From positions 1 through 64,000 of the forward strand of contig JABIDS010000003.1 of the NCBI GenBank assembly GCA_018651605.1: a stretch of DNA of 64,000 bases. Reading direction: 5' to 3'. Positions 1 through 64,000 of the stretch are shown here, piece by piece. The translations under genes and the position numbers were made by a program. The notes beneath the pieces were generated by a model. The model searched no databases and was not told the origin of the DNA. It was given only the letters and a program-made list of their open reading frames with translations. The stretch comes from an archaeon. Its GTDB lineage: Archaea > Nanobdellota > Nanobdellia > Pacearchaeales > GW2011-AR1. How positions within the stretch are numbered: position 1 is the stretch's first letter; each line of letters begins with the position of its first letter.

Positions 1-3000
1 ATGAAATGTTATGTAGAACAAAAATCTGTTCAGATTCCATATTGTAGTACATCTCCAGAATCACAAACATTTAGTTTCCCTAATCACAAAAGAATTTGTA
101 CACCGAATCCTGTTGGAGAATGTGGCGTTGATGGATGTGGACTAACTTACGGAAATTGTCCCGATAAAACTTATTGTGATGGAGATAAGATAAAAGAAGA
201 AAAAGGAATATGTTCATCAAATACCTGTACTTATGCTTCTGCAACAATACTAAAAGATTGTGTTAAGGAGAGAGGTGAATGCGTAACTTGCGAAGACTCT
301 GAAGGATTTGGAAAATGTGTTGCAAAACCAGATGGAATAATCTTAACAATTCCTGAAAAAAATGCAGGAGACATATCAGTATCAGAATTATTCACAAAAT
401 CTTTCTGTTGTGAAGATGGAGGATGTTCAGGAAGTACATGCTCTACACCTATATCTGAATCATCTACAGACCCATTAGACTTTTTAACATCTTTTGGAGA
501 TTGTAACTGCCTAGATAAAGAAGACAAAGGAATATTAAAGGAATCATATACAAAATATTTAAAAGCAGTAGAAGATAAAATAAAACAAGAATCTTGCAAA
601 TATGATAGCTGCGAATCAGATACTGCTTGCCCTTATGGATGTGATTTTGTAGAATATTTTTGTGAATCAGGAAAGATGAAAAAGGAATTAGTTACAAGGT
701 GTAACCAAGAACCTTATGAAGCTCCCTCTCCCCCAGAGGAATCTATTTATCCTATACTCATTCAAGATGTAAATGAAATCTTTGACAAAACTAATCCTAC
801 AAACCATATTAGATATCTAGAACAAAAACATATAGCTAAAGAAAAATTCGACTCAACAGAAAATTTACAAGGAATTGAAGAATTTTATTTATATTTAATG
901 AGGACAGATTTAACAAATGATTTAATAGTAAAAGCCCATCTTGATTTAGGAAGATTATTAGAAGCACAAGCAATGAGTCCAGACTTTTCACCTAAAATAC
1001 ATTCTGCAGGAAGAGAACCGATCATAAGTATATTATATCCAACAATAATCTCTCACAGACTTCATAAAATTTCATTTAAAATAGAATTAGATGAAATGTT
1101 TAGAGAGAAAGTGACTGGATGGTCGCCTGATGGAACAGATTGGTTCTCATTTGACACAAAGACCATTCCTAATGATGAAAACTCCTATAACTTTAAAGGA
1201 TATAGAGTAGACCCTGTTCAATTTGATGCTCTTTTCGATGAATTAATAGAAACAGACAATCTAGCAATAACTTTAAAAAAATATAGGGATGGAATAGGGG
1301 TTACAGCACTACTAGATTATTCAGGAGATTTTATACATGAAGATTCTGAATATCCAAAAAAAATAAAATTCTTAAGAGATGCAATAAAATCTTTTGAAGC
1401 AGTAGAATTAAACGCATTACAAAATTCAGATATTGAATTATATAGGGAAGCAAGCTATTCTTCTGCTTCAGCTTACATGAAACTATTAAGACCCGAATTA
1501 ACAGAATACGAAAAAGAAACAATATCTAAACATGTTAGGTTATTATATAAGAGATTCATCTCAGGTTATTCAGATGAAGTCACATCAGATGCTTATCATA
1601 GATTAGCAGCATTTGAATATCACAGATCATTTTTTTATCCCAAAGATAATCGTAATATAGCAAGCTCCTTAGAATTTATTAAGAAAGCAATTGATAGAAA
1701 TTCAGATAATATTGAAGCAAAAGATTTCCAGAAAAATATGACGACAATGATTCTCACAAATATAAGGCATGGGTTCGGAATAATGCTCATGGAAGGAGAA
1801 GAAAGTTTAAATGCAAATTTAAATGTATTTAATGTAGTTTGCTGGAATAGAAATTTAAACACCTTGTTAGATGAGTTTGAAACAGCATCAAATAAAGCAG
1901 AAGAAGTTAAAGGTGCACTCGTGCTTCTTGACAGTCTTCAAAACCATCAGAAGGTTGATATAAGAAAGTTTGCATTAGAAGCAAAAATAGGAGAAAGATA
2001 CAAAATGATAGGCAAGTTAAAAAGATTCCAACCAGTAATCAGCGACGCTGAACTTAGAACATGGTTAGAAGGTGAACAAAACAGAGGAGAACCATACAAC
2101 GGGATTCCAATAATTGCAGCAAACATAATGAGCGATACTGGTTCTAGTCAAATACGTGAAGAACTAAGGATGAAAATGACATTAGAAGAAGTTGGAACTA
2201 AGAAAAGGCCTAAACAATATCAAGATAATCTTGAGTCAATAAAACAATATGACATTCTTGTTAAAAAAGCATTTTGTCTACCCGATATAGCATTAATGTT
2301 TACAGATGGAGATGCAGATAGGGCATGGCAATTCAAAAGAGACAAGGGTTGCTTTGATGAGGCAGATGACCCTAATCAAAATAAATATTACTTCTTATTC
2401 AAAACAGGAGAAACTTATGAATATCAAACAGTAACAAATACTTGGTCAGACACTTTCATAAATTTTCTTACACCGGTGGATATTGCTTTAATGGCTACAC
2501 CAATGATTGCAGCATCAATTTATGGAAAAACTTTAAAATTTGCAAAATTAATAAAATTAGCAAAATCTGCAGATAAAGTCACGGATGCATTAAGAGCTGC
2601 AAAAATTACAACCCTTGGAGCAGAATTAGATACTGCCATAGAAACAGCATTAAGAACAGGAGTAAGCAGAACATTTACTCAAGAGATTGGTCAATTTACA
2701 GCTACAACTTTTGTACAAGGAATGTCAGAAGAAATAGCATTCCAATTAGTTGGAAATGCAATTTCATTAGTTCCAGGATTAAGAGACATAGGACAAATAA
2801 TAACTCTCGTAGGAGCACCAGGATTCCCAGATATTAAACCAAAACAAAAATGGATATTCTTTGATGCAAATCAAAAAACAATGGCAGGGTTAGAATTAAG
2901 AAACGCTGATGAAGTTACAAAATATTTAGATGGAATGGAAACTAAAGGATTTGTCAGAGATGGAAATAAACTAACTATTGAAGGAAATGATTATTTAGTA

Positions 3001-4038
3001 TATAATGAGAAGAATGCATTAGATGTATTCTCTGATCCAAATTTAAACATAAAACATGCAACAAAGACAAGCACATTAAAAGATACTATTTCAAGAGTTA
3101 TAAACACTCAACATTTCACTGCAGATGAAATGATGAGAGTTAACACCTACTGGCCTACAAAATTTGCAATAGCAGATAGAGCGCAAATTAATCTTGCAGG
3201 ACAAAGAGTTAAAGAAAGCTATTTAACAGGAAGTACAAATGACAAACTCTATCAAATAAGGGCAAGAAAATTAATTGCAGAACTAACAGAACAAAAATTT
3301 AAACTCTGTGATGGAACAACAATTATAAAATCTAATCCTAGTGGAGAAATTACAGGCACTCTAAGTTTTTTTAATAGCCCTTTATCAGATTCTGTTGAAG
3401 AGATTCTTTCAGTTAACTCAATAGAAGGAGGAAGATTTGGAGCAATAACAGGTACAACCGAAAGAACAGATTTTCTTGCACTTATTTTAAAAACTGCTGA
3501 AAAAGGAACTAAAGAAGGAGCAGAGAAATTAGATCATCTAACAGTTATTACTAAGAGAAGGGATGCAAGAGGTTATAAATCTCTTCTTAATAAAAAAGCT
3601 AAGCCTGATAAAGGAATACCTAAACAAACTCTTGCTAAAAGTATCCAAGAAGTAATAAGTGAAAAATATGAACCTATTGAGGCTGCAAAAAAATTAAAAG
3701 AATTTAAAGATCTTAATGGATATAAAACAACTGAGGATATAAAGACAATGATAGCAAATAATCATGCTCATGCTCGAAAATGGATAGAAGAAGGTCTTGA
3801 CATAACAGACCCTGTTCATGAAGGAAAATTCTGGAAAGTTCTTGAACCAAGAGAGATTTACGAAGAACTAGATCCCCTAGATCCTACAGACTTAGTAGCA
3901 ATAGAAGAAAGAAAAAGAATAAGCAATGAAGTTGGAGACATGCCAGTGCTATTAGAAGCTGAAATAACCCTTATAGAAGTAAGTAACAAATTAAGAGGAT
4001 ATTTATATAGGGAAATAATCAAGGGACAAAATTTATAA
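1..4038 (+). CDS. Giant Cys-rich N-terminal / helical C-terminal protein, probably secreted or surface; likely 5'-truncated by the window edge
   Basis: 1345-aa ORF open from base 1; no signal peptide visible; many Cys in first ~250 aa; hydrophobic segment around aa 820-940. Confidence 0.7.
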   Translation: MKCYVEQKSVQIPYCSTSPESQTFSFPNHKRICTPNPVGECGVDGCGLTYGNCPDKTYCDGDKIKEEKGICSSNTCTYASATILKDCVKERGECVTCEDSEGFGKCVAKPDGIILTIPEKNAGDISVSELFTKSFCCEDGGCSGSTCSTPISESSTDPLDFLTSFGDCNCLDKEDKGILKESYTKYLKAVEDKIKQESCKYDSCESDTACPYGCDFVEYFCESGKMKKELVTRCNQEPYEAPSPPEESIYPILIQDVNEIFDKTNPTNHIRYLEQKHIAKEKFDSTENLQGIEEFYLYLMRTDLTNDLIVKAHLDLGRLLEAQAMSPDFSPKIHSAGREPIISILYPTIISHRLHKISFKIELDEMFREKVTGWSPDGTDWFSFDTKTIPNDENSYNFKGYRVDPVQFDALFDELIETDNLAITLKKYRDGIGVTALLDYSGDFIHEDSEYPKKIKFLRDAIKSFEAVELNALQNSDIELYREASYSSASAYMKLLRPELTEYEKETISKHVRLLYKRFISGYSDEVTSDAYHRLAAFEYHRSFFYPKDNRNIASSLEFIKKAIDRNSDNIEAKDFQKNMTTMILTNIRHGFGIMLMEGEESLNANLNVFNVVCWNRNLNTLLDEFETASNKAEEVKGALVLLDSLQNHQKVDIRKFALEAKIGERYKMIGKLKRFQPVISDAELRTWLEGEQNRGEPYNGIPIIAANIMSDTGSSQIREELRMKMTLEEVGTKKRPKQYQDNLESIKQYDILVKKAFCLPDIALMFTDGDADRAWQFKRDKGCFDEADDPNQNKYYFLFKTGETYEYQTVTNTWSDTFINFLTPVDIALMATPMIAASIYGKTLKFAKLIKLAKSADKVTDALRAAKITTLGAELDTAIETALRTGVSRTFTQEIGQFTATTFVQGMSEEIAFQLVGNAISLVPGLRDIGQIITLVGAPGFPDIKPKQKWIFFDANQKTMAGLELRNADEVTKYLDGMETKGFVRDGNKLTIEGNDYLVYNEKNALDVFSDPNLNIKHATKTSTLKDTISRVINTQHFTADEMMRVNTYWPTKFAIADRAQINLAGQRVKESYLTGSTNDKLYQIRARKLIAELTEQKFKLCDGTTIIKSNPSGEITGTLSFFNSPLSDSVEEILSVNSIEGGRFGAITGTTERTDFLALILKTAEKGTKEGAEKLDHLTVITKRRDARGYKSLLNKKAKPDKGIPKQTLAKSIQEVISEKYEPIEAAKKLKEFKDLNGYKTTEDIKTMIANNHAHARKWIEEGLDITDPVHEGKFWKVLEPREIYEELDPLDPTDLVAIEERKRISNEVGDMPVLLEAEITLIEVSNKLRGYLYREIIKGQNL

Positions 4039-4833
4039 TTTCTCTTTATCAGCTTCAATAGCTTCCCTTAAAACCTGAGTAAACATATAAGGAGTAGGAA
4101 ATTCTTTAACATTAGGAGTTATTCGTTCTTTTTCAGGCTCATCCCTAATACCTGCTAAAGAGTAAGCATCCCCTTTCTCAGAGATTATTAAATCTCCATG
4201 AATATTTTTCATTTGCCTATTTAAATCACCATCATTCAATTCTGTCCAAAAATAAATATTTCTCCATTCCTCAAAAGTTGGAGGTCTTGAAATCCCAAGA
4301 CCTTGTTCCTCATTAGATTCAGATAGACTATCAAAAATAGTTTTTGCATCATTAGTATTATGGTTAACTAAATTAGGAGTTAGCAAAACACAATCATCTC
4401 CAACCTCTAAACTTATTCCATATTTCTCATCAATAGATTTTACCCTATCATATTTCATATGGTCTCTTGCAAAATAAATACCTTTTTCTTCATCATAAAT
4501 AAAATCCTGACCTAATAAATAAGAATGCCTAATTGCCTGTTGATAATCTACAGTTACCCCTCCAACACTTTCTCTTTCCTCCCCAATCTTTACCAAACAA
4601 TTTTGTTTCGCAACTTTTTCTAAACCCTTAAGCCTATCATCCAAATCTCTAGATTTTTTAAAACTAAAACATAATCTTGCAGGAGAAGTTTCTAACCAAG
4701 CCTCTGCACCCAAGCCCTGAAATAAAGCATTATTACTATTAATATGTTTTCCAATTCTCTTTAAATTATCAGAGTTCAATCTATCTCTCTTAGAATAGTC
4801 ATCTCCAATAGTTTGTTCAGGTGTTAATTTCAT
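4033..4833 (-). CDS. Hypothetical protein, convergent with the giant ORF
   Basis: 266-aa ORF; 6-nt overlap with the 3' end of 1..4038. Confidence 0.7.
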   Translation of the reverse strand: MKLTPEQTIGDDYSKRDRLNSDNLKRIGKHINSNNALFQGLGAEAWLETSPARLCFSFKKSRDLDDRLKGLEKVAKQNCLVKIGEERESVGGVTVDYQQAIRHSYLLGQDFIYDEEKGIYFARDHMKYDRVKSIDEKYGISLEVGDDCVLLTPNLVNHNTNDAKTIFDSLSESNEEQGLGISRPPTFEEWRNIYFWTELNDGDLNRQMKNIHGDLIISEKGDAYSLAGIRDEPEKERITPNVKEFPTPYMFTQVLREAIEADKEKL

Positions 4834-4955
4834 TTTAATATCTCTTAATTTCTTTAAAACAACAAGAAATTAACCTTTAAAAGCTTTTGCTTTTGTTATT
4901 ACTAAATAGTGACTTAAAAAATCAAACACAAAGCAACAAATTTTCAATAACAAAA

Positions 4956-5624
4956 TTAAATCCCAACAAGTCTTTCACCAATATCATACCTACTTGCAAC
5001 ACAAAGTTTCTCAAGAAGATTATGAACATGATTTTTTACAGTAAAAGGAGATAAATGCAATTCCTTAGCTACTTCCTTATTAGAAAAATTTCGTCTAATT
5101 AATTTAGCTATTTCCAATTCTCTTGGAGATAAATTATATTCATTTTCTTTATAAGAACTACCAACAAGATTTCTACTAGAAATATTAAAAAGCAAAGGAT
5201 TTAAACTTGGAGAACAATAAGTTTCTCCAGAAAAAAGATTATGAATACCTTCGTATAAATTATCTAAACCCTCTTCCTCACTTACACATCCATCTGCTCC
5301 AGATTTAATAGCAAGTTCCAAATCCTTTTGAGTATGAGGAATAATAAAAAGAGAACGAGTTTCAGCACCTTGCAAAATTGGAGGATCTGTTCTTGGATCA
5401 TATTCTCTTGCAGGGTCCAATTTGGAATCACATTTCAAAATATAAATTCCCAAAGTTTTAATAGAAAAATTCTTATAAGGTTTTTTAGAAGGATCTACAG
5501 CAACACAATTATATTTACCACAACGTTTAATCTCTTTGTACATAGTGTCAAAAGCCACATGTTTAGGATGCACAATCGCAATATCTAATGGTTCCGAAGA
5601 TTCACCCATTTCACCCTTTTTCAT
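4956..5624 (-). CDS. NarL/FixJ-like response-regulator protein with C-terminal LuxR-type HTH
   Basis: C-terminus LSPRELEIAKLIRRNFSNKEVAKELHLSPFTVKNHVHNLLEKL matches GerE/LuxR HTH; N-terminus receiver-like but divergent. Confidence 0.85.
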   Translation of the reverse strand: MKKGEMGESSEPLDIAIVHPKHVAFDTMYKEIKRCGKYNCVAVDPSKKPYKNFSIKTLGIYILKCDSKLDPAREYDPRTDPPILQGAETRSLFIIPHTQKDLELAIKSGADGCVSEEEGLDNLYEGIHNLFSGETYCSPSLNPLLFNISSRNLVGSSYKENEYNLSPRELEIAKLIRRNFSNKEVAKELHLSPFTVKNHVHNLLEKLCVASRYDIGERLVGI

Positions 5625-5671
5625 AATAAATTATAGAATAATCATTTATAAGATTATATGGGCAAGAAACT

Positions 5672-5823
5672 CCATATTTTATCTTCAAAAATCAAGCGAA
5701 AACTCCGCACTTTGCTCGAAGAGTACACCTTTGGTGCAGTGTGGAGATGAGCTTTTGAAGAGCCTAAAAACAAGGGCCTGTTCCAAACCCCCCCTTCAGG
5801 GTGGGGTGGCCCATTGTTTTTTT
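5672..5823 (+). ncRNA. Candidate structured ncRNA with terminal GC-rich hairpin and U-tract
   Basis: TATA-like TTTATAAG at ~5645; CTCCGCAC...GTGTGGAG and CACC-TTT-GGTG stems; GGGCC...ACCCCCCC-TTCA-GGGTGGGGT-GGCCC hairpin then T7; not covered by a convincing CDS. Confidence 0.4.
5774..5823 (+). terminator. Intrinsic-like terminator hairpin with U-tract
   Basis: GGGCC/GGCCC enclosing ACCCCCCC TTCA GGGTGGGGT, followed by TTTTTTT at 5817-5823. Confidence 0.5.
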
Positions 5824-5880
5824 GATTTTATAAAAAATCCAACTAATTAAATATAAAAACCCTTCATTCCTTAAACAACC

Positions 5881-6132
5881 ATGACATCACAAACACAAAT
5901 GCAATTAGGAAAGAAAGGATTAACAAAAGAATTCTTAGATGATTTAAAAAAACGATTTGAAAAATCATCTGTAAAAAATCTAAAAGTCACAGTCCTAAAA
6001 TCCGCAAGAGAATCCAGAGAAGACATAAAAAAATACTCAGAAAAAATAAAAACAAGCCTAGGCCCAAAATACACTACAAAAATAATCGGCTTTAGTATTT
6101 TCATAAAAAAATGGCGTAAGGAAATGAGATAA
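5881..6132 (+). CDS. YhbY/CRM-domain-like RNA-binding protein
   Basis: 83 aa; GLTKEFLDDLKKRFEKSSVKNLKVTVLKSA...KIIGFSIFIKK pattern. Confidence 0.65.
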   Translation: MTSQTQMQLGKKGLTKEFLDDLKKRFEKSSVKNLKVTVLKSARESREDIKKYSEKIKTSLGPKYTTKIIGFSIFIKKWRKEMR

Positions 6133-6229
6133 TCAACCCAAAAACCTTATAAACCCCAATTCTCACATATTAACAGGCCCAATCGCACAAGCGATCCTAA
6201 CTCTGCAAAGAGTGACCTACTAAAACAAA

Positions 6230-6649
6230 ATGAAAATATCAGCAGTATATAATTTACAAGCAAATGAATATAACGAAAAATTAGCACAAGCCCTAAAGCA
6301 ATTACCAGAATTTGAACAACCAGAATGGAGCTATTTTGTAAAAACAGGAATAGCAAAAAAAAGACCGCCTCAGGAAAAAGATTTCTGGCACAAAAGAGCC
6401 GCATCAGTTCTAAGACAAATTTACGTCCACAAAGTAGTTGGTGTAAACAGACTAAAAACAAGATATGGTTCAAGAAAAAACAGAGGAATGAAACCAGAAG
6501 CATTCAAAAAAGCATCAGGAAAAATCATAAGAACAATTCTACAACAAGCTGAAAAAGCAGAACTATTAGCAAAATCAAACGAAATAGGAAGAAGAGCAGG
6601 AAGAATACTTACACCAAAAGGTAAAGAATTAATGGAGGGAATAAAATGA
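6230..6649 (+). CDS. rps19e: 30S ribosomal protein S19e
   Basis: RAASVLRQIYVHKVVGVNRLKTRYGSRKNRGMKPEAFKKASGKIIRTILQQAEKAELL...GRILTPKG. Confidence 0.93.
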   Translation: MKISAVYNLQANEYNEKLAQALKQLPEFEQPEWSYFVKTGIAKKRPPQEKDFWHKRAASVLRQIYVHKVVGVNRLKTRYGSRKNRGMKPEAFKKASGKIIRTILQQAEKAELLAKSNEIGRRAGRILTPKGKELMEGIK

Positions 6650-6960
6650 GATACATAACTAAAAGAATAAAACCAGCAGACCCATTAATTGCCTTCAAAA
6701 TGCCAAGAGGACATTCACCCTCATTAGATTTAGACGAAGTAGTAACAATTGAACTTAGAGAAGGAGAATTATCAATTCAAGGAGCACCATACTCAACAGA
6801 TGAAACCTCTGAAAATTACCTAAATATAAGAACAGATAGAATAGAAGGAAAAAACAGAGTTATAAACATCCAAGCAGAAAATTATTTAGTTAGAAGATTT
6901 AATGAATTAAATGAACCTTACATTGAAGTTGCAAAACAAGCTTTGGAGAGAGCAGCATAA
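6646..6960 (+). CDS. Hypothetical protein inside the ribosomal protein operon
   Basis: 104 aa; 4-nt overlap with S19e; not recognisable as PDCD5. Confidence 0.7.
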   Translation: MRYITKRIKPADPLIAFKMPRGHSPSLDLDEVVTIELREGELSIQGAPYSTDETSENYLNIRTDRIEGKNRVINIQAENYLVRRFNELNEPYIEVAKQALERAA

Positions 6961-6961
6961 A

Positions 6962-7180
6962 ATGAATGTAAAAAGAAACGAAAAACGAAAACAGCAAAAG
7001 AAAATCAAACTTAGTAAAGCAAACAAAAAAACAAAATGGGCACCAGTTTGGGCAGTCATAAAAAAATACGGACAAGGTAAAAGAGTTCACCCTTCAACAT
7101 TAACTGCAAACAGAAGAAGTTGGAGAAGAACAAAACTAAAAATTAAACCAAGAAAACAAAATAAACCACAATTAGGATAA
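6962..7180 (+). CDS. rpl39e: 50S ribosomal protein L39e
   Basis: KANKKTKWAPVWAVIKKYGQGKRVHPSTLTANRRSWRRTKLKI; ATG at 6962 preferred over the upstream start in the ORF track. Confidence 0.88.
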   Translation: MNVKRNEKRKQQKKIKLSKANKKTKWAPVWAVIKKYGQGKRVHPSTLTANRRSWRRTKLKIKPRKQNKPQLG

Positions 7181-7183
7181 AAA

Positions 7184-7495
7184 ATGGACGACAAAGATAG
7201 ACAATGGATAAGGTATTCTCCAGAAGGGAGAAATACAGAATATGATCATAAAATGAATCTTAGAAATATGGTAAATACAATGGGAATGCTAGGCCCAAAA
7301 CTTCCAATAACTACTATTCTAAAAAGTGATTCTGAGGATGATAATTATGTTTTAAATTTAGATGGAGAAGAAATTAAGATTAAGGCTTCTGAAAACGGTC
7401 AAAGAAACAATGCAGAATCAGGAATATTCTTTTTAACAGAACCTTCTAAAAAAGATAAAGTAGAAGGAATATTAATGAGGTTATTTGACGCATAA
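7184..7495 (+). CDS. Hypothetical protein between L39e and L31e
   Basis: 103-aa ORF, tightly packed with neighbours. Confidence 0.6.
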   Translation: MDDKDRQWIRYSPEGRNTEYDHKMNLRNMVNTMGMLGPKLPITTILKSDSEDDNYVLNLDGEEIKIKASENGQRNNAESGIFFLTEPSKKDKVEGILMRLFDA

Positions 7496-7496
7496 A

Positions 7497-8090
7497 ATGG
7501 CAACAAAAAAACCAACAGAACCACAAGTAACTCTTGAAAGAGAATACATAGTTCCACTTAGAAAAGAATGGTTAAAAGTTCCAGAATATAAAAGAGCAAG
7601 CAAAGCAATCAAAGCCCTAAAACAATTCATAGCAAAACACATGAAACTCTATGACAGCGACCTAAGAAATGTAAAAATAGACCAACTATTAAACAACGAA
7701 ATAAGATTCAGAGGAATGAAAAAACCACCTGCAAAAATAAAAGTAAAAGCAAAAAAATTAGACAACAATACAATAAAAGTAGAATTAGTAAACCTTCCAG
7801 CACATGTCAAATTCGCTCAATTAAGAAAAGAAAAGAAAAGCCAAGAATTAAAAAAGAAAGTAGAAACTAAACAAGAAACAAAACCAGAACCCAAGGAAAC
7901 AAAAGAAGAAGATTCAAAAGACAAGGATTCAGACTCAACAGAAAAAGAAGAAAAAGACAAAAAAACTGAATCTAAACCAAAACCCAAACCCCAAGAAAAA
8001 CCCAAAGAAGATAAACAAGCTCATAAACAACAAAAAACAACCTCTAGCGACAAAAACGTAAAAATTAACAGGAAAACATTATCAAGATAA
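7497..8090 (+). CDS. rpl31e: 50S ribosomal protein L31e with long charged C-terminal tail
   Basis: LEREYIVPLRKEWLKVPEYKRASKAIKALKQFIAKHM...VKIDQLLNNEIRFRGMKKPPAKIKVKA; ATG at 7497 preferred over TTG 7485. Confidence 0.9.
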   Translation: MATKKPTEPQVTLEREYIVPLRKEWLKVPEYKRASKAIKALKQFIAKHMKLYDSDLRNVKIDQLLNNEIRFRGMKKPPAKIKVKAKKLDNNTIKVELVNLPAHVKFAQLRKEKKSQELKKKVETKQETKPEPKETKEEDSKDKDSDSTEKEEKDKKTESKPKPKPQEKPKEDKQAHKQQKTTSSDKNVKINRKTLSR

Positions 8091-8099
8091 AACAGTAAC

Positions 8100-8828
8100 A
8101 TGGCATACAAATTAAAGAGGCAATTCAAGAGATTAGGAAACAAACAATTCACAGAAGATATCAAAACCTTCATCAAATCCTCACACGATTTCTACAGCGA
8201 AAAAGTTCCAGAATTAAAAACACTTGCAAAAAGACTTCATCAAGAACACACTCTAAAAAAATTCTATCCAATATTCAACAAGCTCTGGAAATCAGGATAT
8301 CAAGGAGAAAAATCCTTAGCAATACACACACTTCAACTTTACAAAGAAGAATTTAATTCAACAACTTGGAAATTCATAAAACCAAAACTAAAAGACATCA
8401 AAAGTTGGGGGCATGCAGATAGTTTTGGAAAAGAAATTCTAGGAAACATCTTACTAAAAATACCTTCATTAGATAAAGAAATAATAAATATGTCAAAATC
8501 CAAAAATCTCTGGATAAAAAGAATGGCAATAATGTCCACATTCCCTTCAATAAGACAAAAACAAAAAACAAAACTCGCAATATATCTAGCAGAAAACTAC
8601 CTAAAAGAACCCCACAAAGAAATTCAAAAAGCAATAGGATTAACAATAAAAGAAATAAGTTTACACAAACCAGAAATAGCAAAAAAATTCATATTAAAAC
8701 ACAAACAAATGCCAGAAACAACTTTCAAATTAGCAACCGAAAATCTAAAAGAATTAAGAAAAACAAAAAAAATAAAAAAACTCGGAAAAAATAATGGAAG
8801 ATGGTTTTTCTGGAAAAACATTAGATAA
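8100..8828 (+). CDS. DNA alkylation repair (AlkD-like HEAT) protein, copy 1
   Basis: SWGHADSFGKEILGNIL...LWIKRMAIMSTF...HKEIQKAIGLTIKEI pattern. Confidence 0.75.
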   Translation: MAYKLKRQFKRLGNKQFTEDIKTFIKSSHDFYSEKVPELKTLAKRLHQEHTLKKFYPIFNKLWKSGYQGEKSLAIHTLQLYKEEFNSTTWKFIKPKLKDIKSWGHADSFGKEILGNILLKIPSLDKEIINMSKSKNLWIKRMAIMSTFPSIRQKQKTKLAIYLAENYLKEPHKEIQKAIGLTIKEISLHKPEIAKKFILKHKQMPETTFKLATENLKELRKTKKIKKLGKNNGRWFFWKNIR

Positions 8829-8858
8829 TTTTATAACTCTCTCAAACCATCAAATTTC

Positions 8859-9566
8859 ATGATAAACCAACTAAACCACATCCTAAAACAAAAAGCAAAT
8901 CCAGAAAAAGCCCAACAACTCCAACGCTTTTTCAAAACAAAACCAGGACAATATGGAGAAGGAGACATTTTTTTAGGAATAACAGTTCCAGAACAAAGAA
9001 AATTAGTAAAACAATTCAACAACCTAGAACCTAAAGATGTCCAACAACTTCTAAACTCAAAAATACACGAAAAAAGATTAATAGCACTTCTAATTCTAAT
9101 CCAACACTACAATCAAGCAGACAACGAAAAAAAACAAAAAATAGTAAACTTCTATCTAAACAACACAAATAACATAAACAACTGGGATTTAGTAGACCTC
9201 TCAGCACCAAATATACTCGGCGACTATCTGAATGACAAACCAAAAGACATCCTATACAAATTAGCAAAATCAGAAAACCTCTGGGAAAAAAGAATAGCAA
9301 TTATTTCAACACTAACATTCATAAGAAACAATCAATTCCAAGACACTCTAAAAATATCAAAAATACTTCTCAATGACACACATGATTTAATTCACAAAGC
9401 AGTTGGATGGATGTTAAGAGAATTAGGAAAAAGAGACCAACAATTACTAGAAAAATTCTTAAAACAAAACTACTCCAAACTCCCAAGAACAACATTAAGA
9501 TATGCAATAGAAAGATTCGAAGAAAACAAAAGAAAAAAATTTCTTAAAGGAAATTTTAAGAACTAA
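8859..9566 (+). CDS. DNA alkylation repair (AlkD-like HEAT) protein, copy 2
   Basis: FFKTKPGQYGEGDIFLGITVPEQRKLVKQF...NNWDLVDLSAPNILGDYL...LWEKRIAIISTLTFIR...HDLIHKAVGWMLRELGKRD. Confidence 0.9.
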   Translation: MINQLNHILKQKANPEKAQQLQRFFKTKPGQYGEGDIFLGITVPEQRKLVKQFNNLEPKDVQQLLNSKIHEKRLIALLILIQHYNQADNEKKQKIVNFYLNNTNNINNWDLVDLSAPNILGDYLNDKPKDILYKLAKSENLWEKRIAIISTLTFIRNNQFQDTLKISKILLNDTHDLIHKAVGWMLRELGKRDQQLLEKFLKQNYSKLPRTTLRYAIERFEENKRKKFLKGNFKN

Positions 9567-9567
9567 A

Positions 9568-10194
9568 ATGTTAAACCAAAAAATAAAAAATATCCTAGAA
9601 ATATCTGTAGTTATAATATTTTTCATTCTCTTCTCATACATTATTCAAACAAACCTAAATCTAATAAAATCTTTAATGACAAATAATTTTTTAGGAATGA
9701 TAATCTATGTTATAATATCAATAATTGCAATTGTCATAGCTCCAGTAAGTGCCCTCCCCCTAATGCCCGTAGCTTCAAATTTATGGAATCCTCCTATAGC
9801 TGCAATCCTAAGCATAATCGGATGGACAATCGGCTCATTAATAGCGTTCATCATATCAAGAAAATACGGAATTAATTTAATCAAAAGATTTATACCTCTA
9901 AACAAAATATACAAACTAGAAAAAATAATCCCTAAAGAAAACATTTTCTGGAGCGTCGTATTTCTAAGAATAACAATCCCAGTAGACATTTTAAGTTACG
10001 CCTTAGGTTTATTCAGCAAAATGAAAACACGAGAGTATTTACTAGCAACAATAATCGGAATAACACCATTCGCATTTATATTCGCATACCTAGGAAAAAT
10101 GCCTTTCCAATATCAAATCTTAGCCCTAATCTTAGCATTAATAACAATTCTAATCGGAATAATCTCAAGAAAAAACAAATCCCAAACTCTTTAA
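9568..10194 (+). CDS. VTT/DedA-type (SNARE-associated) membrane protein
   Basis: Multi-TM; APVSALPLMPVASNLWNPPIAAILSIIGWTIGSLIAFIISRKYG. Confidence 0.75.
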   Translation: MLNQKIKNILEISVVIIFFILFSYIIQTNLNLIKSLMTNNFLGMIIYVIISIIAIVIAPVSALPLMPVASNLWNPPIAAILSIIGWTIGSLIAFIISRKYGINLIKRFIPLNKIYKLEKIIPKENIFWSVVFLRITIPVDILSYALGLFSKMKTREYLLATIIGITPFAFIFAYLGKMPFQYQILALILALITILIGIISRKNKSQTL

Positions 10195-10216
10195 ACCCTT
10201 AATTCTCAATTTAACA

Positions 10217-10786
10217 ATGAGACACTTCATATACTACTCTGAAAAAGCAAGAACATCTGGAAACTTCACAGATCTAATGAAAGCAGGAAGAATAGACATA
10301 GTTTGCAACGTAATAATCCAAACATTCTTTCTTTCAAACAAAATAAGAGATGACATCCACCTCCACCTTATTTTCAACGGACAACCTAATCCTCCAATGC
10401 ATTTAGAAATAATCTCAAACCCAGAACTCCCAATATCAAAAAAAGATGTTGCAGGATTAATCAAAAAAATGCTCTACAAAGCAAACCCAAAAACAAAAAC
10501 AGAAGTCTTTCCAGGATGCTTTATAGAAAAAAAATCATTTCAACAACTTATCAAAGAACTAGAAAAACAAAACAAAACAATCCAAATTCTAAGCCCAAAA
10601 GGAAAACCCTTAAGAGAACTAACAAACAAAGAACTAGACAATTCAGTATTCATAATCGGTGACCATGAAGGACTTCCAAAAAAACAAATAAAAAAATTCA
10701 AAAACAAAATCTCAATAGGAAAACAAACATACTTCGCATCACAAACAATGATTATAATTAACAACGAATTAGATTTAAGAAAATAA
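10217..10786 (+). CDS. trmY: tRNA (pseudouridine(54)-N(1))-methyltransferase
   Basis: MRHFIYYSEKARTSGNFTDLMKAGRIDIVCNVIIQTFFLS...FIIGDHEGLPKKQ. Confidence 0.88.
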   Translation: MRHFIYYSEKARTSGNFTDLMKAGRIDIVCNVIIQTFFLSNKIRDDIHLHLIFNGQPNPPMHLEIISNPELPISKKDVAGLIKKMLYKANPKTKTEVFPGCFIEKKSFQQLIKELEKQNKTIQILSPKGKPLRELTNKELDNSVFIIGDHEGLPKKQIKKFKNKISIGKQTYFASQTMIIINNELDLRK

Positions 10787-10824
10787 CACTAAACCTTTAA
10801 ATATTATAAACAATTCTTACAACC

Positions 10825-11097
10825 ATGAAAACCTTAAGAATATATATTACAGGAGCTGTACAAGGAGTTTTCTTTAGAAAATTCATAAAAGAAAAAGCAG
10901 ATGAACTAAATATAAGAGGATTCATACGAAACCTAGAAGACGGACGAGTCGAAGTAGTCGCAGAAGGAAGAGACGAAAAAGTCAATGAACTCTTAGCACA
11001 ATGCAAAAAAGGCTCACCACATTCAGAAGTAAAAAACATAGAAACCCAAGAATTAAAACATCAAGGATTCAAAGGATTTAAAGTGAGTTTATTTTAA
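10825..11097 (+). CDS. acyP: Acylphosphatase
   Basis: ITGAVQGVFFRKFIKEKADELNIRGFIRNLEDGRVEVVAEG. Confidence 0.93.
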   Translation: MKTLRIYITGAVQGVFFRKFIKEKADELNIRGFIRNLEDGRVEVVAEGRDEKVNELLAQCKKGSPHSEVKNIETQELKHQGFKGFKVSLF

Positions 11098-11098
11098 A

Positions 11099-12613
11099 AT
11101 GTCAAGACAACAACAAATAATCAACGAAAGAAAAAGAAAATTAAAAGAACTAAAAGAACAAGGAATAGATCCATACCCAAACAAATTCAATCAAAAAGAT
11201 TTCTCAGAAAACATAAAACAACAACACGCAAAACTAAAAAACAACCAAAGCTCTAAACAAAAAGTAACAATCGCAGGAAGAGTAATGACAAAAAGAAATT
11301 TAGGAAAACTAATTTTCGCAACAATTCAAGACACAAAAGGAAAAATACAATTAATTCTACAAAAAGAAAAAACACAAGATAAATCTTTCAACCTTTTCAA
11401 AAAATATGTAGATGCAGGAGATTTCATAGGCGCAGAAGGAACAATAACAAAAACAAACACCGGAGAAATATCTGTCCTAACAAAAAAAATACAAATCCTA
11501 AGCAAATCAATCCTACCTTTACCAGAAAAATTCCACGGAATTCAAGACGATGAAGAAAGATTAAGAAAAAGATATTTAGATATAATAATGAACCCAGAAA
11601 TAAAAGAACTATTCATAAAAAAATCAAAATTCTGGAACACAATAAGAACATTCCTCTTAGAAAAAGATTTCATAGAAGTTGAAACTCCTGTTCTAGAAAC
11701 TTCAGCAGGAGGAGCATCAGCAACACCATTCCAAACACACCATAACGCCCTAGACCTAGATGTTTACTTAAGAATCTCCATGGGAGAATTATGGCAAAAA
11801 AAACTAATGGTTGCAGGATATGGAAAAACTTTTGAAATAGGACGCCAATTCAGAAACGAAGGAATGGACGCAGAACACTTACAAGACTACACTCAAATGG
11901 AATTCTACTGGTCCTATGCAAATTACGAAGACGGAATGAAACTAGTGGAAGAAATGTATAAAAAAATAGCAAAAGAAACAATAGGCACATTAAAATTCGA
12001 AACAGGAGAATACAAAGTAGACTTAGGAAAAAAATGGGAAATTTATGATTACGAAAAAATAATAAAAAAACACACAAAGATAAACATCTACAAAACAACA
12101 GAAAAAGAAATAAAAGACACCCTAAACAAACTCAAAGTTGAATACGACCCAAATGTAGACAAATGGAGATTAGTAGACATATTATGGAAATATGTAAGAA
12201 AGAAATTAGCAGGTCCCGGATTCTTAGTAGGGCAACCAGTTGAAGTTACACCTTTAGCAAAAAGAAATCCAGAAGATTCAAGAAAAGTCCAACAATTCCA
12301 AGTAATAATTGCAGGAAGCGAAATGGGCAATGGATATTCAGAACTAAACGACCCATTAGACCAAGAAGAAAGATTCATAGAACAATCAAAACTCAAACAA
12401 GCCGGAGACCAAGAAGCCCACGAACACGACAAAGATTTCGTAGAAGCCCTAATGCACGGAATGCCCCCTACATGCGGATTCGGCGTCTCTGAAAGACTTT
12501 TTTCAGTTCTAGTAAACAAACCCATAAGAGAATGCGTTATATTCCCTTTAATGAAACCATCTGAAGAAAAACAAGAAAAAACAAATAAGCAATCTTCAGG
12601 CTCAAAAGCCTGA
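11099..12613 (+). CDS. lysS: Lysyl-tRNA synthetase, class II
   Basis: ERKRKLKELKEQGIDPYPNKF; FIEVETPVLETSAGGASATPFQTHHNALDLDVYLRIS; GNGYSELNDPLDQEERF. Confidence 0.95.
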   Translation: MSRQQQIINERKRKLKELKEQGIDPYPNKFNQKDFSENIKQQHAKLKNNQSSKQKVTIAGRVMTKRNLGKLIFATIQDTKGKIQLILQKEKTQDKSFNLFKKYVDAGDFIGAEGTITKTNTGEISVLTKKIQILSKSILPLPEKFHGIQDDEERLRKRYLDIIMNPEIKELFIKKSKFWNTIRTFLLEKDFIEVETPVLETSAGGASATPFQTHHNALDLDVYLRISMGELWQKKLMVAGYGKTFEIGRQFRNEGMDAEHLQDYTQMEFYWSYANYEDGMKLVEEMYKKIAKETIGTLKFETGEYKVDLGKKWEIYDYEKIIKKHTKINIYKTTEKEIKDTLNKLKVEYDPNVDKWRLVDILWKYVRKKLAGPGFLVGQPVEVTPLAKRNPEDSRKVQQFQVIIAGSEMGNGYSELNDPLDQEERFIEQSKLKQAGDQEAHEHDKDFVEALMHGMPPTCGFGVSERLFSVLVNKPIRECVIFPLMKPSEEKQEKTNKQSSGSKA

Positions 12614-12625
12614 AATACTTTAAAA

Positions 12626-12814
12626 ATGACATCCCTAATCCTAAAATCAAACATTAGAAAAATAGTCAAAGAACTAGACCAAGAAAACCTAATTAACAAT
12701 GTATCAACAGAAGTCGAAGAAGCACTAGAACAAAAAACAAAAGAAACACTAACAAAAGCAATTCAAAGAGCAAAAGCAAATCAACGAAGAACACTTTTAG
12801 CAAGAGACCTATAA
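12626..12814 (+). CDS. DUF1931-like small histone-fold protein
   Basis: 62 aa NIRKIVKELDQENLINNVSTEVEEALEQKTKETLTKAIQRAKANQRRTLLARDL. Confidence 0.7.
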   Translation: MTSLILKSNIRKIVKELDQENLINNVSTEVEEALEQKTKETLTKAIQRAKANQRRTLLARDL

Positions 12815-12878
12815 TAACTTTAACTATGTTAAAGTAAATATCATCTTTAATTGCAAAGCAATTAAAATACCTTTAAAA

Positions 12879-13274
12879 ATGAAAAACTTCAAAAAAGAAC
12901 TAGCAAGAGACTTCTTAGCACTAGGAAGTTGGGTATTTTTCATCCTCGTCCTCGCAAGAGCAATGATAAAACCCTACAGACCATTTACAGACCAAATCGC
13001 AATCGCAGGAATCATATTAATCATCACAGCAATACTACTAAAAAACAAATACGACGCATACACATCAAGAGCATTAATCTTAATGTTCTTCACAGTAATC
13101 TTCTACCAAGACAACCTATTCGCATGGTTCGCAAGACTCGCATTCATAGGAATCGTCCTAAGTTCATATTACCTTACACAAGACAACATTAAAATAATCA
13201 AAGGAATAATAATCGGAATAATCACAACAGCAATAAGTTACTACCTAGCAACATTAACTATAAACCTATTCTAA
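12879..13274 (+). CDS. Multi-TM membrane protein
   Basis: 131 aa, several hydrophobic helices. Confidence 0.65.
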   Translation: MKNFKKELARDFLALGSWVFFILVLARAMIKPYRPFTDQIAIAGIILIITAILLKNKYDAYTSRALILMFFTVIFYQDNLFAWFARLAFIGIVLSSYYLTQDNIKIIKGIIIGIITTAISYYLATLTINLF

Positions 13275-13310
13275 ACAAACATTTATATACTCATATCAAT
13301 TGATATTACT

Positions 13311-13613
13311 ATGGAATCAATAATCAAACAAAATTATGCAGAAAACAATTCAGTAGCAAGAAGTCCAACATTACAAACAGTCTTAATGGTAGAAAAATTC
13401 ATAGATGACAATAGCGGAGAATATACTAAAACACAATTATTCAACAATCTCCCAAAAAAAGTAATGTGGCAAACATTTCAAGTAATAATGGAATATCTTG
13501 AAAGCATAAATAAAATAGTTTATGATAGAGAAGGAGTCATAGTTTATATTTGGAATCCAGAACTTAGCGCAAAAATAAAAGATAGAAAGGATTTAGAATG
13601 GAATGCCAAGTAA
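13311..13613 (+). CDS. Putative antitoxin-like protein paired with a RelE/ParE-like gene
   Basis: 100-aa ORF overlapping the start of 13598..13918 by 16 nt; possible wHTH. Confidence 0.5.
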   Translation: MESIIKQNYAENNSVARSPTLQTVLMVEKFIDDNSGEYTKTQLFNNLPKKVMWQTFQVIMEYLESINKIVYDREGVIVYIWNPELSAKIKDRKDLEWNAK

Positions 13614-13918
13614 AATTTTCTGACTTAAAATTAAAAGAAGCATTTGAAAATTTAAAAGAAAGTGATGAGAGATTATATAAAGAAATAGATAGAGCACTAG
13701 GAGAGATTAGTAACAATGGATTTTATGGAAGACAAGTTAAAAAGAAATTAATACCTAAAGAATTAATTATAAAATATAATATAAACAATCTTTGGATTTA
13801 TAATCTTAGAAAAGACTGGAGACTTCTATATTCAATAGTTAATGAAGAGATAAAAGTAATAGCTCTTTTATTAGACTGGATGAATCATAAAGATTATGAA
13901 AGACTATTCAAATTCTAA
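13598..13918 (+). CDS. Putative RelE/ParE-superfamily toxin-like protein
   Basis: IDRALGEISNNGFYGRQVKKKLIPKELIIKYNINNLWIYNLRKDWRLLYSIVNEEIKVIALLLDWMNHKDYERLF. Confidence 0.65.
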   Translation: MECQVKFSDLKLKEAFENLKESDERLYKEIDRALGEISNNGFYGRQVKKKLIPKELIIKYNINNLWIYNLRKDWRLLYSIVNEEIKVIALLLDWMNHKDYERLFKF

Positions 13919-13928
13919 AAACCTACAA

Positions 13929-14108
13929 CTACAAATTATCTTCAAGCCATCTTTTATAATTAGAATCCTGTGGATGACACAAAAACGGCTTACGACGAAC
14001 ATACGGAGCCCCCTTTAACCCCTGAACCCTTCTTTTCCTTGATTCCTGCGCATACAATCTACTATATTCTTCATCTGTCAATTCACGAGGAGGTTCATAG
14101 TCAGCCAT
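13929..14108 (-). CDS. Small hypothetical protein
   Basis: 59 aa from MADYEPPRELTDEEYSRLY; start at 14108 preferred over the longer ORF. Confidence 0.5.
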   Translation of the reverse strand: MADYEPPRELTDEEYSRLYAQESRKRRVQGLKGAPYVRRKPFLCHPQDSNYKRWLEDNL

Positions 14109-14197
14109 CAATTTAACAAGACAATAAATATTATAAATCCTTTCCATAGTGAATATATTTAAAAACAAAAACAAACTTATCTTAAAATAAAACAAAC

Positions 14198-14674
14198 ATG
14201 TCAAACAAAAATAAAGGTTCAAAAAATGAAAGAGAATTATACAAGATGTTTGTAGAAAATAATTTCAGAGCAGTAAGAGTCGCAGGTTCAGGAATGATGG
14301 AAAACGCAGACTGCGACATCATCGCAGGAAAAAAAGGAAATGGAAAATATGCCATCGAAGCAAAATCAACAAAACAACCAATACAATACATATCAAAAGA
14401 TCAAATATCAAGATTCCTAACCTTCTCAGAAATATTCGGACTAAAACCCGTAATCGCAGTAAGGTTCAATTATCAAGGTTGGTATTTCTTTGACCCAAAA
14501 AAACATTTAGAAGATTCAGGAAAAAACTGGGGAATCCATTCTAAAACAGCAAAAACAAAAGGAAAACAATTTGCACAATTCTTTAAAGAAAAAAATAAAA
14601 ACCAATCTAAAGAAAACCCCCTAAAAGAAAACCCAGAATTCTACGACGATTTAAGAGATTTGGACGAAGAGTAA
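14198..14674 (+). CDS. hjc: Holliday junction resolvase Hjc
   Basis: KGSKNERELYKMFVENNFRAVRVAGSGM...DCDIIAGKKGNGKYAIEAKST. Confidence 0.9.
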   Translation: MSNKNKGSKNERELYKMFVENNFRAVRVAGSGMMENADCDIIAGKKGNGKYAIEAKSTKQPIQYISKDQISRFLTFSEIFGLKPVIAVRFNYQGWYFFDPKKHLEDSGKNWGIHSKTAKTKGKQFAQFFKEKNKNQSKENPLKENPEFYDDLRDLDEE

Positions 14675-14705
14675 ATTCTAAAAACATTCATAACCTCATA
14701 ATATC

Positions 14706-15380
14706 ATGAAACTACTCTTAACATTAATCCTAATCCTCCTAATAATTCAACTAACAATAGCCCAAAATATTTCAATAGATTATCCAGAAAAAGTAGAACA
14801 AAACAAAGAATTCAAACTAACATTAGAACTAATCAACTTCACTCAAAACATCTATGACATAAAAATAGAAATTTTAAATAATGAAAACAATAACATTGCA
14901 CAAAACTTTTACAACAGTGAATGGAAATCCACATATTACTGGATGAAACAAATAATAGACACATCACAAGATACAAAAAAAGAATTCAAACTTAAAATAT
15001 ACAAGGAGTTTGAAGGAAAAACAAATATAACAATAAAAACAAGAACAGGAAATTCAAAAGAATTTTTCACAGGATATGAAATAGAAATACAACCTCAAAA
15101 ACTAAAAGTCCAAAACGAAACAACTGCAACACCAAAATCAAACCAAACCTCCCCTACTTCTCCCTTACAACAAAACCAAACACCACTAGAACAACAACCA
15201 CAAAACACTATCCAATTAACAACTCCTAAAACATATAATCCACAATCAGAAGATATAAAAACCCAAAACAATATCATTTATCAATCTAAAAATGAGTTAA
15301 TCAAACAATATTCAGTTTACGGATTCGCAATTCTCTGCGCAATCCTATGTGTTTTATTAGCTTTCAACAAATTAAATTAA
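14706..15380 (+). CDS. Secreted protein with C-terminal TM anchor and Thr/Pro/Gln-rich linker
   Basis: N-terminal signal peptide, low-complexity linker, C-terminal hydrophobic helix. Confidence 0.65.
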   Translation: MKLLLTLILILLIIQLTIAQNISIDYPEKVEQNKEFKLTLELINFTQNIYDIKIEILNNENNNIAQNFYNSEWKSTYYWMKQIIDTSQDTKKEFKLKIYKEFEGKTNITIKTRTGNSKEFFTGYEIEIQPQKLKVQNETTATPKSNQTSPTSPLQQNQTPLEQQPQNTIQLTTPKTYNPQSEDIKTQNNIIYQSKNELIKQYSVYGFAILCAILCVLLAFNKLN

Positions 15381-15381
15381 A

Positions 15382-15942
15382 ATGCCAGAAATAAAAGTCA
15401 TGTTAATATACGAAATCCTAGGAAGACCTCCCGAACATATTAAACAAGCTTTAGAAAAATTCACAGACGATTTCAATGATAAAAAAGGAGTAAAACTTTT
15501 ATCAAAAAAAGTTCACGAACCAAAATCATTAGAAAAAACAAAAGAAAATCCAAACACTAAAAACCTTTTCACAACATTCGCTGAAGTCGAACTTGAATTA
15601 GAAAATTTAGATATGTTATTTACAATAGTCCTAAACACACTTCCAGCAAACATAGAAATCCTCTCACCATCATCACTATCAATGAACAACTTTGACCTCT
15701 CACAAATCCTCAGCGAACTAACAATCAAACTCCATAAATTCGATGAAGTCGCAAAAGTCCTAGCAATGGAAAAAAGTAACCTTATTAATGAATTAAATCA
15801 TCTAAAACAATCACAACCTCAATTAAATATTAGCACGAATGTAAAACCTAAAGAAAAAGAATCTGATGATAAAGAAGAAATCAAGAAAGAAAGCAAAGAG
15901 AATAAAACAGAAAATAAAGAACCTAAGAAAAAAGATAAATAA
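15382..15942 (+). CDS. Hypothetical protein with charged C-terminal tail
   Basis: 186-aa ORF directly following the upstream gene. Confidence 0.65.
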   Translation: MPEIKVMLIYEILGRPPEHIKQALEKFTDDFNDKKGVKLLSKKVHEPKSLEKTKENPNTKNLFTTFAEVELELENLDMLFTIVLNTLPANIEILSPSSLSMNNFDLSQILSELTIKLHKFDEVAKVLAMEKSNLINELNHLKQSQPQLNISTNVKPKEKESDDKEEIKKESKENKTENKEPKKKDK

Positions 15943-16036
15943 TTTTAAATCCTCCCCAAACCACCCTTTATCTCCTCGACTCCACATAACCTTTTTACAC
16001 CCTTCCCAATCGCCCACCAACCACGTTCGCAAACCC

Positions 16037-17317
16037 TCACACCCTATCCAACCTTTTGCTAACTTCCTTCCCCTTCATCCTTTTCTTAAACCTCTTACTT
16101 TTATCATTCAAAATATCTCCACTAGACTTAGGCTTTTGTTTCTTCTTCATCCTTTTATAAAAATACATTCCAAAAATTCCAAGAACAATTAAAATCAAAA
16201 GCCCAATAGCCCACCAATTAAAACCACTCTCTTCTTCAACACACTCACCAAGACAACAAGGCCCATCCAAGCTCGCAACACTATCTTCATCACACTTCAA
16301 ACTACCTAAACAAATCTCCCCACCAATATCACTACAACCAAACTCCTCATCACCAATCTCTCCACTAGAACCATCTTCAACATCCACAATAACTTCTCCA
16401 CTTTCAACATCAAAAGACAAAGGCAAATTAGAATAACTATCACCAAACTCAACTTTAATCTCTCCAGAAACATTTTCCAATTCCCCAACCTTCAAAAGCG
16501 TAACTTCAATAACTTTCTTCTCTTCAATAACAAGAACATTAACTAAAGAAGGTTCAAAAACAACATCTAAATCACTAGACAATTTAACATCACTCAAATC
16601 AACATTACCAACATTCTCCAAAACAATTTCAAAAATATAATCCTCATCAAAATTCAAATCCCCTCTCAAATCAACAGCAACAATTTTAATCTTCGCTTCA
16701 TCAACAACCTCAACAACCTCTTCCCCTCTCAACAAAAAAACAGGAACACTATAACCTCCAATTTTTAAATTACTCTCAATCCCAGAAACACCGACAACAG
16801 AAAACTCAACTTTCTTTTCATCACTATCAACCAAACTCAAACTCTGACTTTCCCCACTCCCATCAAAAACTAAACTAACCTCTTGATTCCCACCATAACT
16901 CACAACACCAATCTCAAACTCATCCTCAGCAATAACAAACCCAGGATTAATAGACAAAACACTTCCATTATTTTCAACAATAACAAAATCCTTAACAACA
17001 TCCTCCTCAACCAATCTTCTACTTTCAATATATTGAACATCCTCAATCTTCACAGAAAAATTCCCAGCCCTTTCAGGAAGCACAGCATAAAAATAATATT
17101 TCTCTCCTCGCTTAATAACTCCAGAAAAAACAGCTTCAGGACTAACACTCCCATCCTCATAAATAAAAACATTCTCAGAACCAAGAGAAATAAAATTCCC
17201 ACTTATCTCTGCCTGCAAAGTCTCCAAACCATAATAACTATCTCTAACTAAATCTATCTCAACACCCAAAACAAAAGGCATCATAATTAAAACAATAAAC
17301 ATTAACACTCTTTTCAT
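16037..17317 (-). CDS. Secreted, C-terminally membrane-anchored beta-rich protein
   Basis: Signal peptide MKRVLMFIVLIMMPFVLG; CARDB-like DLNFDEDYIFEIVLENVGNVDLSDVKL; C-terminal TM and basic tail. Confidence 0.65.
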   Translation of the reverse strand: MKRVLMFIVLIMMPFVLGVEIDLVRDSYYGLETLQAEISGNFISLGSENVFIYEDGSVSPEAVFSGVIKRGEKYYFYAVLPERAGNFSVKIEDVQYIESRRLVEEDVVKDFVIVENNGSVLSINPGFVIAEDEFEIGVVSYGGNQEVSLVFDGSGESQSLSLVDSDEKKVEFSVVGVSGIESNLKIGGYSVPVFLLRGEEVVEVVDEAKIKIVAVDLRGDLNFDEDYIFEIVLENVGNVDLSDVKLSSDLDVVFEPSLVNVLVIEEKKVIEVTLLKVGELENVSGEIKVEFGDSYSNLPLSFDVESGEVIVDVEDGSSGEIGDEEFGCSDIGGEICLGSLKCDEDSVASLDGPCCLGECVEEESGFNWWAIGLLILIVLGIFGMYFYKRMKKKQKPKSSGDILNDKSKRFKKRMKGKEVSKRLDRV

Positions 17318-17349
17318 AAAACTAAATAACAAACACTATTAATAAATCT

Positions 17350-19140
17350 TTACCCACTCATCTCTTTCAACTTCTTCATTGTATCATCAAAATCTTTATC
17401 ATTACGAGCCCTTCGAGGAGAAGCTCTTCTAATAGGAACATTTCTTCTAGGAATCATTTGTCGAGGTCCTCTATGAGTACTAAAACCAGCAGGAGGAGGC
17501 AAAGGTCTAGGTCTACCACCACTTGATTGAGGTCCCTTACCAGACTTAAATCCTCTCTTCTTTCTAAACAACCAAATCTTCAATTGGTTTCTAAATATAA
17601 TCGCCAAGATAACCAAGATAATCAAAACAATCAATAAAATAATTATCCACCAACTTCTTTTAGTTTTCTCTTTATCAGCACAACAAACATCTCCAAAATC
17701 ACAACTATAAAAACTTTTTAATTCCTGATCATCAGTACATGAAATCTCACAACTATATTCAGGAACCTCATTACAATAATCTATTTCCTCTACCTCTTCA
17801 CAATCTCCAAGACAACAAGAACCAGTATCTCCTGCACTTACAGTACCCATACTACATGCTTCATCATCAAGACAAACAATCCCACCTTTATCTGAACAAC
17901 TTTCTTCAACAGGTTCTACTTCACAACAAGTTTGTAAACCACAAGTAGAAGCATAATTTTCCAATCTATTCAAAGAATCACAATCTCCCAAAGTAGTACA
18001 AAAATAACCAACCTCCTCACAACCCACTTCAGAACCACCACTAGTACCTCCAGAACTACTACTCGGATTTTTAGGCCAACCTGAATACAAAATAAAAGAA
18101 GTCCAAGAATTCCAACAACCAGAAGATTCCCTACTCTCCATCAAATAAGTCTTAGCAGATTCAGATTCAGTAATAGTCATATCCTGAATCGCCAAAAGCG
18201 CAACAGAAGTATCATAAAATTTATTCTTACTTTCATCCCAATATTTACTCTGCTTTTGCTGATTAATCAATTCTGCATAATAATCATCAGAACCAGTCAA
18301 GAGATACAAAAAAGCAGAAGGCAAAAATTTCTTATTCGCAGATTCATCAGACATTGCAGACAAATAAGGAATATAAGCAGAAACATCTTCTCCCATTTTA
18401 TCCAATGCAAAAACTGCCCACAAACTACCTTCATAATTACAATTACCCGAAACACCAAAACAATAAGCTTCAACTTTTTCAATTATCTCATCATGAGCAG
18501 AAGCAGATTGCGTCTCACTAGAAACATAATAAACACTACTTGCAGGTTTTTTATAAAGAAGAGTAGTCAAAAAATCATTATCACATGAAATACTAAAATT
18601 CTTTTCAGGACGAGTAATCTCAAACCAATAATTATTATAAGCCTTTCTCAAACCATCAGGATTAGAACCAGTAATCTTCCTACTTTCTTGAAGAGTAATC
18701 TTCTTACCATTAATCTCACAAACAGTTTTATTATTTGCATCAATCTCTAAATACCACGTAAGTCCAGTATTTGCAATTTTTTTACTTAACAACCAATCAA
18801 CATTAGCTTCAACATCTTCACCAATATAGTCCAAACCCAACACAGCCAAAGCACTATGTTTTATTTTACAAACTCCTCCATCACTCTCTCCCCAACAATC
18901 ATCACTTCCCATACCCTTCAACAAATTCTCACAATCCGACTGCAAACCAGAATCATAAGCACTAGCCAAAAGATTAAAAACAGCTTGCTCAACATTATTC
19001 GTTCCACCACAATTATCACCCAACTCTGTCTCCAAACATTTATAAGAATCTTCAACAGAAACCTCCTCAGCAATCACAGAACCAACTACAAAAAACATCG
19101 CAAAAACAAACAACATTCCAAACACTCTTTTTTTATTCAT
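17350..19140 (-). CDS. Secreted protein with alpha/alpha-toroid (prenyltransferase/squalene cyclase-like) repeats, Cys-rich region and TM anchor
   Basis: Signal peptide; repeats HSALAVLGLDYIGEDVEANVDWLL, GSLWAVFALDKMGEDVSAYIPYL, YDTSVALLAIQDM; Cys-rich segment; C-terminal TM + basic tail. Confidence 0.65.
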   Translation of the reverse strand: MNKKRVFGMLFVFAMFFVVGSVIAEEVSVEDSYKCLETELGDNCGGTNNVEQAVFNLLASAYDSGLQSDCENLLKGMGSDDCWGESDGGVCKIKHSALAVLGLDYIGEDVEANVDWLLSKKIANTGLTWYLEIDANNKTVCEINGKKITLQESRKITGSNPDGLRKAYNNYWFEITRPEKNFSISCDNDFLTTLLYKKPASSVYYVSSETQSASAHDEIIEKVEAYCFGVSGNCNYEGSLWAVFALDKMGEDVSAYIPYLSAMSDESANKKFLPSAFLYLLTGSDDYYAELINQQKQSKYWDESKNKFYDTSVALLAIQDMTITESESAKTYLMESRESSGCWNSWTSFILYSGWPKNPSSSSGGTSGGSEVGCEEVGYFCTTLGDCDSLNRLENYASTCGLQTCCEVEPVEESCSDKGGIVCLDDEACSMGTVSAGDTGSCCLGDCEEVEEIDYCNEVPEYSCEISCTDDQELKSFYSCDFGDVCCADKEKTKRSWWIIILLIVLIILVILAIIFRNQLKIWLFRKKRGFKSGKGPQSSGGRPRPLPPPAGFSTHRGPRQMIPRRNVPIRRASPRRARNDKDFDDTMKKLKEMSG

Positions 19141-19202
19141 AAAAAATTAAAGTCAATAGGGTATTTAAATTTGTTGATAATTGGGTTTTATAAAACAAAT
19201 CT

Positions 19203-20807
19203 TCATCTTCCCATTCCCAACTGAAACCACTTCTTAACAGCATAACTCACAGGATTCTTAGTCTGCCTAACTAGCTCATCAATTTCATCAACACCTAACT
19301 CCTGATAAATATCATTACCAAAATTCGGAGGCAATCTTAAAGGCCCTTTCCGATACCAATTCAACTGCCCCAAAAGATAACCCTTTTTCAAAGGATGATA
19401 ATTTTTCTCATTCCACTCAAACACTTTCTTTTCAATCCATTCATCTTTAGCACCAAGAGATTTAAAAAAACTCAACAAAACAAACAACGCCCTCTTTCTA
19501 CCATCATGCTTCAAACCATTCAAAATCAGTTTAATTTGAGGCGGAAAAATCTCCTCAGGAGGTTCAGGAATAATAATCTGTTTAAACTCTCCACTATGTT
19601 TAGGTTTATTTCCAACACCTTCCAGCTTATCCGCACCCTTCTTCATATCTTCAACAATCCTTTCATATCTATCTTTCTGTTCCTTCCAATCCAATGCCTG
19701 CAACAACAACTCCTTTCCTTCATCTTTACGAACATCAACATAAAACTCATCAACCTTCACCTTCAACGGCCTAGCATCAGTTATCTGAAAATCCTTAATC
19801 TTATCTTTATCAATCACAACAGAACTCAAAGCAGTTTTCTCATGCAAACTATAAGGCATCCGAAACAAATGCCGAGGCGAAACCAAAATCAAATCAGCCT
19901 CAATCAACTTATCAGTATCAAACCTTTCCTTCTCCTCAAACATCTCAGGATTCCTTTTAGAATTAACCTCACAATATTTACAATAATGCATCTCTTCCCT
20001 AGAAGCCTCAAAAAGTTCAGTTCTACACTCAGGATTAGGACACTTAGACTTCCGACGATTATTATACATACCCTCCTCTGCATCAATCTCATTTTTACAC
20101 GCAGGACAAATCCAATGAATCAAATTCTTTTTAACAGCAGGACGATGACACGAAACACACTCACGAACAACCAACTCGCTTTCTTCTCTCCCAGTTTTCT
20201 TAGCAATTTCTTTCAAACTATCATCATGCAAAATCTTATCTGCCAACTTCGGCTGAATAATACTACCAAGATATTCACAAATCAAACGAGGCCATTCAGG
20301 AAACATATCTTTTGTTTTCTTACCATAAATCTCTTCAGGAAAAGCCCCCCAAGGAACAATCACATGAAAACCTTTCGAACCACTAAACTTCACTCCCACA
20401 TTATCAATACCATGAAACTTCAAAACACTAATCAAAATCTCAGCATAAATCTTACTATACTCTAAATAAGGCGAATCAATATCCAACAACAAATCCCAGC
20501 CACAACGCAACTCATTAAACTCATCACGCGACATTTCATTATTTATCTCCAAAACATCATCCCATAATTCCTCAGAACAATGAAAAGATGTAGCACCCCT
20601 CTTAACCTGCTCCAAAACATCACCCTCATACTGAAAACTATCCGGCCTCTTACCAAAACCCTCAAAATACCTAGGAACACACTCACGCTTCAAAGAAAAA
20701 TCATAAATCGCCTTCTTAATATCCCCCCTCATATAATAGATAAAACTAACCTCGCGAACTCTTTGTTCCTTAAAACTTCTCTCTTTAGAACTAGCGCCAT
20801 CATCCAT
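19203..20807 (-). CDS. Fused DNA primase: PriS-like catalytic domain with zinc-binding insert plus PriL-like C-terminal region
   Basis: REVSFIYYMRGDIKKAI; DLLLDIDSPYLEYSKIYAEILISVLKFHGI; VKFSGSKGFHVIVPW; CxxC pairs; C-terminal PPQIKLILNGLKHDGRKRALFVLLSFFKSLG. Confidence 0.85.
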   Translation of the reverse strand: MDDGASSKERSFKEQRVREVSFIYYMRGDIKKAIYDFSLKRECVPRYFEGFGKRPDSFQYEGDVLEQVKRGATSFHCSEELWDDVLEINNEMSRDEFNELRCGWDLLLDIDSPYLEYSKIYAEILISVLKFHGIDNVGVKFSGSKGFHVIVPWGAFPEEIYGKKTKDMFPEWPRLICEYLGSIIQPKLADKILHDDSLKEIAKKTGREESELVVRECVSCHRPAVKKNLIHWICPACKNEIDAEEGMYNNRRKSKCPNPECRTELFEASREEMHYCKYCEVNSKRNPEMFEEKERFDTDKLIEADLILVSPRHLFRMPYSLHEKTALSSVVIDKDKIKDFQITDARPLKVKVDEFYVDVRKDEGKELLLQALDWKEQKDRYERIVEDMKKGADKLEGVGNKPKHSGEFKQIIIPEPPEEIFPPQIKLILNGLKHDGRKRALFVLLSFFKSLGAKDEWIEKKVFEWNEKNYHPLKKGYLLGQLNWYRKGPLRLPPNFGNDIYQELGVDEIDELVRQTKNPVSYAVKKWFQLGMGR

Positions 20808-20906
20808 CAAAAAACAAGCCCACAATAATTTATATAATAACCTATTCTATAATATAATAATGTTTAAAAGCAAATCCTAACTATCTATAAATAGACAAAA
20901 GAGAAC

Positions 20907-21638
20907 ATGCTACTAAAACTAGAAAACCCAAAAATACTTTCAGAAGTCATAAACATAATCTCAGACCTTGTTCTAGAAGTCCGACTTAAAGTAGATAGAG
21001 AAGGATTAAACATAATGGCAATAGACCCAGCAAACGTTGCAATGATTTTATTCAGACTACCTTCATCAGCATTTTCAGAATTAGAAGTAGATACTCCAGA
21101 AGTCCTAGGTGTAAGTCTAGATAGTCTAAAAGCAGTTCTAAGAAGAGTAAAATCCGGAAGCATCCTAACAATAACAAAACAAGAAAACGAACTAAAACTT
21201 CAAATCCAAGATAAAATAAAAAGAGAATTCAATTTAGCACTAATCGAAATAGAAGGCGAAGAAAAAGACATACCAAACCTATCATTCACAGCAAAAGTTG
21301 AAATGACCTCACTAGATTTCGCAGAAGCCATAGAAGATTGCACAGTTGTCGCAGACTCATGCTCATTCATCTCAGCACCAGACAAATTCCAAATCAAAGC
21401 CAAAGGCTCACTAAACTCATTCAGCTCAGAATTCTCAAGCGACGAACTCAACCTAGAAGCCGAAGAATCAACATCAAAATACTCTCTAGAATACTTACAA
21501 AAAATGGTCAAAGCAACAAAACTCACAGATAAAATCAAAATCAACTTTGGAAACGATTACCCTTTAAGATTAGATTTTAACACTCCAATCGTGGAGTTAA
21601 GTTTTATTCTAGCGCCAAGGGTTGAGACTGAAGATTGA
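20907..21638 (+). CDS. pcn: DNA polymerase sliding clamp (PCNA)
   Basis: VRLKVDREGLNIMAIDPANVAMILFRLPSSAF...LEYLQKMVKATKLTDKIKINFGNDYPLRLDF...LAPRVE. Confidence 0.95.
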   Translation: MLLKLENPKILSEVINIISDLVLEVRLKVDREGLNIMAIDPANVAMILFRLPSSAFSELEVDTPEVLGVSLDSLKAVLRRVKSGSILTITKQENELKLQIQDKIKREFNLALIEIEGEEKDIPNLSFTAKVEMTSLDFAEAIEDCTVVADSCSFISAPDKFQIKAKGSLNSFSSEFSSDELNLEAEESTSKYSLEYLQKMVKATKLTDKIKINFGNDYPLRLDFNTPIVELSFILAPRVETED

Positions 21639-21655
21639 AAACTAAAAACTAAAAT

Positions 21656-22066
21656 ATGAAAACTCAAAGGGAATACAAACATCCAGTTCATAAAGAAATT
21701 TATGAAGAGATTAAGAGTTGCATAAAAATCTATGAAAATAAATGGAGAGAAGAGTTCTTTAATAATTTTAGAATGTTAATGCCTACCAGAGGAGAGTTTG
21801 GATGGCATTTTGATGAATTAGATGAACCTTATTTGTTTCCAGGGTGGAAAGAAAGTGGGCAACACAGCGAATTATTAGGTAACCAAACAACTAGACAATT
21901 TAGAGATACTATTCAAAAAATAATCCAAGAAATTGGCACAACTCAAGATGAATTAACCGATGCTATTTGGCAAGAAAAAGGACAGAAACATGCATTTAAA
22001 GTATTCTTCCCAGTTTATTTAAAATTAAGAGAATTAGGATATTGTAGGCAAGAATTACAAGGTTAA
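21656..22066 (+). CDS. Hypothetical protein
   Basis: 136-aa ORF after PCNA. Confidence 0.6.
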   Translation: MKTQREYKHPVHKEIYEEIKSCIKIYENKWREEFFNNFRMLMPTRGEFGWHFDELDEPYLFPGWKESGQHSELLGNQTTRQFRDTIQKIIQEIGTTQDELTDAIWQEKGQKHAFKVFFPVYLKLRELGYCRQELQG

Positions 22067-22099
22067 ACAAGAAATAATTACAATAACATTACCAAGACA

Positions 22100-22357
22100 A
22101 AGGAAGGAAAGGGAAAGGCGCAAGTGTTCAACTCTCACAAAGAGAGTTGAAGAATTAGAGAATCTTTGATTCTCTAAGCCGGCTTTCAGTGGAGGCAGAA
22201 CCTCTTCAAATCTTTCCGTAGAAGAGGAACAACCCCCCTTCTGCAACAACAAAACCCTTGCATCATCCTAAAATGCTAAAGCATTTTAGTGGATTTTGAT
22301 TTATCAAAATCGCAAATTTAGGGGGTGACTTGTTAGGGGGACAGAGTCCCCATACGA
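22100..22357 (+). other. Train of six perfect hairpins ending in copy A of the GGGTGACTTGT structured element
   Basis: TTCAACTCTC/GAGAGTTGAA (22127-22151), TTAGAGAATC/GATTCTCTAA (22155-22177), CCTCTTC/GAAGAGG (22201-22227), CTAAAATGC/GCATTTTAG (22268-22289), GATTTTGAT/ATCAAAATC (22292-22311), GGGGAC/GTCCCC (22337-22351). Confidence 0.6.
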
Positions 22358-22358
22358 A

Positions 22359-22520
22359 ACTTATATAAACCACTACACCCTACCTATATCAGATCGGTAA
22401 TTCGGTTGCTCTGAAAAGAGTGTGTGATGACAGCCACTGTTAAAGGTTCAATAAGTAACTTAAGGAATAGGCTATAACTCCCTAAGTAAGATTTATCCTT
22501 ATCATGCCACGTTATTAAAC
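22359..22520 (+). ncRNA. Candidate ncRNA downstream of a TATA box
   Basis: CTTATATAAACC at 22360-22371; CTGA...GTGATGA resembling a D'/C' box pair at ~22411-22430; no convincing ORF. Confidence 0.25.
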
Positions 22521-22620
22521 GAAAAATAAACTTTAAAACAAAATCGAGAAATTAGATTTGAATCAATTACGTTTGAGTTATTTTTTCACCGTGCCTATAT
22601 ATTACCGGTCTTTTTTAAAA

Positions 22621-22770
22621 ATGGCAAAGAAAAAAGAAGTTGAAAAAAATACAGGTAGAAAAAAAAGCAAAAACTCAAAGAAATCTAAAGTTGAAAAATT
22701 AATGAAGATTGCTAAAGAAAAAAAGAAAAAAACTTCTAAAAAGAAAGCTATGAAAAAAGCTAAAAAATAA
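22621..22770 (+). CDS. Small Lys-rich basic protein
   Basis: MAKKKEVEKNTGRKKSKNSKKSKVEKLMKIAKEKKKKTSKKKAMKKAKK; ATG at 22621 preferred. Confidence 0.6.
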   Translation: MAKKKEVEKNTGRKKSKNSKKSKVEKLMKIAKEKKKKTSKKKAMKKAKK

Positions 22771-22913
22771 ATAACAATTCTATATTAAGTATAATTTTCT
22801 TCTAATCATTTTTCAATCAATACGAAAACATTTAAATACCTATGAACATTCATACCACTATTCATAACAAATTACAATCCAATACTCTAACGTAAACTAG
22901 AAAGCAAATACTT

Positions 22914-23102
22914 ATGGATATTCAACAAAGAAAAAAGATCCTGAAACTTCTCGGGGAAAAGAAGGTGATAACGAGTTCCGAACTCGCAAAATTTCTCGGC
23001 ATTAGTTGGAATACTGCCGAGAAATATCTTTTAGAATTAGGAATGGATAACAAAGTTATCAAAATAAAAAAACAAGGGGTGAACTTATGGCTTCTAAAAT
23101 AA
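22914..23102 (+). CDS. Small winged-HTH DNA-binding protein
   Basis: RKKILKLLGEKKVITSSELAKFLGISWNTAEKYLLELGMDNKVIKI; 16-nt overlap with the next gene. Confidence 0.75.
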   Translation: MDIQQRKKILKLLGEKKVITSSELAKFLGISWNTAEKYLLELGMDNKVIKIKKQGVNLWLLK

Positions 23103-23875
23103 ACTTCCCAAAAATAAAACCCTTCAATAACAAATCACAAGTAACAATCTTCATAATTCTCGGACTAATAATTGTAGTAATAGTAATCCTCTTCTTCCTT
23201 CTAAGAGCTCCACCAACAGTAAGAACATTCAACGAAGACGAACCTCAAGCCTACATAGAATCATGCACAAGAGAAGCAGTAGAAAAAGCAATAAATCTAA
23301 CAAGCACTCATGGAGGCGACATCGAACCAAAAGGATTCATAAATTACCTAAGTCAAGACATAACATACTTATGCTATCAGAATAAATTCTACGACCCCTG
23401 CATAAACCAAAGACCATTATTAATAGAACACCTAGAAAAAGAAATAACAAACTACATAAGCCCAATAGTAGAAAGATGCTTCAACGAATTAAAACGAAAT
23501 TTTGAAAAAAGATATAATGTAGAAATGGAATCTCAAATGCAATTAACAACAGACCTTCAGTCAAAAAATATCAACATAAAAATAAATAGAGACTTCAAAG
23601 CAACAAGAGGCGAAATATCCCAAGACTTCAAAAAATTCGAAATGAACCTGAAAAGCCCACTTTACAATTTCGCAGAAATAGCAATGGAAATAGTAAACCA
23701 AGAAACACACTTCTGCAACTTCGACGTAATAGGATACATGTTCCTCCATCCTGAATATGACGTAATTAAATTTATAACTGGTGATTCAGATATTATATAT
23801 GTGATAACAGAGAGGTCGACAGATCAAAAGTTCAACTTCGCAGTTAGAGGATGCGTCATGCCTCCAAGTTTTTAA
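23087..23875 (+). CDS. Pilin-like (class III-like signal) protein, module 1
   Basis: NNKSQVTIFIILGLIIVVIVILFFLL N-terminus; paralogous to 27411, 32403, 36189, 41909, 43278. Confidence 0.75.
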   Translation: MASKINFPKIKPFNNKSQVTIFIILGLIIVVIVILFFLLRAPPTVRTFNEDEPQAYIESCTREAVEKAINLTSTHGGDIEPKGFINYLSQDITYLCYQNKFYDPCINQRPLLIEHLEKEITNYISPIVERCFNELKRNFEKRYNVEMESQMQLTTDLQSKNINIKINRDFKATRGEISQDFKKFEMNLKSPLYNFAEIAMEIVNQETHFCNFDVIGYMFLHPEYDVIKFITGDSDIIYVITERSTDQKFNFAVRGCVMPPSF

Positions 23876-23887
23876 AAAAGAGATAAA

Positions 23888-26800
23888 ATGAAACCCTACT
23901 TAACAAAAAAAGCAAGCATATCCTATCTCCAAATATTCCTCTTACTCTTAGCATCATTCTCAATCCCTTACTTAATTTATTCAAACACTCAAACAATCCA
24001 AGCACAACCACTCCAAGGAGAAGTTTGTTGCGAAGAAACAATCCAAGGAAACTCTTGCCAAAACACTCAATCAACAAACTGCAACCCAGATTTAAAAATC
24101 ACTCCAACAACTTGCGAAACAACAGATTTCTGCGAAATAGGATGTTGCATCAGTCCTGAAAATGGTTTATGTAATAAAAGAACATCAAAAAGAGATTGCG
24201 AAATAGAGGGAGGACTCTTTGAATCAGAAGCACTTTGTCAAGTAAACCAATGCGAATTAGGTTGCTGTATTTTAGGAAGTGAAACAAAATGGACAACAGA
24301 AAAAAATTGCGAATTTGAAGGCAACTCTCAAAACAATGACATACCAACAGAATGGCTATTAGATGCAGAACACAACTCAGAAATAAAATGTAAATTCTCT
24401 GCAGAAAAACAAAATCAAGGAGCTTGCACTTATGACTCTAACGACGAAAAAAGATGCGCATACGAAACACTTGAAGAATGCGTTTCAAGAACAGGAAGCC
24501 AATCAAATTTCTTCCAAGACACTTTATGTTCAAATTCAGAACTAGGAACTGTCTGCAAAGCAAAAGATCATCAAGCATGCCTTGAAAACGAAGAAGACAT
24601 CTATTGGTTTGATTCTTGCAACAACAAAGAAGATGTAGCAGAAGATTGCAACATACTCCAAGGAACTTACTGTCAAGAAGATGATTCAGGAAAACCCTCT
24701 TGCGAAGATATAAACTGCAACAACATCGGAAGAAAACATGGAGAATCTTGGTGCGAATATGACGGAAGAATCGGAGACGGAAAAGACCCTGTAGGAAGCA
24801 GACATGAAAAACACATCTGTTACATGGGCTCAGAAAGAATAGAACCTTGCGCAGACTATAGAAACGAAATCTGCGTCCAAGACAACAGCGCAATAGATTC
24901 AGGAACATTTTCACAAGCATCATGCAGAGCAAACCAATGGAGAAATTGCTTAAACATTAATCAAGAATCAGGAAAAGAAAAAATAACAAGCGCATGTGAA
25001 AAAAACCCAGACTGCCGAGTAAAATCAATAAACATGGGAGGAAGTTTCGCTTTCACAGTCTGTGTTCCAGGTTATCCTCCAGGATTTGATTTAATTAACA
25101 ACGAGGCAAACAATGTCTTAAACGACGACGGAACAATCAATGAACAAGCATACAATACAATAAGCCCAGGTGCAGGAATTTGCAGCATGGCAACAAAAAG
25201 ATGCACAACAACATGGATGGTAGGATTATTCTGCCCAGGTTGTATAGATAATTGCAAATGCCACACAGACTATTTCACAGAAGAAATGAACGACTTTTGC
25301 ACAAGCTTAGGTGACTGCGGAGGCTCAATAAACTATGTAGGAGAATATACAGACTCAGGATATTCAGTAAAATCCTCTGGAGGAGGAAGCCCAGGAAAAG
25401 TAGCAGGAGACACTTCAAACACATTTTCAGGAACACCTGCAAAACCCGGAAATTTCGAATTCTATGAAACATTAAATCCAGAACTATTAAGAAAAGCAGG
25501 AGGAGAAAACTCATCTTCAACACTTTCAGCATTTGACCAAGAATTAATGCAAGTAGCAGGCGCCTACGGTTCACCACTTTTATTAAAAATGTTACAAGAA
25601 GGAGATGAAAACGAAAGCAAATGGGTAAGCGGAGTTTCAGCAGGTGGAATGGGAGAAGTAAACTACGCAAGATATACTGGAGGATTTTCAAGTGCATTAA
25701 GTTCAGCAATAAGCGCACAAATAACACCTTACGACGCAAAAGAACCTCAAGACTTTTCAATGATAGCCGCAATGATTGCAGGAATGATAGCATTCATAAT
25801 AACTGCAAGTATTATGGCAACAATGCTAGCATCAATGTTAGCCTTCCTATTATTCATGCCTTGCATAATTGTAACATATAATATTGACTTCACATGTAGT
25901 TCATGGGAACCTCCAAACCACGGAGGAAAATGTAGCGAATGCAACAAATTAGACAGCACATGCAGCGAATACAAATGCGAAAGCCTAGGAGAATTATGCC
26001 AATTCATTAACAAAGGAACAGACCATGAATTATGCGTAGACATTCCAGAAAACAAAGAATATCCAATAATACAACCATTAGAAAGTGTAATCACCGAAGG
26101 ATATGAATATAAAAATATTGACGAGAATGGATTTGAAGTTGTAGATTCATTAACAAATGATTGTATAGACGCCTACAAAACAGTAAGATTCGGAATAAAA
26201 GTTGCACCATTCGCAAGATGCAGATTAGGAACAGAACCTTCTCAAAAATACGACGAAATGGCAGACCTATTCGGACCAAAAGGAAACGTATTATTACCAG
26301 TTCATAGAATGGATTTATTCTTCCCAAGTCCAGATGCATTCAAAAACCAATACAACTTAACAGAAGAATCAATAGAAAGATTAGGAAAACTAGAATATTT
26401 TGTAAAATGTAAAACAGCAAGCGGAAAAATAAATCCAGAAACTTACAAAATAAAAACTTGCATAAATCCCGGTCCAGACTTAACAGCTCCAGTAATAAAT
26501 CCATTAACAACTCCATCCAACAACGCCCCTCTAAAATACAACACAACACAACAAACAATACAAATCTACACAAACGAGCCTTCAGAATGCAAATGGGACA
26601 CAAGAGAAAAAGAATTCACACAAATGGAAAACCAATTCAACTGCCAAACAGATTTAACAAAATACACCTTATTCGGACTACCTTGCAACACAACCTTAAC
26701 AGATTTACAAAACAACACAAAATTCTATTTCAAATGTAAAGACCAACCATGGTGGAAAGGAACAGAAAACGAATCAAAAAGAAACATCATGCAAGAAGGC

Positions 26801-27370
26801 TTTGAATACAATTTCTTAGTTTCAAAAGATCCATTAATAATAGAAGAATTCCTACCAAGAGAAGGACAAGTAATCACAGAAGGATTCGAACCAGTAAGCA
26901 CAACAATGAAACTCACAACATCAGGAGGAGTAGAAAAAGGACAAGCCATATGTTCATACAAATTAAACCAATTCTCAATGGTAGACCTAATAGAAACAAA
27001 TGACACAGTCCACACTCAAGAATTCCAATCTTTAATGAAAGGCTACTATAAAATAGAATTCATATGTGAAGACATTGCAGGAAACAAAGCAAACCAAACA
27101 ACAACATTCAAAATCCAGATAGATAACACAGGCCCGAAAATAGTAAGAGTCTATTACGAATCAGGATTAAAAGTAATCACAGCAGAATCAGCAGAATGCA
27201 AATACGACTTCAAAAGAAACTTCATTTTCGACAACGCAACATCAATGTACACAACAAACGAACTAGAACACTTCGGAGAATGGGAACTAAAAAACTACTA
27301 CATCCAATGTCAAGATCAATATAAAAACAAAGGACCTAAATTAAAAGTTAAAGGATACGAGATGTTCTAA
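23888..27370 (+). CDS. Giant Cys-rich secreted/membrane protein, module 1 (fused form)
   Basis: Signal/TM N-terminus; VCCEETIQGNSCQN, GCCI repeats, GESWCEYDGRIGDGKDPVGSRHEKHICYMGSERIEPCADYRNEICV; internal TM at ~25760-25880. Confidence 0.75.
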   Translation: MKPYLTKKASISYLQIFLLLLASFSIPYLIYSNTQTIQAQPLQGEVCCEETIQGNSCQNTQSTNCNPDLKITPTTCETTDFCEIGCCISPENGLCNKRTSKRDCEIEGGLFESEALCQVNQCELGCCILGSETKWTTEKNCEFEGNSQNNDIPTEWLLDAEHNSEIKCKFSAEKQNQGACTYDSNDEKRCAYETLEECVSRTGSQSNFFQDTLCSNSELGTVCKAKDHQACLENEEDIYWFDSCNNKEDVAEDCNILQGTYCQEDDSGKPSCEDINCNNIGRKHGESWCEYDGRIGDGKDPVGSRHEKHICYMGSERIEPCADYRNEICVQDNSAIDSGTFSQASCRANQWRNCLNINQESGKEKITSACEKNPDCRVKSINMGGSFAFTVCVPGYPPGFDLINNEANNVLNDDGTINEQAYNTISPGAGICSMATKRCTTTWMVGLFCPGCIDNCKCHTDYFTEEMNDFCTSLGDCGGSINYVGEYTDSGYSVKSSGGGSPGKVAGDTSNTFSGTPAKPGNFEFYETLNPELLRKAGGENSSSTLSAFDQELMQVAGAYGSPLLLKMLQEGDENESKWVSGVSAGGMGEVNYARYTGGFSSALSSAISAQITPYDAKEPQDFSMIAAMIAGMIAFIITASIMATMLASMLAFLLFMPCIIVTYNIDFTCSSWEPPNHGGKCSECNKLDSTCSEYKCESLGELCQFINKGTDHELCVDIPENKEYPIIQPLESVITEGYEYKNIDENGFEVVDSLTNDCIDAYKTVRFGIKVAPFARCRLGTEPSQKYDEMADLFGPKGNVLLPVHRMDLFFPSPDAFKNQYNLTEESIERLGKLEYFVKCKTASGKINPETYKIKTCINPGPDLTAPVINPLTTPSNNAPLKYNTTQQTIQIYTNEPSECKWDTREKEFTQMENQFNCQTDLTKYTLFGLPCNTTLTDLQNNTKFYFKCKDQPWWKGTENESKRNIMQEGFEYNFLVSKDPLIIEEFLPREGQVITEGFEPVSTTMKLTTSGGVEKGQAICSYKLNQFSMVDLIETNDTVHTQEFQSLMKGYYKIEFICEDIAGNKANQTTTFKIQIDNTGPKIVRVYYESGLKVITAESAECKYDFKRNFIFDNATSMYTTNELEHFGEWELKNYYIQCQDQYKNKGPKLKVKGYEMF

Positions 27371-27410
27371 ATAACTTTATAAATTAAACAATCCTTAATT
27401 AATCATAAAA

Positions 27411-28226
27411 ATGAAAACAAAAAGAGGCACAATGAATTTCAAACAACCAGTCTTAAACCTAACTCCATCTAACAACAAGTCACAAGTAACAATCTTCATA
27501 ATCCTAGCAATAGTTTTAATTTTTGTAATAGCAATAATTCTCTACAACCAAGGACAATTCACAAACATTTTCAAAACTCAAACACCTTTAGAACAAATCG
27601 CAGAATGCTCACAAGAACATCTTCAAGAAGCCATAACCCTAATCTCAACTCAAGGAGGAGCAACAAATCCAACTAACTACTTCCTTTACCAAGATAACAA
27701 AGTAGATTACATCTGTTATACAAACGAAAATAACAGACCATGTAAAATGCAGAAACCAGTTTTAAAAACTTCAATAGAAAACGAACTAGAAAAATACACA
27801 ACACCAAAAATAAAACAATGCATAGAATCAACAAAAACAACTTTAGAAAAAAAAGGTAAAACAATAACACATCAAAACCCAGAAATCTCAATAGAACTAT
27901 TACCTAACAACGCAATAATCACAATAGACCTCAATCTTCAAATAAAAGACTCAGAATCAACACAATCATATAAATCAATAAATACCGACGTCAACACAAT
28001 GTTATATGACTTCATTGCAATAACAAGCGAAATCGCAAATGATGAAGTTGAATTCGGAGACACAGAAACAATAAACTACATGTTAACCAATCAACCTTGG
28101 CTACAACTTGAAAAAAAGAAACAATCAGAAGGCACAAAAATCTACACACTAACAGACAGAGAATCAGATACCAGCTTCATCTTCGCAACACGAAGCTTGG
28201 TAATATCTACTGGAGGAGTGAATTAA
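27411..28226 (+). CDS. Pilin-like protein, module 2
   Basis: NNKSQVTIFIILAIVLIFVIAIILY; paralogous to 23087. Confidence 0.75.
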   Translation: MKTKRGTMNFKQPVLNLTPSNNKSQVTIFIILAIVLIFVIAIILYNQGQFTNIFKTQTPLEQIAECSQEHLQEAITLISTQGGATNPTNYFLYQDNKVDYICYTNENNRPCKMQKPVLKTSIENELEKYTTPKIKQCIESTKTTLEKKGKTITHQNPEISIELLPNNAIITIDLNLQIKDSESTQSYKSINTDVNTMLYDFIAITSEIANDEVEFGDTETINYMLTNQPWLQLEKKKQSEGTKIYTLTDRESDTSFIFATRSLVISTGGVN

Positions 28227-28227
28227 A

Positions 28228-30051
28228 ATGACAAAACAAAAAACATTAACCCTATTAATATTCACACTACTAATAGCAACAACACTAACAATAGCACAAG
28301 AAACTCAACCTTGGCCAGCCTACAACGTCTGTTGTGAAAAAACAGAATCCGGAGCATGGTGTCAAAACGCACCAGAAGAAGATTGCAACCCAGACTTTAG
28401 AACAACAGCAACAAGTTGTGAAGCAACAAGTTTCTGTAAATTAGGATGTTGCGTAGATTCTGATGAAGGACTATGCATGAAAAACACACCGCAAAAAACA
28501 TGCGAAGTATCAACAGGATCATGGTTAGAGGACGAACAATGCAACGTCCCTCAATGCGATTTAGGATGCTGCCTTTTAGGAGACCAAGCAAACTTTGTAA
28601 CATTAACAAGATGTAAAAGACTATCCTCAATATACGGACTAGAAACAAATTTCAGAACAGATGTAAGCACAGAAACAGCATGCATTGATTTAGCATTTGC
28701 ACAAGACAGAGGAGCATGCGTATACGAAATAGAATTCCAAAAAACATGCAAGTTCACAACAAGAGCAGAATGCCTAGGCTCACTATCATCTGAATCAAGT
28801 GGAATCGCAGACGCAGAATTCTATAAAGACTTATTATGCTCAGCAGACGAACTTGCAACAGATTGCGGCCCAACAACATCAACAACATGCATAGAAGGAA
28901 AAGACGAAGTTTATTTCATGGACTCTTGCGGAAACCCTGCAAACATTTATGATGCAACTAAAACTAAAACTCCTGCATACTGGAGAAACATTGTCCCAAA
29001 AAAAGATTCATGTGGTTTCAGAAATCCTGACGGAAGCATAGACTCAAGTTCATGCGGAAACTGTGAATATCTTCAAGGAAGTTTATGCGGAAAAGGAAAC
29101 GCAAAATACGGAAGTCTAACTTGCAATGACTTAAATTGTTACAACACTGAAAATGGAGAAGACTACAGAAACGGCGAATCATGGTGCATTTATCAAGGAG
29201 TAATAGACAATGGAAAAGATGTAGCAGGAAGCAGACACTTCAGACACGTCTGTATACATGGTGAAGAAACAATAGAACCATGCGCAGACTTTAGAAACGA
29301 AATATGCATAGAAGAAAAAATGGACACAGTAAACGGAAACTTCATAGAAGCAGCATGCAGACTAAACAGATGGGATGATTGTATAAACCAATTTGAAGAA
29401 GACGATTGCTTAAATTTAGATCAAAGAGAATGTTTCTGGATTAAGGGAATGCATTACGACGGTTCAGGAAGTTCAGCAAAAGCAGCTTCATTAAATGAAA
29501 AAACACAATCACGAACAGGCTCATCACTTGGAAACACAGATACTGAAAAAGAAAACACAGGGATACTAAATGGAGGAGAAATATGCCTGCCTAATAATCC
29601 CCCAGGATTAAAATTCTGGGAATCAGGAGATGCATCAACAGTCTGCGCATTAGGAAACTCAAAACAACTTGTCCACTATTCAACAAGTTTATTCGGAAAA
29701 ACAAAATGTAAAGAAAACTGCGAAGTTAATGAAGCAAAATGGGTCCAAGAAATGAATCATGTCTGCAAAAGTTTAGGAGACTGTGGTTCTTACACAAACA
29801 TTGCAGGAAGATTCACAAACAAAGGAGCAGTATGGAAAAGCGACGGACAAAGAAAAGTTCTAAGTGGAATACTTGGAGATTTACATGAAGCATCAGGCAC
29901 TGCACAACCAACAGAAACAATAGAACCAGAAGGAACAACAACAGAAACAACAACAGAAACAACAACAGAAACAACAACAGAAACAACAACAGAAACAATA
30001 GACCCAGAACCAGAAAACACTTTTGAAAACACAGGAGAAACAACATCATGA
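28228..30051 (+). CDS. Cys-rich secreted protein, module 2 (N-terminal half of split form)
   Basis: GESWCIYQGVIDNGKDVAGSRHFRHVCIHGEETIEPCADFRNEICIEE aligns with 23888; Thr-rich C-terminal tail. Confidence 0.75.
   Translation: MTKQKTLTLLIFTLLIATTLTIAQETQPWPAYNVCCEKTESGAWCQNAPEEDCNPDFRTTATSCEATSFCKLGCCVDSDEGLCMKNTPQKTCEVSTGSWLEDEQCNVPQCDLGCCLLGDQANFVTLTRCKRLSSIYGLETNFRTDVSTETACIDLAFAQDRGACVYEIEFQKTCKFTTRAECLGSLSSESSGIADAEFYKDLLCSADELATDCGPTTSTTCIEGKDEVYFMDSCGNPANIYDATKTKTPAYWRNIVPKKDSCGFRNPDGSIDSSSCGNCEYLQGSLCGKGNAKYGSLTCNDLNCYNTENGEDYRNGESWCIYQGVIDNGKDVAGSRHFRHVCIHGEETIEPCADFRNEICIEEKMDTVNGNFIEAACRLNRWDDCINQFEEDDCLNLDQRECFWIKGMHYDGSGSSAKAASLNEKTQSRTGSSLGNTDTEKENTGILNGGEICLPNNPPGLKFWESGDASTVCALGNSKQLVHYSTSLFGKTKCKENCEVNEAKWVQEMNHVCKSLGDCGSYTNIAGRFTNKGAVWKSDGQRKVLSGILGDLHEASGTAQPTETIEPEGTTTETTTETTTETTTETTTETIDPEPENTFENTGETTS
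29932..29999 (+). repeat. 12-bp coding tandem repeat encoding TTTE units
   Basis: (acagaaacaaca)n, protein ETTTETTTETTTETTTET. Confidence 0.9.
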
Positions 30052-32114
30052 TAAAATCATCATCAAAACTAAAAACCTATTTCTTAATATTAAACTTAGT
30101 TATTTCTATAATTGCAATATCAGCCTTAGTTGGTGCAGAAGAAACAATTCCAGGAACAACTGACAACAAAGATAAACCTGAAGGAACAGATGTAGATGGA
30201 ACAATAGTAGACCCTGACGCAGATGGAGCAACAGGAATCGGAGGAGGAGATGACACACCAGGAGGACCTGATGATGCAACAGGAGACACAACAGGAGGAG
30301 ACACTACTGGAGGCCCAGGAGGCACTGGAACAATTGGAGGAAAAATAAATAGTTTAGGATGGATGAGCGCAATAACTAAAGCAGGAATATTTGCAGGAAT
30401 TGGAGGCTCAATAGGAAATTTAGCAGGAGGAGATGACGGACTTCTTTGGGGCTCAGTTGCAGGAGCAACTGCAGGAGCAATAACAGGATTATTTGAAAAA
30501 CAACTTGGAACTGGAGGAGCAATGTTATTAGGTTTAGGAGTTGGAGCAGCAATATTTTTAGCAACATACAAAAAATCAAGCACAGAACTAGTTGAGTTTC
30601 AATGTTTACCTTGGCAAGCACCAATAGGTGGAGAAGATTGTGAAACATGCCAAGATTTTGAAGATTGCTCAGAATACACTTGCAAAAGTTTAGGACAAGC
30701 ATGCGCAATAGTAAACCCTGGAACATTAGAACAAAAATGCGTATGGCAAAATCCTCACGACGTAAACTCACCAACAATAGAATTCAAAAAAGTAAACAAA
30801 GGATTAACATATAAACCAGACAACAGCTTAAGACCTCCTGCAACAGGTGTTATAATAAACAGAGAATCAGAAACATGTATTCAAGCTTTCACACCATTAG
30901 AATTTGAATTCAACACAAACGAACCAGCACAATGTAAAATAGATTACAACCTAACAACAGGATTTGACGAAATGTCATTCTACGTCGGAGGAGACAGTTT
31001 ACTAAGATACAACCATACAGAAACATTATCTCTACCAGGCCCTGCTACAATAAATGCAATAGCTCCTGAATTAAAAAACAATGGAGAATATAGATTATTT
31101 GTAAGATGTCAAGATGCAAACGGAAACTACAACCAAGACGCATACTCAGTAAGCTTCTGCGTAGACAAAGGCCCAGATACAACACCTCCAAAAATAGTGG
31201 ACGTGAACATTCCAAGCAACAATCCAATTTTATACGACAAAACAAATTTAGAATTAGAAGTCTATCTAAATGAACCTTCAGAATGCAATTGGGACAGAGA
31301 AGACCGAGATTTCAAAGACATGGCAAATGAAATGGATTGCAAATTAAATGTCTGGGAAATGAACTCCCAAAACGTATACACTTGCAAAGCAGACTTAACA
31401 GGAATTGAAAATAGAAAAGAAAACAAATACTATTTCAGATGTAAAGACAAACCTTGGGCAGAAGAAGGAGACAGGAACACAAACTCACAAAGTTACTTAT
31501 ATGTTTTATTAGGAACACAACCATTAAATATAATTGAAGTAAAACCAACAAGTGAAACAATCTCTGGAGCAACAGACGTCATACCAGTATTCCTAGAAAT
31601 AAAAACAGACAACGGACACGACAACGGAGAATCACTTTGTTATTACCACCAAGGCGAACCTTCAGTAGAAGAAGACTACATATTATTCTCTGAAACAAAA
31701 TCAAACATCCACAAACAAAGACAAGACCTTGCTCAAGGTGATTACACTTACTATCTTAAATGCATAGACCTGGGAGGAAACACTGCCTACAATACAACAA
31801 CATTCAAGGTAGAAACAGACAGAGAACCTCCAATGGTGGTAAGAACTTACAAAGAAAGCTCTGAATTAAAAATAATCACAAGCGAAAAATCAGGCTGTTC
31901 TTTCTCAACAAAAGACTGCAACTTTGAAATAGAAGATGCAATACTTATGACAACCTTTGATTCTGAATCCCACACAGCAGAATGGACAAACAATCAAAAC
32001 TATTTCATAAGATGCATGGATGAATTCAACAACCAACCTTATCCAAACACTTGCTCAATTATCCTCAAACCAACACAATTCACAAAACAGGATACAGGTG
32101 TGATTATTTTATAA
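30048..32114 (+). CDS. Cys-containing membrane/secreted protein, module 2 (C-terminal half of split form)
   Basis: ATGA overlap with 28228; CSEYTCKSLGQACAIVNPGTLEQKCV aligns with CSEYKCESLGELCQFINKGTDHELCV of 23888; Gly/Asp/Thr-rich N-terminus and Gly-rich TM. Confidence 0.75.
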   Translation: MIKSSSKLKTYFLILNLVISIIAISALVGAEETIPGTTDNKDKPEGTDVDGTIVDPDADGATGIGGGDDTPGGPDDATGDTTGGDTTGGPGGTGTIGGKINSLGWMSAITKAGIFAGIGGSIGNLAGGDDGLLWGSVAGATAGAITGLFEKQLGTGGAMLLGLGVGAAIFLATYKKSSTELVEFQCLPWQAPIGGEDCETCQDFEDCSEYTCKSLGQACAIVNPGTLEQKCVWQNPHDVNSPTIEFKKVNKGLTYKPDNSLRPPATGVIINRESETCIQAFTPLEFEFNTNEPAQCKIDYNLTTGFDEMSFYVGGDSLLRYNHTETLSLPGPATINAIAPELKNNGEYRLFVRCQDANGNYNQDAYSVSFCVDKGPDTTPPKIVDVNIPSNNPILYDKTNLELEVYLNEPSECNWDREDRDFKDMANEMDCKLNVWEMNSQNVYTCKADLTGIENRKENKYYFRCKDKPWAEEGDRNTNSQSYLYVLLGTQPLNIIEVKPTSETISGATDVIPVFLEIKTDNGHDNGESLCYYHQGEPSVEEDYILFSETKSNIHKQRQDLAQGDYTYYLKCIDLGGNTAYNTTTFKVETDREPPMVVRTYKESSELKIITSEKSGCSFSTKDCNFEIEDAILMTTFDSESHTAEWTNNQNYFIRCMDEFNNQPYPNTCSIILKPTQFTKQDTGVIIL

Positions 32115-32205
32115 AAGAAACATAATCAGAATAGAAAATCATTTAAGTTATTTTTAATCAAACAATTATTTATATAAAATTAATTTTTTTTGAAAACCCA
32201 TCTTC

Positions 32206-32309
32206 AAACCAATCTACTCATCTTCATCAGAAAAACGATATGGCTAAACAAAACTAATCTACTCCTCTTCATAAATAAATAAAGTTACAAGATTTCAGTA
32301 TACAACAGC
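32206..32309 (+). repeat. Intergenic repeat tract (AACtAATCTACTCcTCTTCAT ...), two internal units; related copy at ~56487
   Basis: AAACCAATCTACTCATCTTCAT and AAACTAATCTACTCCTCTTCAT within B; AACTAATCTACTCCTCTgaATAAA at 56487. Confidence 0.55.
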
Positions 32310-32312
32310 GAA

Positions 32313-32334
32313 GTGCCTTGACGAAGTCAGGCAC
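32313..32334 (+). other. Strong bulged hairpin
   Basis: GTGCCT-T-GAC-GAA-GTC-AGGCAC. Confidence 0.6.
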
Positions 32335-32402
32335 GAAAGCGACGTCGTCAACATTCCCAAAACTCACAAAACTTTTATTAACCTTCAAAACATCTTTCAT
32401 AT

Positions 32403-33230
32403 ATGAAAAAAAGAGAATCCCCTTCACAAAAAAGATCACATGCTAAGCTTCCGAAGGGAGTACTTAGAGGGAGGGTGACTTGTAAGGGAACCGTAGGTTC
32501 CATACGATCACAAACAACCATATTCATAATCCTAACAATCCTAATAATCATCATCATAGCTACACTCTTCATTCTAAAGCCAACCAAACAATCAACACCT
32601 CAACAAATTCAACCATTACAATCATCAATACAATCTTGCATAGAAGAAATCTCCAAACAAGCAATATTTCACATAAGCGAAAGAGGAGGTTACTACAATC
32701 TTCCAGATACAACTCTCGAAAACACAACCCCCTACTATCTTTACAACGACCAAAACCTCATACCAACTAAAGAAAAAATTCAAAGAGAAATCACACTTTA
32801 CATACAAGACAACCTACCTAAGTGCATATTCATAGCAACAGAATTTTCAGATTTCAAAATAACTCAACAACAACCTAGAGCAACAACAGAAATAAAACCA
32901 AACAATATTGAAATAAATATAATCTATCCATTATCAATAACAAAAGAAGAAAAAACTTACCAACTAGAAAATTTCAAAACAAACATTCCAATAAGACTAG
33001 GAACAATCTACAATTCAATTGAACAAATCATACAAGAACAAATCAAAGACCCAACAGCACTAGACCCTCACCACATATATCAAGTATCAAATGAAAACAA
33101 TCTCCAAACAAAAATGCTAGGATTCACTCAAGACTCAGTAATATTCATCATCACAGACAAAAAAACAATAAACCAAAACTACACATTTATCTTTGCAAAT
33201 AAATACATTCCAAAAGAAATTGAAATATAA
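32403..33230 (+). CDS. Pilin-like protein, module 3; leader overlaps structured element copy B
   Basis: IRSQTTIFIILTILIIIIIATLFI; paralogous body SCIEEISKQAIFHISERGGYYNLPDTTLENTTPYYLYNDQ. Confidence 0.7.
   Translation: MKKRESPSQKRSHAKLPKGVLRGRVTCKGTVGSIRSQTTIFIILTILIIIIIATLFILKPTKQSTPQQIQPLQSSIQSCIEEISKQAIFHISERGGYYNLPDTTLENTTPYYLYNDQNLIPTKEKIQREITLYIQDNLPKCIFIATEFSDFKITQQQPRATTEIKPNNIEINIIYPLSITKEEKTYQLENFKTNIPIRLGTIYNSIEQIIQEQIKDPTALDPHHIYQVSNENNLQTKMLGFTQDSVIFIITDKKTINQNYTFIFANKYIPKEIEI
32443..32507 (+). repeat. Structured element copy B
   Basis: CTAAG CTTCC GAA GGGAG TA CTTAG AGGGAGGGTGACTTGT AAG GGAACC GTA GGTTCC ATACGA. Confidence 0.6.
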
Positions 33231-35100
33231 AAAACTATCAACACTAATTGCATTACTTCTCCTCCTTAGCATAGTTTACGCTCAATCAATTACTCTTTAC
33301 AACGGAGCCTCTTCAACAGAAATAGACCCAAAAAAACAAAGCCAAGTAATTTTAAAACAAGGAGAAACAATAACAATAAACAATATAGACTACCCTGCAA
33401 AACAAGATTCAAAATTCACATTCAACGAAAAAGGAGAACTAACAACAGGAACATCATTCACAACAGAACAAGGAACATACAACATAAAAGGATTTGAAAT
33501 AGATTTACCAGAAGATTCAACAGTAACTTACCAAGAAGATAAAATAACAATAAGATTAAAAAAATCATCAAAATTATCAGTCAAAGAAACAAATGAAGCA
33601 CAATCAGATATCCCAATAGAATTCATCTCAGATGAAGAATTAGAAGTAGATGGAATAAAAATAAACTCACTCCCAAACCAAGAAACAAAAGTTTACTTTG
33701 ACACAGAAAAAAAATTATTCTACATAAAAAAAGTAGAAATAAATGGATTCCAATTTGGAAAATTAACAGGAAAAGACAACACTTATTTATTTTCATCAGA
33801 AATTCCAAAAGATTTCAAAGAATCTGCAATAATGATTAAAGATAATAAAATAATCTTAAGAGCACCAATAGACAGTTCCAGTACAGATATAACATACACA
33901 AAAGATAAAGCAAAGTCAATACTTCAAGCCAGAGCAAAAGGCGAAATAGAAATAATCATTCAAGATAAAAGATTAGACATAACAACAAAAGGAGACTACA
34001 AAATATTTAATGGAAAAATACTAGAGGAAAACGGAGAAATAGCCCCACTATCAGAATCATTATATAAAATAATAGAACCAACAGAAAAAACAATCCCATT
34101 CCATGTAACCTCAATCAAAGAAGATGGAACACCAATGAAAGGAGAAACATTCTACGACAAAAATGGAAATTTCTTTGTAGGATATAACCAAGGAGACGGA
34201 ATTTACACAAAATCCGACGGAACAATTCATGTAGAAACAGATGAATTAAAAACCTCTTTTGAAAACCTAAACCAAGAACAAAATGAGAAATTCCAAACAC
34301 TATCAAAATCAGAAAAACTAGAAGTTTTAAGAGGGGTTGCAGGTGGAGGAAGTTTGGGAAGAGTTTTGGATAGCATAAGCACAATGGGGAATCCAAAATC
34401 CATAAGAGAGTTACCAGTAATAAGGAATGTTAATAGGGGAAATAAAATTTTAAATGAAATTGCTGCTTATACTCCTGAGGGTTTTTTATATAATGGTGAT
34501 GCCCATTATTCTACCCATTATCTTCAAAGCGGACTTAGAAATGTATATGGTAATGGGGGACGTGATGCAGCAATGTATTTATCTAATGGAGAATTTGTAG
34601 TAATGGAGAATCCTCCAGGAATTACATTAAATCAACTTGCAGATTATATTTATGATAAAGAATTGCAAGGAACAGGAGGTTCAACATATTTAATAGGTAG
34701 TCAAAAAGGAATGGGAAAATATGAAGGTTGGAACTCACAACCATTATCACATATGTGGGATGAATGGGGAGCTTATGTATATACTGCAAAAAATCAAATA
34801 GAAAGAGGTTATGCTGGATCAGATATGGGTCCAGAAAGAACAATGAACCTTATGGCATATAATATGGGAATGTTAGATTTAGTAAAATCTTCTCAAGGAG
34901 AAAGTCAATATTACCAAGAATTAAGAGATGTAGTCTATTTACAAACCTCTAATAGTGCAGAAGTTTACAAAGGGTCTGTCAAGATAGGAATAGACGAGGC
35001 AGCAACAACATATCTAAACCAATTAAGAAATAGCCCATGGTTCAATCAAGCAACAGATGAACATTTTGGTAAAGGTTCATTTAATAATCTTTTTCAATAA
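33220..35100 (+). CDS. Large secreted beta-repeat stalk protein with distinct C-terminal domain, module 3
   Basis: TTG start at 33220 (MKYKKLSTLIALLLLLSIVYAQ); repeats like LPEDSTVTYQEDKITIRLKKSSKLSV; C-terminal globular region from ~34320. Confidence 0.65.
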   Translation: MKYKKLSTLIALLLLLSIVYAQSITLYNGASSTEIDPKKQSQVILKQGETITINNIDYPAKQDSKFTFNEKGELTTGTSFTTEQGTYNIKGFEIDLPEDSTVTYQEDKITIRLKKSSKLSVKETNEAQSDIPIEFISDEELEVDGIKINSLPNQETKVYFDTEKKLFYIKKVEINGFQFGKLTGKDNTYLFSSEIPKDFKESAIMIKDNKIILRAPIDSSSTDITYTKDKAKSILQARAKGEIEIIIQDKRLDITTKGDYKIFNGKILEENGEIAPLSESLYKIIEPTEKTIPFHVTSIKEDGTPMKGETFYDKNGNFFVGYNQGDGIYTKSDGTIHVETDELKTSFENLNQEQNEKFQTLSKSEKLEVLRGVAGGGSLGRVLDSISTMGNPKSIRELPVIRNVNRGNKILNEIAAYTPEGFLYNGDAHYSTHYLQSGLRNVYGNGGRDAAMYLSNGEFVVMENPPGITLNQLADYIYDKELQGTGGSTYLIGSQKGMGKYEGWNSQPLSHMWDEWGAYVYTAKNQIERGYAGSDMGPERTMNLMAYNMGMLDLVKSSQGESQYYQELRDVVYLQTSNSAEVYKGSVKIGIDEAATTYLNQLRNSPWFNQATDEHFGKGSFNNLFQ

Positions 35101-35145
35101 CTCACAAACCAAAAACCCTATAAAGTCCAATTTCTCTTCTAAAAA

Positions 35146-36156
35146 ATGAAAAAACAAATAAAAAACCTAGCACAAAAATTAGCCTTAGCTACAACCTTAA
35201 CACTCTCAACCATAACACAAACCCAAGCTCAAAACCACTTCCAATCTCCCACCCCAAACCACTTCAAATACCCAACCCAAATTACAGAATCACAAATATT
35301 ACATCATATGGGACATAGCATGCAACACAATGCACATCACACACACAACCCAACACAATATGAAATAGGAAACATACTCCACAACACAGCTCATTTAATA
35401 AACATCTACGAAATGCAAAACTCAAAATACCATTTACCTCAAAGAACAAAACACAAACCAGTAATAAACTTCTTTGTATATGACTCTTGGAAAGACCTTA
35501 ATCATAATGGTTGGCCAGATAACAGGGCAGAACTTAGAGGAAGATTAAGAGAAACATTTCATGAAGACGAAAAAATACAAATCGGCACATTAAGTTTTTG
35601 GCTAGAAGGAAGCAGAGTAGGCTATAAAATGTTCTGCCCAAATGGAGAAGAAATTTATTCAAAAACTCTAAATGTAAATCACGAACATGCTTACGCACCA
35701 TTAGCAGACTTCAACCAAGGTTTACCAAAAACTCTCAAAAAACACGGCCCAGGAATTTATTCAACAAAATTCTTTGTAGACAACAAACACATAGGAACAA
35801 GAAACTTCAGACTAATACCTAATCCAGCAAAACAAAGAAATTTAGAATCTTCATTACATTCATGTAAACAAAAAACATCAATGTCTCAAAAAGAAAAAGA
35901 TTATTATGAAAGAGAAAAAGCAATGCATAGGGAAGAAAGTAAAAAATATCAAACACACCTTTCACCATCACAAAGAAAAACAATACAACAATTCCACAAC
36001 ACAATAAGACAAAGAGCAAATGCAATGAACAAAGCCCATCCAAGAATAAGAGCAGACCCCTTAGGCTACAACTTCACCGAAGCAGAAATCCTCAAACTTC
36101 ACAAAACTTATGGAAACTTCTCAGAACAAAACATAAGAAAATTCATCAAACCCTAA
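35146..36156 (+). CDS. Secreted hypothetical protein, His-rich N-terminal region
   Basis: Signal peptide; HHMGHSMQHNAHHTHNPTQ. Confidence 0.65.
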   Translation: MKKQIKNLAQKLALATTLTLSTITQTQAQNHFQSPTPNHFKYPTQITESQILHHMGHSMQHNAHHTHNPTQYEIGNILHNTAHLINIYEMQNSKYHLPQRTKHKPVINFFVYDSWKDLNHNGWPDNRAELRGRLRETFHEDEKIQIGTLSFWLEGSRVGYKMFCPNGEEIYSKTLNVNHEHAYAPLADFNQGLPKTLKKHGPGIYSTKFFVDNKHIGTRNFRLIPNPAKQRNLESSLHSCKQKTSMSQKEKDYYEREKAMHREESKKYQTHLSPSQRKTIQQFHNTIRQRANAMNKAHPRIRADPLGYNFTEAEILKLHKTYGNFSEQNIRKFIKP

Positions 36157-36188
36157 ACATTTATTAACAATAATTTCTTATTCAACCT

Positions 36189-36953
36189 ATGAAAAAAAGA
36201 GTTTACAACAACCTTCTTAATAAGAATTTCACACGAAAAGGACAAACAACAATATTCATAATCTTCGCAATACTCCTAATGGCAATACTCCTAATCTTCT
36301 TTCTCGCAAAACAAAACATCATAAGTTTAAACCTAACAAACCCTCAGATAAAACCCGTCAACTCATTTATCCAATCCTGCATTGACCAAACAGCAGAAAA
36401 CGCAATCCAACACATCGGAGAAAACGGAGGATACTTCACAAGCCCAAATAATTCCCTAGACAATGCAATTCCAATATACTTTAACAAAGGACAAACACAA
36501 GTCCCAACAAAAGAACAAATAGAATCAGAACTCTCTGAATATATAAACACAATGTTATTCTTCTGCACAAAAAACTTCGCAGATTTTCAAGACTTTAAAA
36601 TCACACAAAAAGAAATAAAAACAACAACACAAATTCAAAAAGGAGAAATCATATTCAACATAAATTATCCCTTATCATTAACAAAAGAAGAAAAAACTTA
36701 TCAATTAGAAAACTTCAACACAGAAATTCCATCAAGACTTCTCACAGTCCAAGAAGCAGCATCCAAAATAATCCAAGACCAAAAAGAATTTCCAGAAGAA
36801 CTTTGCATAACTTGCATAGAAGAAACAACAATAGAAAAACAATTAATCGTAAACATGAGAGACTATCAAGACTCAATAATTTTCTCAATAACAGATTACA
36901 ATCAACAAATAAATCAAAAAGAATTCATATTCTATTTCGCAAACAAATATTAA
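36189..36953 (+). CDS. Pilin-like protein, module 4
   Basis: RKGQTTIFIIFAILLMAILLIFFLA; KEEKTYQLENFNTEIPSRL shared with 32403. Confidence 0.75.
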   Translation: MKKRVYNNLLNKNFTRKGQTTIFIIFAILLMAILLIFFLAKQNIISLNLTNPQIKPVNSFIQSCIDQTAENAIQHIGENGGYFTSPNNSLDNAIPIYFNKGQTQVPTKEQIESELSEYINTMLFFCTKNFADFQDFKITQKEIKTTTQIQKGEIIFNINYPLSLTKEEKTYQLENFNTEIPSRLLTVQEAASKIIQDQKEFPEELCITCIEETTIEKQLIVNMRDYQDSIIFSITDYNQQINQKEFIFYFANKY

Positions 36954-36954
36954 A

Positions 36955-38919
36955 ATGAAAACAAAAACAATCTCACTAATTTTTTTACTTTCAATCTTCC
37001 TAATTTTATCAACAATTATAATTAACGCAGAATTTTATGAAAGATATCCTGAAGGCACAACACCTCCAACAACTACAGAAGCTTTTGAAGAAGACATAAA
37101 TGAAGAACAATCAATAACAGAAAAATTAAACCTACAAGGAGAAAACAAAGCAACAGCAACCAACATTAAAATCCAAAGAGACTCAACAACTAACAACTTA
37201 AACAAAATAACTTTCACAGGAGAAGGAAATTCAATAACATTAGAAACAAAAGGAAAAGACAATACTTACAAACATACCTATTCAAATCTAAAACCCGTAG
37301 GAGACAAACCACCAGAACTTTACATAGATGAAAATGGAAAAATCCAAGAAGCATCTTTCACATTATCAGAAAAACAAACCATTGTTCTAGGAAACGAAAT
37401 ATTAAAAGACCTTCCAAAAGGAACTCAGGTGGAATATAAAGACGGAATAGCAACAATAACTTATCCAAAAAATTCAGAGATAAATTTGCCAAAAGAAACA
37501 ATAGATAAAGAGCCAGGAGAATCAACATTTTATTTCCAATACAAAGATAGCAATGAATTCACATTACCAAATGGAGATAAAATTTACACAACACAATTAG
37601 GTTCTAAAAACAGAAAATTATTTTTTGATTCAACTGAAGCAAGAATAGGAGACGACATAGAAATAAAAAACCCAAATAAAGTTAAAACATATTTAGATTT
37701 TGAAGGCAAACCAAATTTAGATCTTCCAGAAGCTTACATCTCAATAAACAGAAAAGAAAAAGCAATGACAGTAGGAATGAACACAAAAGGAGAAGGCCCA
37801 TCATTTTTAATAAAATCAGAAAGCGATTTTGCACCAGACTTAAATGGAGAAAAAGATCACCTAGCAATACAACCCTACAACCAAGAAGGAGAAAAATCAT
37901 ACTTGTATATAAAAAATAGACAAACATCAAATAAAATTACAAGAGCAGTTTCTTTAAACGGAATAAGATTAAACACCAACGGAGTTTCCCCATACTTTGA
38001 TGTTGAAAAAGGAAAATTTTTAGTAAACCTAAAAGGTAACCTTGTTGAAGGATTCCAAGGCTCTGAAGGTTACATACCTCTTCAATTAGAATCCTATAAA
38101 TCAAAAGATAATGATTACAACAATTTAGTAAAAGTCCTAAAAAACGACAACTTAATGATTGTAGATAATAACGGAAGAGTCGGATTCGGCCCAGACCCTG
38201 ACTTCATTTCAGTTAAGGCAGCAACATATTCAAAAAAATATGGAGAAAAAGGATTATACAAAGGAGTCTCACAATGGCTATCTTATAATGCCCCTCCAAC
38301 TATTGAAACATTTGAAAGATTCACAGGAATAGATATAAACGACAGAGTAGGGATTCCACCAGAAAGAATAAGAATGTTAATGGATGTATTTGCAAGTGTT
38401 CCAAGAGGCGCATTAAAAAGTGTAAAAACTTTAAATATTGCAAATCATTGGGCAGGATGGGCAGGATTAGCAAGACCTACTGAAGTAAATTTACATTGGA
38501 GCAATGGAGGAGTTGACCCTGGAACTGCAATACACGAAATAGCCCATGTCCACGACATGAGAGTAGGTTGGGATTGGGGAAGAAGCAGATTTGAAAGACA
38601 ATGGAATTCAGTAGGAGGTAGCAACGGACCTCACACTTATGACTATGGATACACTAGCCGTGAAGACACATCAACATTTGCACAAATGATTTACAAAGAC
38701 TACTGGAGTTCAGGAAGCGACAGATACACCTTTGGCTCATGGAAACAAGGACTAAGTCAAGACTATGCTTATCACAAAAAAATAAGAGCAAAACTAGCAG
38801 TATTTTACTGGAACGGATTTATAACAAAAGACCAAACAAAAAGAGTCTTCAATCAAGCAGGACTAGAATCAGACGACGATTCACTACTTAGATATTATAA
38901 TGAGGCAAGAAACACTTAA
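36955..38919 (+). CDS. Large secreted stalk protein with C-terminal zinc-metallopeptidase-like domain, module 4
   Basis: Signal peptide; beta-repeat LPKGTQVEYKDGIATITYPKNSEINLP; HEIAH at 38533-38547 in DPGTAIHEIAHVHDMRVGWDWG, then SREDTSTFAQMIYKDYW. Confidence 0.75.
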   Translation: MKTKTISLIFLLSIFLILSTIIINAEFYERYPEGTTPPTTTEAFEEDINEEQSITEKLNLQGENKATATNIKIQRDSTTNNLNKITFTGEGNSITLETKGKDNTYKHTYSNLKPVGDKPPELYIDENGKIQEASFTLSEKQTIVLGNEILKDLPKGTQVEYKDGIATITYPKNSEINLPKETIDKEPGESTFYFQYKDSNEFTLPNGDKIYTTQLGSKNRKLFFDSTEARIGDDIEIKNPNKVKTYLDFEGKPNLDLPEAYISINRKEKAMTVGMNTKGEGPSFLIKSESDFAPDLNGEKDHLAIQPYNQEGEKSYLYIKNRQTSNKITRAVSLNGIRLNTNGVSPYFDVEKGKFLVNLKGNLVEGFQGSEGYIPLQLESYKSKDNDYNNLVKVLKNDNLMIVDNNGRVGFGPDPDFISVKAATYSKKYGEKGLYKGVSQWLSYNAPPTIETFERFTGIDINDRVGIPPERIRMLMDVFASVPRGALKSVKTLNIANHWAGWAGLARPTEVNLHWSNGGVDPGTAIHEIAHVHDMRVGWDWGRSRFERQWNSVGGSNGPHTYDYGYTSREDTSTFAQMIYKDYWSSGSDRYTFGSWKQGLSQDYAYHKKIRAKLAVFYWNGFITKDQTKRVFNQAGLESDDDSLLRYYNEARNT

Positions 38920-38920
38920 A

Positions 38921-39529
38921 ATGAAAAACCAAAACATAATAACAATAATTCTAACAATCCTATTAGCAATTACCTCAATCACCGCAACCCCTCTTTACTA
39001 CAACATCCACCTACAATCACAAAATCAAGAGATAACAATAATCTCAATAGACATAGAATTCAATCAACAAAATCCTGAAAATTTCTACAACCCTATAATA
39101 AACACACAAATTTTAGAACTTCAAGATTTCAACAACAAACAATTACTAAAAACAAACTTCACAATCCCAAATATAGAAATCTCTGACAACTTAAACAACA
39201 AAACAAATCAATTCATATCAGGAGATACAACAACCCTAAACCAAACAACATTCAACATCTACATCCCCTACAATAAAGACGCAAAACAACTAAAAATCTA
39301 CAACCAAAACAACCAAGAATTAACAACAACCTCTCTAGCACATTTCTCAACAAATCCTCAAGCAAAAAACCATATAGATAAAACAATCCCAACACAACAA
39401 GAAACAACAGAAACCCAAACAAAAACAAAAACACAACAACCCAAACAAAACTACATCTGGATAATTCTATTAATAATCCTAATTATTTTAATAATAATCC
39501 TTCTAATCACAATCAGAAAAAAGAAGTAA
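38921..39529 (+). CDS. Secreted protein with C-terminal TM anchor
   Basis: ATG 38921 preferred; signal peptide, Thr/Gln linker, NYIWIILLIILIILIIILLITIRKKK. Confidence 0.65.
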   Translation: MKNQNIITIILTILLAITSITATPLYYNIHLQSQNQEITIISIDIEFNQQNPENFYNPIINTQILELQDFNNKQLLKTNFTIPNIEISDNLNNKTNQFISGDTTTLNQTTFNIYIPYNKDAKQLKIYNQNNQELTTTSLAHFSTNPQAKNHIDKTIPTQQETTETQTKTKTQQPKQNYIWIILLIILIILIIILLITIRKKK

Positions 39530-39581
39530 CCAAAGGTATACCAAGGTTTATAAACCCAAAAATCTCACAGATATTGAGAAA

Positions 39582-40097
39582 ATGACAATATTTAACACAT
39601 TATCAAAGGCAACAACAACAGGATTAGTAGCACTTGTATTAGGTACTCAACCTTCTCAAGCTATAGAACCACAAGCACAATCAACATATACACAAGCCCA
39701 ATATGAATCAGATTTAGTATATATCCAAGATCAACTAGATTCTAAAAAAACAAAACAAAAAACAATTCCAAAATCAGAATTAATGTACACTCAAAAAGAA
39801 TTTGAAAAAGCATTTAAAAAACCAAGAACCAATTCAACCCTTTTAAGAAAAGCAGAACTAATGCATAAAAACCCTAAACAAACTTTCAACTATCTTTCCA
39901 AAGAACAACAAAAAAAAGTCACAAGATTCTGCACATCATTACAAACTTCAAAAGATAAAGGGCCTTTTGATGATATAATAAAACACGACCATAAAACAAC
40001 ATACCCATTCATAAATATCAAAAAACCAACAATAGCAGACGCACTAATAATGTATTTGCATGAAGAACACTTAAGCAAACAAAAACCTCTTAATTAA
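39582..40097 (+). CDS. Small secreted hypothetical protein
   Basis: 171 aa with signal peptide; 4-nt convergent overlap with 40094..41821. Confidence 0.6.
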   Translation: MTIFNTLSKATTTGLVALVLGTQPSQAIEPQAQSTYTQAQYESDLVYIQDQLDSKKTKQKTIPKSELMYTQKEFEKAFKKPRTNSTLLRKAELMHKNPKQTFNYLSKEQQKKVTRFCTSLQTSKDKGPFDDIIKHDHKTTYPFINIKKPTIADALIMYLHEEHLSKQKPLN

Positions 40098-41821
40098 TTT
40101 TCCTCAGGATTAATAGCGCCAATTCTTTCACCAAGCGCATTAACAAGAACCTCTACAAATTCCTTTGGATAAATTTCTTGCTTATGAAGCGGATCATTAC
40201 CAAGATTATCTTTAAAACCTTCAATAGTCACTGTCCCAGGTTCACGACTACTATCAAATATTATCTTGGTTCCCTTTTCTAAATTACCCAAGGTCCCCTT
40301 TACTTTATCATAACTCATACTACCAATTAAACTTGCTAAGTTAAGAGATTCTTCAGAATATTTTAAAACAAAAGCACCAGCATTTCCAACTTCTCCAGCT
40401 TGTTCTGCAAATTCAGAAATCTTTTCAAAAACAGACTTTCCCTCATACCTTTCTGTCATTTTTTCCAAAGCCCCACTCCTATCAGATTTAAGAACACCTT
40501 GTACCTGTTCAGAAGTTAGAGGTCTTTTGAGCGTAAGTGTCATTCTTTTACCATCTCCTTCAGACCCCAAAGAATAATCTGCCATTGGAACTTTAACCCC
40601 ATGGAAATCTACTTTTAAAAGACCCTTTCCAGCTAAAACTGTTTCATCGCTATTAAATAAAAAAGTTCCAGCATCTTTTTCTCCAGATACACTATCTGCA
40701 GGAATCATTTCAACAAAAACCTTAGGTTTTAATCCTTCTTCTTCAGGAATCTCTACTACTTGATTATATTTATATTTCTGCAATCTAAAAACATTTTCAG
40801 AATCCAATTCATTAACAATTTTATCAACACTATGTTTAGCATCCCTAACAGACCGAGGAAACTTAGTTTCATCCCCATCAAATTCGATTCTAATTCCTTC
40901 ACTATTCTCCCCACTAACAAAAACATTAACTCCTGCATCTTTCAATCCTCTTCCACGCACTTCATCAAATTTTTTATCTAGAATAATATCCATTTGATTT
41001 TTACCATAAAAATCTGCATTAGTAATATCCCCCTTACTATAAAGCCGAGCATATTGTGTCGAATATTCATAATCAACAGCACCATTATCAAAAATAGCTA
41101 AGGTAGGAACATCATAAGCCCTGACACTTCCCAATCCAGAATATTCTGCCTCAGCATTAGTTAAAACAGCTCTAGTTTCAGAAACAAAATCAACCAAACC
41201 ATTTTTATCTTCAGAAGTCTGACTATAAGTTATTTTTCCTTGACTAACCATAGCCCCATTATCCAAACTAACAATTCCATTTTCTAAAACAACATCTCCA
41301 ATCAAATCCCATTCAGCACCATCCAAAATACTTCCAGTATCATAAAATCCATCAGCACCATAACCACCCTTATCAACACTCAAACTACCAACCTCTGATT
41401 GCCCCCTTTTAACCTCATAACTAAATCCCTTAACTTTATCATATTTAATCCCCACCAAACCTCTCGGCAAATCACTCAAATCCAAAACAGCCCCACTCTC
41501 ACCAATCAACTTATCTCCATCCCACCTCAAACCATCATCACCCAATCCACTACTAGAAATTTCTTCACCCAACTTTTTCTTCAAAAGCGCTTTATTAAAA
41601 TCCTCTCTCTGCTTTTGATTCAAATACTCAAACAATACCTTAGTATCATCAGCATACTCAACAAGTTTATCAACCGGAACATCAATCATCATATCAGAAT
41701 AAACATACCATGACTCAGGATTATCAACATCAAAATCAGATTCCGCACTAACATTAATAACATTAACAACTAAAACCAAAACCAAAAATACAAATAAATA
41801 ATTCAATCTCCCTCTTTCCAT
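40094..41821 (-). CDS. Large secreted stalk-like protein, opposite strand
   Basis: Signal peptide MERGRLNYLFVFLVLVLVVNVINVSA; DLPRGLVGIKYDKVKGFSYEV repeat style shared with 44104 and 49297. Confidence 0.7.
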   Translation of the reverse strand: MERGRLNYLFVFLVLVLVVNVINVSAESDFDVDNPESWYVYSDMMIDVPVDKLVEYADDTKVLFEYLNQKQREDFNKALLKKKLGEEISSSGLGDDGLRWDGDKLIGESGAVLDLSDLPRGLVGIKYDKVKGFSYEVKRGQSEVGSLSVDKGGYGADGFYDTGSILDGAEWDLIGDVVLENGIVSLDNGAMVSQGKITYSQTSEDKNGLVDFVSETRAVLTNAEAEYSGLGSVRAYDVPTLAIFDNGAVDYEYSTQYARLYSKGDITNADFYGKNQMDIILDKKFDEVRGRGLKDAGVNVFVSGENSEGIRIEFDGDETKFPRSVRDAKHSVDKIVNELDSENVFRLQKYKYNQVVEIPEEEGLKPKVFVEMIPADSVSGEKDAGTFLFNSDETVLAGKGLLKVDFHGVKVPMADYSLGSEGDGKRMTLTLKRPLTSEQVQGVLKSDRSGALEKMTERYEGKSVFEKISEFAEQAGEVGNAGAFVLKYSEESLNLASLIGSMSYDKVKGTLGNLEKGTKIIFDSSREPGTVTIEGFKDNLGNDPLHKQEIYPKEFVEVLVNALGERIGAINPEEN

Positions 41822-41908
41822 AAATCAATTTAGAAAATAGATTATTTAAATATATCTTTGAAACAAAAACCACAAAAACTTTAAATACCTACTTAACATT
41901 ACAACAAC

Positions 41909-42703
41909 ATGAAAAAAAGAGAAACCAAATTAAATTCTAAAAAAGCCCAAATTACAGTATTCATAATAATTGCATTAATCATCGTAGCTGTAGCAATAGC
42001 AACAATCTATTTCACAAAAATTCGTTCACAAGATACAATCACAGACGAATACTTCTTACAAGAATCAATAAAACCCAAACTAGACAACATGCAATCAGCT
42101 ATACTAAACTGCCTAGACCAAACATCATTAGACGCACTAACAGTAATAGGAATACAAGGAGGATATTACAACGAACCCTCAAAATCTTTTGACCTAGGAT
42201 GGGCATTCATGCCTTACTATTATAACCAAGGAACATTCGCAAAACCAACAACATCAGAAATAGAAACAGAACTCGGAGATTACATCAACGACAACTTAAA
42301 ATTCTGCCTAGAAGAAATAGATCAAACAGACTTCACACTAACACAAAAAACATCAAAAACAGAAGCATCAATAAAACCCGGAGAAGTAGAATTTGAAATC
42401 AACTCCCCAATAACAATAGAAAAAGAATCACACACCTTACAATTCCAAACAAAAAAACACCCAACCACTAAACAATCATTACTTTACGAAATCTTAGAAG
42501 TTGCAGATTATATAACAGAATCACACAGAGATGACCCTGAAATGATTTGTATAAGTTGCGTCGCTGACATGGCAGAAGAACGAGAACTCTATGTAGACAT
42601 GCTAGACTTTGACGACGAAACAACAACCCTAATAGTAATTTCAGAAAACAAAACACAAGAAGAAGCTTATGTTTTTGAGTTTTTGAATAAATATTCTGTT
42701 TAA
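41909..42703 (+). CDS. Pilin-like protein, module 5
   Basis: SKKAQITVFIIIALIIVAVAIATIY; MICISCVADMAEERELYVDM. Confidence 0.75.
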   Translation: MKKRETKLNSKKAQITVFIIIALIIVAVAIATIYFTKIRSQDTITDEYFLQESIKPKLDNMQSAILNCLDQTSLDALTVIGIQGGYYNEPSKSFDLGWAFMPYYYNQGTFAKPTTSEIETELGDYINDNLKFCLEEIDQTDFTLTQKTSKTEASIKPGEVEFEINSPITIEKESHTLQFQTKKHPTTKQSLLYEILEVADYITESHRDDPEMICISCVADMAEERELYVDMLDFDDETTTLIVISENKTQEEAYVFEFLNKYSV

Positions 42704-42708
42704 ATTTT

Positions 42709-43173
42709 TTATCTTCTAAAAAATAATCTTTTTCTAGAAAGAGAGTAAGTCCCTTGTTTTTGTTGAGATTCTTTTTTTAATTGAGGATTTTCAACAGGAA
42801 GTGGTAAAGGCAACTTCGAGTTATTTTTAGGAGATTCTCCAGTATATTGTTTTTCAAATTCTTTTGGATAATTATCTGCAATATTACTTAAAGATTTATA
42901 ACCCTTAGTATTTACCTTAGGAACAAACAATTTAAAAAGAACCCCAAAAAGCCCTCCAGAGTTAGTCAAACTTTTTTCTCTAATATGAGTTACAGAAGGA
43001 TAATTTTTTAACTGAATATCTGAATCTAAAGGATTTTTAGAAAAGGATTTTGGAGGAGTATAAACTTGATTATCTTTTTGTTCAGCAGAATAAACAGAGC
43101 CAATTTCTCCAAAAGGCAAATATAAACTTGCTACAATAAAACTAGTGCAAGATATTTTTTTCAAACTATTCAT
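42709..43173 (-). CDS. Small secreted hypothetical protein
   Basis: 154 aa, signal-like N-terminus ISCTSFIVASLYLPFGEIGSVYSA. Confidence 0.55.
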   Translation of the reverse strand: MNSLKKISCTSFIVASLYLPFGEIGSVYSAEQKDNQVYTPPKSFSKNPLDSDIQLKNYPSVTHIREKSLTNSGGLFGVLFKLFVPKVNTKGYKSLSNIADNYPKEFEKQYTGESPKNNSKLPLPLPVENPQLKKESQQKQGTYSLSRKRLFFRR

Positions 43174-43277
43174 TTTATCTTATATTTCAAAAGACTTTAG
43201 ACCTTATAACTTTTATGATGCTGAAAAACAAACAATTCTTAAGTTATATTTAAATACCTAAGATTCTAATACTAATC

Positions 43278-44102
43278 ATGAAAAGAGGACAAGTAGCAAT
43301 ATTCATCATCTTAGCACTAGTAGTCATCGGAGCAACAGCAGGAATAATCTATGTAAAAACTTCAGACAAAACAAGCAAACAAGACAGAGAATTCTTCGCA
43401 TCCTTAGAAAATAAACCTTCACTAAACAGCATACAATCTTCAATAATAGATTGCTCAGAAGAAACCTCAAAACAAGCACTAGACACTATAGCAATCCAAG
43501 GAGGATACTACACCAAACCAGAAAACTCATTAGAACTAAGCACAAGCTTCATCCCATACTATTACAACCAAGGAACAATCACACAACCATCAAAAACAAA
43601 AATAGAATCAGAACTATCTTCTTACATAAATGAAAACCTAAAAGAATGCATAAATCAAATAAACATCAACGACTTCAAAATAAACCAAAAATCTCCAGAA
43701 ACAACAACAACAATTAACAAAGAAAACATTCAATTCACAATAGACTCTCCAATAACAATAGAAAAACAAGACCATAAAATAATCTATGAACTAGAAGACA
43801 GCCCAGTAACAATTAACTCAGAATTAAACTCAATAATAGAACTTGCAGAATATATCACACAATCACACAACCAAGATCCTGCAATGTATTGCATAAGTTG
43901 CGTCGCTGACATGGCAGAAGAAAACGACCTATACCTAGACCTAATTCCAATGGCAGACCAGACAAGCCTATTAATAATCTCAGAAAACCACACATCTTCA
44001 GAACCCTACTCATTCGCATTCCTAAATAAATATACAGGAGATGAAAAATCACCAGATTTCACAGCAGGAAATCAAGGCAACATCCCACCAAAAGAAATAT
44101 AA
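43278..44102 (+). CDS. Pilin-like protein, module 6
   Basis: MKRGQVAIFIILALVVIGATAGIIY; MYCISCVADMAEENDLYLDL. Confidence 0.75.
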   Translation: MKRGQVAIFIILALVVIGATAGIIYVKTSDKTSKQDREFFASLENKPSLNSIQSSIIDCSEETSKQALDTIAIQGGYYTKPENSLELSTSFIPYYYNQGTITQPSKTKIESELSSYINENLKECINQININDFKINQKSPETTTTINKENIQFTIDSPITIEKQDHKIIYELEDSPVTINSELNSIIELAEYITQSHNQDPAMYCISCVADMAEENDLYLDLIPMADQTSLLIISENHTSSEPYSFAFLNKYTGDEKSPDFTAGNQGNIPPKEI

Positions 44103-44103
44103 A

Positions 44104-45735
44104 ATGAAAACAAAAAATATATTCCTAATAACAGCATTAATATTACTCCTAGCAGGAAGTTTGGGGTTGGTGGTTGGGGCGCAAATTCCAGATTATGATC
44201 AATGGAAAAATGACATACAAAATGGTTTGGATAAATATATTAATGGAGAAGATTCTTCTCAATATCTAAACAGCAAATGGGAAAGCGCAGATAATTCAGA
44301 AAATCATCAAAAAAGTCTTTTAAACAATTTAAATACAGAACAAACAAAAGCATTATGGGATAATTTAGAAAAAGAAAATAGGCAAACAATGTTTGATAAC
44401 TTAGGATTACCTGAAAAAGTGGAACTTTGGGATGCGCATTGGGAAAATAATTTTAATACCTTAGAAGGAGATATATTCTCAAAAACCCAAAAGAACCGAC
44501 AAGATTTATTAGACTCCCTAAAACCTTCACAAAAAGATACAATGCTTAGTCTTATCGCTCAAAATAACAATCCCAGTCTTCAGGGAGAAGGTAAAGTAGA
44601 TTTATCTCAAGGCATAACTGAAGACGCAAAAATAGAATATAAAATAGACGCAAATGGAGAAGAAAGTGTAGTCCTAACAGATAGCGAAGGAAAAAAACTC
44701 TCAGTTCAACTTTCAAACCTCCCAGAAACTTTAACTAATCTTAAAATAGAACTCGGATTAGGTAGTGGAGAGCTAAGTGTAATAGCAACAGATACTAATA
44801 AAAATAAAGTTGTTTTAAGAAACGGACATTCAATTAAAAAAATACCAACAGAGAATCCAAACACAAATCAATGGCAAATAGTAGATGAAAATGGAAATCC
44901 TGCATTCATTGCTGATTTTGGTGATGCAACAGATGCTCAATTTTTAGCAGGAAGTCCTGGAACTCACGACGGAATTCAATATCCAGACGCTTACCATATA
45001 TGGGCAGAAGGACATGGAGGAGAAGGAAAGGGCGCTGAAATGATAATAGAAAATCAGGATGGAACCGAAGTTAGAGTTTTCCCAGCCATAGGAGAGGATT
45101 ATGCTTTCGCTAAAAAATTAGGAACACCAGAACAAAGAGTTTATAATGTTCAAGGAAACCTCATGACATCAGAGGGATTTAGTGCATATTCTGAAGGAAA
45201 TGAAAATACTTTTAATTTTGGGACTACATATGGTTTGGAATTAGATCTTACTGATAGCAAATATCAGGATATAATACATATTTTTCATTCAACAAATAAT
45301 GAGGAAGGGGAAACAACTTGGACAATAACTCCAGGAAACAATGTTGAAGATAGAGTATCATTTGCAGTAGTTGGTTCACTTGTAAATCAAGATAAATTCC
45401 AAGAAACAACTATAGGAGAAAATGAGGACTCATACACTTCTTACACATTCAAAGATAATCAGGATTATGTTCCAAGACAAAGAAGTGAATCCACTACTAA
45501 ATCTTCAGCTGGAACAACAAGAGTAAGATCAAAAGATATACCCTTAGATCTGGAAGAAGCTCTTAAGCAGATTATTCCAAACACTCCTGAAGAAACTACA
45601 CAACCTCCAACAACTACTGTAGAAATAAACCCCCCTAATACTTGTGGTCCAGATGAAAATTGTGGAGAAAGAAGAACATATACTCGAGGAAGATTATTTA
45701 GGAGGAGCAGTTGTGGTCCTGGTGGTTGCAATTAA
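44104..45735 (+). CDS. Large secreted stalk protein with Cys-rich C-terminal tail, module 6
   Basis: ATG 44104 (MKTKNIFLITALILLLAGSLGLVVGA); LSNLPETLTNLKIELGLGSGELSV; tail NTCGPDENCGERRTYTRGRLFRRSSCGPGGCN. Confidence 0.65.
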   Translation: MKTKNIFLITALILLLAGSLGLVVGAQIPDYDQWKNDIQNGLDKYINGEDSSQYLNSKWESADNSENHQKSLLNNLNTEQTKALWDNLEKENRQTMFDNLGLPEKVELWDAHWENNFNTLEGDIFSKTQKNRQDLLDSLKPSQKDTMLSLIAQNNNPSLQGEGKVDLSQGITEDAKIEYKIDANGEESVVLTDSEGKKLSVQLSNLPETLTNLKIELGLGSGELSVIATDTNKNKVVLRNGHSIKKIPTENPNTNQWQIVDENGNPAFIADFGDATDAQFLAGSPGTHDGIQYPDAYHIWAEGHGGEGKGAEMIIENQDGTEVRVFPAIGEDYAFAKKLGTPEQRVYNVQGNLMTSEGFSAYSEGNENTFNFGTTYGLELDLTDSKYQDIIHIFHSTNNEEGETTWTITPGNNVEDRVSFAVVGSLVNQDKFQETTIGENEDSYTSYTFKDNQDYVPRQRSESTTKSSAGTTRVRSKDIPLDLEEALKQIIPNTPEETTQPPTTTVEINPPNTCGPDENCGERRTYTRGRLFRRSSCGPGGCN

Positions 45736-45836
45736 ACTATTCTCAAACCCTTCAACCACTACCAAACCCACCATTCTCCAACCCTCAAACCCCAAACCAA
45801 CCCAATATTTATATACTACTTTTCCCAAATAATAAT

Positions 45837-48800
45837 ATGAAAAAAGGTGTAGAAAAAAAACCAATCCAAAAAGGAAATCTATTAAATATATTTTACATAA
45901 TTAGTTTTATTTTAATCTTAACATCTTTAATTTTTGCACAAACAACTAATCCTTGTGATAATCTAACTGGAGCAGAAAAAGCATATTGCGAACAAGGACA
46001 GAAATTCAAGGAAACATTTGAACAAGGAAAAATACCTAGTGAATCTCTACAAGAAACAATGATAGATAATTTTGATGATTTTTATAAGGGGTTTAAAACA
46101 AATCCAGAAAATTTTGAAACATTGTTTGAAAATTTTTATTCAACACATGCCGAAGGAGATTTACAAGGAGAACATTTAATAGTAGAAGATTTAAGAAATA
46201 AATTTTTACAAAAATTTCTTGAAGAAGGAGATAATGAAAACATTAAAAAATTAATTCAAGCAGGAGGGGATAATTATCGGAAAAAGAATCCTAGTTTTTT
46301 TGGAGATTCAACAGAATCAAGAATAAAGTATGTAGATATTCAAGGAAAAAATATTAAATTTGTTGGTAATAAACTTGCAAGAGTTGATGAAGAAGGAAAT
46401 CCTATTTCATGGATTGATTTTGATAATATGCCTAGATGGACAGATTCAGTTTCATATTATGAAGGAGAAAGAGAAGTTACTATCGGAGGAAAAAAAGAAA
46501 TAGTTAATGACGCTTTTTTCATTCGTATAGATACCGGAAGTGCCCTCAAAACATTAATCGCTGAAAAGGGAAGCTTTGGAAATATTGCAGAAGCAATTGC
46601 TCCTGATGGAAGAACAATTGGATTAGATTTAGGAAGAGATATCCAAAGCATTACACTTGAAGCAGGAGTGAGCCCTGCCGACGCAAAAGTTTCAATAAAA
46701 TGGAAAGATTTAGATGGCAAACTCCATGAAGAAAAATTAGGAAAAGCCCAAATAGGAGAAGAATCATTCGCCTTTTTAGAAGGATTAAGTGGAAATGCAA
46801 AAGACGTTATCCAAGAAATGATGTCAGATTTAGATGGCATCGGACCAAAGATGGGAGAGGATTTAAACGAAGCTCTTGGAACAAATACAGGCAACAGAAT
46901 TAGTTTCTCTTATGGAGGGGATTATGATAGCGAAGAAACAATAATAATGGACTTTGATGAACAGGGAGATATGATAATTAAAGGAAGCGAAGGAGCTACA
47001 ATCATTTCAACAGACTCTGCAGGAAATGTTAATGCTGAATTTAACCCTCTAAAAGAAGGACAAACAGGACACTCAGAAGGACCAGGACAATTTATCTTTG
47101 ATAAATATGGAGATGTTAAAAAATACTCAAATGCAGAGATTAGCATCTATGAAGCAAATCAACACACTGCATCTCTTAGGACAAAAGGAAATGAATTAGA
47201 AGATGTAACAATAATCAGAAACACTTTTGTTGATGCAGTAATGCGGGGAGATTATAACAGGTTAGTTAGGGAAGTAGGTTATGATGTTGAAGATTTAATT
47301 GATGAGTCTATGTCAAATTATCTCCCAAGTGAAATTAAAGCAAGGATTGCAGAAAAAATAAAAAAATATCTCGACGACCCAAACCTAGGTCCTGAAATGA
47401 AAAAAGCCCTAATTAAAAGCTATGATTCTGTTCTATCAACATTACAAGAACAAAGCTCATCCATCGCAAATGATTTTTTAACAAGATATTCCAACACCAA
47501 TCAAGAAGTTATAGAAGACCTTAAAAGACATTTTGTAAATCAAATGACAGATAAGGCTCAAAGTATAGGAAGAGAAGTTATCGGAGAAATTTTACAAGAC
47601 CCTCAACAAGTTAGAGATATCTTAGAAGGAGATTCTTCAATTTTAACAAGAATTCAAAAAGACATTAATGCAGGAGATTACGTTGAAGGAGTTGTAGGTT
47701 CAGATATTTATCAAGAAATTAAAAACACCTTAGAAGAATTCCAAAGAGCTGGGATAATTGATAGCACAGGTTCTATTAGCACCACCACTACTGCAAGAAA
47801 TACTGCAATAAGCCAAATAACAGATAGTTTAGTCCAAGATATCTCAGGAAATTATCAAACCATTACTACTTCAAGTAGTGCAAGTATAAGTCAAGGAGAT
47901 ATAGATATAGATTCTCTTTTTAGTGAATATTTAGTAGGTGCTAACGCACCATTAGAAGTTGCATTTGCAGGATACTTAGAACAGGTTCAAAAAGGAGATG
48001 TTAGCTTTCAAGTTTTAGATAAGAACGGAAATCCATTAACATCAAAAGAAACAGCTAAGAGGGCAATGGGAATTTTCGAAGATGCCCAGAAATATATCAC
48101 AGAACAGAAGAACGAATTTAAAGAAAAATTAATTGCAGATTTCGCTAAAAACAAAAGAACAGGACAAGTTTTAGATGTTCAAGCAAAAGAGTTTTATGTA
48201 AATGGTGGAAACGGAGGAATTTTTAATGCAAATACTGGTTTCAGAAAAATAAGTGTGAATAATCAAGACAAAGATAGTTTCCAGATTTTTAGTAATGGAG
48301 AAGAAGTTGCAAGAGTCCAAGGAAAAAATACTTATTTTTCTAGAATTGTAGACAGTCATCAATATGTCCCAATAGAAGAAATAGTCAATGAAAATTCAGG
48401 ACACCAATTAAAGTTAGCTTCATCTTCAGATCCTTTAACTAGGGGAGATTATAGTATTTATGATGTGAATAGATTAGCCACAAAAACTGCGCGTATTCAA
48501 GCTTATGTTAGGGAAGATGACGGATTTTTAGGAAGAAGGTGGGGAAGAGGGCTCGGACCTAGGGGAGCTTGGCAACATCCAATTGTTGGAACAACCATAA
48601 CTGCTCCAGAAGGCTCAGATATTGGTGCAGATCCAAATTCAAAAATAGAAATTTATGATTTAACAGATCAAATGTCAGGTATTTTGGGAGGAAGAATAAA
48701 AGGAATGGTTAGGGATATGATTGTTCCAGTAGGATGGCCAATGGGACTTGCTGCAGGTTTCGCCCTTCCAGGAGCTGAATCAAGAACAGGAGGCAATGAT

Positions 48801-49295
48801 CAACTTAAAAGTAATATTAATGATTTCCTTCAAACCATGAGAGATAACAACCTAGATATTCCCCCACAAATGCAAGACATAGCTTCAGTTATACAAAACC
48901 CAGAAGCCATGACTACTATTTTAAGATTTGTTTCAGATGAATCAACATTAAAGGGAGGAAATAGCGTTACAATAACTCCAGGATATTTAGCAGTCAATGG
49001 AAAACAAGTAAACACATTTACAACTTCAAATGGTCAGCAAGAAGATTTAGGTCCGGCACTTAGAACATTTATGAGATCTTATAAAAAAATGACAGACAGT
49101 CCAGCATTAGATCCATTTAGATCTTATGGAGGTCTAAAGAGTCTTAGAAATATAGCTCAACAAGCACAATATGTATCTCAAAAAGCTCAACAACAAGGCA
49201 TAGCAAGTTTAACAGACTCTGAAGTAGCAACCTTAAGAAATATGTATATGGGATTCCAGAGAGTAAGCACAAGATCCACATATCGTTATAATTAA
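45837..49295 (+). CDS. Giant secreted protein, module 6
   Basis: ATG 45837 (MKKGVEKKPIQKGNLLNIFYIISFILILTSLIFAQ); long ORF with stalk-like N-terminal part. Confidence 0.7.
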   Translation: MKKGVEKKPIQKGNLLNIFYIISFILILTSLIFAQTTNPCDNLTGAEKAYCEQGQKFKETFEQGKIPSESLQETMIDNFDDFYKGFKTNPENFETLFENFYSTHAEGDLQGEHLIVEDLRNKFLQKFLEEGDNENIKKLIQAGGDNYRKKNPSFFGDSTESRIKYVDIQGKNIKFVGNKLARVDEEGNPISWIDFDNMPRWTDSVSYYEGEREVTIGGKKEIVNDAFFIRIDTGSALKTLIAEKGSFGNIAEAIAPDGRTIGLDLGRDIQSITLEAGVSPADAKVSIKWKDLDGKLHEEKLGKAQIGEESFAFLEGLSGNAKDVIQEMMSDLDGIGPKMGEDLNEALGTNTGNRISFSYGGDYDSEETIIMDFDEQGDMIIKGSEGATIISTDSAGNVNAEFNPLKEGQTGHSEGPGQFIFDKYGDVKKYSNAEISIYEANQHTASLRTKGNELEDVTIIRNTFVDAVMRGDYNRLVREVGYDVEDLIDESMSNYLPSEIKARIAEKIKKYLDDPNLGPEMKKALIKSYDSVLSTLQEQSSSIANDFLTRYSNTNQEVIEDLKRHFVNQMTDKAQSIGREVIGEILQDPQQVRDILEGDSSILTRIQKDINAGDYVEGVVGSDIYQEIKNTLEEFQRAGIIDSTGSISTTTTARNTAISQITDSLVQDISGNYQTITTSSSASISQGDIDIDSLFSEYLVGANAPLEVAFAGYLEQVQKGDVSFQVLDKNGNPLTSKETAKRAMGIFEDAQKYITEQKNEFKEKLIADFAKNKRTGQVLDVQAKEFYVNGGNGGIFNANTGFRKISVNNQDKDSFQIFSNGEEVARVQGKNTYFSRIVDSHQYVPIEEIVNENSGHQLKLASSSDPLTRGDYSIYDVNRLATKTARIQAYVREDDGFLGRRWGRGLGPRGAWQHPIVGTTITAPEGSDIGADPNSKIEIYDLTDQMSGILGGRIKGMVRDMIVPVGWPMGLAAGFALPGAESRTGGNDQLKSNINDFLQTMRDNNLDIPPQMQDIASVIQNPEAMTTILRFVSDESTLKGGNSVTITPGYLAVNGKQVNTFTTSNGQQEDLGPALRTFMRSYKKMTDSPALDPFRSYGGLKSLRNIAQQAQYVSQKAQQQGIASLTDSEVATLRNMYMGFQRVSTRSTYRYN

Positions 49296-49296
49296 A

Positions 49297-51996
49297 ATGA
49301 AAACAACAAAAACAACAAAAACAACCGTCCTTTTAATCTTAGTCTTAACTTTAACTCTCGCACTCATCTCAGCCCCAACACCTCAAGAACTAGAAGATTA
49401 TCTCAGCGGAAGCCAGCAAGAAATTAAAGAAAAAGTAGAAGAGTTCACAGAATTATCTGGAGGAGATAGAAATGCTATTTGGGAAAAAAGTGGTGAAGAA
49501 TATAGCATAGAGAAAGATGTAATGATGAAAGAATATTTAAAATTAATAAACGAAAAAAAGAACCAAGCACTTAGGAGCGGAAATTTAGCAAGTTTTTTTG
49601 GAGGAACACTTGCAAATGTATTAATCAGAGAAGGAAAAAAGAATGACATAGGAGGCTTAAGAATAACCTTAGCCAGCGAAGAATTAAAAGGCTCACAAAT
49701 TGATATAGATATTGATTTTGAAAAGTTTAAAAAGGATTTAGACGGAAATTTAAAAAAATTAGGAATAGACCCTCAAGGTTCTTTATTAGAGGGGGATATA
49801 AAAATCAGAGGATTTGGAAATCCTAAATTAAAATGGTCAGAAGAACAAGGAAAAGAAAATGTAATTGGAGATGGAAAAGTATGGGTAGATATGTCTAACT
49901 TACCAGTTGGAACTTCAAAAATAGAATATGACGGAAGCAAATTCACATTAACATTAAGAGGAGGAGGAAAAGTAGTATTAGAACCAGGAGCAACAAACAA
50001 AGACGGAGGATTAGCATTAGAAGGTTTTGATGTTGATAATCTAAGAGACATTGTTTTTACAGCAGGAACAAATGGAGAAATTAGCATTAATGCAGAAGGT
50101 ATAAAATTAAAAGGAGATGCAGAAGTTCATTACAATGGTTTAGTATTAACTAAAAACCCAAAAGAAGCAGAAGGTTTTGTTAGAGCTACAAAAGACGGAT
50201 TTTATCTCAAAGGAGTTAAAGCAAAAGTAATAAATCCTGCAGGGGAAGGATTTATAGGAATGATCGCAGGAAAAAACGAAAAATTATTAAGAATTGCAAA
50301 TGGACAAGCATTAACCTTAAGGGATTTAGTAAGTATGAAAGATGGGATTTTAGCTAATGCCAACAGTCCAGTTGTAGAAGTAATTCATTTTGATGATGCT
50401 GAGAAAAAAGTGAGCAGAGATAGAGTATTTGCAGGAAGTGTAAGTACAGCTCCGAGTTTTAGGCAACTTATTACAACAAGAGAATCTTTAGGAGACATTT
50501 ATTTCAGCTTCAACGAACAAACAGGAGAAGTCGTAGCAGTTAAAAAAGAAGGAGCATGGGTTAGAATAGGAGATTCTATGACAGAAGATTTACAAAAAAT
50601 TTACACAGCTTCCAGTGATACTGTTCAACAAATAATTACAGATTCATTAAATCCTGAAACAACAGTAGATTATACTTACATAAGGAGTGCACGTAATAAA
50701 GACTTCTGGTTAAGAAGGGGTAAAACAGTTCATGTAGATGCGAAAGTTTTAGATGGAGTTTCTATGAGCATTGATGATGGAAAAATTACTCATGTTAGAA
50801 AAATAGGAGTCAACAACGGAGCATGGCTCAAATTTTCTGAAACTAGTGACATGAGCGAAATCTATGGAACTTCAACCCAAAGGGTCGGAGATTATCTAAG
50901 AACTAGCAAAGATGAAACTATTAATCCTGACCTTGAAAAATATATCGCAAACACAGTCCCTCCAAACACTCCCGACTTCATGATAATTGCAGGAGATAAC
51001 GTCTTAATGGGCGGAGATGTTGAAGTAAATATCCAACAAGATTTAGGAAGTTTAAATTTCTACAATTTAGATGATGATGCAAAAGTAAATGTCAACGGCC
51101 TTAAATTAAGCGCCAATGAACAAGGAAAGTTAGAATACCAAAGAGCTCCAGTCAAAACAAACGAATTCAATGTAGATTATGTTAGTATAACAAACCAAAG
51201 AAGCGACGGAAGTTGGATAACAAGCTCAGATACTTATGAAATCCTAGATCAAAGAGGAGATGCAGGAAATACTCCAATTATAGATTCAGACAGATTTGTC
51301 GCGGGCAGAGAAGTCTTCACAGGCCCATTAGGAGTTACAATTGATGCTTATGTTTCCATGAGTCAGGAAAGCGTAGAAAGAACTGGTGCAAACAAAATAC
51401 AAGAGGGTGGAGATATTAGAGATATTCTAGAAAATGAAGGCTATGAAGTTAGATTAGATACAAAACTTCCAGTTAGTGGCGTAAGTGTTACAGTTAGAGA
51501 CAGTGATAAACTTTTAGATGAAGTTATATTGCCTAGATTAGATGATTGGATTTTAGGACTTGGGGGCAATCTTTTTGAAGGTGAAGGAGAATTGGCAGAA
51601 TGGCTTATTGGAGATAGGCAAATTAAATTACAAACATCACAAAATATTAACAATTTAGTTAGAAGTTCTGTAGTGGGCAAATATAATGGGGGAGAGTTAG
51701 GTATAGGGTTTAGGCATGTCCCAAATAAAAATCCTCAAATTATAGTTTATGAAAATGGAAAAATAATTAACACCGTAAATTTACAAGGGCAAAATGCAAA
51801 ATTGGTAAAAGATATACTTTGGGGAGTTAGAATTGTTCCTTATGTAAATAACGACGTACGTAAGATATGGGGACAAAATATTGGAAATAAAGTTAATATA
51901 AATAATGGACTAGGACGTTGGGAAACATGGAAATGGGGAGGAGTAGCAAATTTAGGAAACACTAAATTAAACAAATATTCAGAATTAGTTAAATAA
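49297..51996 (+). CDS. Large secreted stalk protein, module 6
   Basis: Signal peptide; MSNLPVGTSKIEYDGSKFTLTLRGGGKVVLEPG repeats. Confidence 0.7.
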   Translation: MKTTKTTKTTVLLILVLTLTLALISAPTPQELEDYLSGSQQEIKEKVEEFTELSGGDRNAIWEKSGEEYSIEKDVMMKEYLKLINEKKNQALRSGNLASFFGGTLANVLIREGKKNDIGGLRITLASEELKGSQIDIDIDFEKFKKDLDGNLKKLGIDPQGSLLEGDIKIRGFGNPKLKWSEEQGKENVIGDGKVWVDMSNLPVGTSKIEYDGSKFTLTLRGGGKVVLEPGATNKDGGLALEGFDVDNLRDIVFTAGTNGEISINAEGIKLKGDAEVHYNGLVLTKNPKEAEGFVRATKDGFYLKGVKAKVINPAGEGFIGMIAGKNEKLLRIANGQALTLRDLVSMKDGILANANSPVVEVIHFDDAEKKVSRDRVFAGSVSTAPSFRQLITTRESLGDIYFSFNEQTGEVVAVKKEGAWVRIGDSMTEDLQKIYTASSDTVQQIITDSLNPETTVDYTYIRSARNKDFWLRRGKTVHVDAKVLDGVSMSIDDGKITHVRKIGVNNGAWLKFSETSDMSEIYGTSTQRVGDYLRTSKDETINPDLEKYIANTVPPNTPDFMIIAGDNVLMGGDVEVNIQQDLGSLNFYNLDDDAKVNVNGLKLSANEQGKLEYQRAPVKTNEFNVDYVSITNQRSDGSWITSSDTYEILDQRGDAGNTPIIDSDRFVAGREVFTGPLGVTIDAYVSMSQESVERTGANKIQEGGDIRDILENEGYEVRLDTKLPVSGVSVTVRDSDKLLDEVILPRLDDWILGLGGNLFEGEGELAEWLIGDRQIKLQTSQNINNLVRSSVVGKYNGGELGIGFRHVPNKNPQIIVYENGKIINTVNLQGQNAKLVKDILWGVRIVPYVNNDVRKIWGQNIGNKVNINNGLGRWETWKWGGVANLGNTKLNKYSELVK

Positions 51997-51998
51997 AA

Positions 51999-52286
51999 TT
52001 AAAAATCTCTAGGTGAAGTTAATACTTGTTCTACCATTCTAAATGGGGCCTCTGTGAAAACATCACCGATTTCATCAACAACTTCCAACCCTTTATACCC
52101 ACCAAAAGCCAAAGCACCAACAACGCCCGCAATAGCCAAATTTCTTAAAATTTTAGATTTCTTTCTAGGGCTTTCAACTTCAGAAGTAGTGGTAGATTCC
52201 AAATTAGGACCACCAGAGTAAGCACTATTTCCCTGATTTATTTCTCTTTGTTCGTAATTTTTGTTTACCATTTTCTTAATATTCAC
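51999..52286 (-). CDS. Small single-TM hypothetical protein
   Basis: 95 aa, ILRNLAIAGVVGALAFGGYKGL. Confidence 0.5.
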   Translation of the reverse strand: MNIKKMVNKNYEQREINQGNSAYSGGPNLESTTTSEVESPRKKSKILRNLAIAGVVGALAFGGYKGLEVVDEIGDVFTEAPFRMVEQVLTSPRDF

Positions 52287-52354
52287 AAGAATAACGACTA
52301 TTTAAACCTTTCTATTTGTTGTTACTATCCAATGGTTATTAAATTAGAGGATTT

Positions 52355-53512
52355 TTACCTTCTCATTTTAATCCTAGTTCTAACGGGATTCCTTGCTGCT
52401 TCCCCCGCTGCTTTAGCCCCTGCTATTCCAGGCCCAATAATCACTTTTTCAATAGCACCAAAATACACATCTTCTAACATTCCCACGAATGTAGGCTCTT
52501 CTTCAAATCTTCTTTTAGCAATCTTCTGAAGATAAGGCTGATAATCAGAAGTTTCAATCAATTCTTCTACAGTTTCTTGAACTGCATTATAAAGAGGGTC
52601 ATCTTTTGAATAAAATAATTCTTTTTCTTCTTCATTTTTCAAAAATCTAGTATCAACCCTCCAACTTATCCAATCATTAAGGGCGTATTTTTTCAATTCT
52701 TCAACTGCTTGTTCATCTGTTAAATCTTCTTCAATCCTATAACCCTGTTTTTCAAGACGACTTTGATAAATAGAAAATTCAAAATTTCCAACCCAGAAAG
52801 GAAAATTTACATTCTTTCCCCTTGTATCTTTTCCATTTATTTTGACATACATATCTCCAAAATAAAGATCACTATTAGATTCACTTTTTTCAGGCTCAAA
52901 AGAAGTATATGGATACCCTCTTAATTTTTCATCTAAAAATATTTTTATCTTATCTGATTCAGTTATATCACCTAAATCAATATCAGAATAAACACCCATC
53001 TTTGATTTAAACACCCTCATCCAATAAAAATCTGGAAAAGTCTCATTTAAAAACAGTACATTACCTGAACCTAATAACTCTCCTGAAAAATATGTTTCAA
53101 ATTCTTCCATATCTGAATGTGAAAAAGCAGATAATGCCTCTTTAGGATGTTTATCTATCCTGTCAATTTTTTCACGAAAATTCATTCTATTCTTATAAGA
53201 ATTATCTTCACTTGATTCAAAAATACCAAATATACCTCCAGAGTATCTATTTTTAAATTCCTCTCCCGTTGGAACTATTTCATCTCTTGTATATTCTGGA
53301 AGAGGTTCTGGAATCACTTCTTCAACAGGTTTTAGATTAGGAATGGTAGGTTTAATAATTGATTCTGGTTGTTCTACTACAACTTCAAGAGAAATATTAT
53401 AAGAATCTTCAGTTGGTTGAGTATCAAGTTTTTTTGAATCAATACATCCTGCTAGAACTAAACTTGCTAAGGTTCCAACAAGCCCATTTCTTAATTTATT
53501 CATAATATCCAC
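52355..53512 (-). CDS. Putative secreted protein with lipobox-like N-terminus
   Basis: LVGTLASLVLAGCIDSKK. Confidence 0.6.
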   Translation of the reverse strand: MDIMNKLRNGLVGTLASLVLAGCIDSKKLDTQPTEDSYNISLEVVVEQPESIIKPTIPNLKPVEEVIPEPLPEYTRDEIVPTGEEFKNRYSGGIFGIFESSEDNSYKNRMNFREKIDRIDKHPKEALSAFSHSDMEEFETYFSGELLGSGNVLFLNETFPDFYWMRVFKSKMGVYSDIDLGDITESDKIKIFLDEKLRGYPYTSFEPEKSESNSDLYFGDMYVKINGKDTRGKNVNFPFWVGNFEFSIYQSRLEKQGYRIEEDLTDEQAVEELKKYALNDWISWRVDTRFLKNEEEKELFYSKDDPLYNAVQETVEELIETSDYQPYLQKIAKRRFEEEPTFVGMLEDVYFGAIEKVIIGPGIAGAKAAGEAARNPVRTRIKMRR

Positions 53513-53590
53513 AAGAATTAACCACTATTTAAACATTCCCAACTCAACCCCCCCAAAAACCTTTATTAACCCCCCTCCCCTTCTACAACC

Positions 53591-54265
53591 ATGAAAAAGA
53601 GGAAACCCACAAACCCCAATTTGAAATCCCTTTCCAACCCTAAAACTCCTGTTTCAAAATCCCACCTTAAACCCACCAACCACAATTTGAAATCCAACCT
53701 GAAATCCAAAACCCTTAAACCCAAATCCAACCTCCAACCAAAATCCCCCTTAAACACCATTCCAACCAACAAAAAATCCCAACAATCCATAGGACTATCC
53801 TTCGGACTAATTTTCTCAATAATCATAATGATATTCATCCTCTTAACAGCATTCATAGCAATCAAAGCAGCACTAGGCTCAAAAGACTGCGCCCAACTAG
53901 GACTATTCATACAAGACTTTGAAAACGAAATAACAAACACATGGAACTCTCAGGAAAATAGCGCAACATTCAAAAGAACACTCCCAACAAAATTAGAATA
54001 CGTTTGCTTCGCAGACCTAAACAAAAACCAAAAAGGAGAATTCCCACAAGTCTACGATAATATGATTTATTACAAAGGAAACACTGCAAACACATTTTTC
54101 TATCCAAAATCTGGAGCCTGCAAAGTCCCATACAAAAACATCAAACATCTAGACATAGATGAAATAATAAAAACTCAAAACCCTTACTGCATCCCAATAG
54201 ATAGAGGAACAATAAGAATAAAAATAGAAAAAGAATTCAATGAAAGACTTGTAAGGGTGAGTTAA
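53591..54265 (+). CDS. Pilin-like protein with long K/P/N-rich leader (operon gene 1)
   Basis: KKSQQSIGLSFGLIFSIIIMIFILLTAFIAI after ~60 residues of low-complexity sequence. Confidence 0.65.
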   Translation: MKKRKPTNPNLKSLSNPKTPVSKSHLKPTNHNLKSNLKSKTLKPKSNLQPKSPLNTIPTNKKSQQSIGLSFGLIFSIIIMIFILLTAFIAIKAALGSKDCAQLGLFIQDFENEITNTWNSQENSATFKRTLPTKLEYVCFADLNKNQKGEFPQVYDNMIYYKGNTANTFFYPKSGACKVPYKNIKHLDIDEIIKTQNPYCIPIDRGTIRIKIEKEFNERLVRVS

Positions 54266-54266
54266 G

Positions 54267-55202
54267 ATGAAAAACAAAAAAGCAATTTTCGGAATGAGCT
54301 TCAACTGGATTTTCGCAATTCTCGCAGGAGGATTTATTTTAGTAATTGCAATTTACGGAGCAAGCAAATTCATCCAAACTTCTGAAACATCACTAAACAC
54401 AGAAACAGCAGCAAGATTAACTTCATTATTAGACCCCTTAGAAACAGGATTAGCATCAGGTAAAGCAACAGAAATAAACTTTCAAAAAGAAAGCAAATTT
54501 TATTTCACTTGCAACGAAAACGCATTTCCCCCATTTGGAAGACAAACAATAGCCTTCTCAGAAAAATCATTCGGAGACAAATTCTCTGAAAAAAGTAAAA
54601 GAGTGGATATAAAAGACAAATACATTTTCACAAAAAGCCTTCTCCAAGGAAAAAGCCTATCAATATTCTCAAAACCATTTGAACTAACATTCAAAGTCGC
54701 AGACTTAACAATTATACTAACAGACAACTACTGTTTCTACGAAGCCCCTGAAGAAATTCAAGAAGATTTAGAAGGACTTAACTTAAAAAACATAATCTTC
54801 ATGAACAATACTCAAGAAGAATGCAACTCAATAAAAGTTTGCTTCGATGAATCACAAAACAATTGTGAAATTGAAGTAAATACAAATGAAAACTATTTAA
54901 GAAAAGAAGGCAAAAGACTATACTTCACCGACGATTTAATCTACGCAGCAATTTTCTCATCACCAGAAATCTACGAATGCAACCTAAAAAGATTAAAAAA
55001 TAAATTTAACGAACTAAGCAAAATATATTTAACAAAAATAACAATCATGGAAAGAAAAGGTTGCACATCAAACATTGGCTCAAAATTAGAACTAATGAAC
55101 ACCCCAATAACCTCCTCAAGGGACATCTTAACTCTCTACCAAAAAGCAAAAGAAATTAATCAAATAAACAAAGCAGCAAACTCTGGTTGCAAACTATATT
55201 AA
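54267..55202 (+). CDS. Pilin-like/membrane-anchored protein (operon gene 2)
   Basis: KKAIFGMSFNWIFAILAGGFILVIAIYGA. Confidence 0.65.
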   Translation: MKNKKAIFGMSFNWIFAILAGGFILVIAIYGASKFIQTSETSLNTETAARLTSLLDPLETGLASGKATEINFQKESKFYFTCNENAFPPFGRQTIAFSEKSFGDKFSEKSKRVDIKDKYIFTKSLLQGKSLSIFSKPFELTFKVADLTIILTDNYCFYEAPEEIQEDLEGLNLKNIIFMNNTQEECNSIKVCFDESQNNCEIEVNTNENYLRKEGKRLYFTDDLIYAAIFSSPEIYECNLKRLKNKFNELSKIYLTKITIMERKGCTSNIGSKLELMNTPITSSRDILTLYQKAKEINQINKAANSGCKLY

Positions 55203-55203
55203 A

Positions 55204-55734
55204 ATGAAAAACAAAGGACAACTAAAAATACAAGAAATGGCATTCATGCTCGTCGCAGTAGTTTTCTTTTTCATCCTAGTCGGACTTTTCGCACTTTCAA
55301 TCACCTACACAAACCTCTACCAAAAAGCAAACAAAGTAGCTGAAGACAGAACACTTTCAGCACTAACAAATTTAGCAGACACTCCAGAATTAGCCTGCAC
55401 ATCCTCAAAAGCAAACTGCATAGACGCTGATAAATTAATCTCACTAGTAGGAAATGAAAATTACGAAAACTTCTGGCCATTCTCAACACTAAAAGTCATC
55501 AGACAATCAGCATTCAAAAAATCACAAACATCAATGTCAGAATGCACTTTAGAAAACTACCCTGATTGCGAAAGATTCACAGTCTATGATAAAGAAATAG
55601 AAAACCAAAGAATAATTTCAACCTATGTCGCACTCTGCAGAAAAGAATATGAAAACACATACTCTTACGAAAGATGTGAAATAGCAAAACTAATCGCCGG
55701 AACGGAAATTAAAATACCAGGAGAAAACAATTAA
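55204..55734 (+). CDS. Pilin-like protein (operon gene 3)
   Basis: KNKGQLKIQEMAFMLVAVVFFFILVGLFAL. Confidence 0.65.
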   Translation: MKNKGQLKIQEMAFMLVAVVFFFILVGLFALSITYTNLYQKANKVAEDRTLSALTNLADTPELACTSSKANCIDADKLISLVGNENYENFWPFSTLKVIRQSAFKKSQTSMSECTLENYPDCERFTVYDKEIENQRIISTYVALCRKEYENTYSYERCEIAKLIAGTEIKIPGENN

Positions 55735-55765
55735 ATGAAACCCCTCAATAAAAAACATACACATG

Positions 55766-55861
55766 ATAAGCTTTCGAAGAAAGTACTTAGAGGGAGGGTG
55801 ACTTGTCAATCTAAAAGGAGGATACATCTAATGAACCTTGGTTCCTGGGATACCCTACGAA
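55766..55861 (+). repeat. Structured element copy C, with embedded Shine-Dalgarno and ATG
   Basis: ATAAG CTTTC GAA GAAAG TA CTTAG AGGGAGGGTGACTTGT ... AAGGAGG (55815-55821) ... ATG 55831 ... GAACCTTGGTTC ... CCCTACGA. Confidence 0.6.
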
Positions 55862-56388
55862 AAGCCCAACAAGAAATACTAGGCTTCGTCCTAATAGTAG
55901 TAATCGTCAGCATAATCGGTGTAATCTTCTTAGTTTTAACAATGGGAAGAGCTCCTTCAACAGCTTATAACAGCGTAGAAATATCAAACCTATTAGAATC
56001 ATCAATGCATTACACAACAGATTGTGCAGTCAACTACGTTCCACAATACAAAGACGGACAAGATTTAATAAAATCCTGCTACAACGAACAAATAGGAAAT
56101 TATCTAAACTGTTTAGATGAAAGAAATGTCTGCGATGCATTAAAAACAACAATGCAAAACCTAATCCAACAAACCTTAGACGTCCATGAAGACTCTCCAA
56201 ATAAAGCCTTCAAATTTAACATTTATTTCAGCCCAACAAACGAAGAAGAACCAAATCTACCAATACTAGACATAGACCAAGGACTATTTCAAAACTGCAC
56301 CTCAAGAACAGGCGGAAGTCATCTAATTGATGCAACATTCATAAACTCCGGAACAATCCATGTAGAACTCCAAGTTTGCAAATCATAA
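55831..56388 (+). CDS. Pilin-like protein (operon gene 4); ATG 55831 with SD preferred over 55735
   Basis: AAGGAGG 9 nt upstream of ATG; LRKAQQEILGFVLIVVIVSIIGVIFLVL. Confidence 0.65.
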   Translation: MNLGSWDTLRKAQQEILGFVLIVVIVSIIGVIFLVLTMGRAPSTAYNSVEISNLLESSMHYTTDCAVNYVPQYKDGQDLIKSCYNEQIGNYLNCLDERNVCDALKTTMQNLIQQTLDVHEDSPNKAFKFNIYFSPTNEEEPNLPILDIDQGLFQNCTSRTGGSHLIDATFINSGTIHVELQVCKS

Positions 56389-56486
56389 AGCATCTACTAT
56401 CATCTCTTGTTTTTTAAACCTCAAACATAACAGACTTTTCAAACAAACCAAAGATATCCTAACAACTTAATCAACTTCTCAAACAT

Positions 56487-56600
56487 AACTAATCTACTCC
56501 TCTGAATAAAATAAATCCCTAAGAAGATATCAATATGTAACAGGAAGGAAAGGGAAAACGATTTCATGAGTGGCTTTCCGTGGTGGAGGAAATATAACTC
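56487..56600 (+). repeat. Intergenic repeat related to 32250-32310 and to 22100-22200
   Basis: AACTAATCTACTCCTCT...TAACAG then GGAAGGAAAGGGAAAACG...GGCTTTCCGTGGTGGAGG (compare GGAAGGAAAGGGAAAGGCG...GGCTTTCAGTGGAGG at 22102-22196). Confidence 0.5.
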
Positions 56601-56686
56601 AATAAATAAAACCCCAACCCCCTCAAAACATATTTCTCAGAACAATTTAATTTAAAAACCAAACACACTATGAACTAACATAAAAA

Positions 56687-57940
56687 ATGGTGTTACAAAA
56701 TTATACAATAACTTCAGAATCAGTCACCGAAGGACATCCTGACAAAGTCTGCGACCAAATCAGTGATGCTATTCTCGATAATCTCTTAGCTCAAGACCCA
56801 GACTCAAGAGTAGCAGTAGAAACAATGGTGACAACAGGTTCAGTCCACATAGCAGGAGAAGTAACAACAAAAGGATTCTTAGACGCACAAAGAGTTGCTA
56901 AACAAACATTAAAAGAAATAGGATACACAAACCCTGAATTTGGGATGGACGCAGAAGACGCAGGAATATGGACAAACATTCACAAACAAAGCTCAGACAT
57001 CTCTCAAGGTGTTTCAGAAGGACAAGGAGAAGACAAAGAACAAGGAGCAGGAGACCAAGGTATGATGTATGGATATGCATGCAATGAAACAGAAGAACTA
57101 ATGCCACTACCAATAACACTAGCACACAAATTAACAAAAAGATTATCAATAGTTAGAAAAGCAGAACTAATAAGAGGATTAGGCCCAGACGGAAAATCAC
57201 AAGTCTCAATAGAATACGAAAACAACAAACCAAAAAGATTATCAGCAGTAGTAATCGCACAACAACATTTAGACGCTGTTTCAGAAGAATATCTAAAAAA
57301 AGAAATCTTAGAAAAAGTAATAAGACCAATTTGCAAAGAATGGATGGATGAACAAACACAAATTCACATAAACTCAACAGGAAAATTCATCATAGGAGGT
57401 CCAGAAGGAGACACAGGACTAACAGGAAGAAAAATAATTGTAGATACTTACGGAGGAGTAGGCAGGCACGGAGGAGGAGCATTCTCAGGAAAAGATCCAT
57501 CAAAAGTAGACAGAAGCGGAGCATACGCTGCAAGATACATAGCAAAAAATATAGTAGCCGCAGAATTAGCAGAAAAATGTGAAGTCCAACTAAGTTATGC
57601 AATAGGCGTAGCAAACCCCACATCAATAAACATAGATTGCTTTGGAACAAATAAAATATCAGAAGAAAAAATATCAAGATTAATTTATGAAAATTTCAAA
57701 TTAAAACCAAAAGAAATAATAGAAACATTAAATCTTAAAAAACCAATTTACCAAAAAACAGCAGCTTATGGACATTTTGGAAGAAACGAATTCCCATGGG
57801 AAGAAACAAACAAAGCAGATTCATTAAAACAAACAACACCTCCAGAAACAATAAGTCAAACAGAACAAATAATGCCACAACAAAACACAATTACTCAAAA
57901 TATCTCAGAACAATCATTAGAAAATTATAAGAATTATTAA
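56687..57940 (+). CDS. metK: S-adenosylmethionine synthetase, bacterial/eukaryotic type
   Basis: [86 protein letters not shown]. Confidence 0.96.
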
Positions 57941-57982
57941 TTCTAATTTAATATTATTCTCCCCAAGAACATCTCAATAAAA

Positions 57983-58864
57983 TCACTTCCCAGCTTCTTT
58001 TCTAATTTTCTCTAAATTTTCCTTATCTTTCTTTAATGCATCTTCAGCTTGTTTCAACTTATATTTCTTATTCCTAATATCCTTAATCTCAATTTCAGCT
58101 TCTTTAATTCTTCTTTCAGCATCAGCAAGTTCCAAATCCTCGTCGATAACATCATCCTTATCTCTAATCTTTACAATCGATTTAGATTTTTTCCCTTTAT
58201 TTTTCTTAAGTCTCATAATCACAAAAACAACAATAACAATCGCAATAATTAATCCTACAAAATAACCAACAATTCTAAAATTAAAATTTTTACCCCTTCC
58301 AATAACATCACCAGTTATAGAACTTTCTTCACTAACAACTTCCTCAACAACCTCTTCTACCACCTCAATTGTTTCTTCTACAACAGACTCGTCTACATCT
58401 TCTTCCTCTATAATCTCTTCTTTACCAATATACTCTAACTTAGGCTCATTAGTATTTAAGTTAACAATTATCTCATTACCTGCCTCAACCATATTAAATT
58501 TAGCATAATTAGATTCTGAACCATTAACTCCACTATTAAATGGTTTAAACACTCCACCCTTTTGAACAGTAATAGAAAATCTAAGAAGCTTATCCTCTGA
58601 ACTAAAACTAACCTCTACCCTCCCCTGTTCATCACCTTTCTCAAAAAAATCACTTCCAATCCCCCTACCAGTATTCAAATCTAAAAATTTTAAAACAATA
58701 TCTGCATCAGGCTCACTTTGAATAGTTATTTTTGTATCTAAAGCAACAACTAATGGAAGTAAATACACCATTAAAATCAACAATACTATCTTTCTATTCA
58801 TCCTCTTTTTATAACCTCTAATATTTCTAAAACTTTTTTCTTTATAAAGTTTTCCATACTTCAA
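57983..58864 (-). CDS. Secreted/membrane protein with TM and coiled-coil tail
   Basis: Signal peptide, extracellular domain, TM (FRIVGYFVGLIIAIVIVVFVIM), charged coiled-coil. Confidence 0.65.
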   Translation of the reverse strand: MKYGKLYKEKSFRNIRGYKKRMNRKIVLLILMVYLLPLVVALDTKITIQSEPDADIVLKFLDLNTGRGIGSDFFEKGDEQGRVEVSFSSEDKLLRFSITVQKGGVFKPFNSGVNGSESNYAKFNMVEAGNEIIVNLNTNEPKLEYIGKEEIIEEEDVDESVVEETIEVVEEVVEEVVSEESSITGDVIGRGKNFNFRIVGYFVGLIIAIVIVVFVIMRLKKNKGKKSKSIVKIRDKDDVIDEDLELADAERRIKEAEIEIKDIRNKKYKLKQAEDALKKDKENLEKIRKEAGK

Positions 58865-58867
58865 TGT

Positions 58868-59206
58868 TCAAATATTTATAGTAATAACTAAACTATCTAA
58901 ATCAACAATAGGTTTTAATCTGTCTCTGCCATCTTTATGTGAAGAGATTAGCTCTATAAATCCAAACTGCTCTAAAACCTTTATATCCTGTCGAACAGCT
59001 TTAAAATCTCTTCCCAAAAGCTTTGCTAGAGAATAGATAGAATCAGGTTGTTTTGTTTTAGTGACGTGCAATAACCTAGCTTTTTCATTAGATAAAAGAT
59101 GTCTTAACACAGAAATATCCGAATCTTTTCTCTTACCAAAAAAAGAAGTAAAAGAACCACTTTTTTCAACAATATTTATTGATTTATTTTTTATCCTCTT
59201 AGCCAT
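58868..59206 (-). CDS. Winged-HTH transcriptional regulator
   Basis: LLSNEKARLLHVTKTKQPDSIYSLAKLLGRDFKAVRQDIKVLEQFGFIEL. Confidence 0.7.
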   Translation of the reverse strand: MAKRIKNKSINIVEKSGSFTSFFGKRKDSDISVLRHLLSNEKARLLHVTKTKQPDSIYSLAKLLGRDFKAVRQDIKVLEQFGFIELISSHKDGRDRLKPIVDLDSLVITINI

Positions 59207-59594
59207 AAAACTTACAATAAACCATACTATATAAATTTTTCCATATATCTACAATATATACTTATTAGTTAGGGGGGATTTTAAAACATATATGTTAGAA
59301 AATAAACCCCTTAAAAAATTAACAAAATAAGAAGAAAAATAAATTATGAAACTACAATTAAGTTACACCATCATATTTATAAACAAACTCCTTAAATATA
59401 TAATTTATCACTCAAATTTACAAAAAATATTACGAAACATTTTTAAACTAAATTAAATATAGATTATTAATATCTAATAAAAGTATTAGATAAAAAAACT
59501 GGCCAGATAATACAGTGTTCCAATAGCAAAAACAGAAAAGAGTGTTTAAGGTGTATTCCAATATACAAATTAGGCATAAGAGTTATGATTGTTG

Positions 59595-59603
59595 AAAGGA
59601 GGT
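59595..59603 (+). promoter_or_regulatory. Strong Shine-Dalgarno sequence of the S-layer gene
   Basis: AAAGGAGGT 12 nt upstream of ATG 59616. Confidence 0.8.
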
Positions 59604-59615
59604 AAATAAAAAGAA

Positions 59616-62048
59616 ATGAAATTTAATTATAAAAAGATAGCATCTATATTCGCAAGCGCGGTAATGCTTTCAAGCACTGTTGGTTTTGCAGCAGCTGCAG
59701 CTTATCCAATGCCATTCGTAAATGGAGGCGTTGCTGATGGAGCAGTAGTTGTAGGAACAGCAGCAGATGTTCGAGACTGGACAGCTGGAATGAGTGTTCA
59801 AGCAGATTTAAATACCGGAGTTGCAGGAAGTGCAGGAGAATCAGTACTTACTGGTACTGCATGGAAAGTTTCAACAAGCTCGGATAATTTAGAACTTGGA
59901 GAAGCAATTAATAGTGTAGAAAGCTACATTGGTGATGAAGACTTACCAGTTTTAGGAAATGGAGAAATTTCTAATGAAAAAGGAACAGCTAAATACGAAC
60001 AATTCTTATATTTTGATGATCCTACTTCACAAGTAGATTATCAACAAGATGACGATGACAATATAGGATTAATGTTTAAAGTAGTAAGTGGACAATCTTT
60101 CGCAAGATATGTAATGGATTTTACAACAAATCTAAAATCAGATATTACTTCTGCGGATGTTTTAGAAGATATTGAAGATGAAGCAATAACTATAATAGGC
60201 AAAGCCTATACTATTACTAAGGCAATAAATACTACAACAGGTACACAACTTACTTTAATGAGTGGAGCTGATAAAACAACTGTTGCAAATGGTGAAGAAA
60301 TTGTTGTTGGAGGAAAAGCAGTTAGTGTTACGGTAACAGCAACAAATTCAGCAGAATTTACAGTTGATGGAGAATCTACTAATGCAATGGATAAGGGAGA
60401 CACTTATAAGTTAAATGATGGAACTTATTTAGGTGTTGCAAAAATAACTTATCAAAACTTTGCAGGTGGTATAATGCAGGCAAGCTTTTATTTAGGAGCT
60501 GATAAAATTCAGATGAATAACGGTTCAGCAATAGAAGTAAATGCAGAAACAATTGATGATGCAGTAGCTACTATATCTGAAACTATTTCAGGAGGAGATA
60601 TTTCAATTTCTGAAATAAGTGTAAACATGACTGCAGAAGATGATTTATATGTTCCTATTGATGGAAAACTAAGTGAAGCAGATGATTTAGATGAACCTCA
60701 AGCTTTATTAACTCAAAACTGGGATATAGAATTTAAAGGTTTAGAAACTGTTGATACAGAAGATATGAAACTTCAACCTACAGCTTCTGATAAAAAATAT
60801 CAGCTAACTATGACTAATTCAGATGGAAATACTTTTGACATCCCTTTGTTTTATACAAATAATTCAGGTATTTATCCAGGATTAAAAGCAAGTGAAGAAT
60901 TAAGATTAGTAAATAATATAACAAATTCTAGTCTTGCTGGTCTATTTGCTATAGATAAAGGAGATTACTTCATTCTAAACACTGCAGACCCTAAAGTTCC
61001 AGGAAACAATGCAAAGAGTTTCTTAGTTCAATATAAAGGTTCTGATAAAGTTACAGCATCAAGCCCAGTAGGGAAATTTGATGTTAAAGGCGTAGGTGAG
61101 AAAGAAGCAAGTATTAATACTGGAGGAAACATGACTCTAAAACTTGGAGGAAGTGAATTCGCATTCGACAATATGAGTACTGGAACTTCAGATAACTTTA
61201 AGATTGCATTAAATGGAGTCGGTTATTATGATGGAGATGCTACAGGTCAAGGACCTTGGGAAGCCAACGGTTCAGTTTCAATGTATCTTAGAACAAAAAA
61301 CAATGCTCTAGTTAATATTACTGATACTGGAATAACTAATATAGCTGACGGATTAGGTAGCGAGTTTGATTCAGCATTTATGTACTTAAATGTAACAGTA
61401 GACGATGCGAACAAAGACGGTGATGATGTAACATTAGCACAAGCTAGTTCACAAGCAATATTTACTGCAAAGTTTAACCATAGTCAAGATGCTGATGCAA
61501 GTGCAACAGTAACTGATAATGGAGCATGGATTTCAGACCCTGATAATAGTGATATAACTACGTACCGAACACAATATGGTGCAGATATCACTGCAACAGA
61601 CCCTGATTCAGCACCAGTTACAATAGAATTAACAATTCCAGAAACTGTTGTAGAACCTTTAGTCTATGTAAGTTCAGGAGATATTACTGTAAGCACAGGC
61701 TCAACAGGAACCGGCGGACAAGTATTGTTTGTTAAAGATAGTGCATCAGATGTTGCAAGTGTAGAAGATAAGAACCTATTAGTTGTAGGTGGAAGTTGTA
61801 TTAATAAAGTAGCTGCGAAAATATTAGGAAGTGATACTCCTTTATGTGATGCAGCGTTTACTGCTAAAACAAATGTTGGAGCAGGACAATACATTATTAA
61901 AACAGTTGAATCACCATACAATGCTGAAAAGATTGCAATGTTGGTTGCAGGTTATGCAGCAGCAGACACAGAAAATGCTGTAGCAACTGCAAAAGACGGA
62001 GCATCATCAGAGATTGGTGAACAAGTTTATCCTATGGTAACTGCATAA
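59616..62048 (+). CDS. S-layer protein
   Basis: KKIASIFASAVMLSSTVGFAAAAAYPMPFVNGGVADGAVVVGTAA; acidic, Ala/Thr/Gly-rich 810 aa. Confidence 0.85.
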   Translation: MKFNYKKIASIFASAVMLSSTVGFAAAAAYPMPFVNGGVADGAVVVGTAADVRDWTAGMSVQADLNTGVAGSAGESVLTGTAWKVSTSSDNLELGEAINSVESYIGDEDLPVLGNGEISNEKGTAKYEQFLYFDDPTSQVDYQQDDDDNIGLMFKVVSGQSFARYVMDFTTNLKSDITSADVLEDIEDEAITIIGKAYTITKAINTTTGTQLTLMSGADKTTVANGEEIVVGGKAVSVTVTATNSAEFTVDGESTNAMDKGDTYKLNDGTYLGVAKITYQNFAGGIMQASFYLGADKIQMNNGSAIEVNAETIDDAVATISETISGGDISISEISVNMTAEDDLYVPIDGKLSEADDLDEPQALLTQNWDIEFKGLETVDTEDMKLQPTASDKKYQLTMTNSDGNTFDIPLFYTNNSGIYPGLKASEELRLVNNITNSSLAGLFAIDKGDYFILNTADPKVPGNNAKSFLVQYKGSDKVTASSPVGKFDVKGVGEKEASINTGGNMTLKLGGSEFAFDNMSTGTSDNFKIALNGVGYYDGDATGQGPWEANGSVSMYLRTKNNALVNITDTGITNIADGLGSEFDSAFMYLNVTVDDANKDGDDVTLAQASSQAIFTAKFNHSQDADASATVTDNGAWISDPDNSDITTYRTQYGADITATDPDSAPVTIELTIPETVVEPLVYVSSGDITVSTGSTGTGGQVLFVKDSASDVASVEDKNLLVVGGSCINKVAAKILGSDTPLCDAAFTAKTNVGAGQYIIKTVESPYNAEKIAMLVAGYAAADTENAVATAKDGASSEIGEQVYPMVTA

Positions 62049-62169
62049 GTTTATTTTTCTTTTTTCTTTTTTCTTTTATTTTTTACCTCTTGGCGTTAGC
62101 CAAACTAAAAATAATATAAAAAATTTCAATCATCAAAAACCTTTTAAACAACTTCTACCATATTCAACC

Positions 62170-62751
62170 ATGAAAAAATTACTAACAAAAAAACAACAAC
62201 AAAAAAAAGATAGAAGAAATCAATTAATAGTAGGAATACTTCTTATAGCTTTAATGCTCTTTAGCACTCTTGGATACGCACTAGGGGGGAAAAGCACAGA
62301 AGATGCAAAAAACAAGGTAGATTACAAAGACATAACATTCACAAAAACTTCAGGATATTGGTCTTTCAATTATCAAGGAACAACATTCAACACACTCTAT
62401 AATCCAACAGAATTACAAGATATCCCTGTCCTAACACAATCAACATTACAATCTTTCTCACAAAAAACATTATATTTTGTAGGAGAATTTGGAGAATCTG
62501 CCTCAGAAATAGCTAGAAACCTAAACCCCTTTGTCCTAAGAATAAACAATGCATGTCTACCCAACACAAATTGTACGACAGACTCTCCAACAAAAAACAT
62601 CTCAACAGACAACATAATAGTCTTCCAAGAACCAACAGAAAACCAACAAGAAAACATCTACCAACAAGAAAAAGCAATATTCATAACAGCCTCATACACA
62701 AACCAAACAAAATTAGCAGACGCACTATTATTCAAAATACTTGGAATTTAA
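62170..62751 (+). CDS. Hypothetical protein with N-terminal TM
   Basis: NQLIVGILLIALMLFSTLGYAL. Confidence 0.65.
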   Translation: MKKLLTKKQQQKKDRRNQLIVGILLIALMLFSTLGYALGGKSTEDAKNKVDYKDITFTKTSGYWSFNYQGTTFNTLYNPTELQDIPVLTQSTLQSFSQKTLYFVGEFGESASEIARNLNPFVLRINNACLPNTNCTTDSPTKNISTDNIIVFQEPTENQQENIYQQEKAIFITASYTNQTKLADALLFKILGI

Positions 62752-62790
62752 TTACACAATATTTAAAAACTAATTCCAACACATAATACC

Positions 62791-63564
62791 ATGAAAAAAG
62801 AAGAAAAACAGACAAATTCTGAAAATTCACAAAAATCTGATTCAACAGAAGAACCTAAAGAAATCAAAGAAACTGAAACTTCAGATTCAAAAAAAGAAGA
62901 CTTAGAACAAAAAACAAAACAAAACAAAACAATCATTATAGCAATTGCCTTAATGGCTTCAGTGCTCTTAATAATGTTCTTAGTCCCTTACATAAAACAC
63001 AATTATTTTAATAAATTTGAATACATGCGACTTGATTTCCAAAAAACCCAACTAGGAGATTTATATTTTTATTCAACAAGTATACCTGTAGCAAATCCAG
63101 AGGCAACAGAAGTAGTAGGAGAATATTTAATGCCCTACAATCGATACGACCCAAGAGAATTAGATTACATAGAAGTAAATACTCCTTATGAAAAAATAAT
63201 GTTTAAAAGAGATAATAAAACAATCTTCGTCACACTTGATCCTGAAATGGACCATTGCCCAGATAACACGATAGCATTAAGCAACCTTGCAGGATTTTTA
63301 AGAGACTTTGCAAAATATGAAATAGAAACAGCAGTCAGCGATGAAGAATATGCAAACTCTAGCAAAATGAATTATGTAACTTGCGACACATATCCAGACG
63401 CAATAACTCTCTCAATCACAAGTGGAGATAAAACAGAAATAAGAAAAAGAGGAGGAAATTGTTACATCCTAACCTATAACAATTGCGAAATTATTCCAGT
63501 AACTGAAAAATTTATTTGGACAGTCTTAAAAGATTATCTAAAAGGCTTCCAAAAGAATAAATGA
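62791..63564 (+). CDS. Hypothetical membrane-anchored protein
   Basis: Charged N-terminus then TM TIIIAIALMASVLLIMFLVPYI. Confidence 0.65.
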   Translation: MKKEEKQTNSENSQKSDSTEEPKEIKETETSDSKKEDLEQKTKQNKTIIIAIALMASVLLIMFLVPYIKHNYFNKFEYMRLDFQKTQLGDLYFYSTSIPVANPEATEVVGEYLMPYNRYDPRELDYIEVNTPYEKIMFKRDNKTIFVTLDPEMDHCPDNTIALSNLAGFLRDFAKYEIETAVSDEEYANSSKMNYVTCDTYPDAITLSITSGDKTEIRKRGGNCYILTYNNCEIIPVTEKFIWTVLKDYLKGFQKNK

Positions 63565-64000
63565 AAACAATCTTACTTTTCCTAAAAGGAGTCCTCATGG
63601 GAATATGCGACTTAATCCCAGGAATATCTGGAGGCACAATAGCATTCATAACAGGCATCTATCCAAAATTAATCTCTTCAGTAAAAGCATTCTCACCACA
63701 ATTACTAAAAAATTTAATCACATATCCATTTAACAAAAACCAACAATTAAAACAAAACCTCAAAGCCCTAAATCTCCCATTCCTAATCACCCTTTTCCTA
63801 GGAATCGCAACAGCACTACTCTTAGGATCAAAATTAATAAAATTCCTTTTAGAAAATTACTTTGCCTACACTCTCGCATTCTTCATAGGATTAATCATAA
63901 TCTCTTCTAAAATCCTATTCACCCATATAAAAAACCACAAACCTTTAAACATTTCATTCGGAATAATCGGTTTTATAATAGGACTCTCATTCATAATCCT
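63561..64000 (+). CDS. DUF368-family membrane protein (polyprenyl-phosphate translocase family), partial
   Basis: MKTILLFLKGVLMGICDLIPGISGGTIAFITGIYPKLISSV; open to the window end; absent from the ORF track. Confidence 0.85.
   Translation, partial: MKTILLFLKGVLMGICDLIPGISGGTIAFITGIYPKLISSVKAFSPQLLKNLITYPFNKNQQLKQNLKALNLPFLITLFLGIATALLLGSKLIKFLLENYFAYTLAFFIGLIIISSKILFTHIKNHKPLNISFGIIGFIIGLSFII

What the first reader, a model, noticed from the sequence alone, without database searches (positions are those of the whole stretch)
22914..56388. Tandem pilin-like + giant secreted protein modules forming a ~33-kb island
Six paralogous pilin-like genes (23087, 27411, 32403, 36189, 41909, 43278) share a [KR][SGA]Q[VIT][TA][IV]FII N-terminus and a common body (SCI..., GGYY, KEEKTYQLENF, FxFxNKY). 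Most are followed directly by one or more large secreted proteins of several architectures: Cys-rich, beta-stalk, or stalk + peptidase. A further four-gene pilin-like operon closes the island. The layout resembles minor pilins co-encoded with tip proteins such as PilY1. In a probable DPANN episymbiont this could be a diversified host-contact or effector-display system. Pairing and paralogy are visible in the sequence; function is inference.
Basis: partly seen in the sequence, partly recalled or inferred. Interest (0 to 1): 0.85.

Follow-up and report, generated by a model that had tools for sequence, protein, structure and literature searches.

The report
Modular pilin-plus-surface-protein cassettes in tiny archaea
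Tiny, probably host-dependent archaea carry many copies of a gene pair, a short pilin-type membrane protein followed by a very large secreted protein whose outer end is swapped between protein-cutting and other enzymes, which looks like a changeable set of tools shown on the cell surface.

Summary
All six genes share a prepilin-type N-terminus and belong to one paralogous family. Five of the six are followed directly by large secreted proteins; 41909 has none. The genome is a Pacearchaeota-type DPANN draft with at least 11 family members. The family occurs in 210 of 242 sampled genomes of the phylum. In relatives, 132 of 174 members have a secreted protein of at least 300 aa immediately downstream, against 111 of 1107 background genes. 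Pilin clades track partner families: 14 changes against 75 when shuffled, and 9 against 30 when shuffled within genomes. The locus is a conserved core (PCNA, two pilin/Cys-rich pairs, an Ig-like protein, four minor-pilin-like genes, MetK) into which stalk modules are inserted. Related stalks carry different tips: trypsin-like, HExxH or unclassified; other partners carry thioredoxin or M64. A dedicated third gene follows the HExxH proteins. A24 peptidase and pilus machinery are encoded elsewhere. The ectodomain is confidently modelled but matches no solved pilin, and position +5 is Phe, not Glu. Best reading: type IV filament-linked pilins, each holding or exporting its own partner, analogous to tip pilins with PilY1. 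Filament incorporation and host contact are unproven.

The parts
23087..23875 (+). pilin-like protein 1 (core, CysA-type clade), 262 aa
   Evidence: motif KSQVTIFII; profile E 2.4e-77; in the clade whose partners are CysA
23888..27370 (+). CysA: 1160-aa Cys-rich secreted partner of 23087
   Evidence: 5.5% Cys, N-terminal hydrophobic segment; homologous to 28228 at 8e-41
27411..28226 (+). pilin-like protein 2 (core, CysB-type clade), 271 aa
   Evidence: profile E 1.6e-77; CysB clade
28228..30051 (+). CysB: 607-aa Cys-rich secreted partner of 27411
   Evidence: 7.1% Cys, signal peptide-like N-terminus
30048..32114 (+). conserved 688-aa secreted protein with Ig-like similarity, third partner protein of the core
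   Evidence: Y_Y_Y 7.7e-6 and Big_13 1.3e-5, both just under the curated cut-off; homologues at 1e-169 to 1e-276 in relatives
32403..33230 (+). pilin-like protein 3 (stalk clade), 275 aa in this frame; leader repeat at 32445-32483
   Evidence: E 1.7e-90; leader repeat
33193..35100 (+). stalk protein with an unclassified C-terminal tip (start codon uncertain; TTG at 33193)
   Evidence: stalk profile E 1.1e-28 over residues 61-330
35146..36156 (+). 336-aa protein with signal peptide-like N-terminus, role unknown
   Evidence: sequence
36189..36953 (+). pilin-like protein 4 (stalk clade), 254 aa; modelled
   Evidence: AF2 pLDDT 92.6, pTM 0.81
36955..38919 (+). stalk + HExxH putative metallopeptidase, 654 aa (HEIAH)
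   Evidence: homologues with a related stalk and HExxH: L059, L064, L062, L063; AF2 all-beta residues 44-290
38900..39529 (+). third gene of the metallopeptidase cassette: signal peptide, ectodomain, C-terminal TM, 209 aa; possible inhibitor, immunity protein or anchor
   Evidence: family of 12 distinct members; 10 of 11 non-tandem members directly follow an HExxH protein
39582..40097 (+). 171-aa protein with signal peptide-like N-terminus, role unknown
   Evidence: sequence
40094..41821 (-). 575-aa secreted protein on the opposite strand, weakly similar to part of 49297
   Evidence: 29% over 100 aa, E 1.7e-4
41909..42703 (+). pilin-like protein 5, no downstream partner (solo type)
   Evidence: E 3.4e-99; near the other solo copy C23:116888 in the tree
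43278..44102 (+). pilin-like protein 6 (stalk8 clade), 274 aa
   Evidence: E 8.3e-98
44041..45735 (+). secreted partner of 43278, likely start 44104; a relative in L001 carries a thioredoxin domain
   Evidence: related to L001:8133-10322 at 1.1e-11, which has PF00085 at 7e-13
45711..49295 (+). giant secreted protein, likely start 45837 (1152 aa)
   Evidence: homologues at L060 (7.6e-54) and L065 (1.8e-25) in other pilin islands
49297..51996 (+). 899-aa secreted protein
   Evidence: homologues in L062, L060, L065, L067
53591..54265 (+). minor-pilin-like gene mp1
   Evidence: orthologues in the same order in L043, L051, L061, L078
54267..55202 (+). minor-pilin-like gene mp2, paralogous to mp1
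   Evidence: iterated profile links mp1 and mp2
55204..55734 (+). minor-pilin-like gene mp3
55735..56388 (+). minor-pilin-like gene mp4; leader repeat at 55768-55806

Best explanation
This is a cassette-type surface system. Each cassette encodes (i) a single-pass pilin-type protein with a class III (prepilin) signal and (ii) its own large Sec-secreted partner. In the metallopeptidase cassettes there is also (iii) a small membrane-anchored protein. Proposed steps: the leader is cut by the A24 prepilin peptidase; the pilin-like protein binds its cognate partner outside the membrane; it is taken up, probably at or near the tip, by a type IV filament machine encoded elsewhere in the genome; and the filament displays or expels the partner. 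A conserved core (two pilins with two Cys-rich partners, an Ig-like protein and four minor-pilin-like genes) is the constant part. Stalk modules with swappable enzymatic tips are lineage-specific additions, probably for attacking or attaching to other cells. Shown: paralogy, pairing, co-inheritance of pilin and partner types, prepilin-type motif, tip swapping, conserved core, machine genes present in the genome. Inferred: cleavage, physical pairing, filament incorporation, role at host contact.
For: Pairing is 132/174 against 111/1107, with a median spacer of 0 bp. Pilin clades follow partner families: 14 changes against 75 shuffled, and 9 against 30 when labels are shuffled only among paralogues of one genome. 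In the 108-row alignment -1 is G/S/A in 108, +1 is Q in 108, +3 is T/S in 101 and +5 is F in 104; the [KRN][GSA]Q plus hydrophobic motif is in 154/176 family members against 13/513 other N-terminal-TM proteins. AF2 gives a TM helix at 17-44 and a confident ectodomain. The minor-pilin-like genes adjoin the core in several relatives, and modules are inserted among them in L061 and L063. The genome has an A24 peptidase, an ATPase/TadC operon with Pilin_N-like proteins on the same contig, and a third ATPase-platform locus whose ~720-aa platform co-occurs with the pilin family: 204/210 holders against 10/32 non-holders. Tips: Trypsin_2, Thioredoxin and M64 above their cut-offs, and HExxH in 17/146 partners against 0.9 expected. 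Precedent: tip pilins without Glu5 (GspK, PilX) meet secreted tip proteins or substrates, and multiple PilY1/minor-pilin clusters are proposed to give alternative tips (PMC7541494, PMC5207764).
Against: The ectodomain has no Foldseek match to any solved pilin. The N-terminal helix ends at residue 44 and is followed by a low-confidence linker, rather than running into a pilin head. Hydrophobic residue 5 in nearly every paralogue is unlike a self-assembling pilin. The islands are not next to the ATPase/platform genes. Some genomes with many copies lack recognisable canonical TadC, so the cognate machine is not settled. There are no data on expression or binding.
Confidence: 0.5

Rival explanations
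1. Secretion rather than display: the pilin-like proteins are substrate-specific pseudopilins of a type II secretion-like piston, and the partners are released into the medium as free enzymes and adhesins.
For: Nearly all partners have plain N-terminal signal peptide-like segments and almost none has a C-terminal TM. GspK-type pseudopilins lack Glu5 and are thought to contact substrates (PMC5207764, PMC7541494). Machinery is present.
Against: A cell with a single membrane does not need a piston to pass an outer membrane. The large all-beta stalks and the membrane-anchored third gene make more sense for retained proteins.
Confidence: 0.2
2. Membrane tether without a filament: after cleavage, or even uncleaved, the pilin-like protein stays in the membrane and anchors its partner to the envelope or S-layer. 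The pilin signal is only a membrane insertion signal.
For: Phe at +5 in 104/108; helix then flexible linker; no pilin fold found. Several holders lack canonical TadC.
Against: The G/S/A-Q cleavage context is fully conserved in the alignment, as expected for A24 processing. All 38 holders tested keep A24. Minor-pilin-like genes are part of the locus. Another ATPase-platform machine remains in the holders that lack TadC.
Confidence: 0.2
3. Ordinary cluster of unrelated secreted proteins; the pairing is chance or shared expression only.
For: The genome is small and gene-dense, and these loci are rich in secreted proteins (10% of background genes also have a large secreted neighbour).
Against: Pairing persists across the phylum, and pilin type predicts partner type within genomes.
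Confidence: 0.03

Closest known systems
PilY1/PilC with PilX-type minor pilins (type IVa pili; M. xanthus has three such clusters)
   Same: A pilin without Glu5 encoded beside a large secreted tip protein; several clusters proposed to give alternative tips (PMC7541494).
   Different: No PilY1 domain appeared in the Pfam scans of the partners; ectodomain not a known pilin fold; each pilin-like gene has its own partner; archaeal machine.
T2SS minor pseudopilin GspK and its substrates
   Same: Larger pilin-like protein with hydrophobic residue 5, thought to sit at the tip and meet secreted substrates (PMC5207764).
   Different: One GspK per system, against up to 15 paralogues here; no other T2SS-specific component was sought.
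Archaeal type IV pili surveyed by Makarova et al. 2016 (PMC4858521)
   Same: ATPase, TadC and class III pilins; some loci with a large signal-peptide protein read as adhesin or minor pilin.
   Different: That survey could not find cognate pilins for one ATPase clade in nanoarchaea; the paired, multiplied cassettes are not described there in the passages read.
Two conserved type IV pilus loci of cluster 2 DPANN (Hamm et al. 2024, PMC11291902)
   Same: Same lineages; CpaF/TadC machines with coiled-coil proteins, possibly the machines used here.
   Different: Different genes: the pilin/partner cassettes are not in those loci as described.
SPEARE proteins of Nanohaloarchaeota (PMC6642349)
   Same: Giant surface proteins with protease and adhesion domains in an episymbiont.
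   Different: Single polypeptides with their own TM domain; no pilin partner and no cassette array.

Membership tests
Type IV pilins (class III signal peptide proteins) | short hydrophilic leader ending in a small residue (Gly; Ala or Ser also in archaea), then a hydrophobic stretch | tested here: met
   -2 K/R in 100/108, -1 G/S/A in 108/108, +1 Q in 108/108. Part of the sample was found with this motif as seed, so the counts are somewhat inflated.
Type IV pilins (class III signal peptide proteins) | Glu at mature position 5 (usual, but often absent in archaea, PMC4471445) | tested here: not met
   F at +5 in 104/108
Type IV pilins (class III signal peptide proteins) | N-terminal alpha-helix carrying the TM segment | tested here: met
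   helix 17-44, pLDDT above 90 in most of it
Type IV pilins (class III signal peptide proteins) | pilin-like globular head | tested here: not met
   no PDB match at E <= 0.001. A negative search does not exclude a new head on a pilin stem.
Type IV pilins (class III signal peptide proteins) | prepilin peptidase and assembly machine in the genome | tested here: met
Type IV pilins (class III signal peptide proteins) | assembly into a filament | not testable with these tools
   needs microscopy or proteomics
PilY1 tip-protein family | C-terminal PilY1 beta-propeller domain | tested here: not met
   no usable Pfam hit in the window's large partners apart from weak Ig-like ones. Divergent propellers are not excluded.
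Polymorphic toxin-type systems (constant trunk, variable tip, immunity gene) | related trunk with unrelated C-terminal enzymatic domains | tested here: met
   28 stalk homologues with trypsin-like, HExxH or other tips; Pfam confirmation of the trypsin-like tips
Polymorphic toxin-type systems (constant trunk, variable tip, immunity gene) | dedicated immunity gene directly after the effector | tested here: inconclusive
   a dedicated third gene follows HExxH partners, but it is membrane-anchored and could be an anchor or regulator; the trypsin and thioredoxin modules were not examined for one

The most novel reading that the evidence does not exclude
A phylum-wide, modular effector-display system of DPANN archaea. 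A type IV filament variant carries interchangeable cassettes, each made of a dedicated Phe5 pilin, a stalk with a swappable enzymatic tip (metallopeptidase, trypsin-like, thioredoxin) and, for the metallopeptidases, a membrane-bound guard protein. It is used to act on the surface of host or prey cells.
Probability: 0.35. Interest if true: 0.9.

Novelty: new variant of a known kind. Interest (0 to 1): 0.78.

Why it matters
How DPANN episymbionts touch and exploit their hosts is largely unknown. A conserved family in 210 of 242 sampled genomes, with a clear pairing rule and enzymatic tips, gives named genes to look for in proteomes and tomograms of the few co-cultures. It also offers candidate pilins for lineages where cognate pilins could not be assigned (PMC4858521), and shows tip swapping on a pilin-linked stalk.

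Tried and rejected
Pfam and NCBIfam scans of window proteins gave no family for the pilin-like or stalk proteins. Profile search of PDB sequences with the 108-row pilin alignment: nothing. Foldseek of the pilin model against PDB and viral models: only noise, query TM-scores about 0.2 or less. AF2 of the stalk-peptidase protein: overall pLDDT 72, tip unreliable, no PDB match, so the peptidase call for that protein rests on HExxH conservation only. The idea that the family depends on canonical TadC was rejected: several holders lack it. The idea that those holders have no machine at all was also rejected: a long ATPase-platform pair is present. The leader repeat as a structured RNA: folding no better than shuffles, and no Rfam hit. 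I first took 40094-41821 for a stalk homologue; the stalk profile does not find it.
Full report
WHAT IS THERE. The window is the first 64 kb of contig C12 of a 1.0-Mb draft genome, 84% complete. The six pilin-like ORFs are at the stated coordinates with the stated motif. The genome holds at least five more relatives: three on C13, one on C23 and a 634-aa version on C20 followed by a 1904-aa protein. Copy number in the same genus ranges from 1 to 15; outside it, mostly 1 to 6. In a phylum-wide sample 210 of 242 genomes have the family.

PAIRING. I fetched about 120 loci from relatives, called ORFs with a simple script and searched them with the family profile. Of 174 distinct members with a neighbour, 132 are followed immediately, on the same strand and within 200 bp, by a protein of at least 300 aa with an N-terminal hydrophobic segment. 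Among other genes of the same loci the figure is 111 of 1107 (Fisher p about 1e-73). Median spacing is 0 bp and median partner length 738 aa. Within three genes, 148 have such a partner, 15 do not and 13 are cut by a contig end. 'Secreted' here means a hydropathy call, not a trained predictor, and relatedness among genomes makes the p-value too small.

CO-INHERITANCE. A tree of 167 pilin domains was compared with partner families found by BLAST clustering. The 12 partner states need 14 changes, against a mean of 75 for shuffled labels. Shuffling labels only among paralogues of the same genome gives a mean of 30 (minimum 23), against 9 observed. So pilin and partner types travel together as units even inside one genome. 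The two Cys-rich types (CysA with 23087-type pilins, CysB with 27411-type) sit in two subclades of one well-supported clade.

LOCUS HISTORY. In several relatives the order is PCNA, pilin1, CysA, pilin2, CysB, an Ig-like protein, then four minor-pilin-like genes (mp1-mp4); a MetK-like gene follows in L061 and L063. In the same-genus genome G007 (L051) nothing lies between the Ig-like protein and mp1. In the window, about 21 kb of stalk modules sit exactly there (32403-53512). In L061 and L063 stalk-type pilins lie between or among mp1-mp4.

PARTNERS. The stalk of 36955 has 28 homologues in the set, and 33193 belongs too (1.1e-28). Their C-termini differ: Trypsin_2 at 1e-7 (L001:5342) and 3.4e-11 (L066:3971), HExxH in the window protein and others, and unclassified ends. 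Other partners carry Thioredoxin (7e-13) or Peptidase_M64 (1.3e-9). HExxH occurs in 17 of 146 partners, against 0.9 in shuffled sequences. A family represented by 38900-39529 (signal peptide, ectodomain, C-terminal TM) directly follows an HExxH protein in 10 of 11 non-tandem cases, usually with the pilin one gene further up. It could be an inhibitor, an immunity protein or an anchor. AF2 of 36955 gives an all-beta region at residues 44-290 with good confidence but an unreliable tip and no PDB match.

THE PILIN-LIKE PROTEIN. In 108 aligned members, position -1 is Gly, Ser or Ala in all, +1 Gln in all, +3 Thr/Ser in 101 and +5 Phe in 104. The [KRN][GSA]Q-hydrophobic signature is in 154 of 176 members and in 13 of 513 other N-terminal-TM proteins of the same loci. 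The named loci were found with a seed containing this motif, so its conservation is somewhat inflated; the loci from the genome search came from a whole-length profile. AF2 (pLDDT 92.6) shows a helix at 17-44, a weak linker and an alpha/beta ectodomain. Foldseek finds no solved relative and no convincing viral one. Glu5 is often missing in archaeal pilins (PMC4471445), and a hydrophobic residue 5 marks tip subunits such as GspK and PilX (PMC5207764, PMC7541494). Its absence therefore fits a tip or minor role better than a self-polymerising major pilin.

MACHINERY. The genome has an A24 prepilin peptidase. It has an ATPase/TadC operon at 100-109 kb of the same contig with Pilin_N-like and other class III-like proteins, and a second ATPase/TadC locus on C23. 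It also has a third system on C11: a 764-aa ATPase, a 724-aa platform and a row of short single-TM proteins. All 38 family-bearing genomes tested have A24. Canonical TadC is missing in several bearers, but the long platform is nearly always there: 204 of 210 bearers have it at E below 1e-140, against 10 of 32 non-bearers (Fisher 2e-18, phylogeny not corrected; the twelve unlisted non-bearers were inferred by comparing the two lists). The long machine is thus the best candidate for the cognate motor, by co-occurrence only.

MECHANISM AND LIMITS. The simplest account is that each pilin-like protein is processed as a prepilin and holds or exports its own partner in association with a type IV filament, with tips swapped by recombination. 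Shown: family, pairing, co-inheritance, tip variety, core locus, machine genes. Not shown: cleavage, binding, filament incorporation, host contact. A membrane tether without a filament and a secretion role remain real alternatives.

NOVELTY. Type IV pili in DPANN are known (PMC4858521, PMC11291902, PMC9938205), and giant protease-adhesins exist in Nanohaloarchaeota (PMC6642349). I found no description of this pilin/partner family in the papers searched. That search covers open-access texts only.

Noticed in passing
32445-32483 and 55768-55806; also C12 ~102930 and 109055 (L005): A repeat of about 40-100 bp (AAGCTTCCGAAGGAAGTACTTAGAGGGAGGGTGACTTGT...) occurs at four places, all on this contig and strand and all at or just before the start of pilin-like genes; not a stable RNA fold and no Rfam match.
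   Followed up: partly
L162 (G000:C11:33000-52000): A third filament-type machine: 764-aa ATPase, 724-aa nine-TM platform and eight short proteins with an N-terminal TM, with the platform found at E <= 1e-10 in 238 of 242 sampled genomes.
   Followed up: partly
23888-27370 and CysA relatives: In many same-genus genomes the giant CysA protein itself begins with a class III-like signal (KKA..SY.[EQ]I), so it might be a giant pilin; in other genera it has an ordinary signal peptide.
   Followed up: partly
41909-42703; L002:8886-9647: Two closely placed pilin-like genes (in the tree) without a partner, the C23 copy beside a DegP-like gene; a possible solo type shared by all cassettes.
   Followed up: no
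L003:951-8566 (C20): Extended 634-aa pilin-like protein followed by a 1904-aa giant; similar long forms (630-670 aa) are common in other families.
   Followed up: no
L005:9-1880: Laminin_G_3 protein (1e-31) at the head of the canonical pilus operon at 100 kb of the same contig.
   Followed up: no
52355-53512 (-), 42709-43173 (-): Small lipoprotein-like and secreted genes on the opposite strand between modules; similar ones sit between modules in relatives.
   Followed up: no
L110, L122: Record titled 'Methanosarcinales archaeon' (AB_1215_Bin_111) carries members of this DPANN family; probably mixed binning or a wrong label.
   Followed up: no
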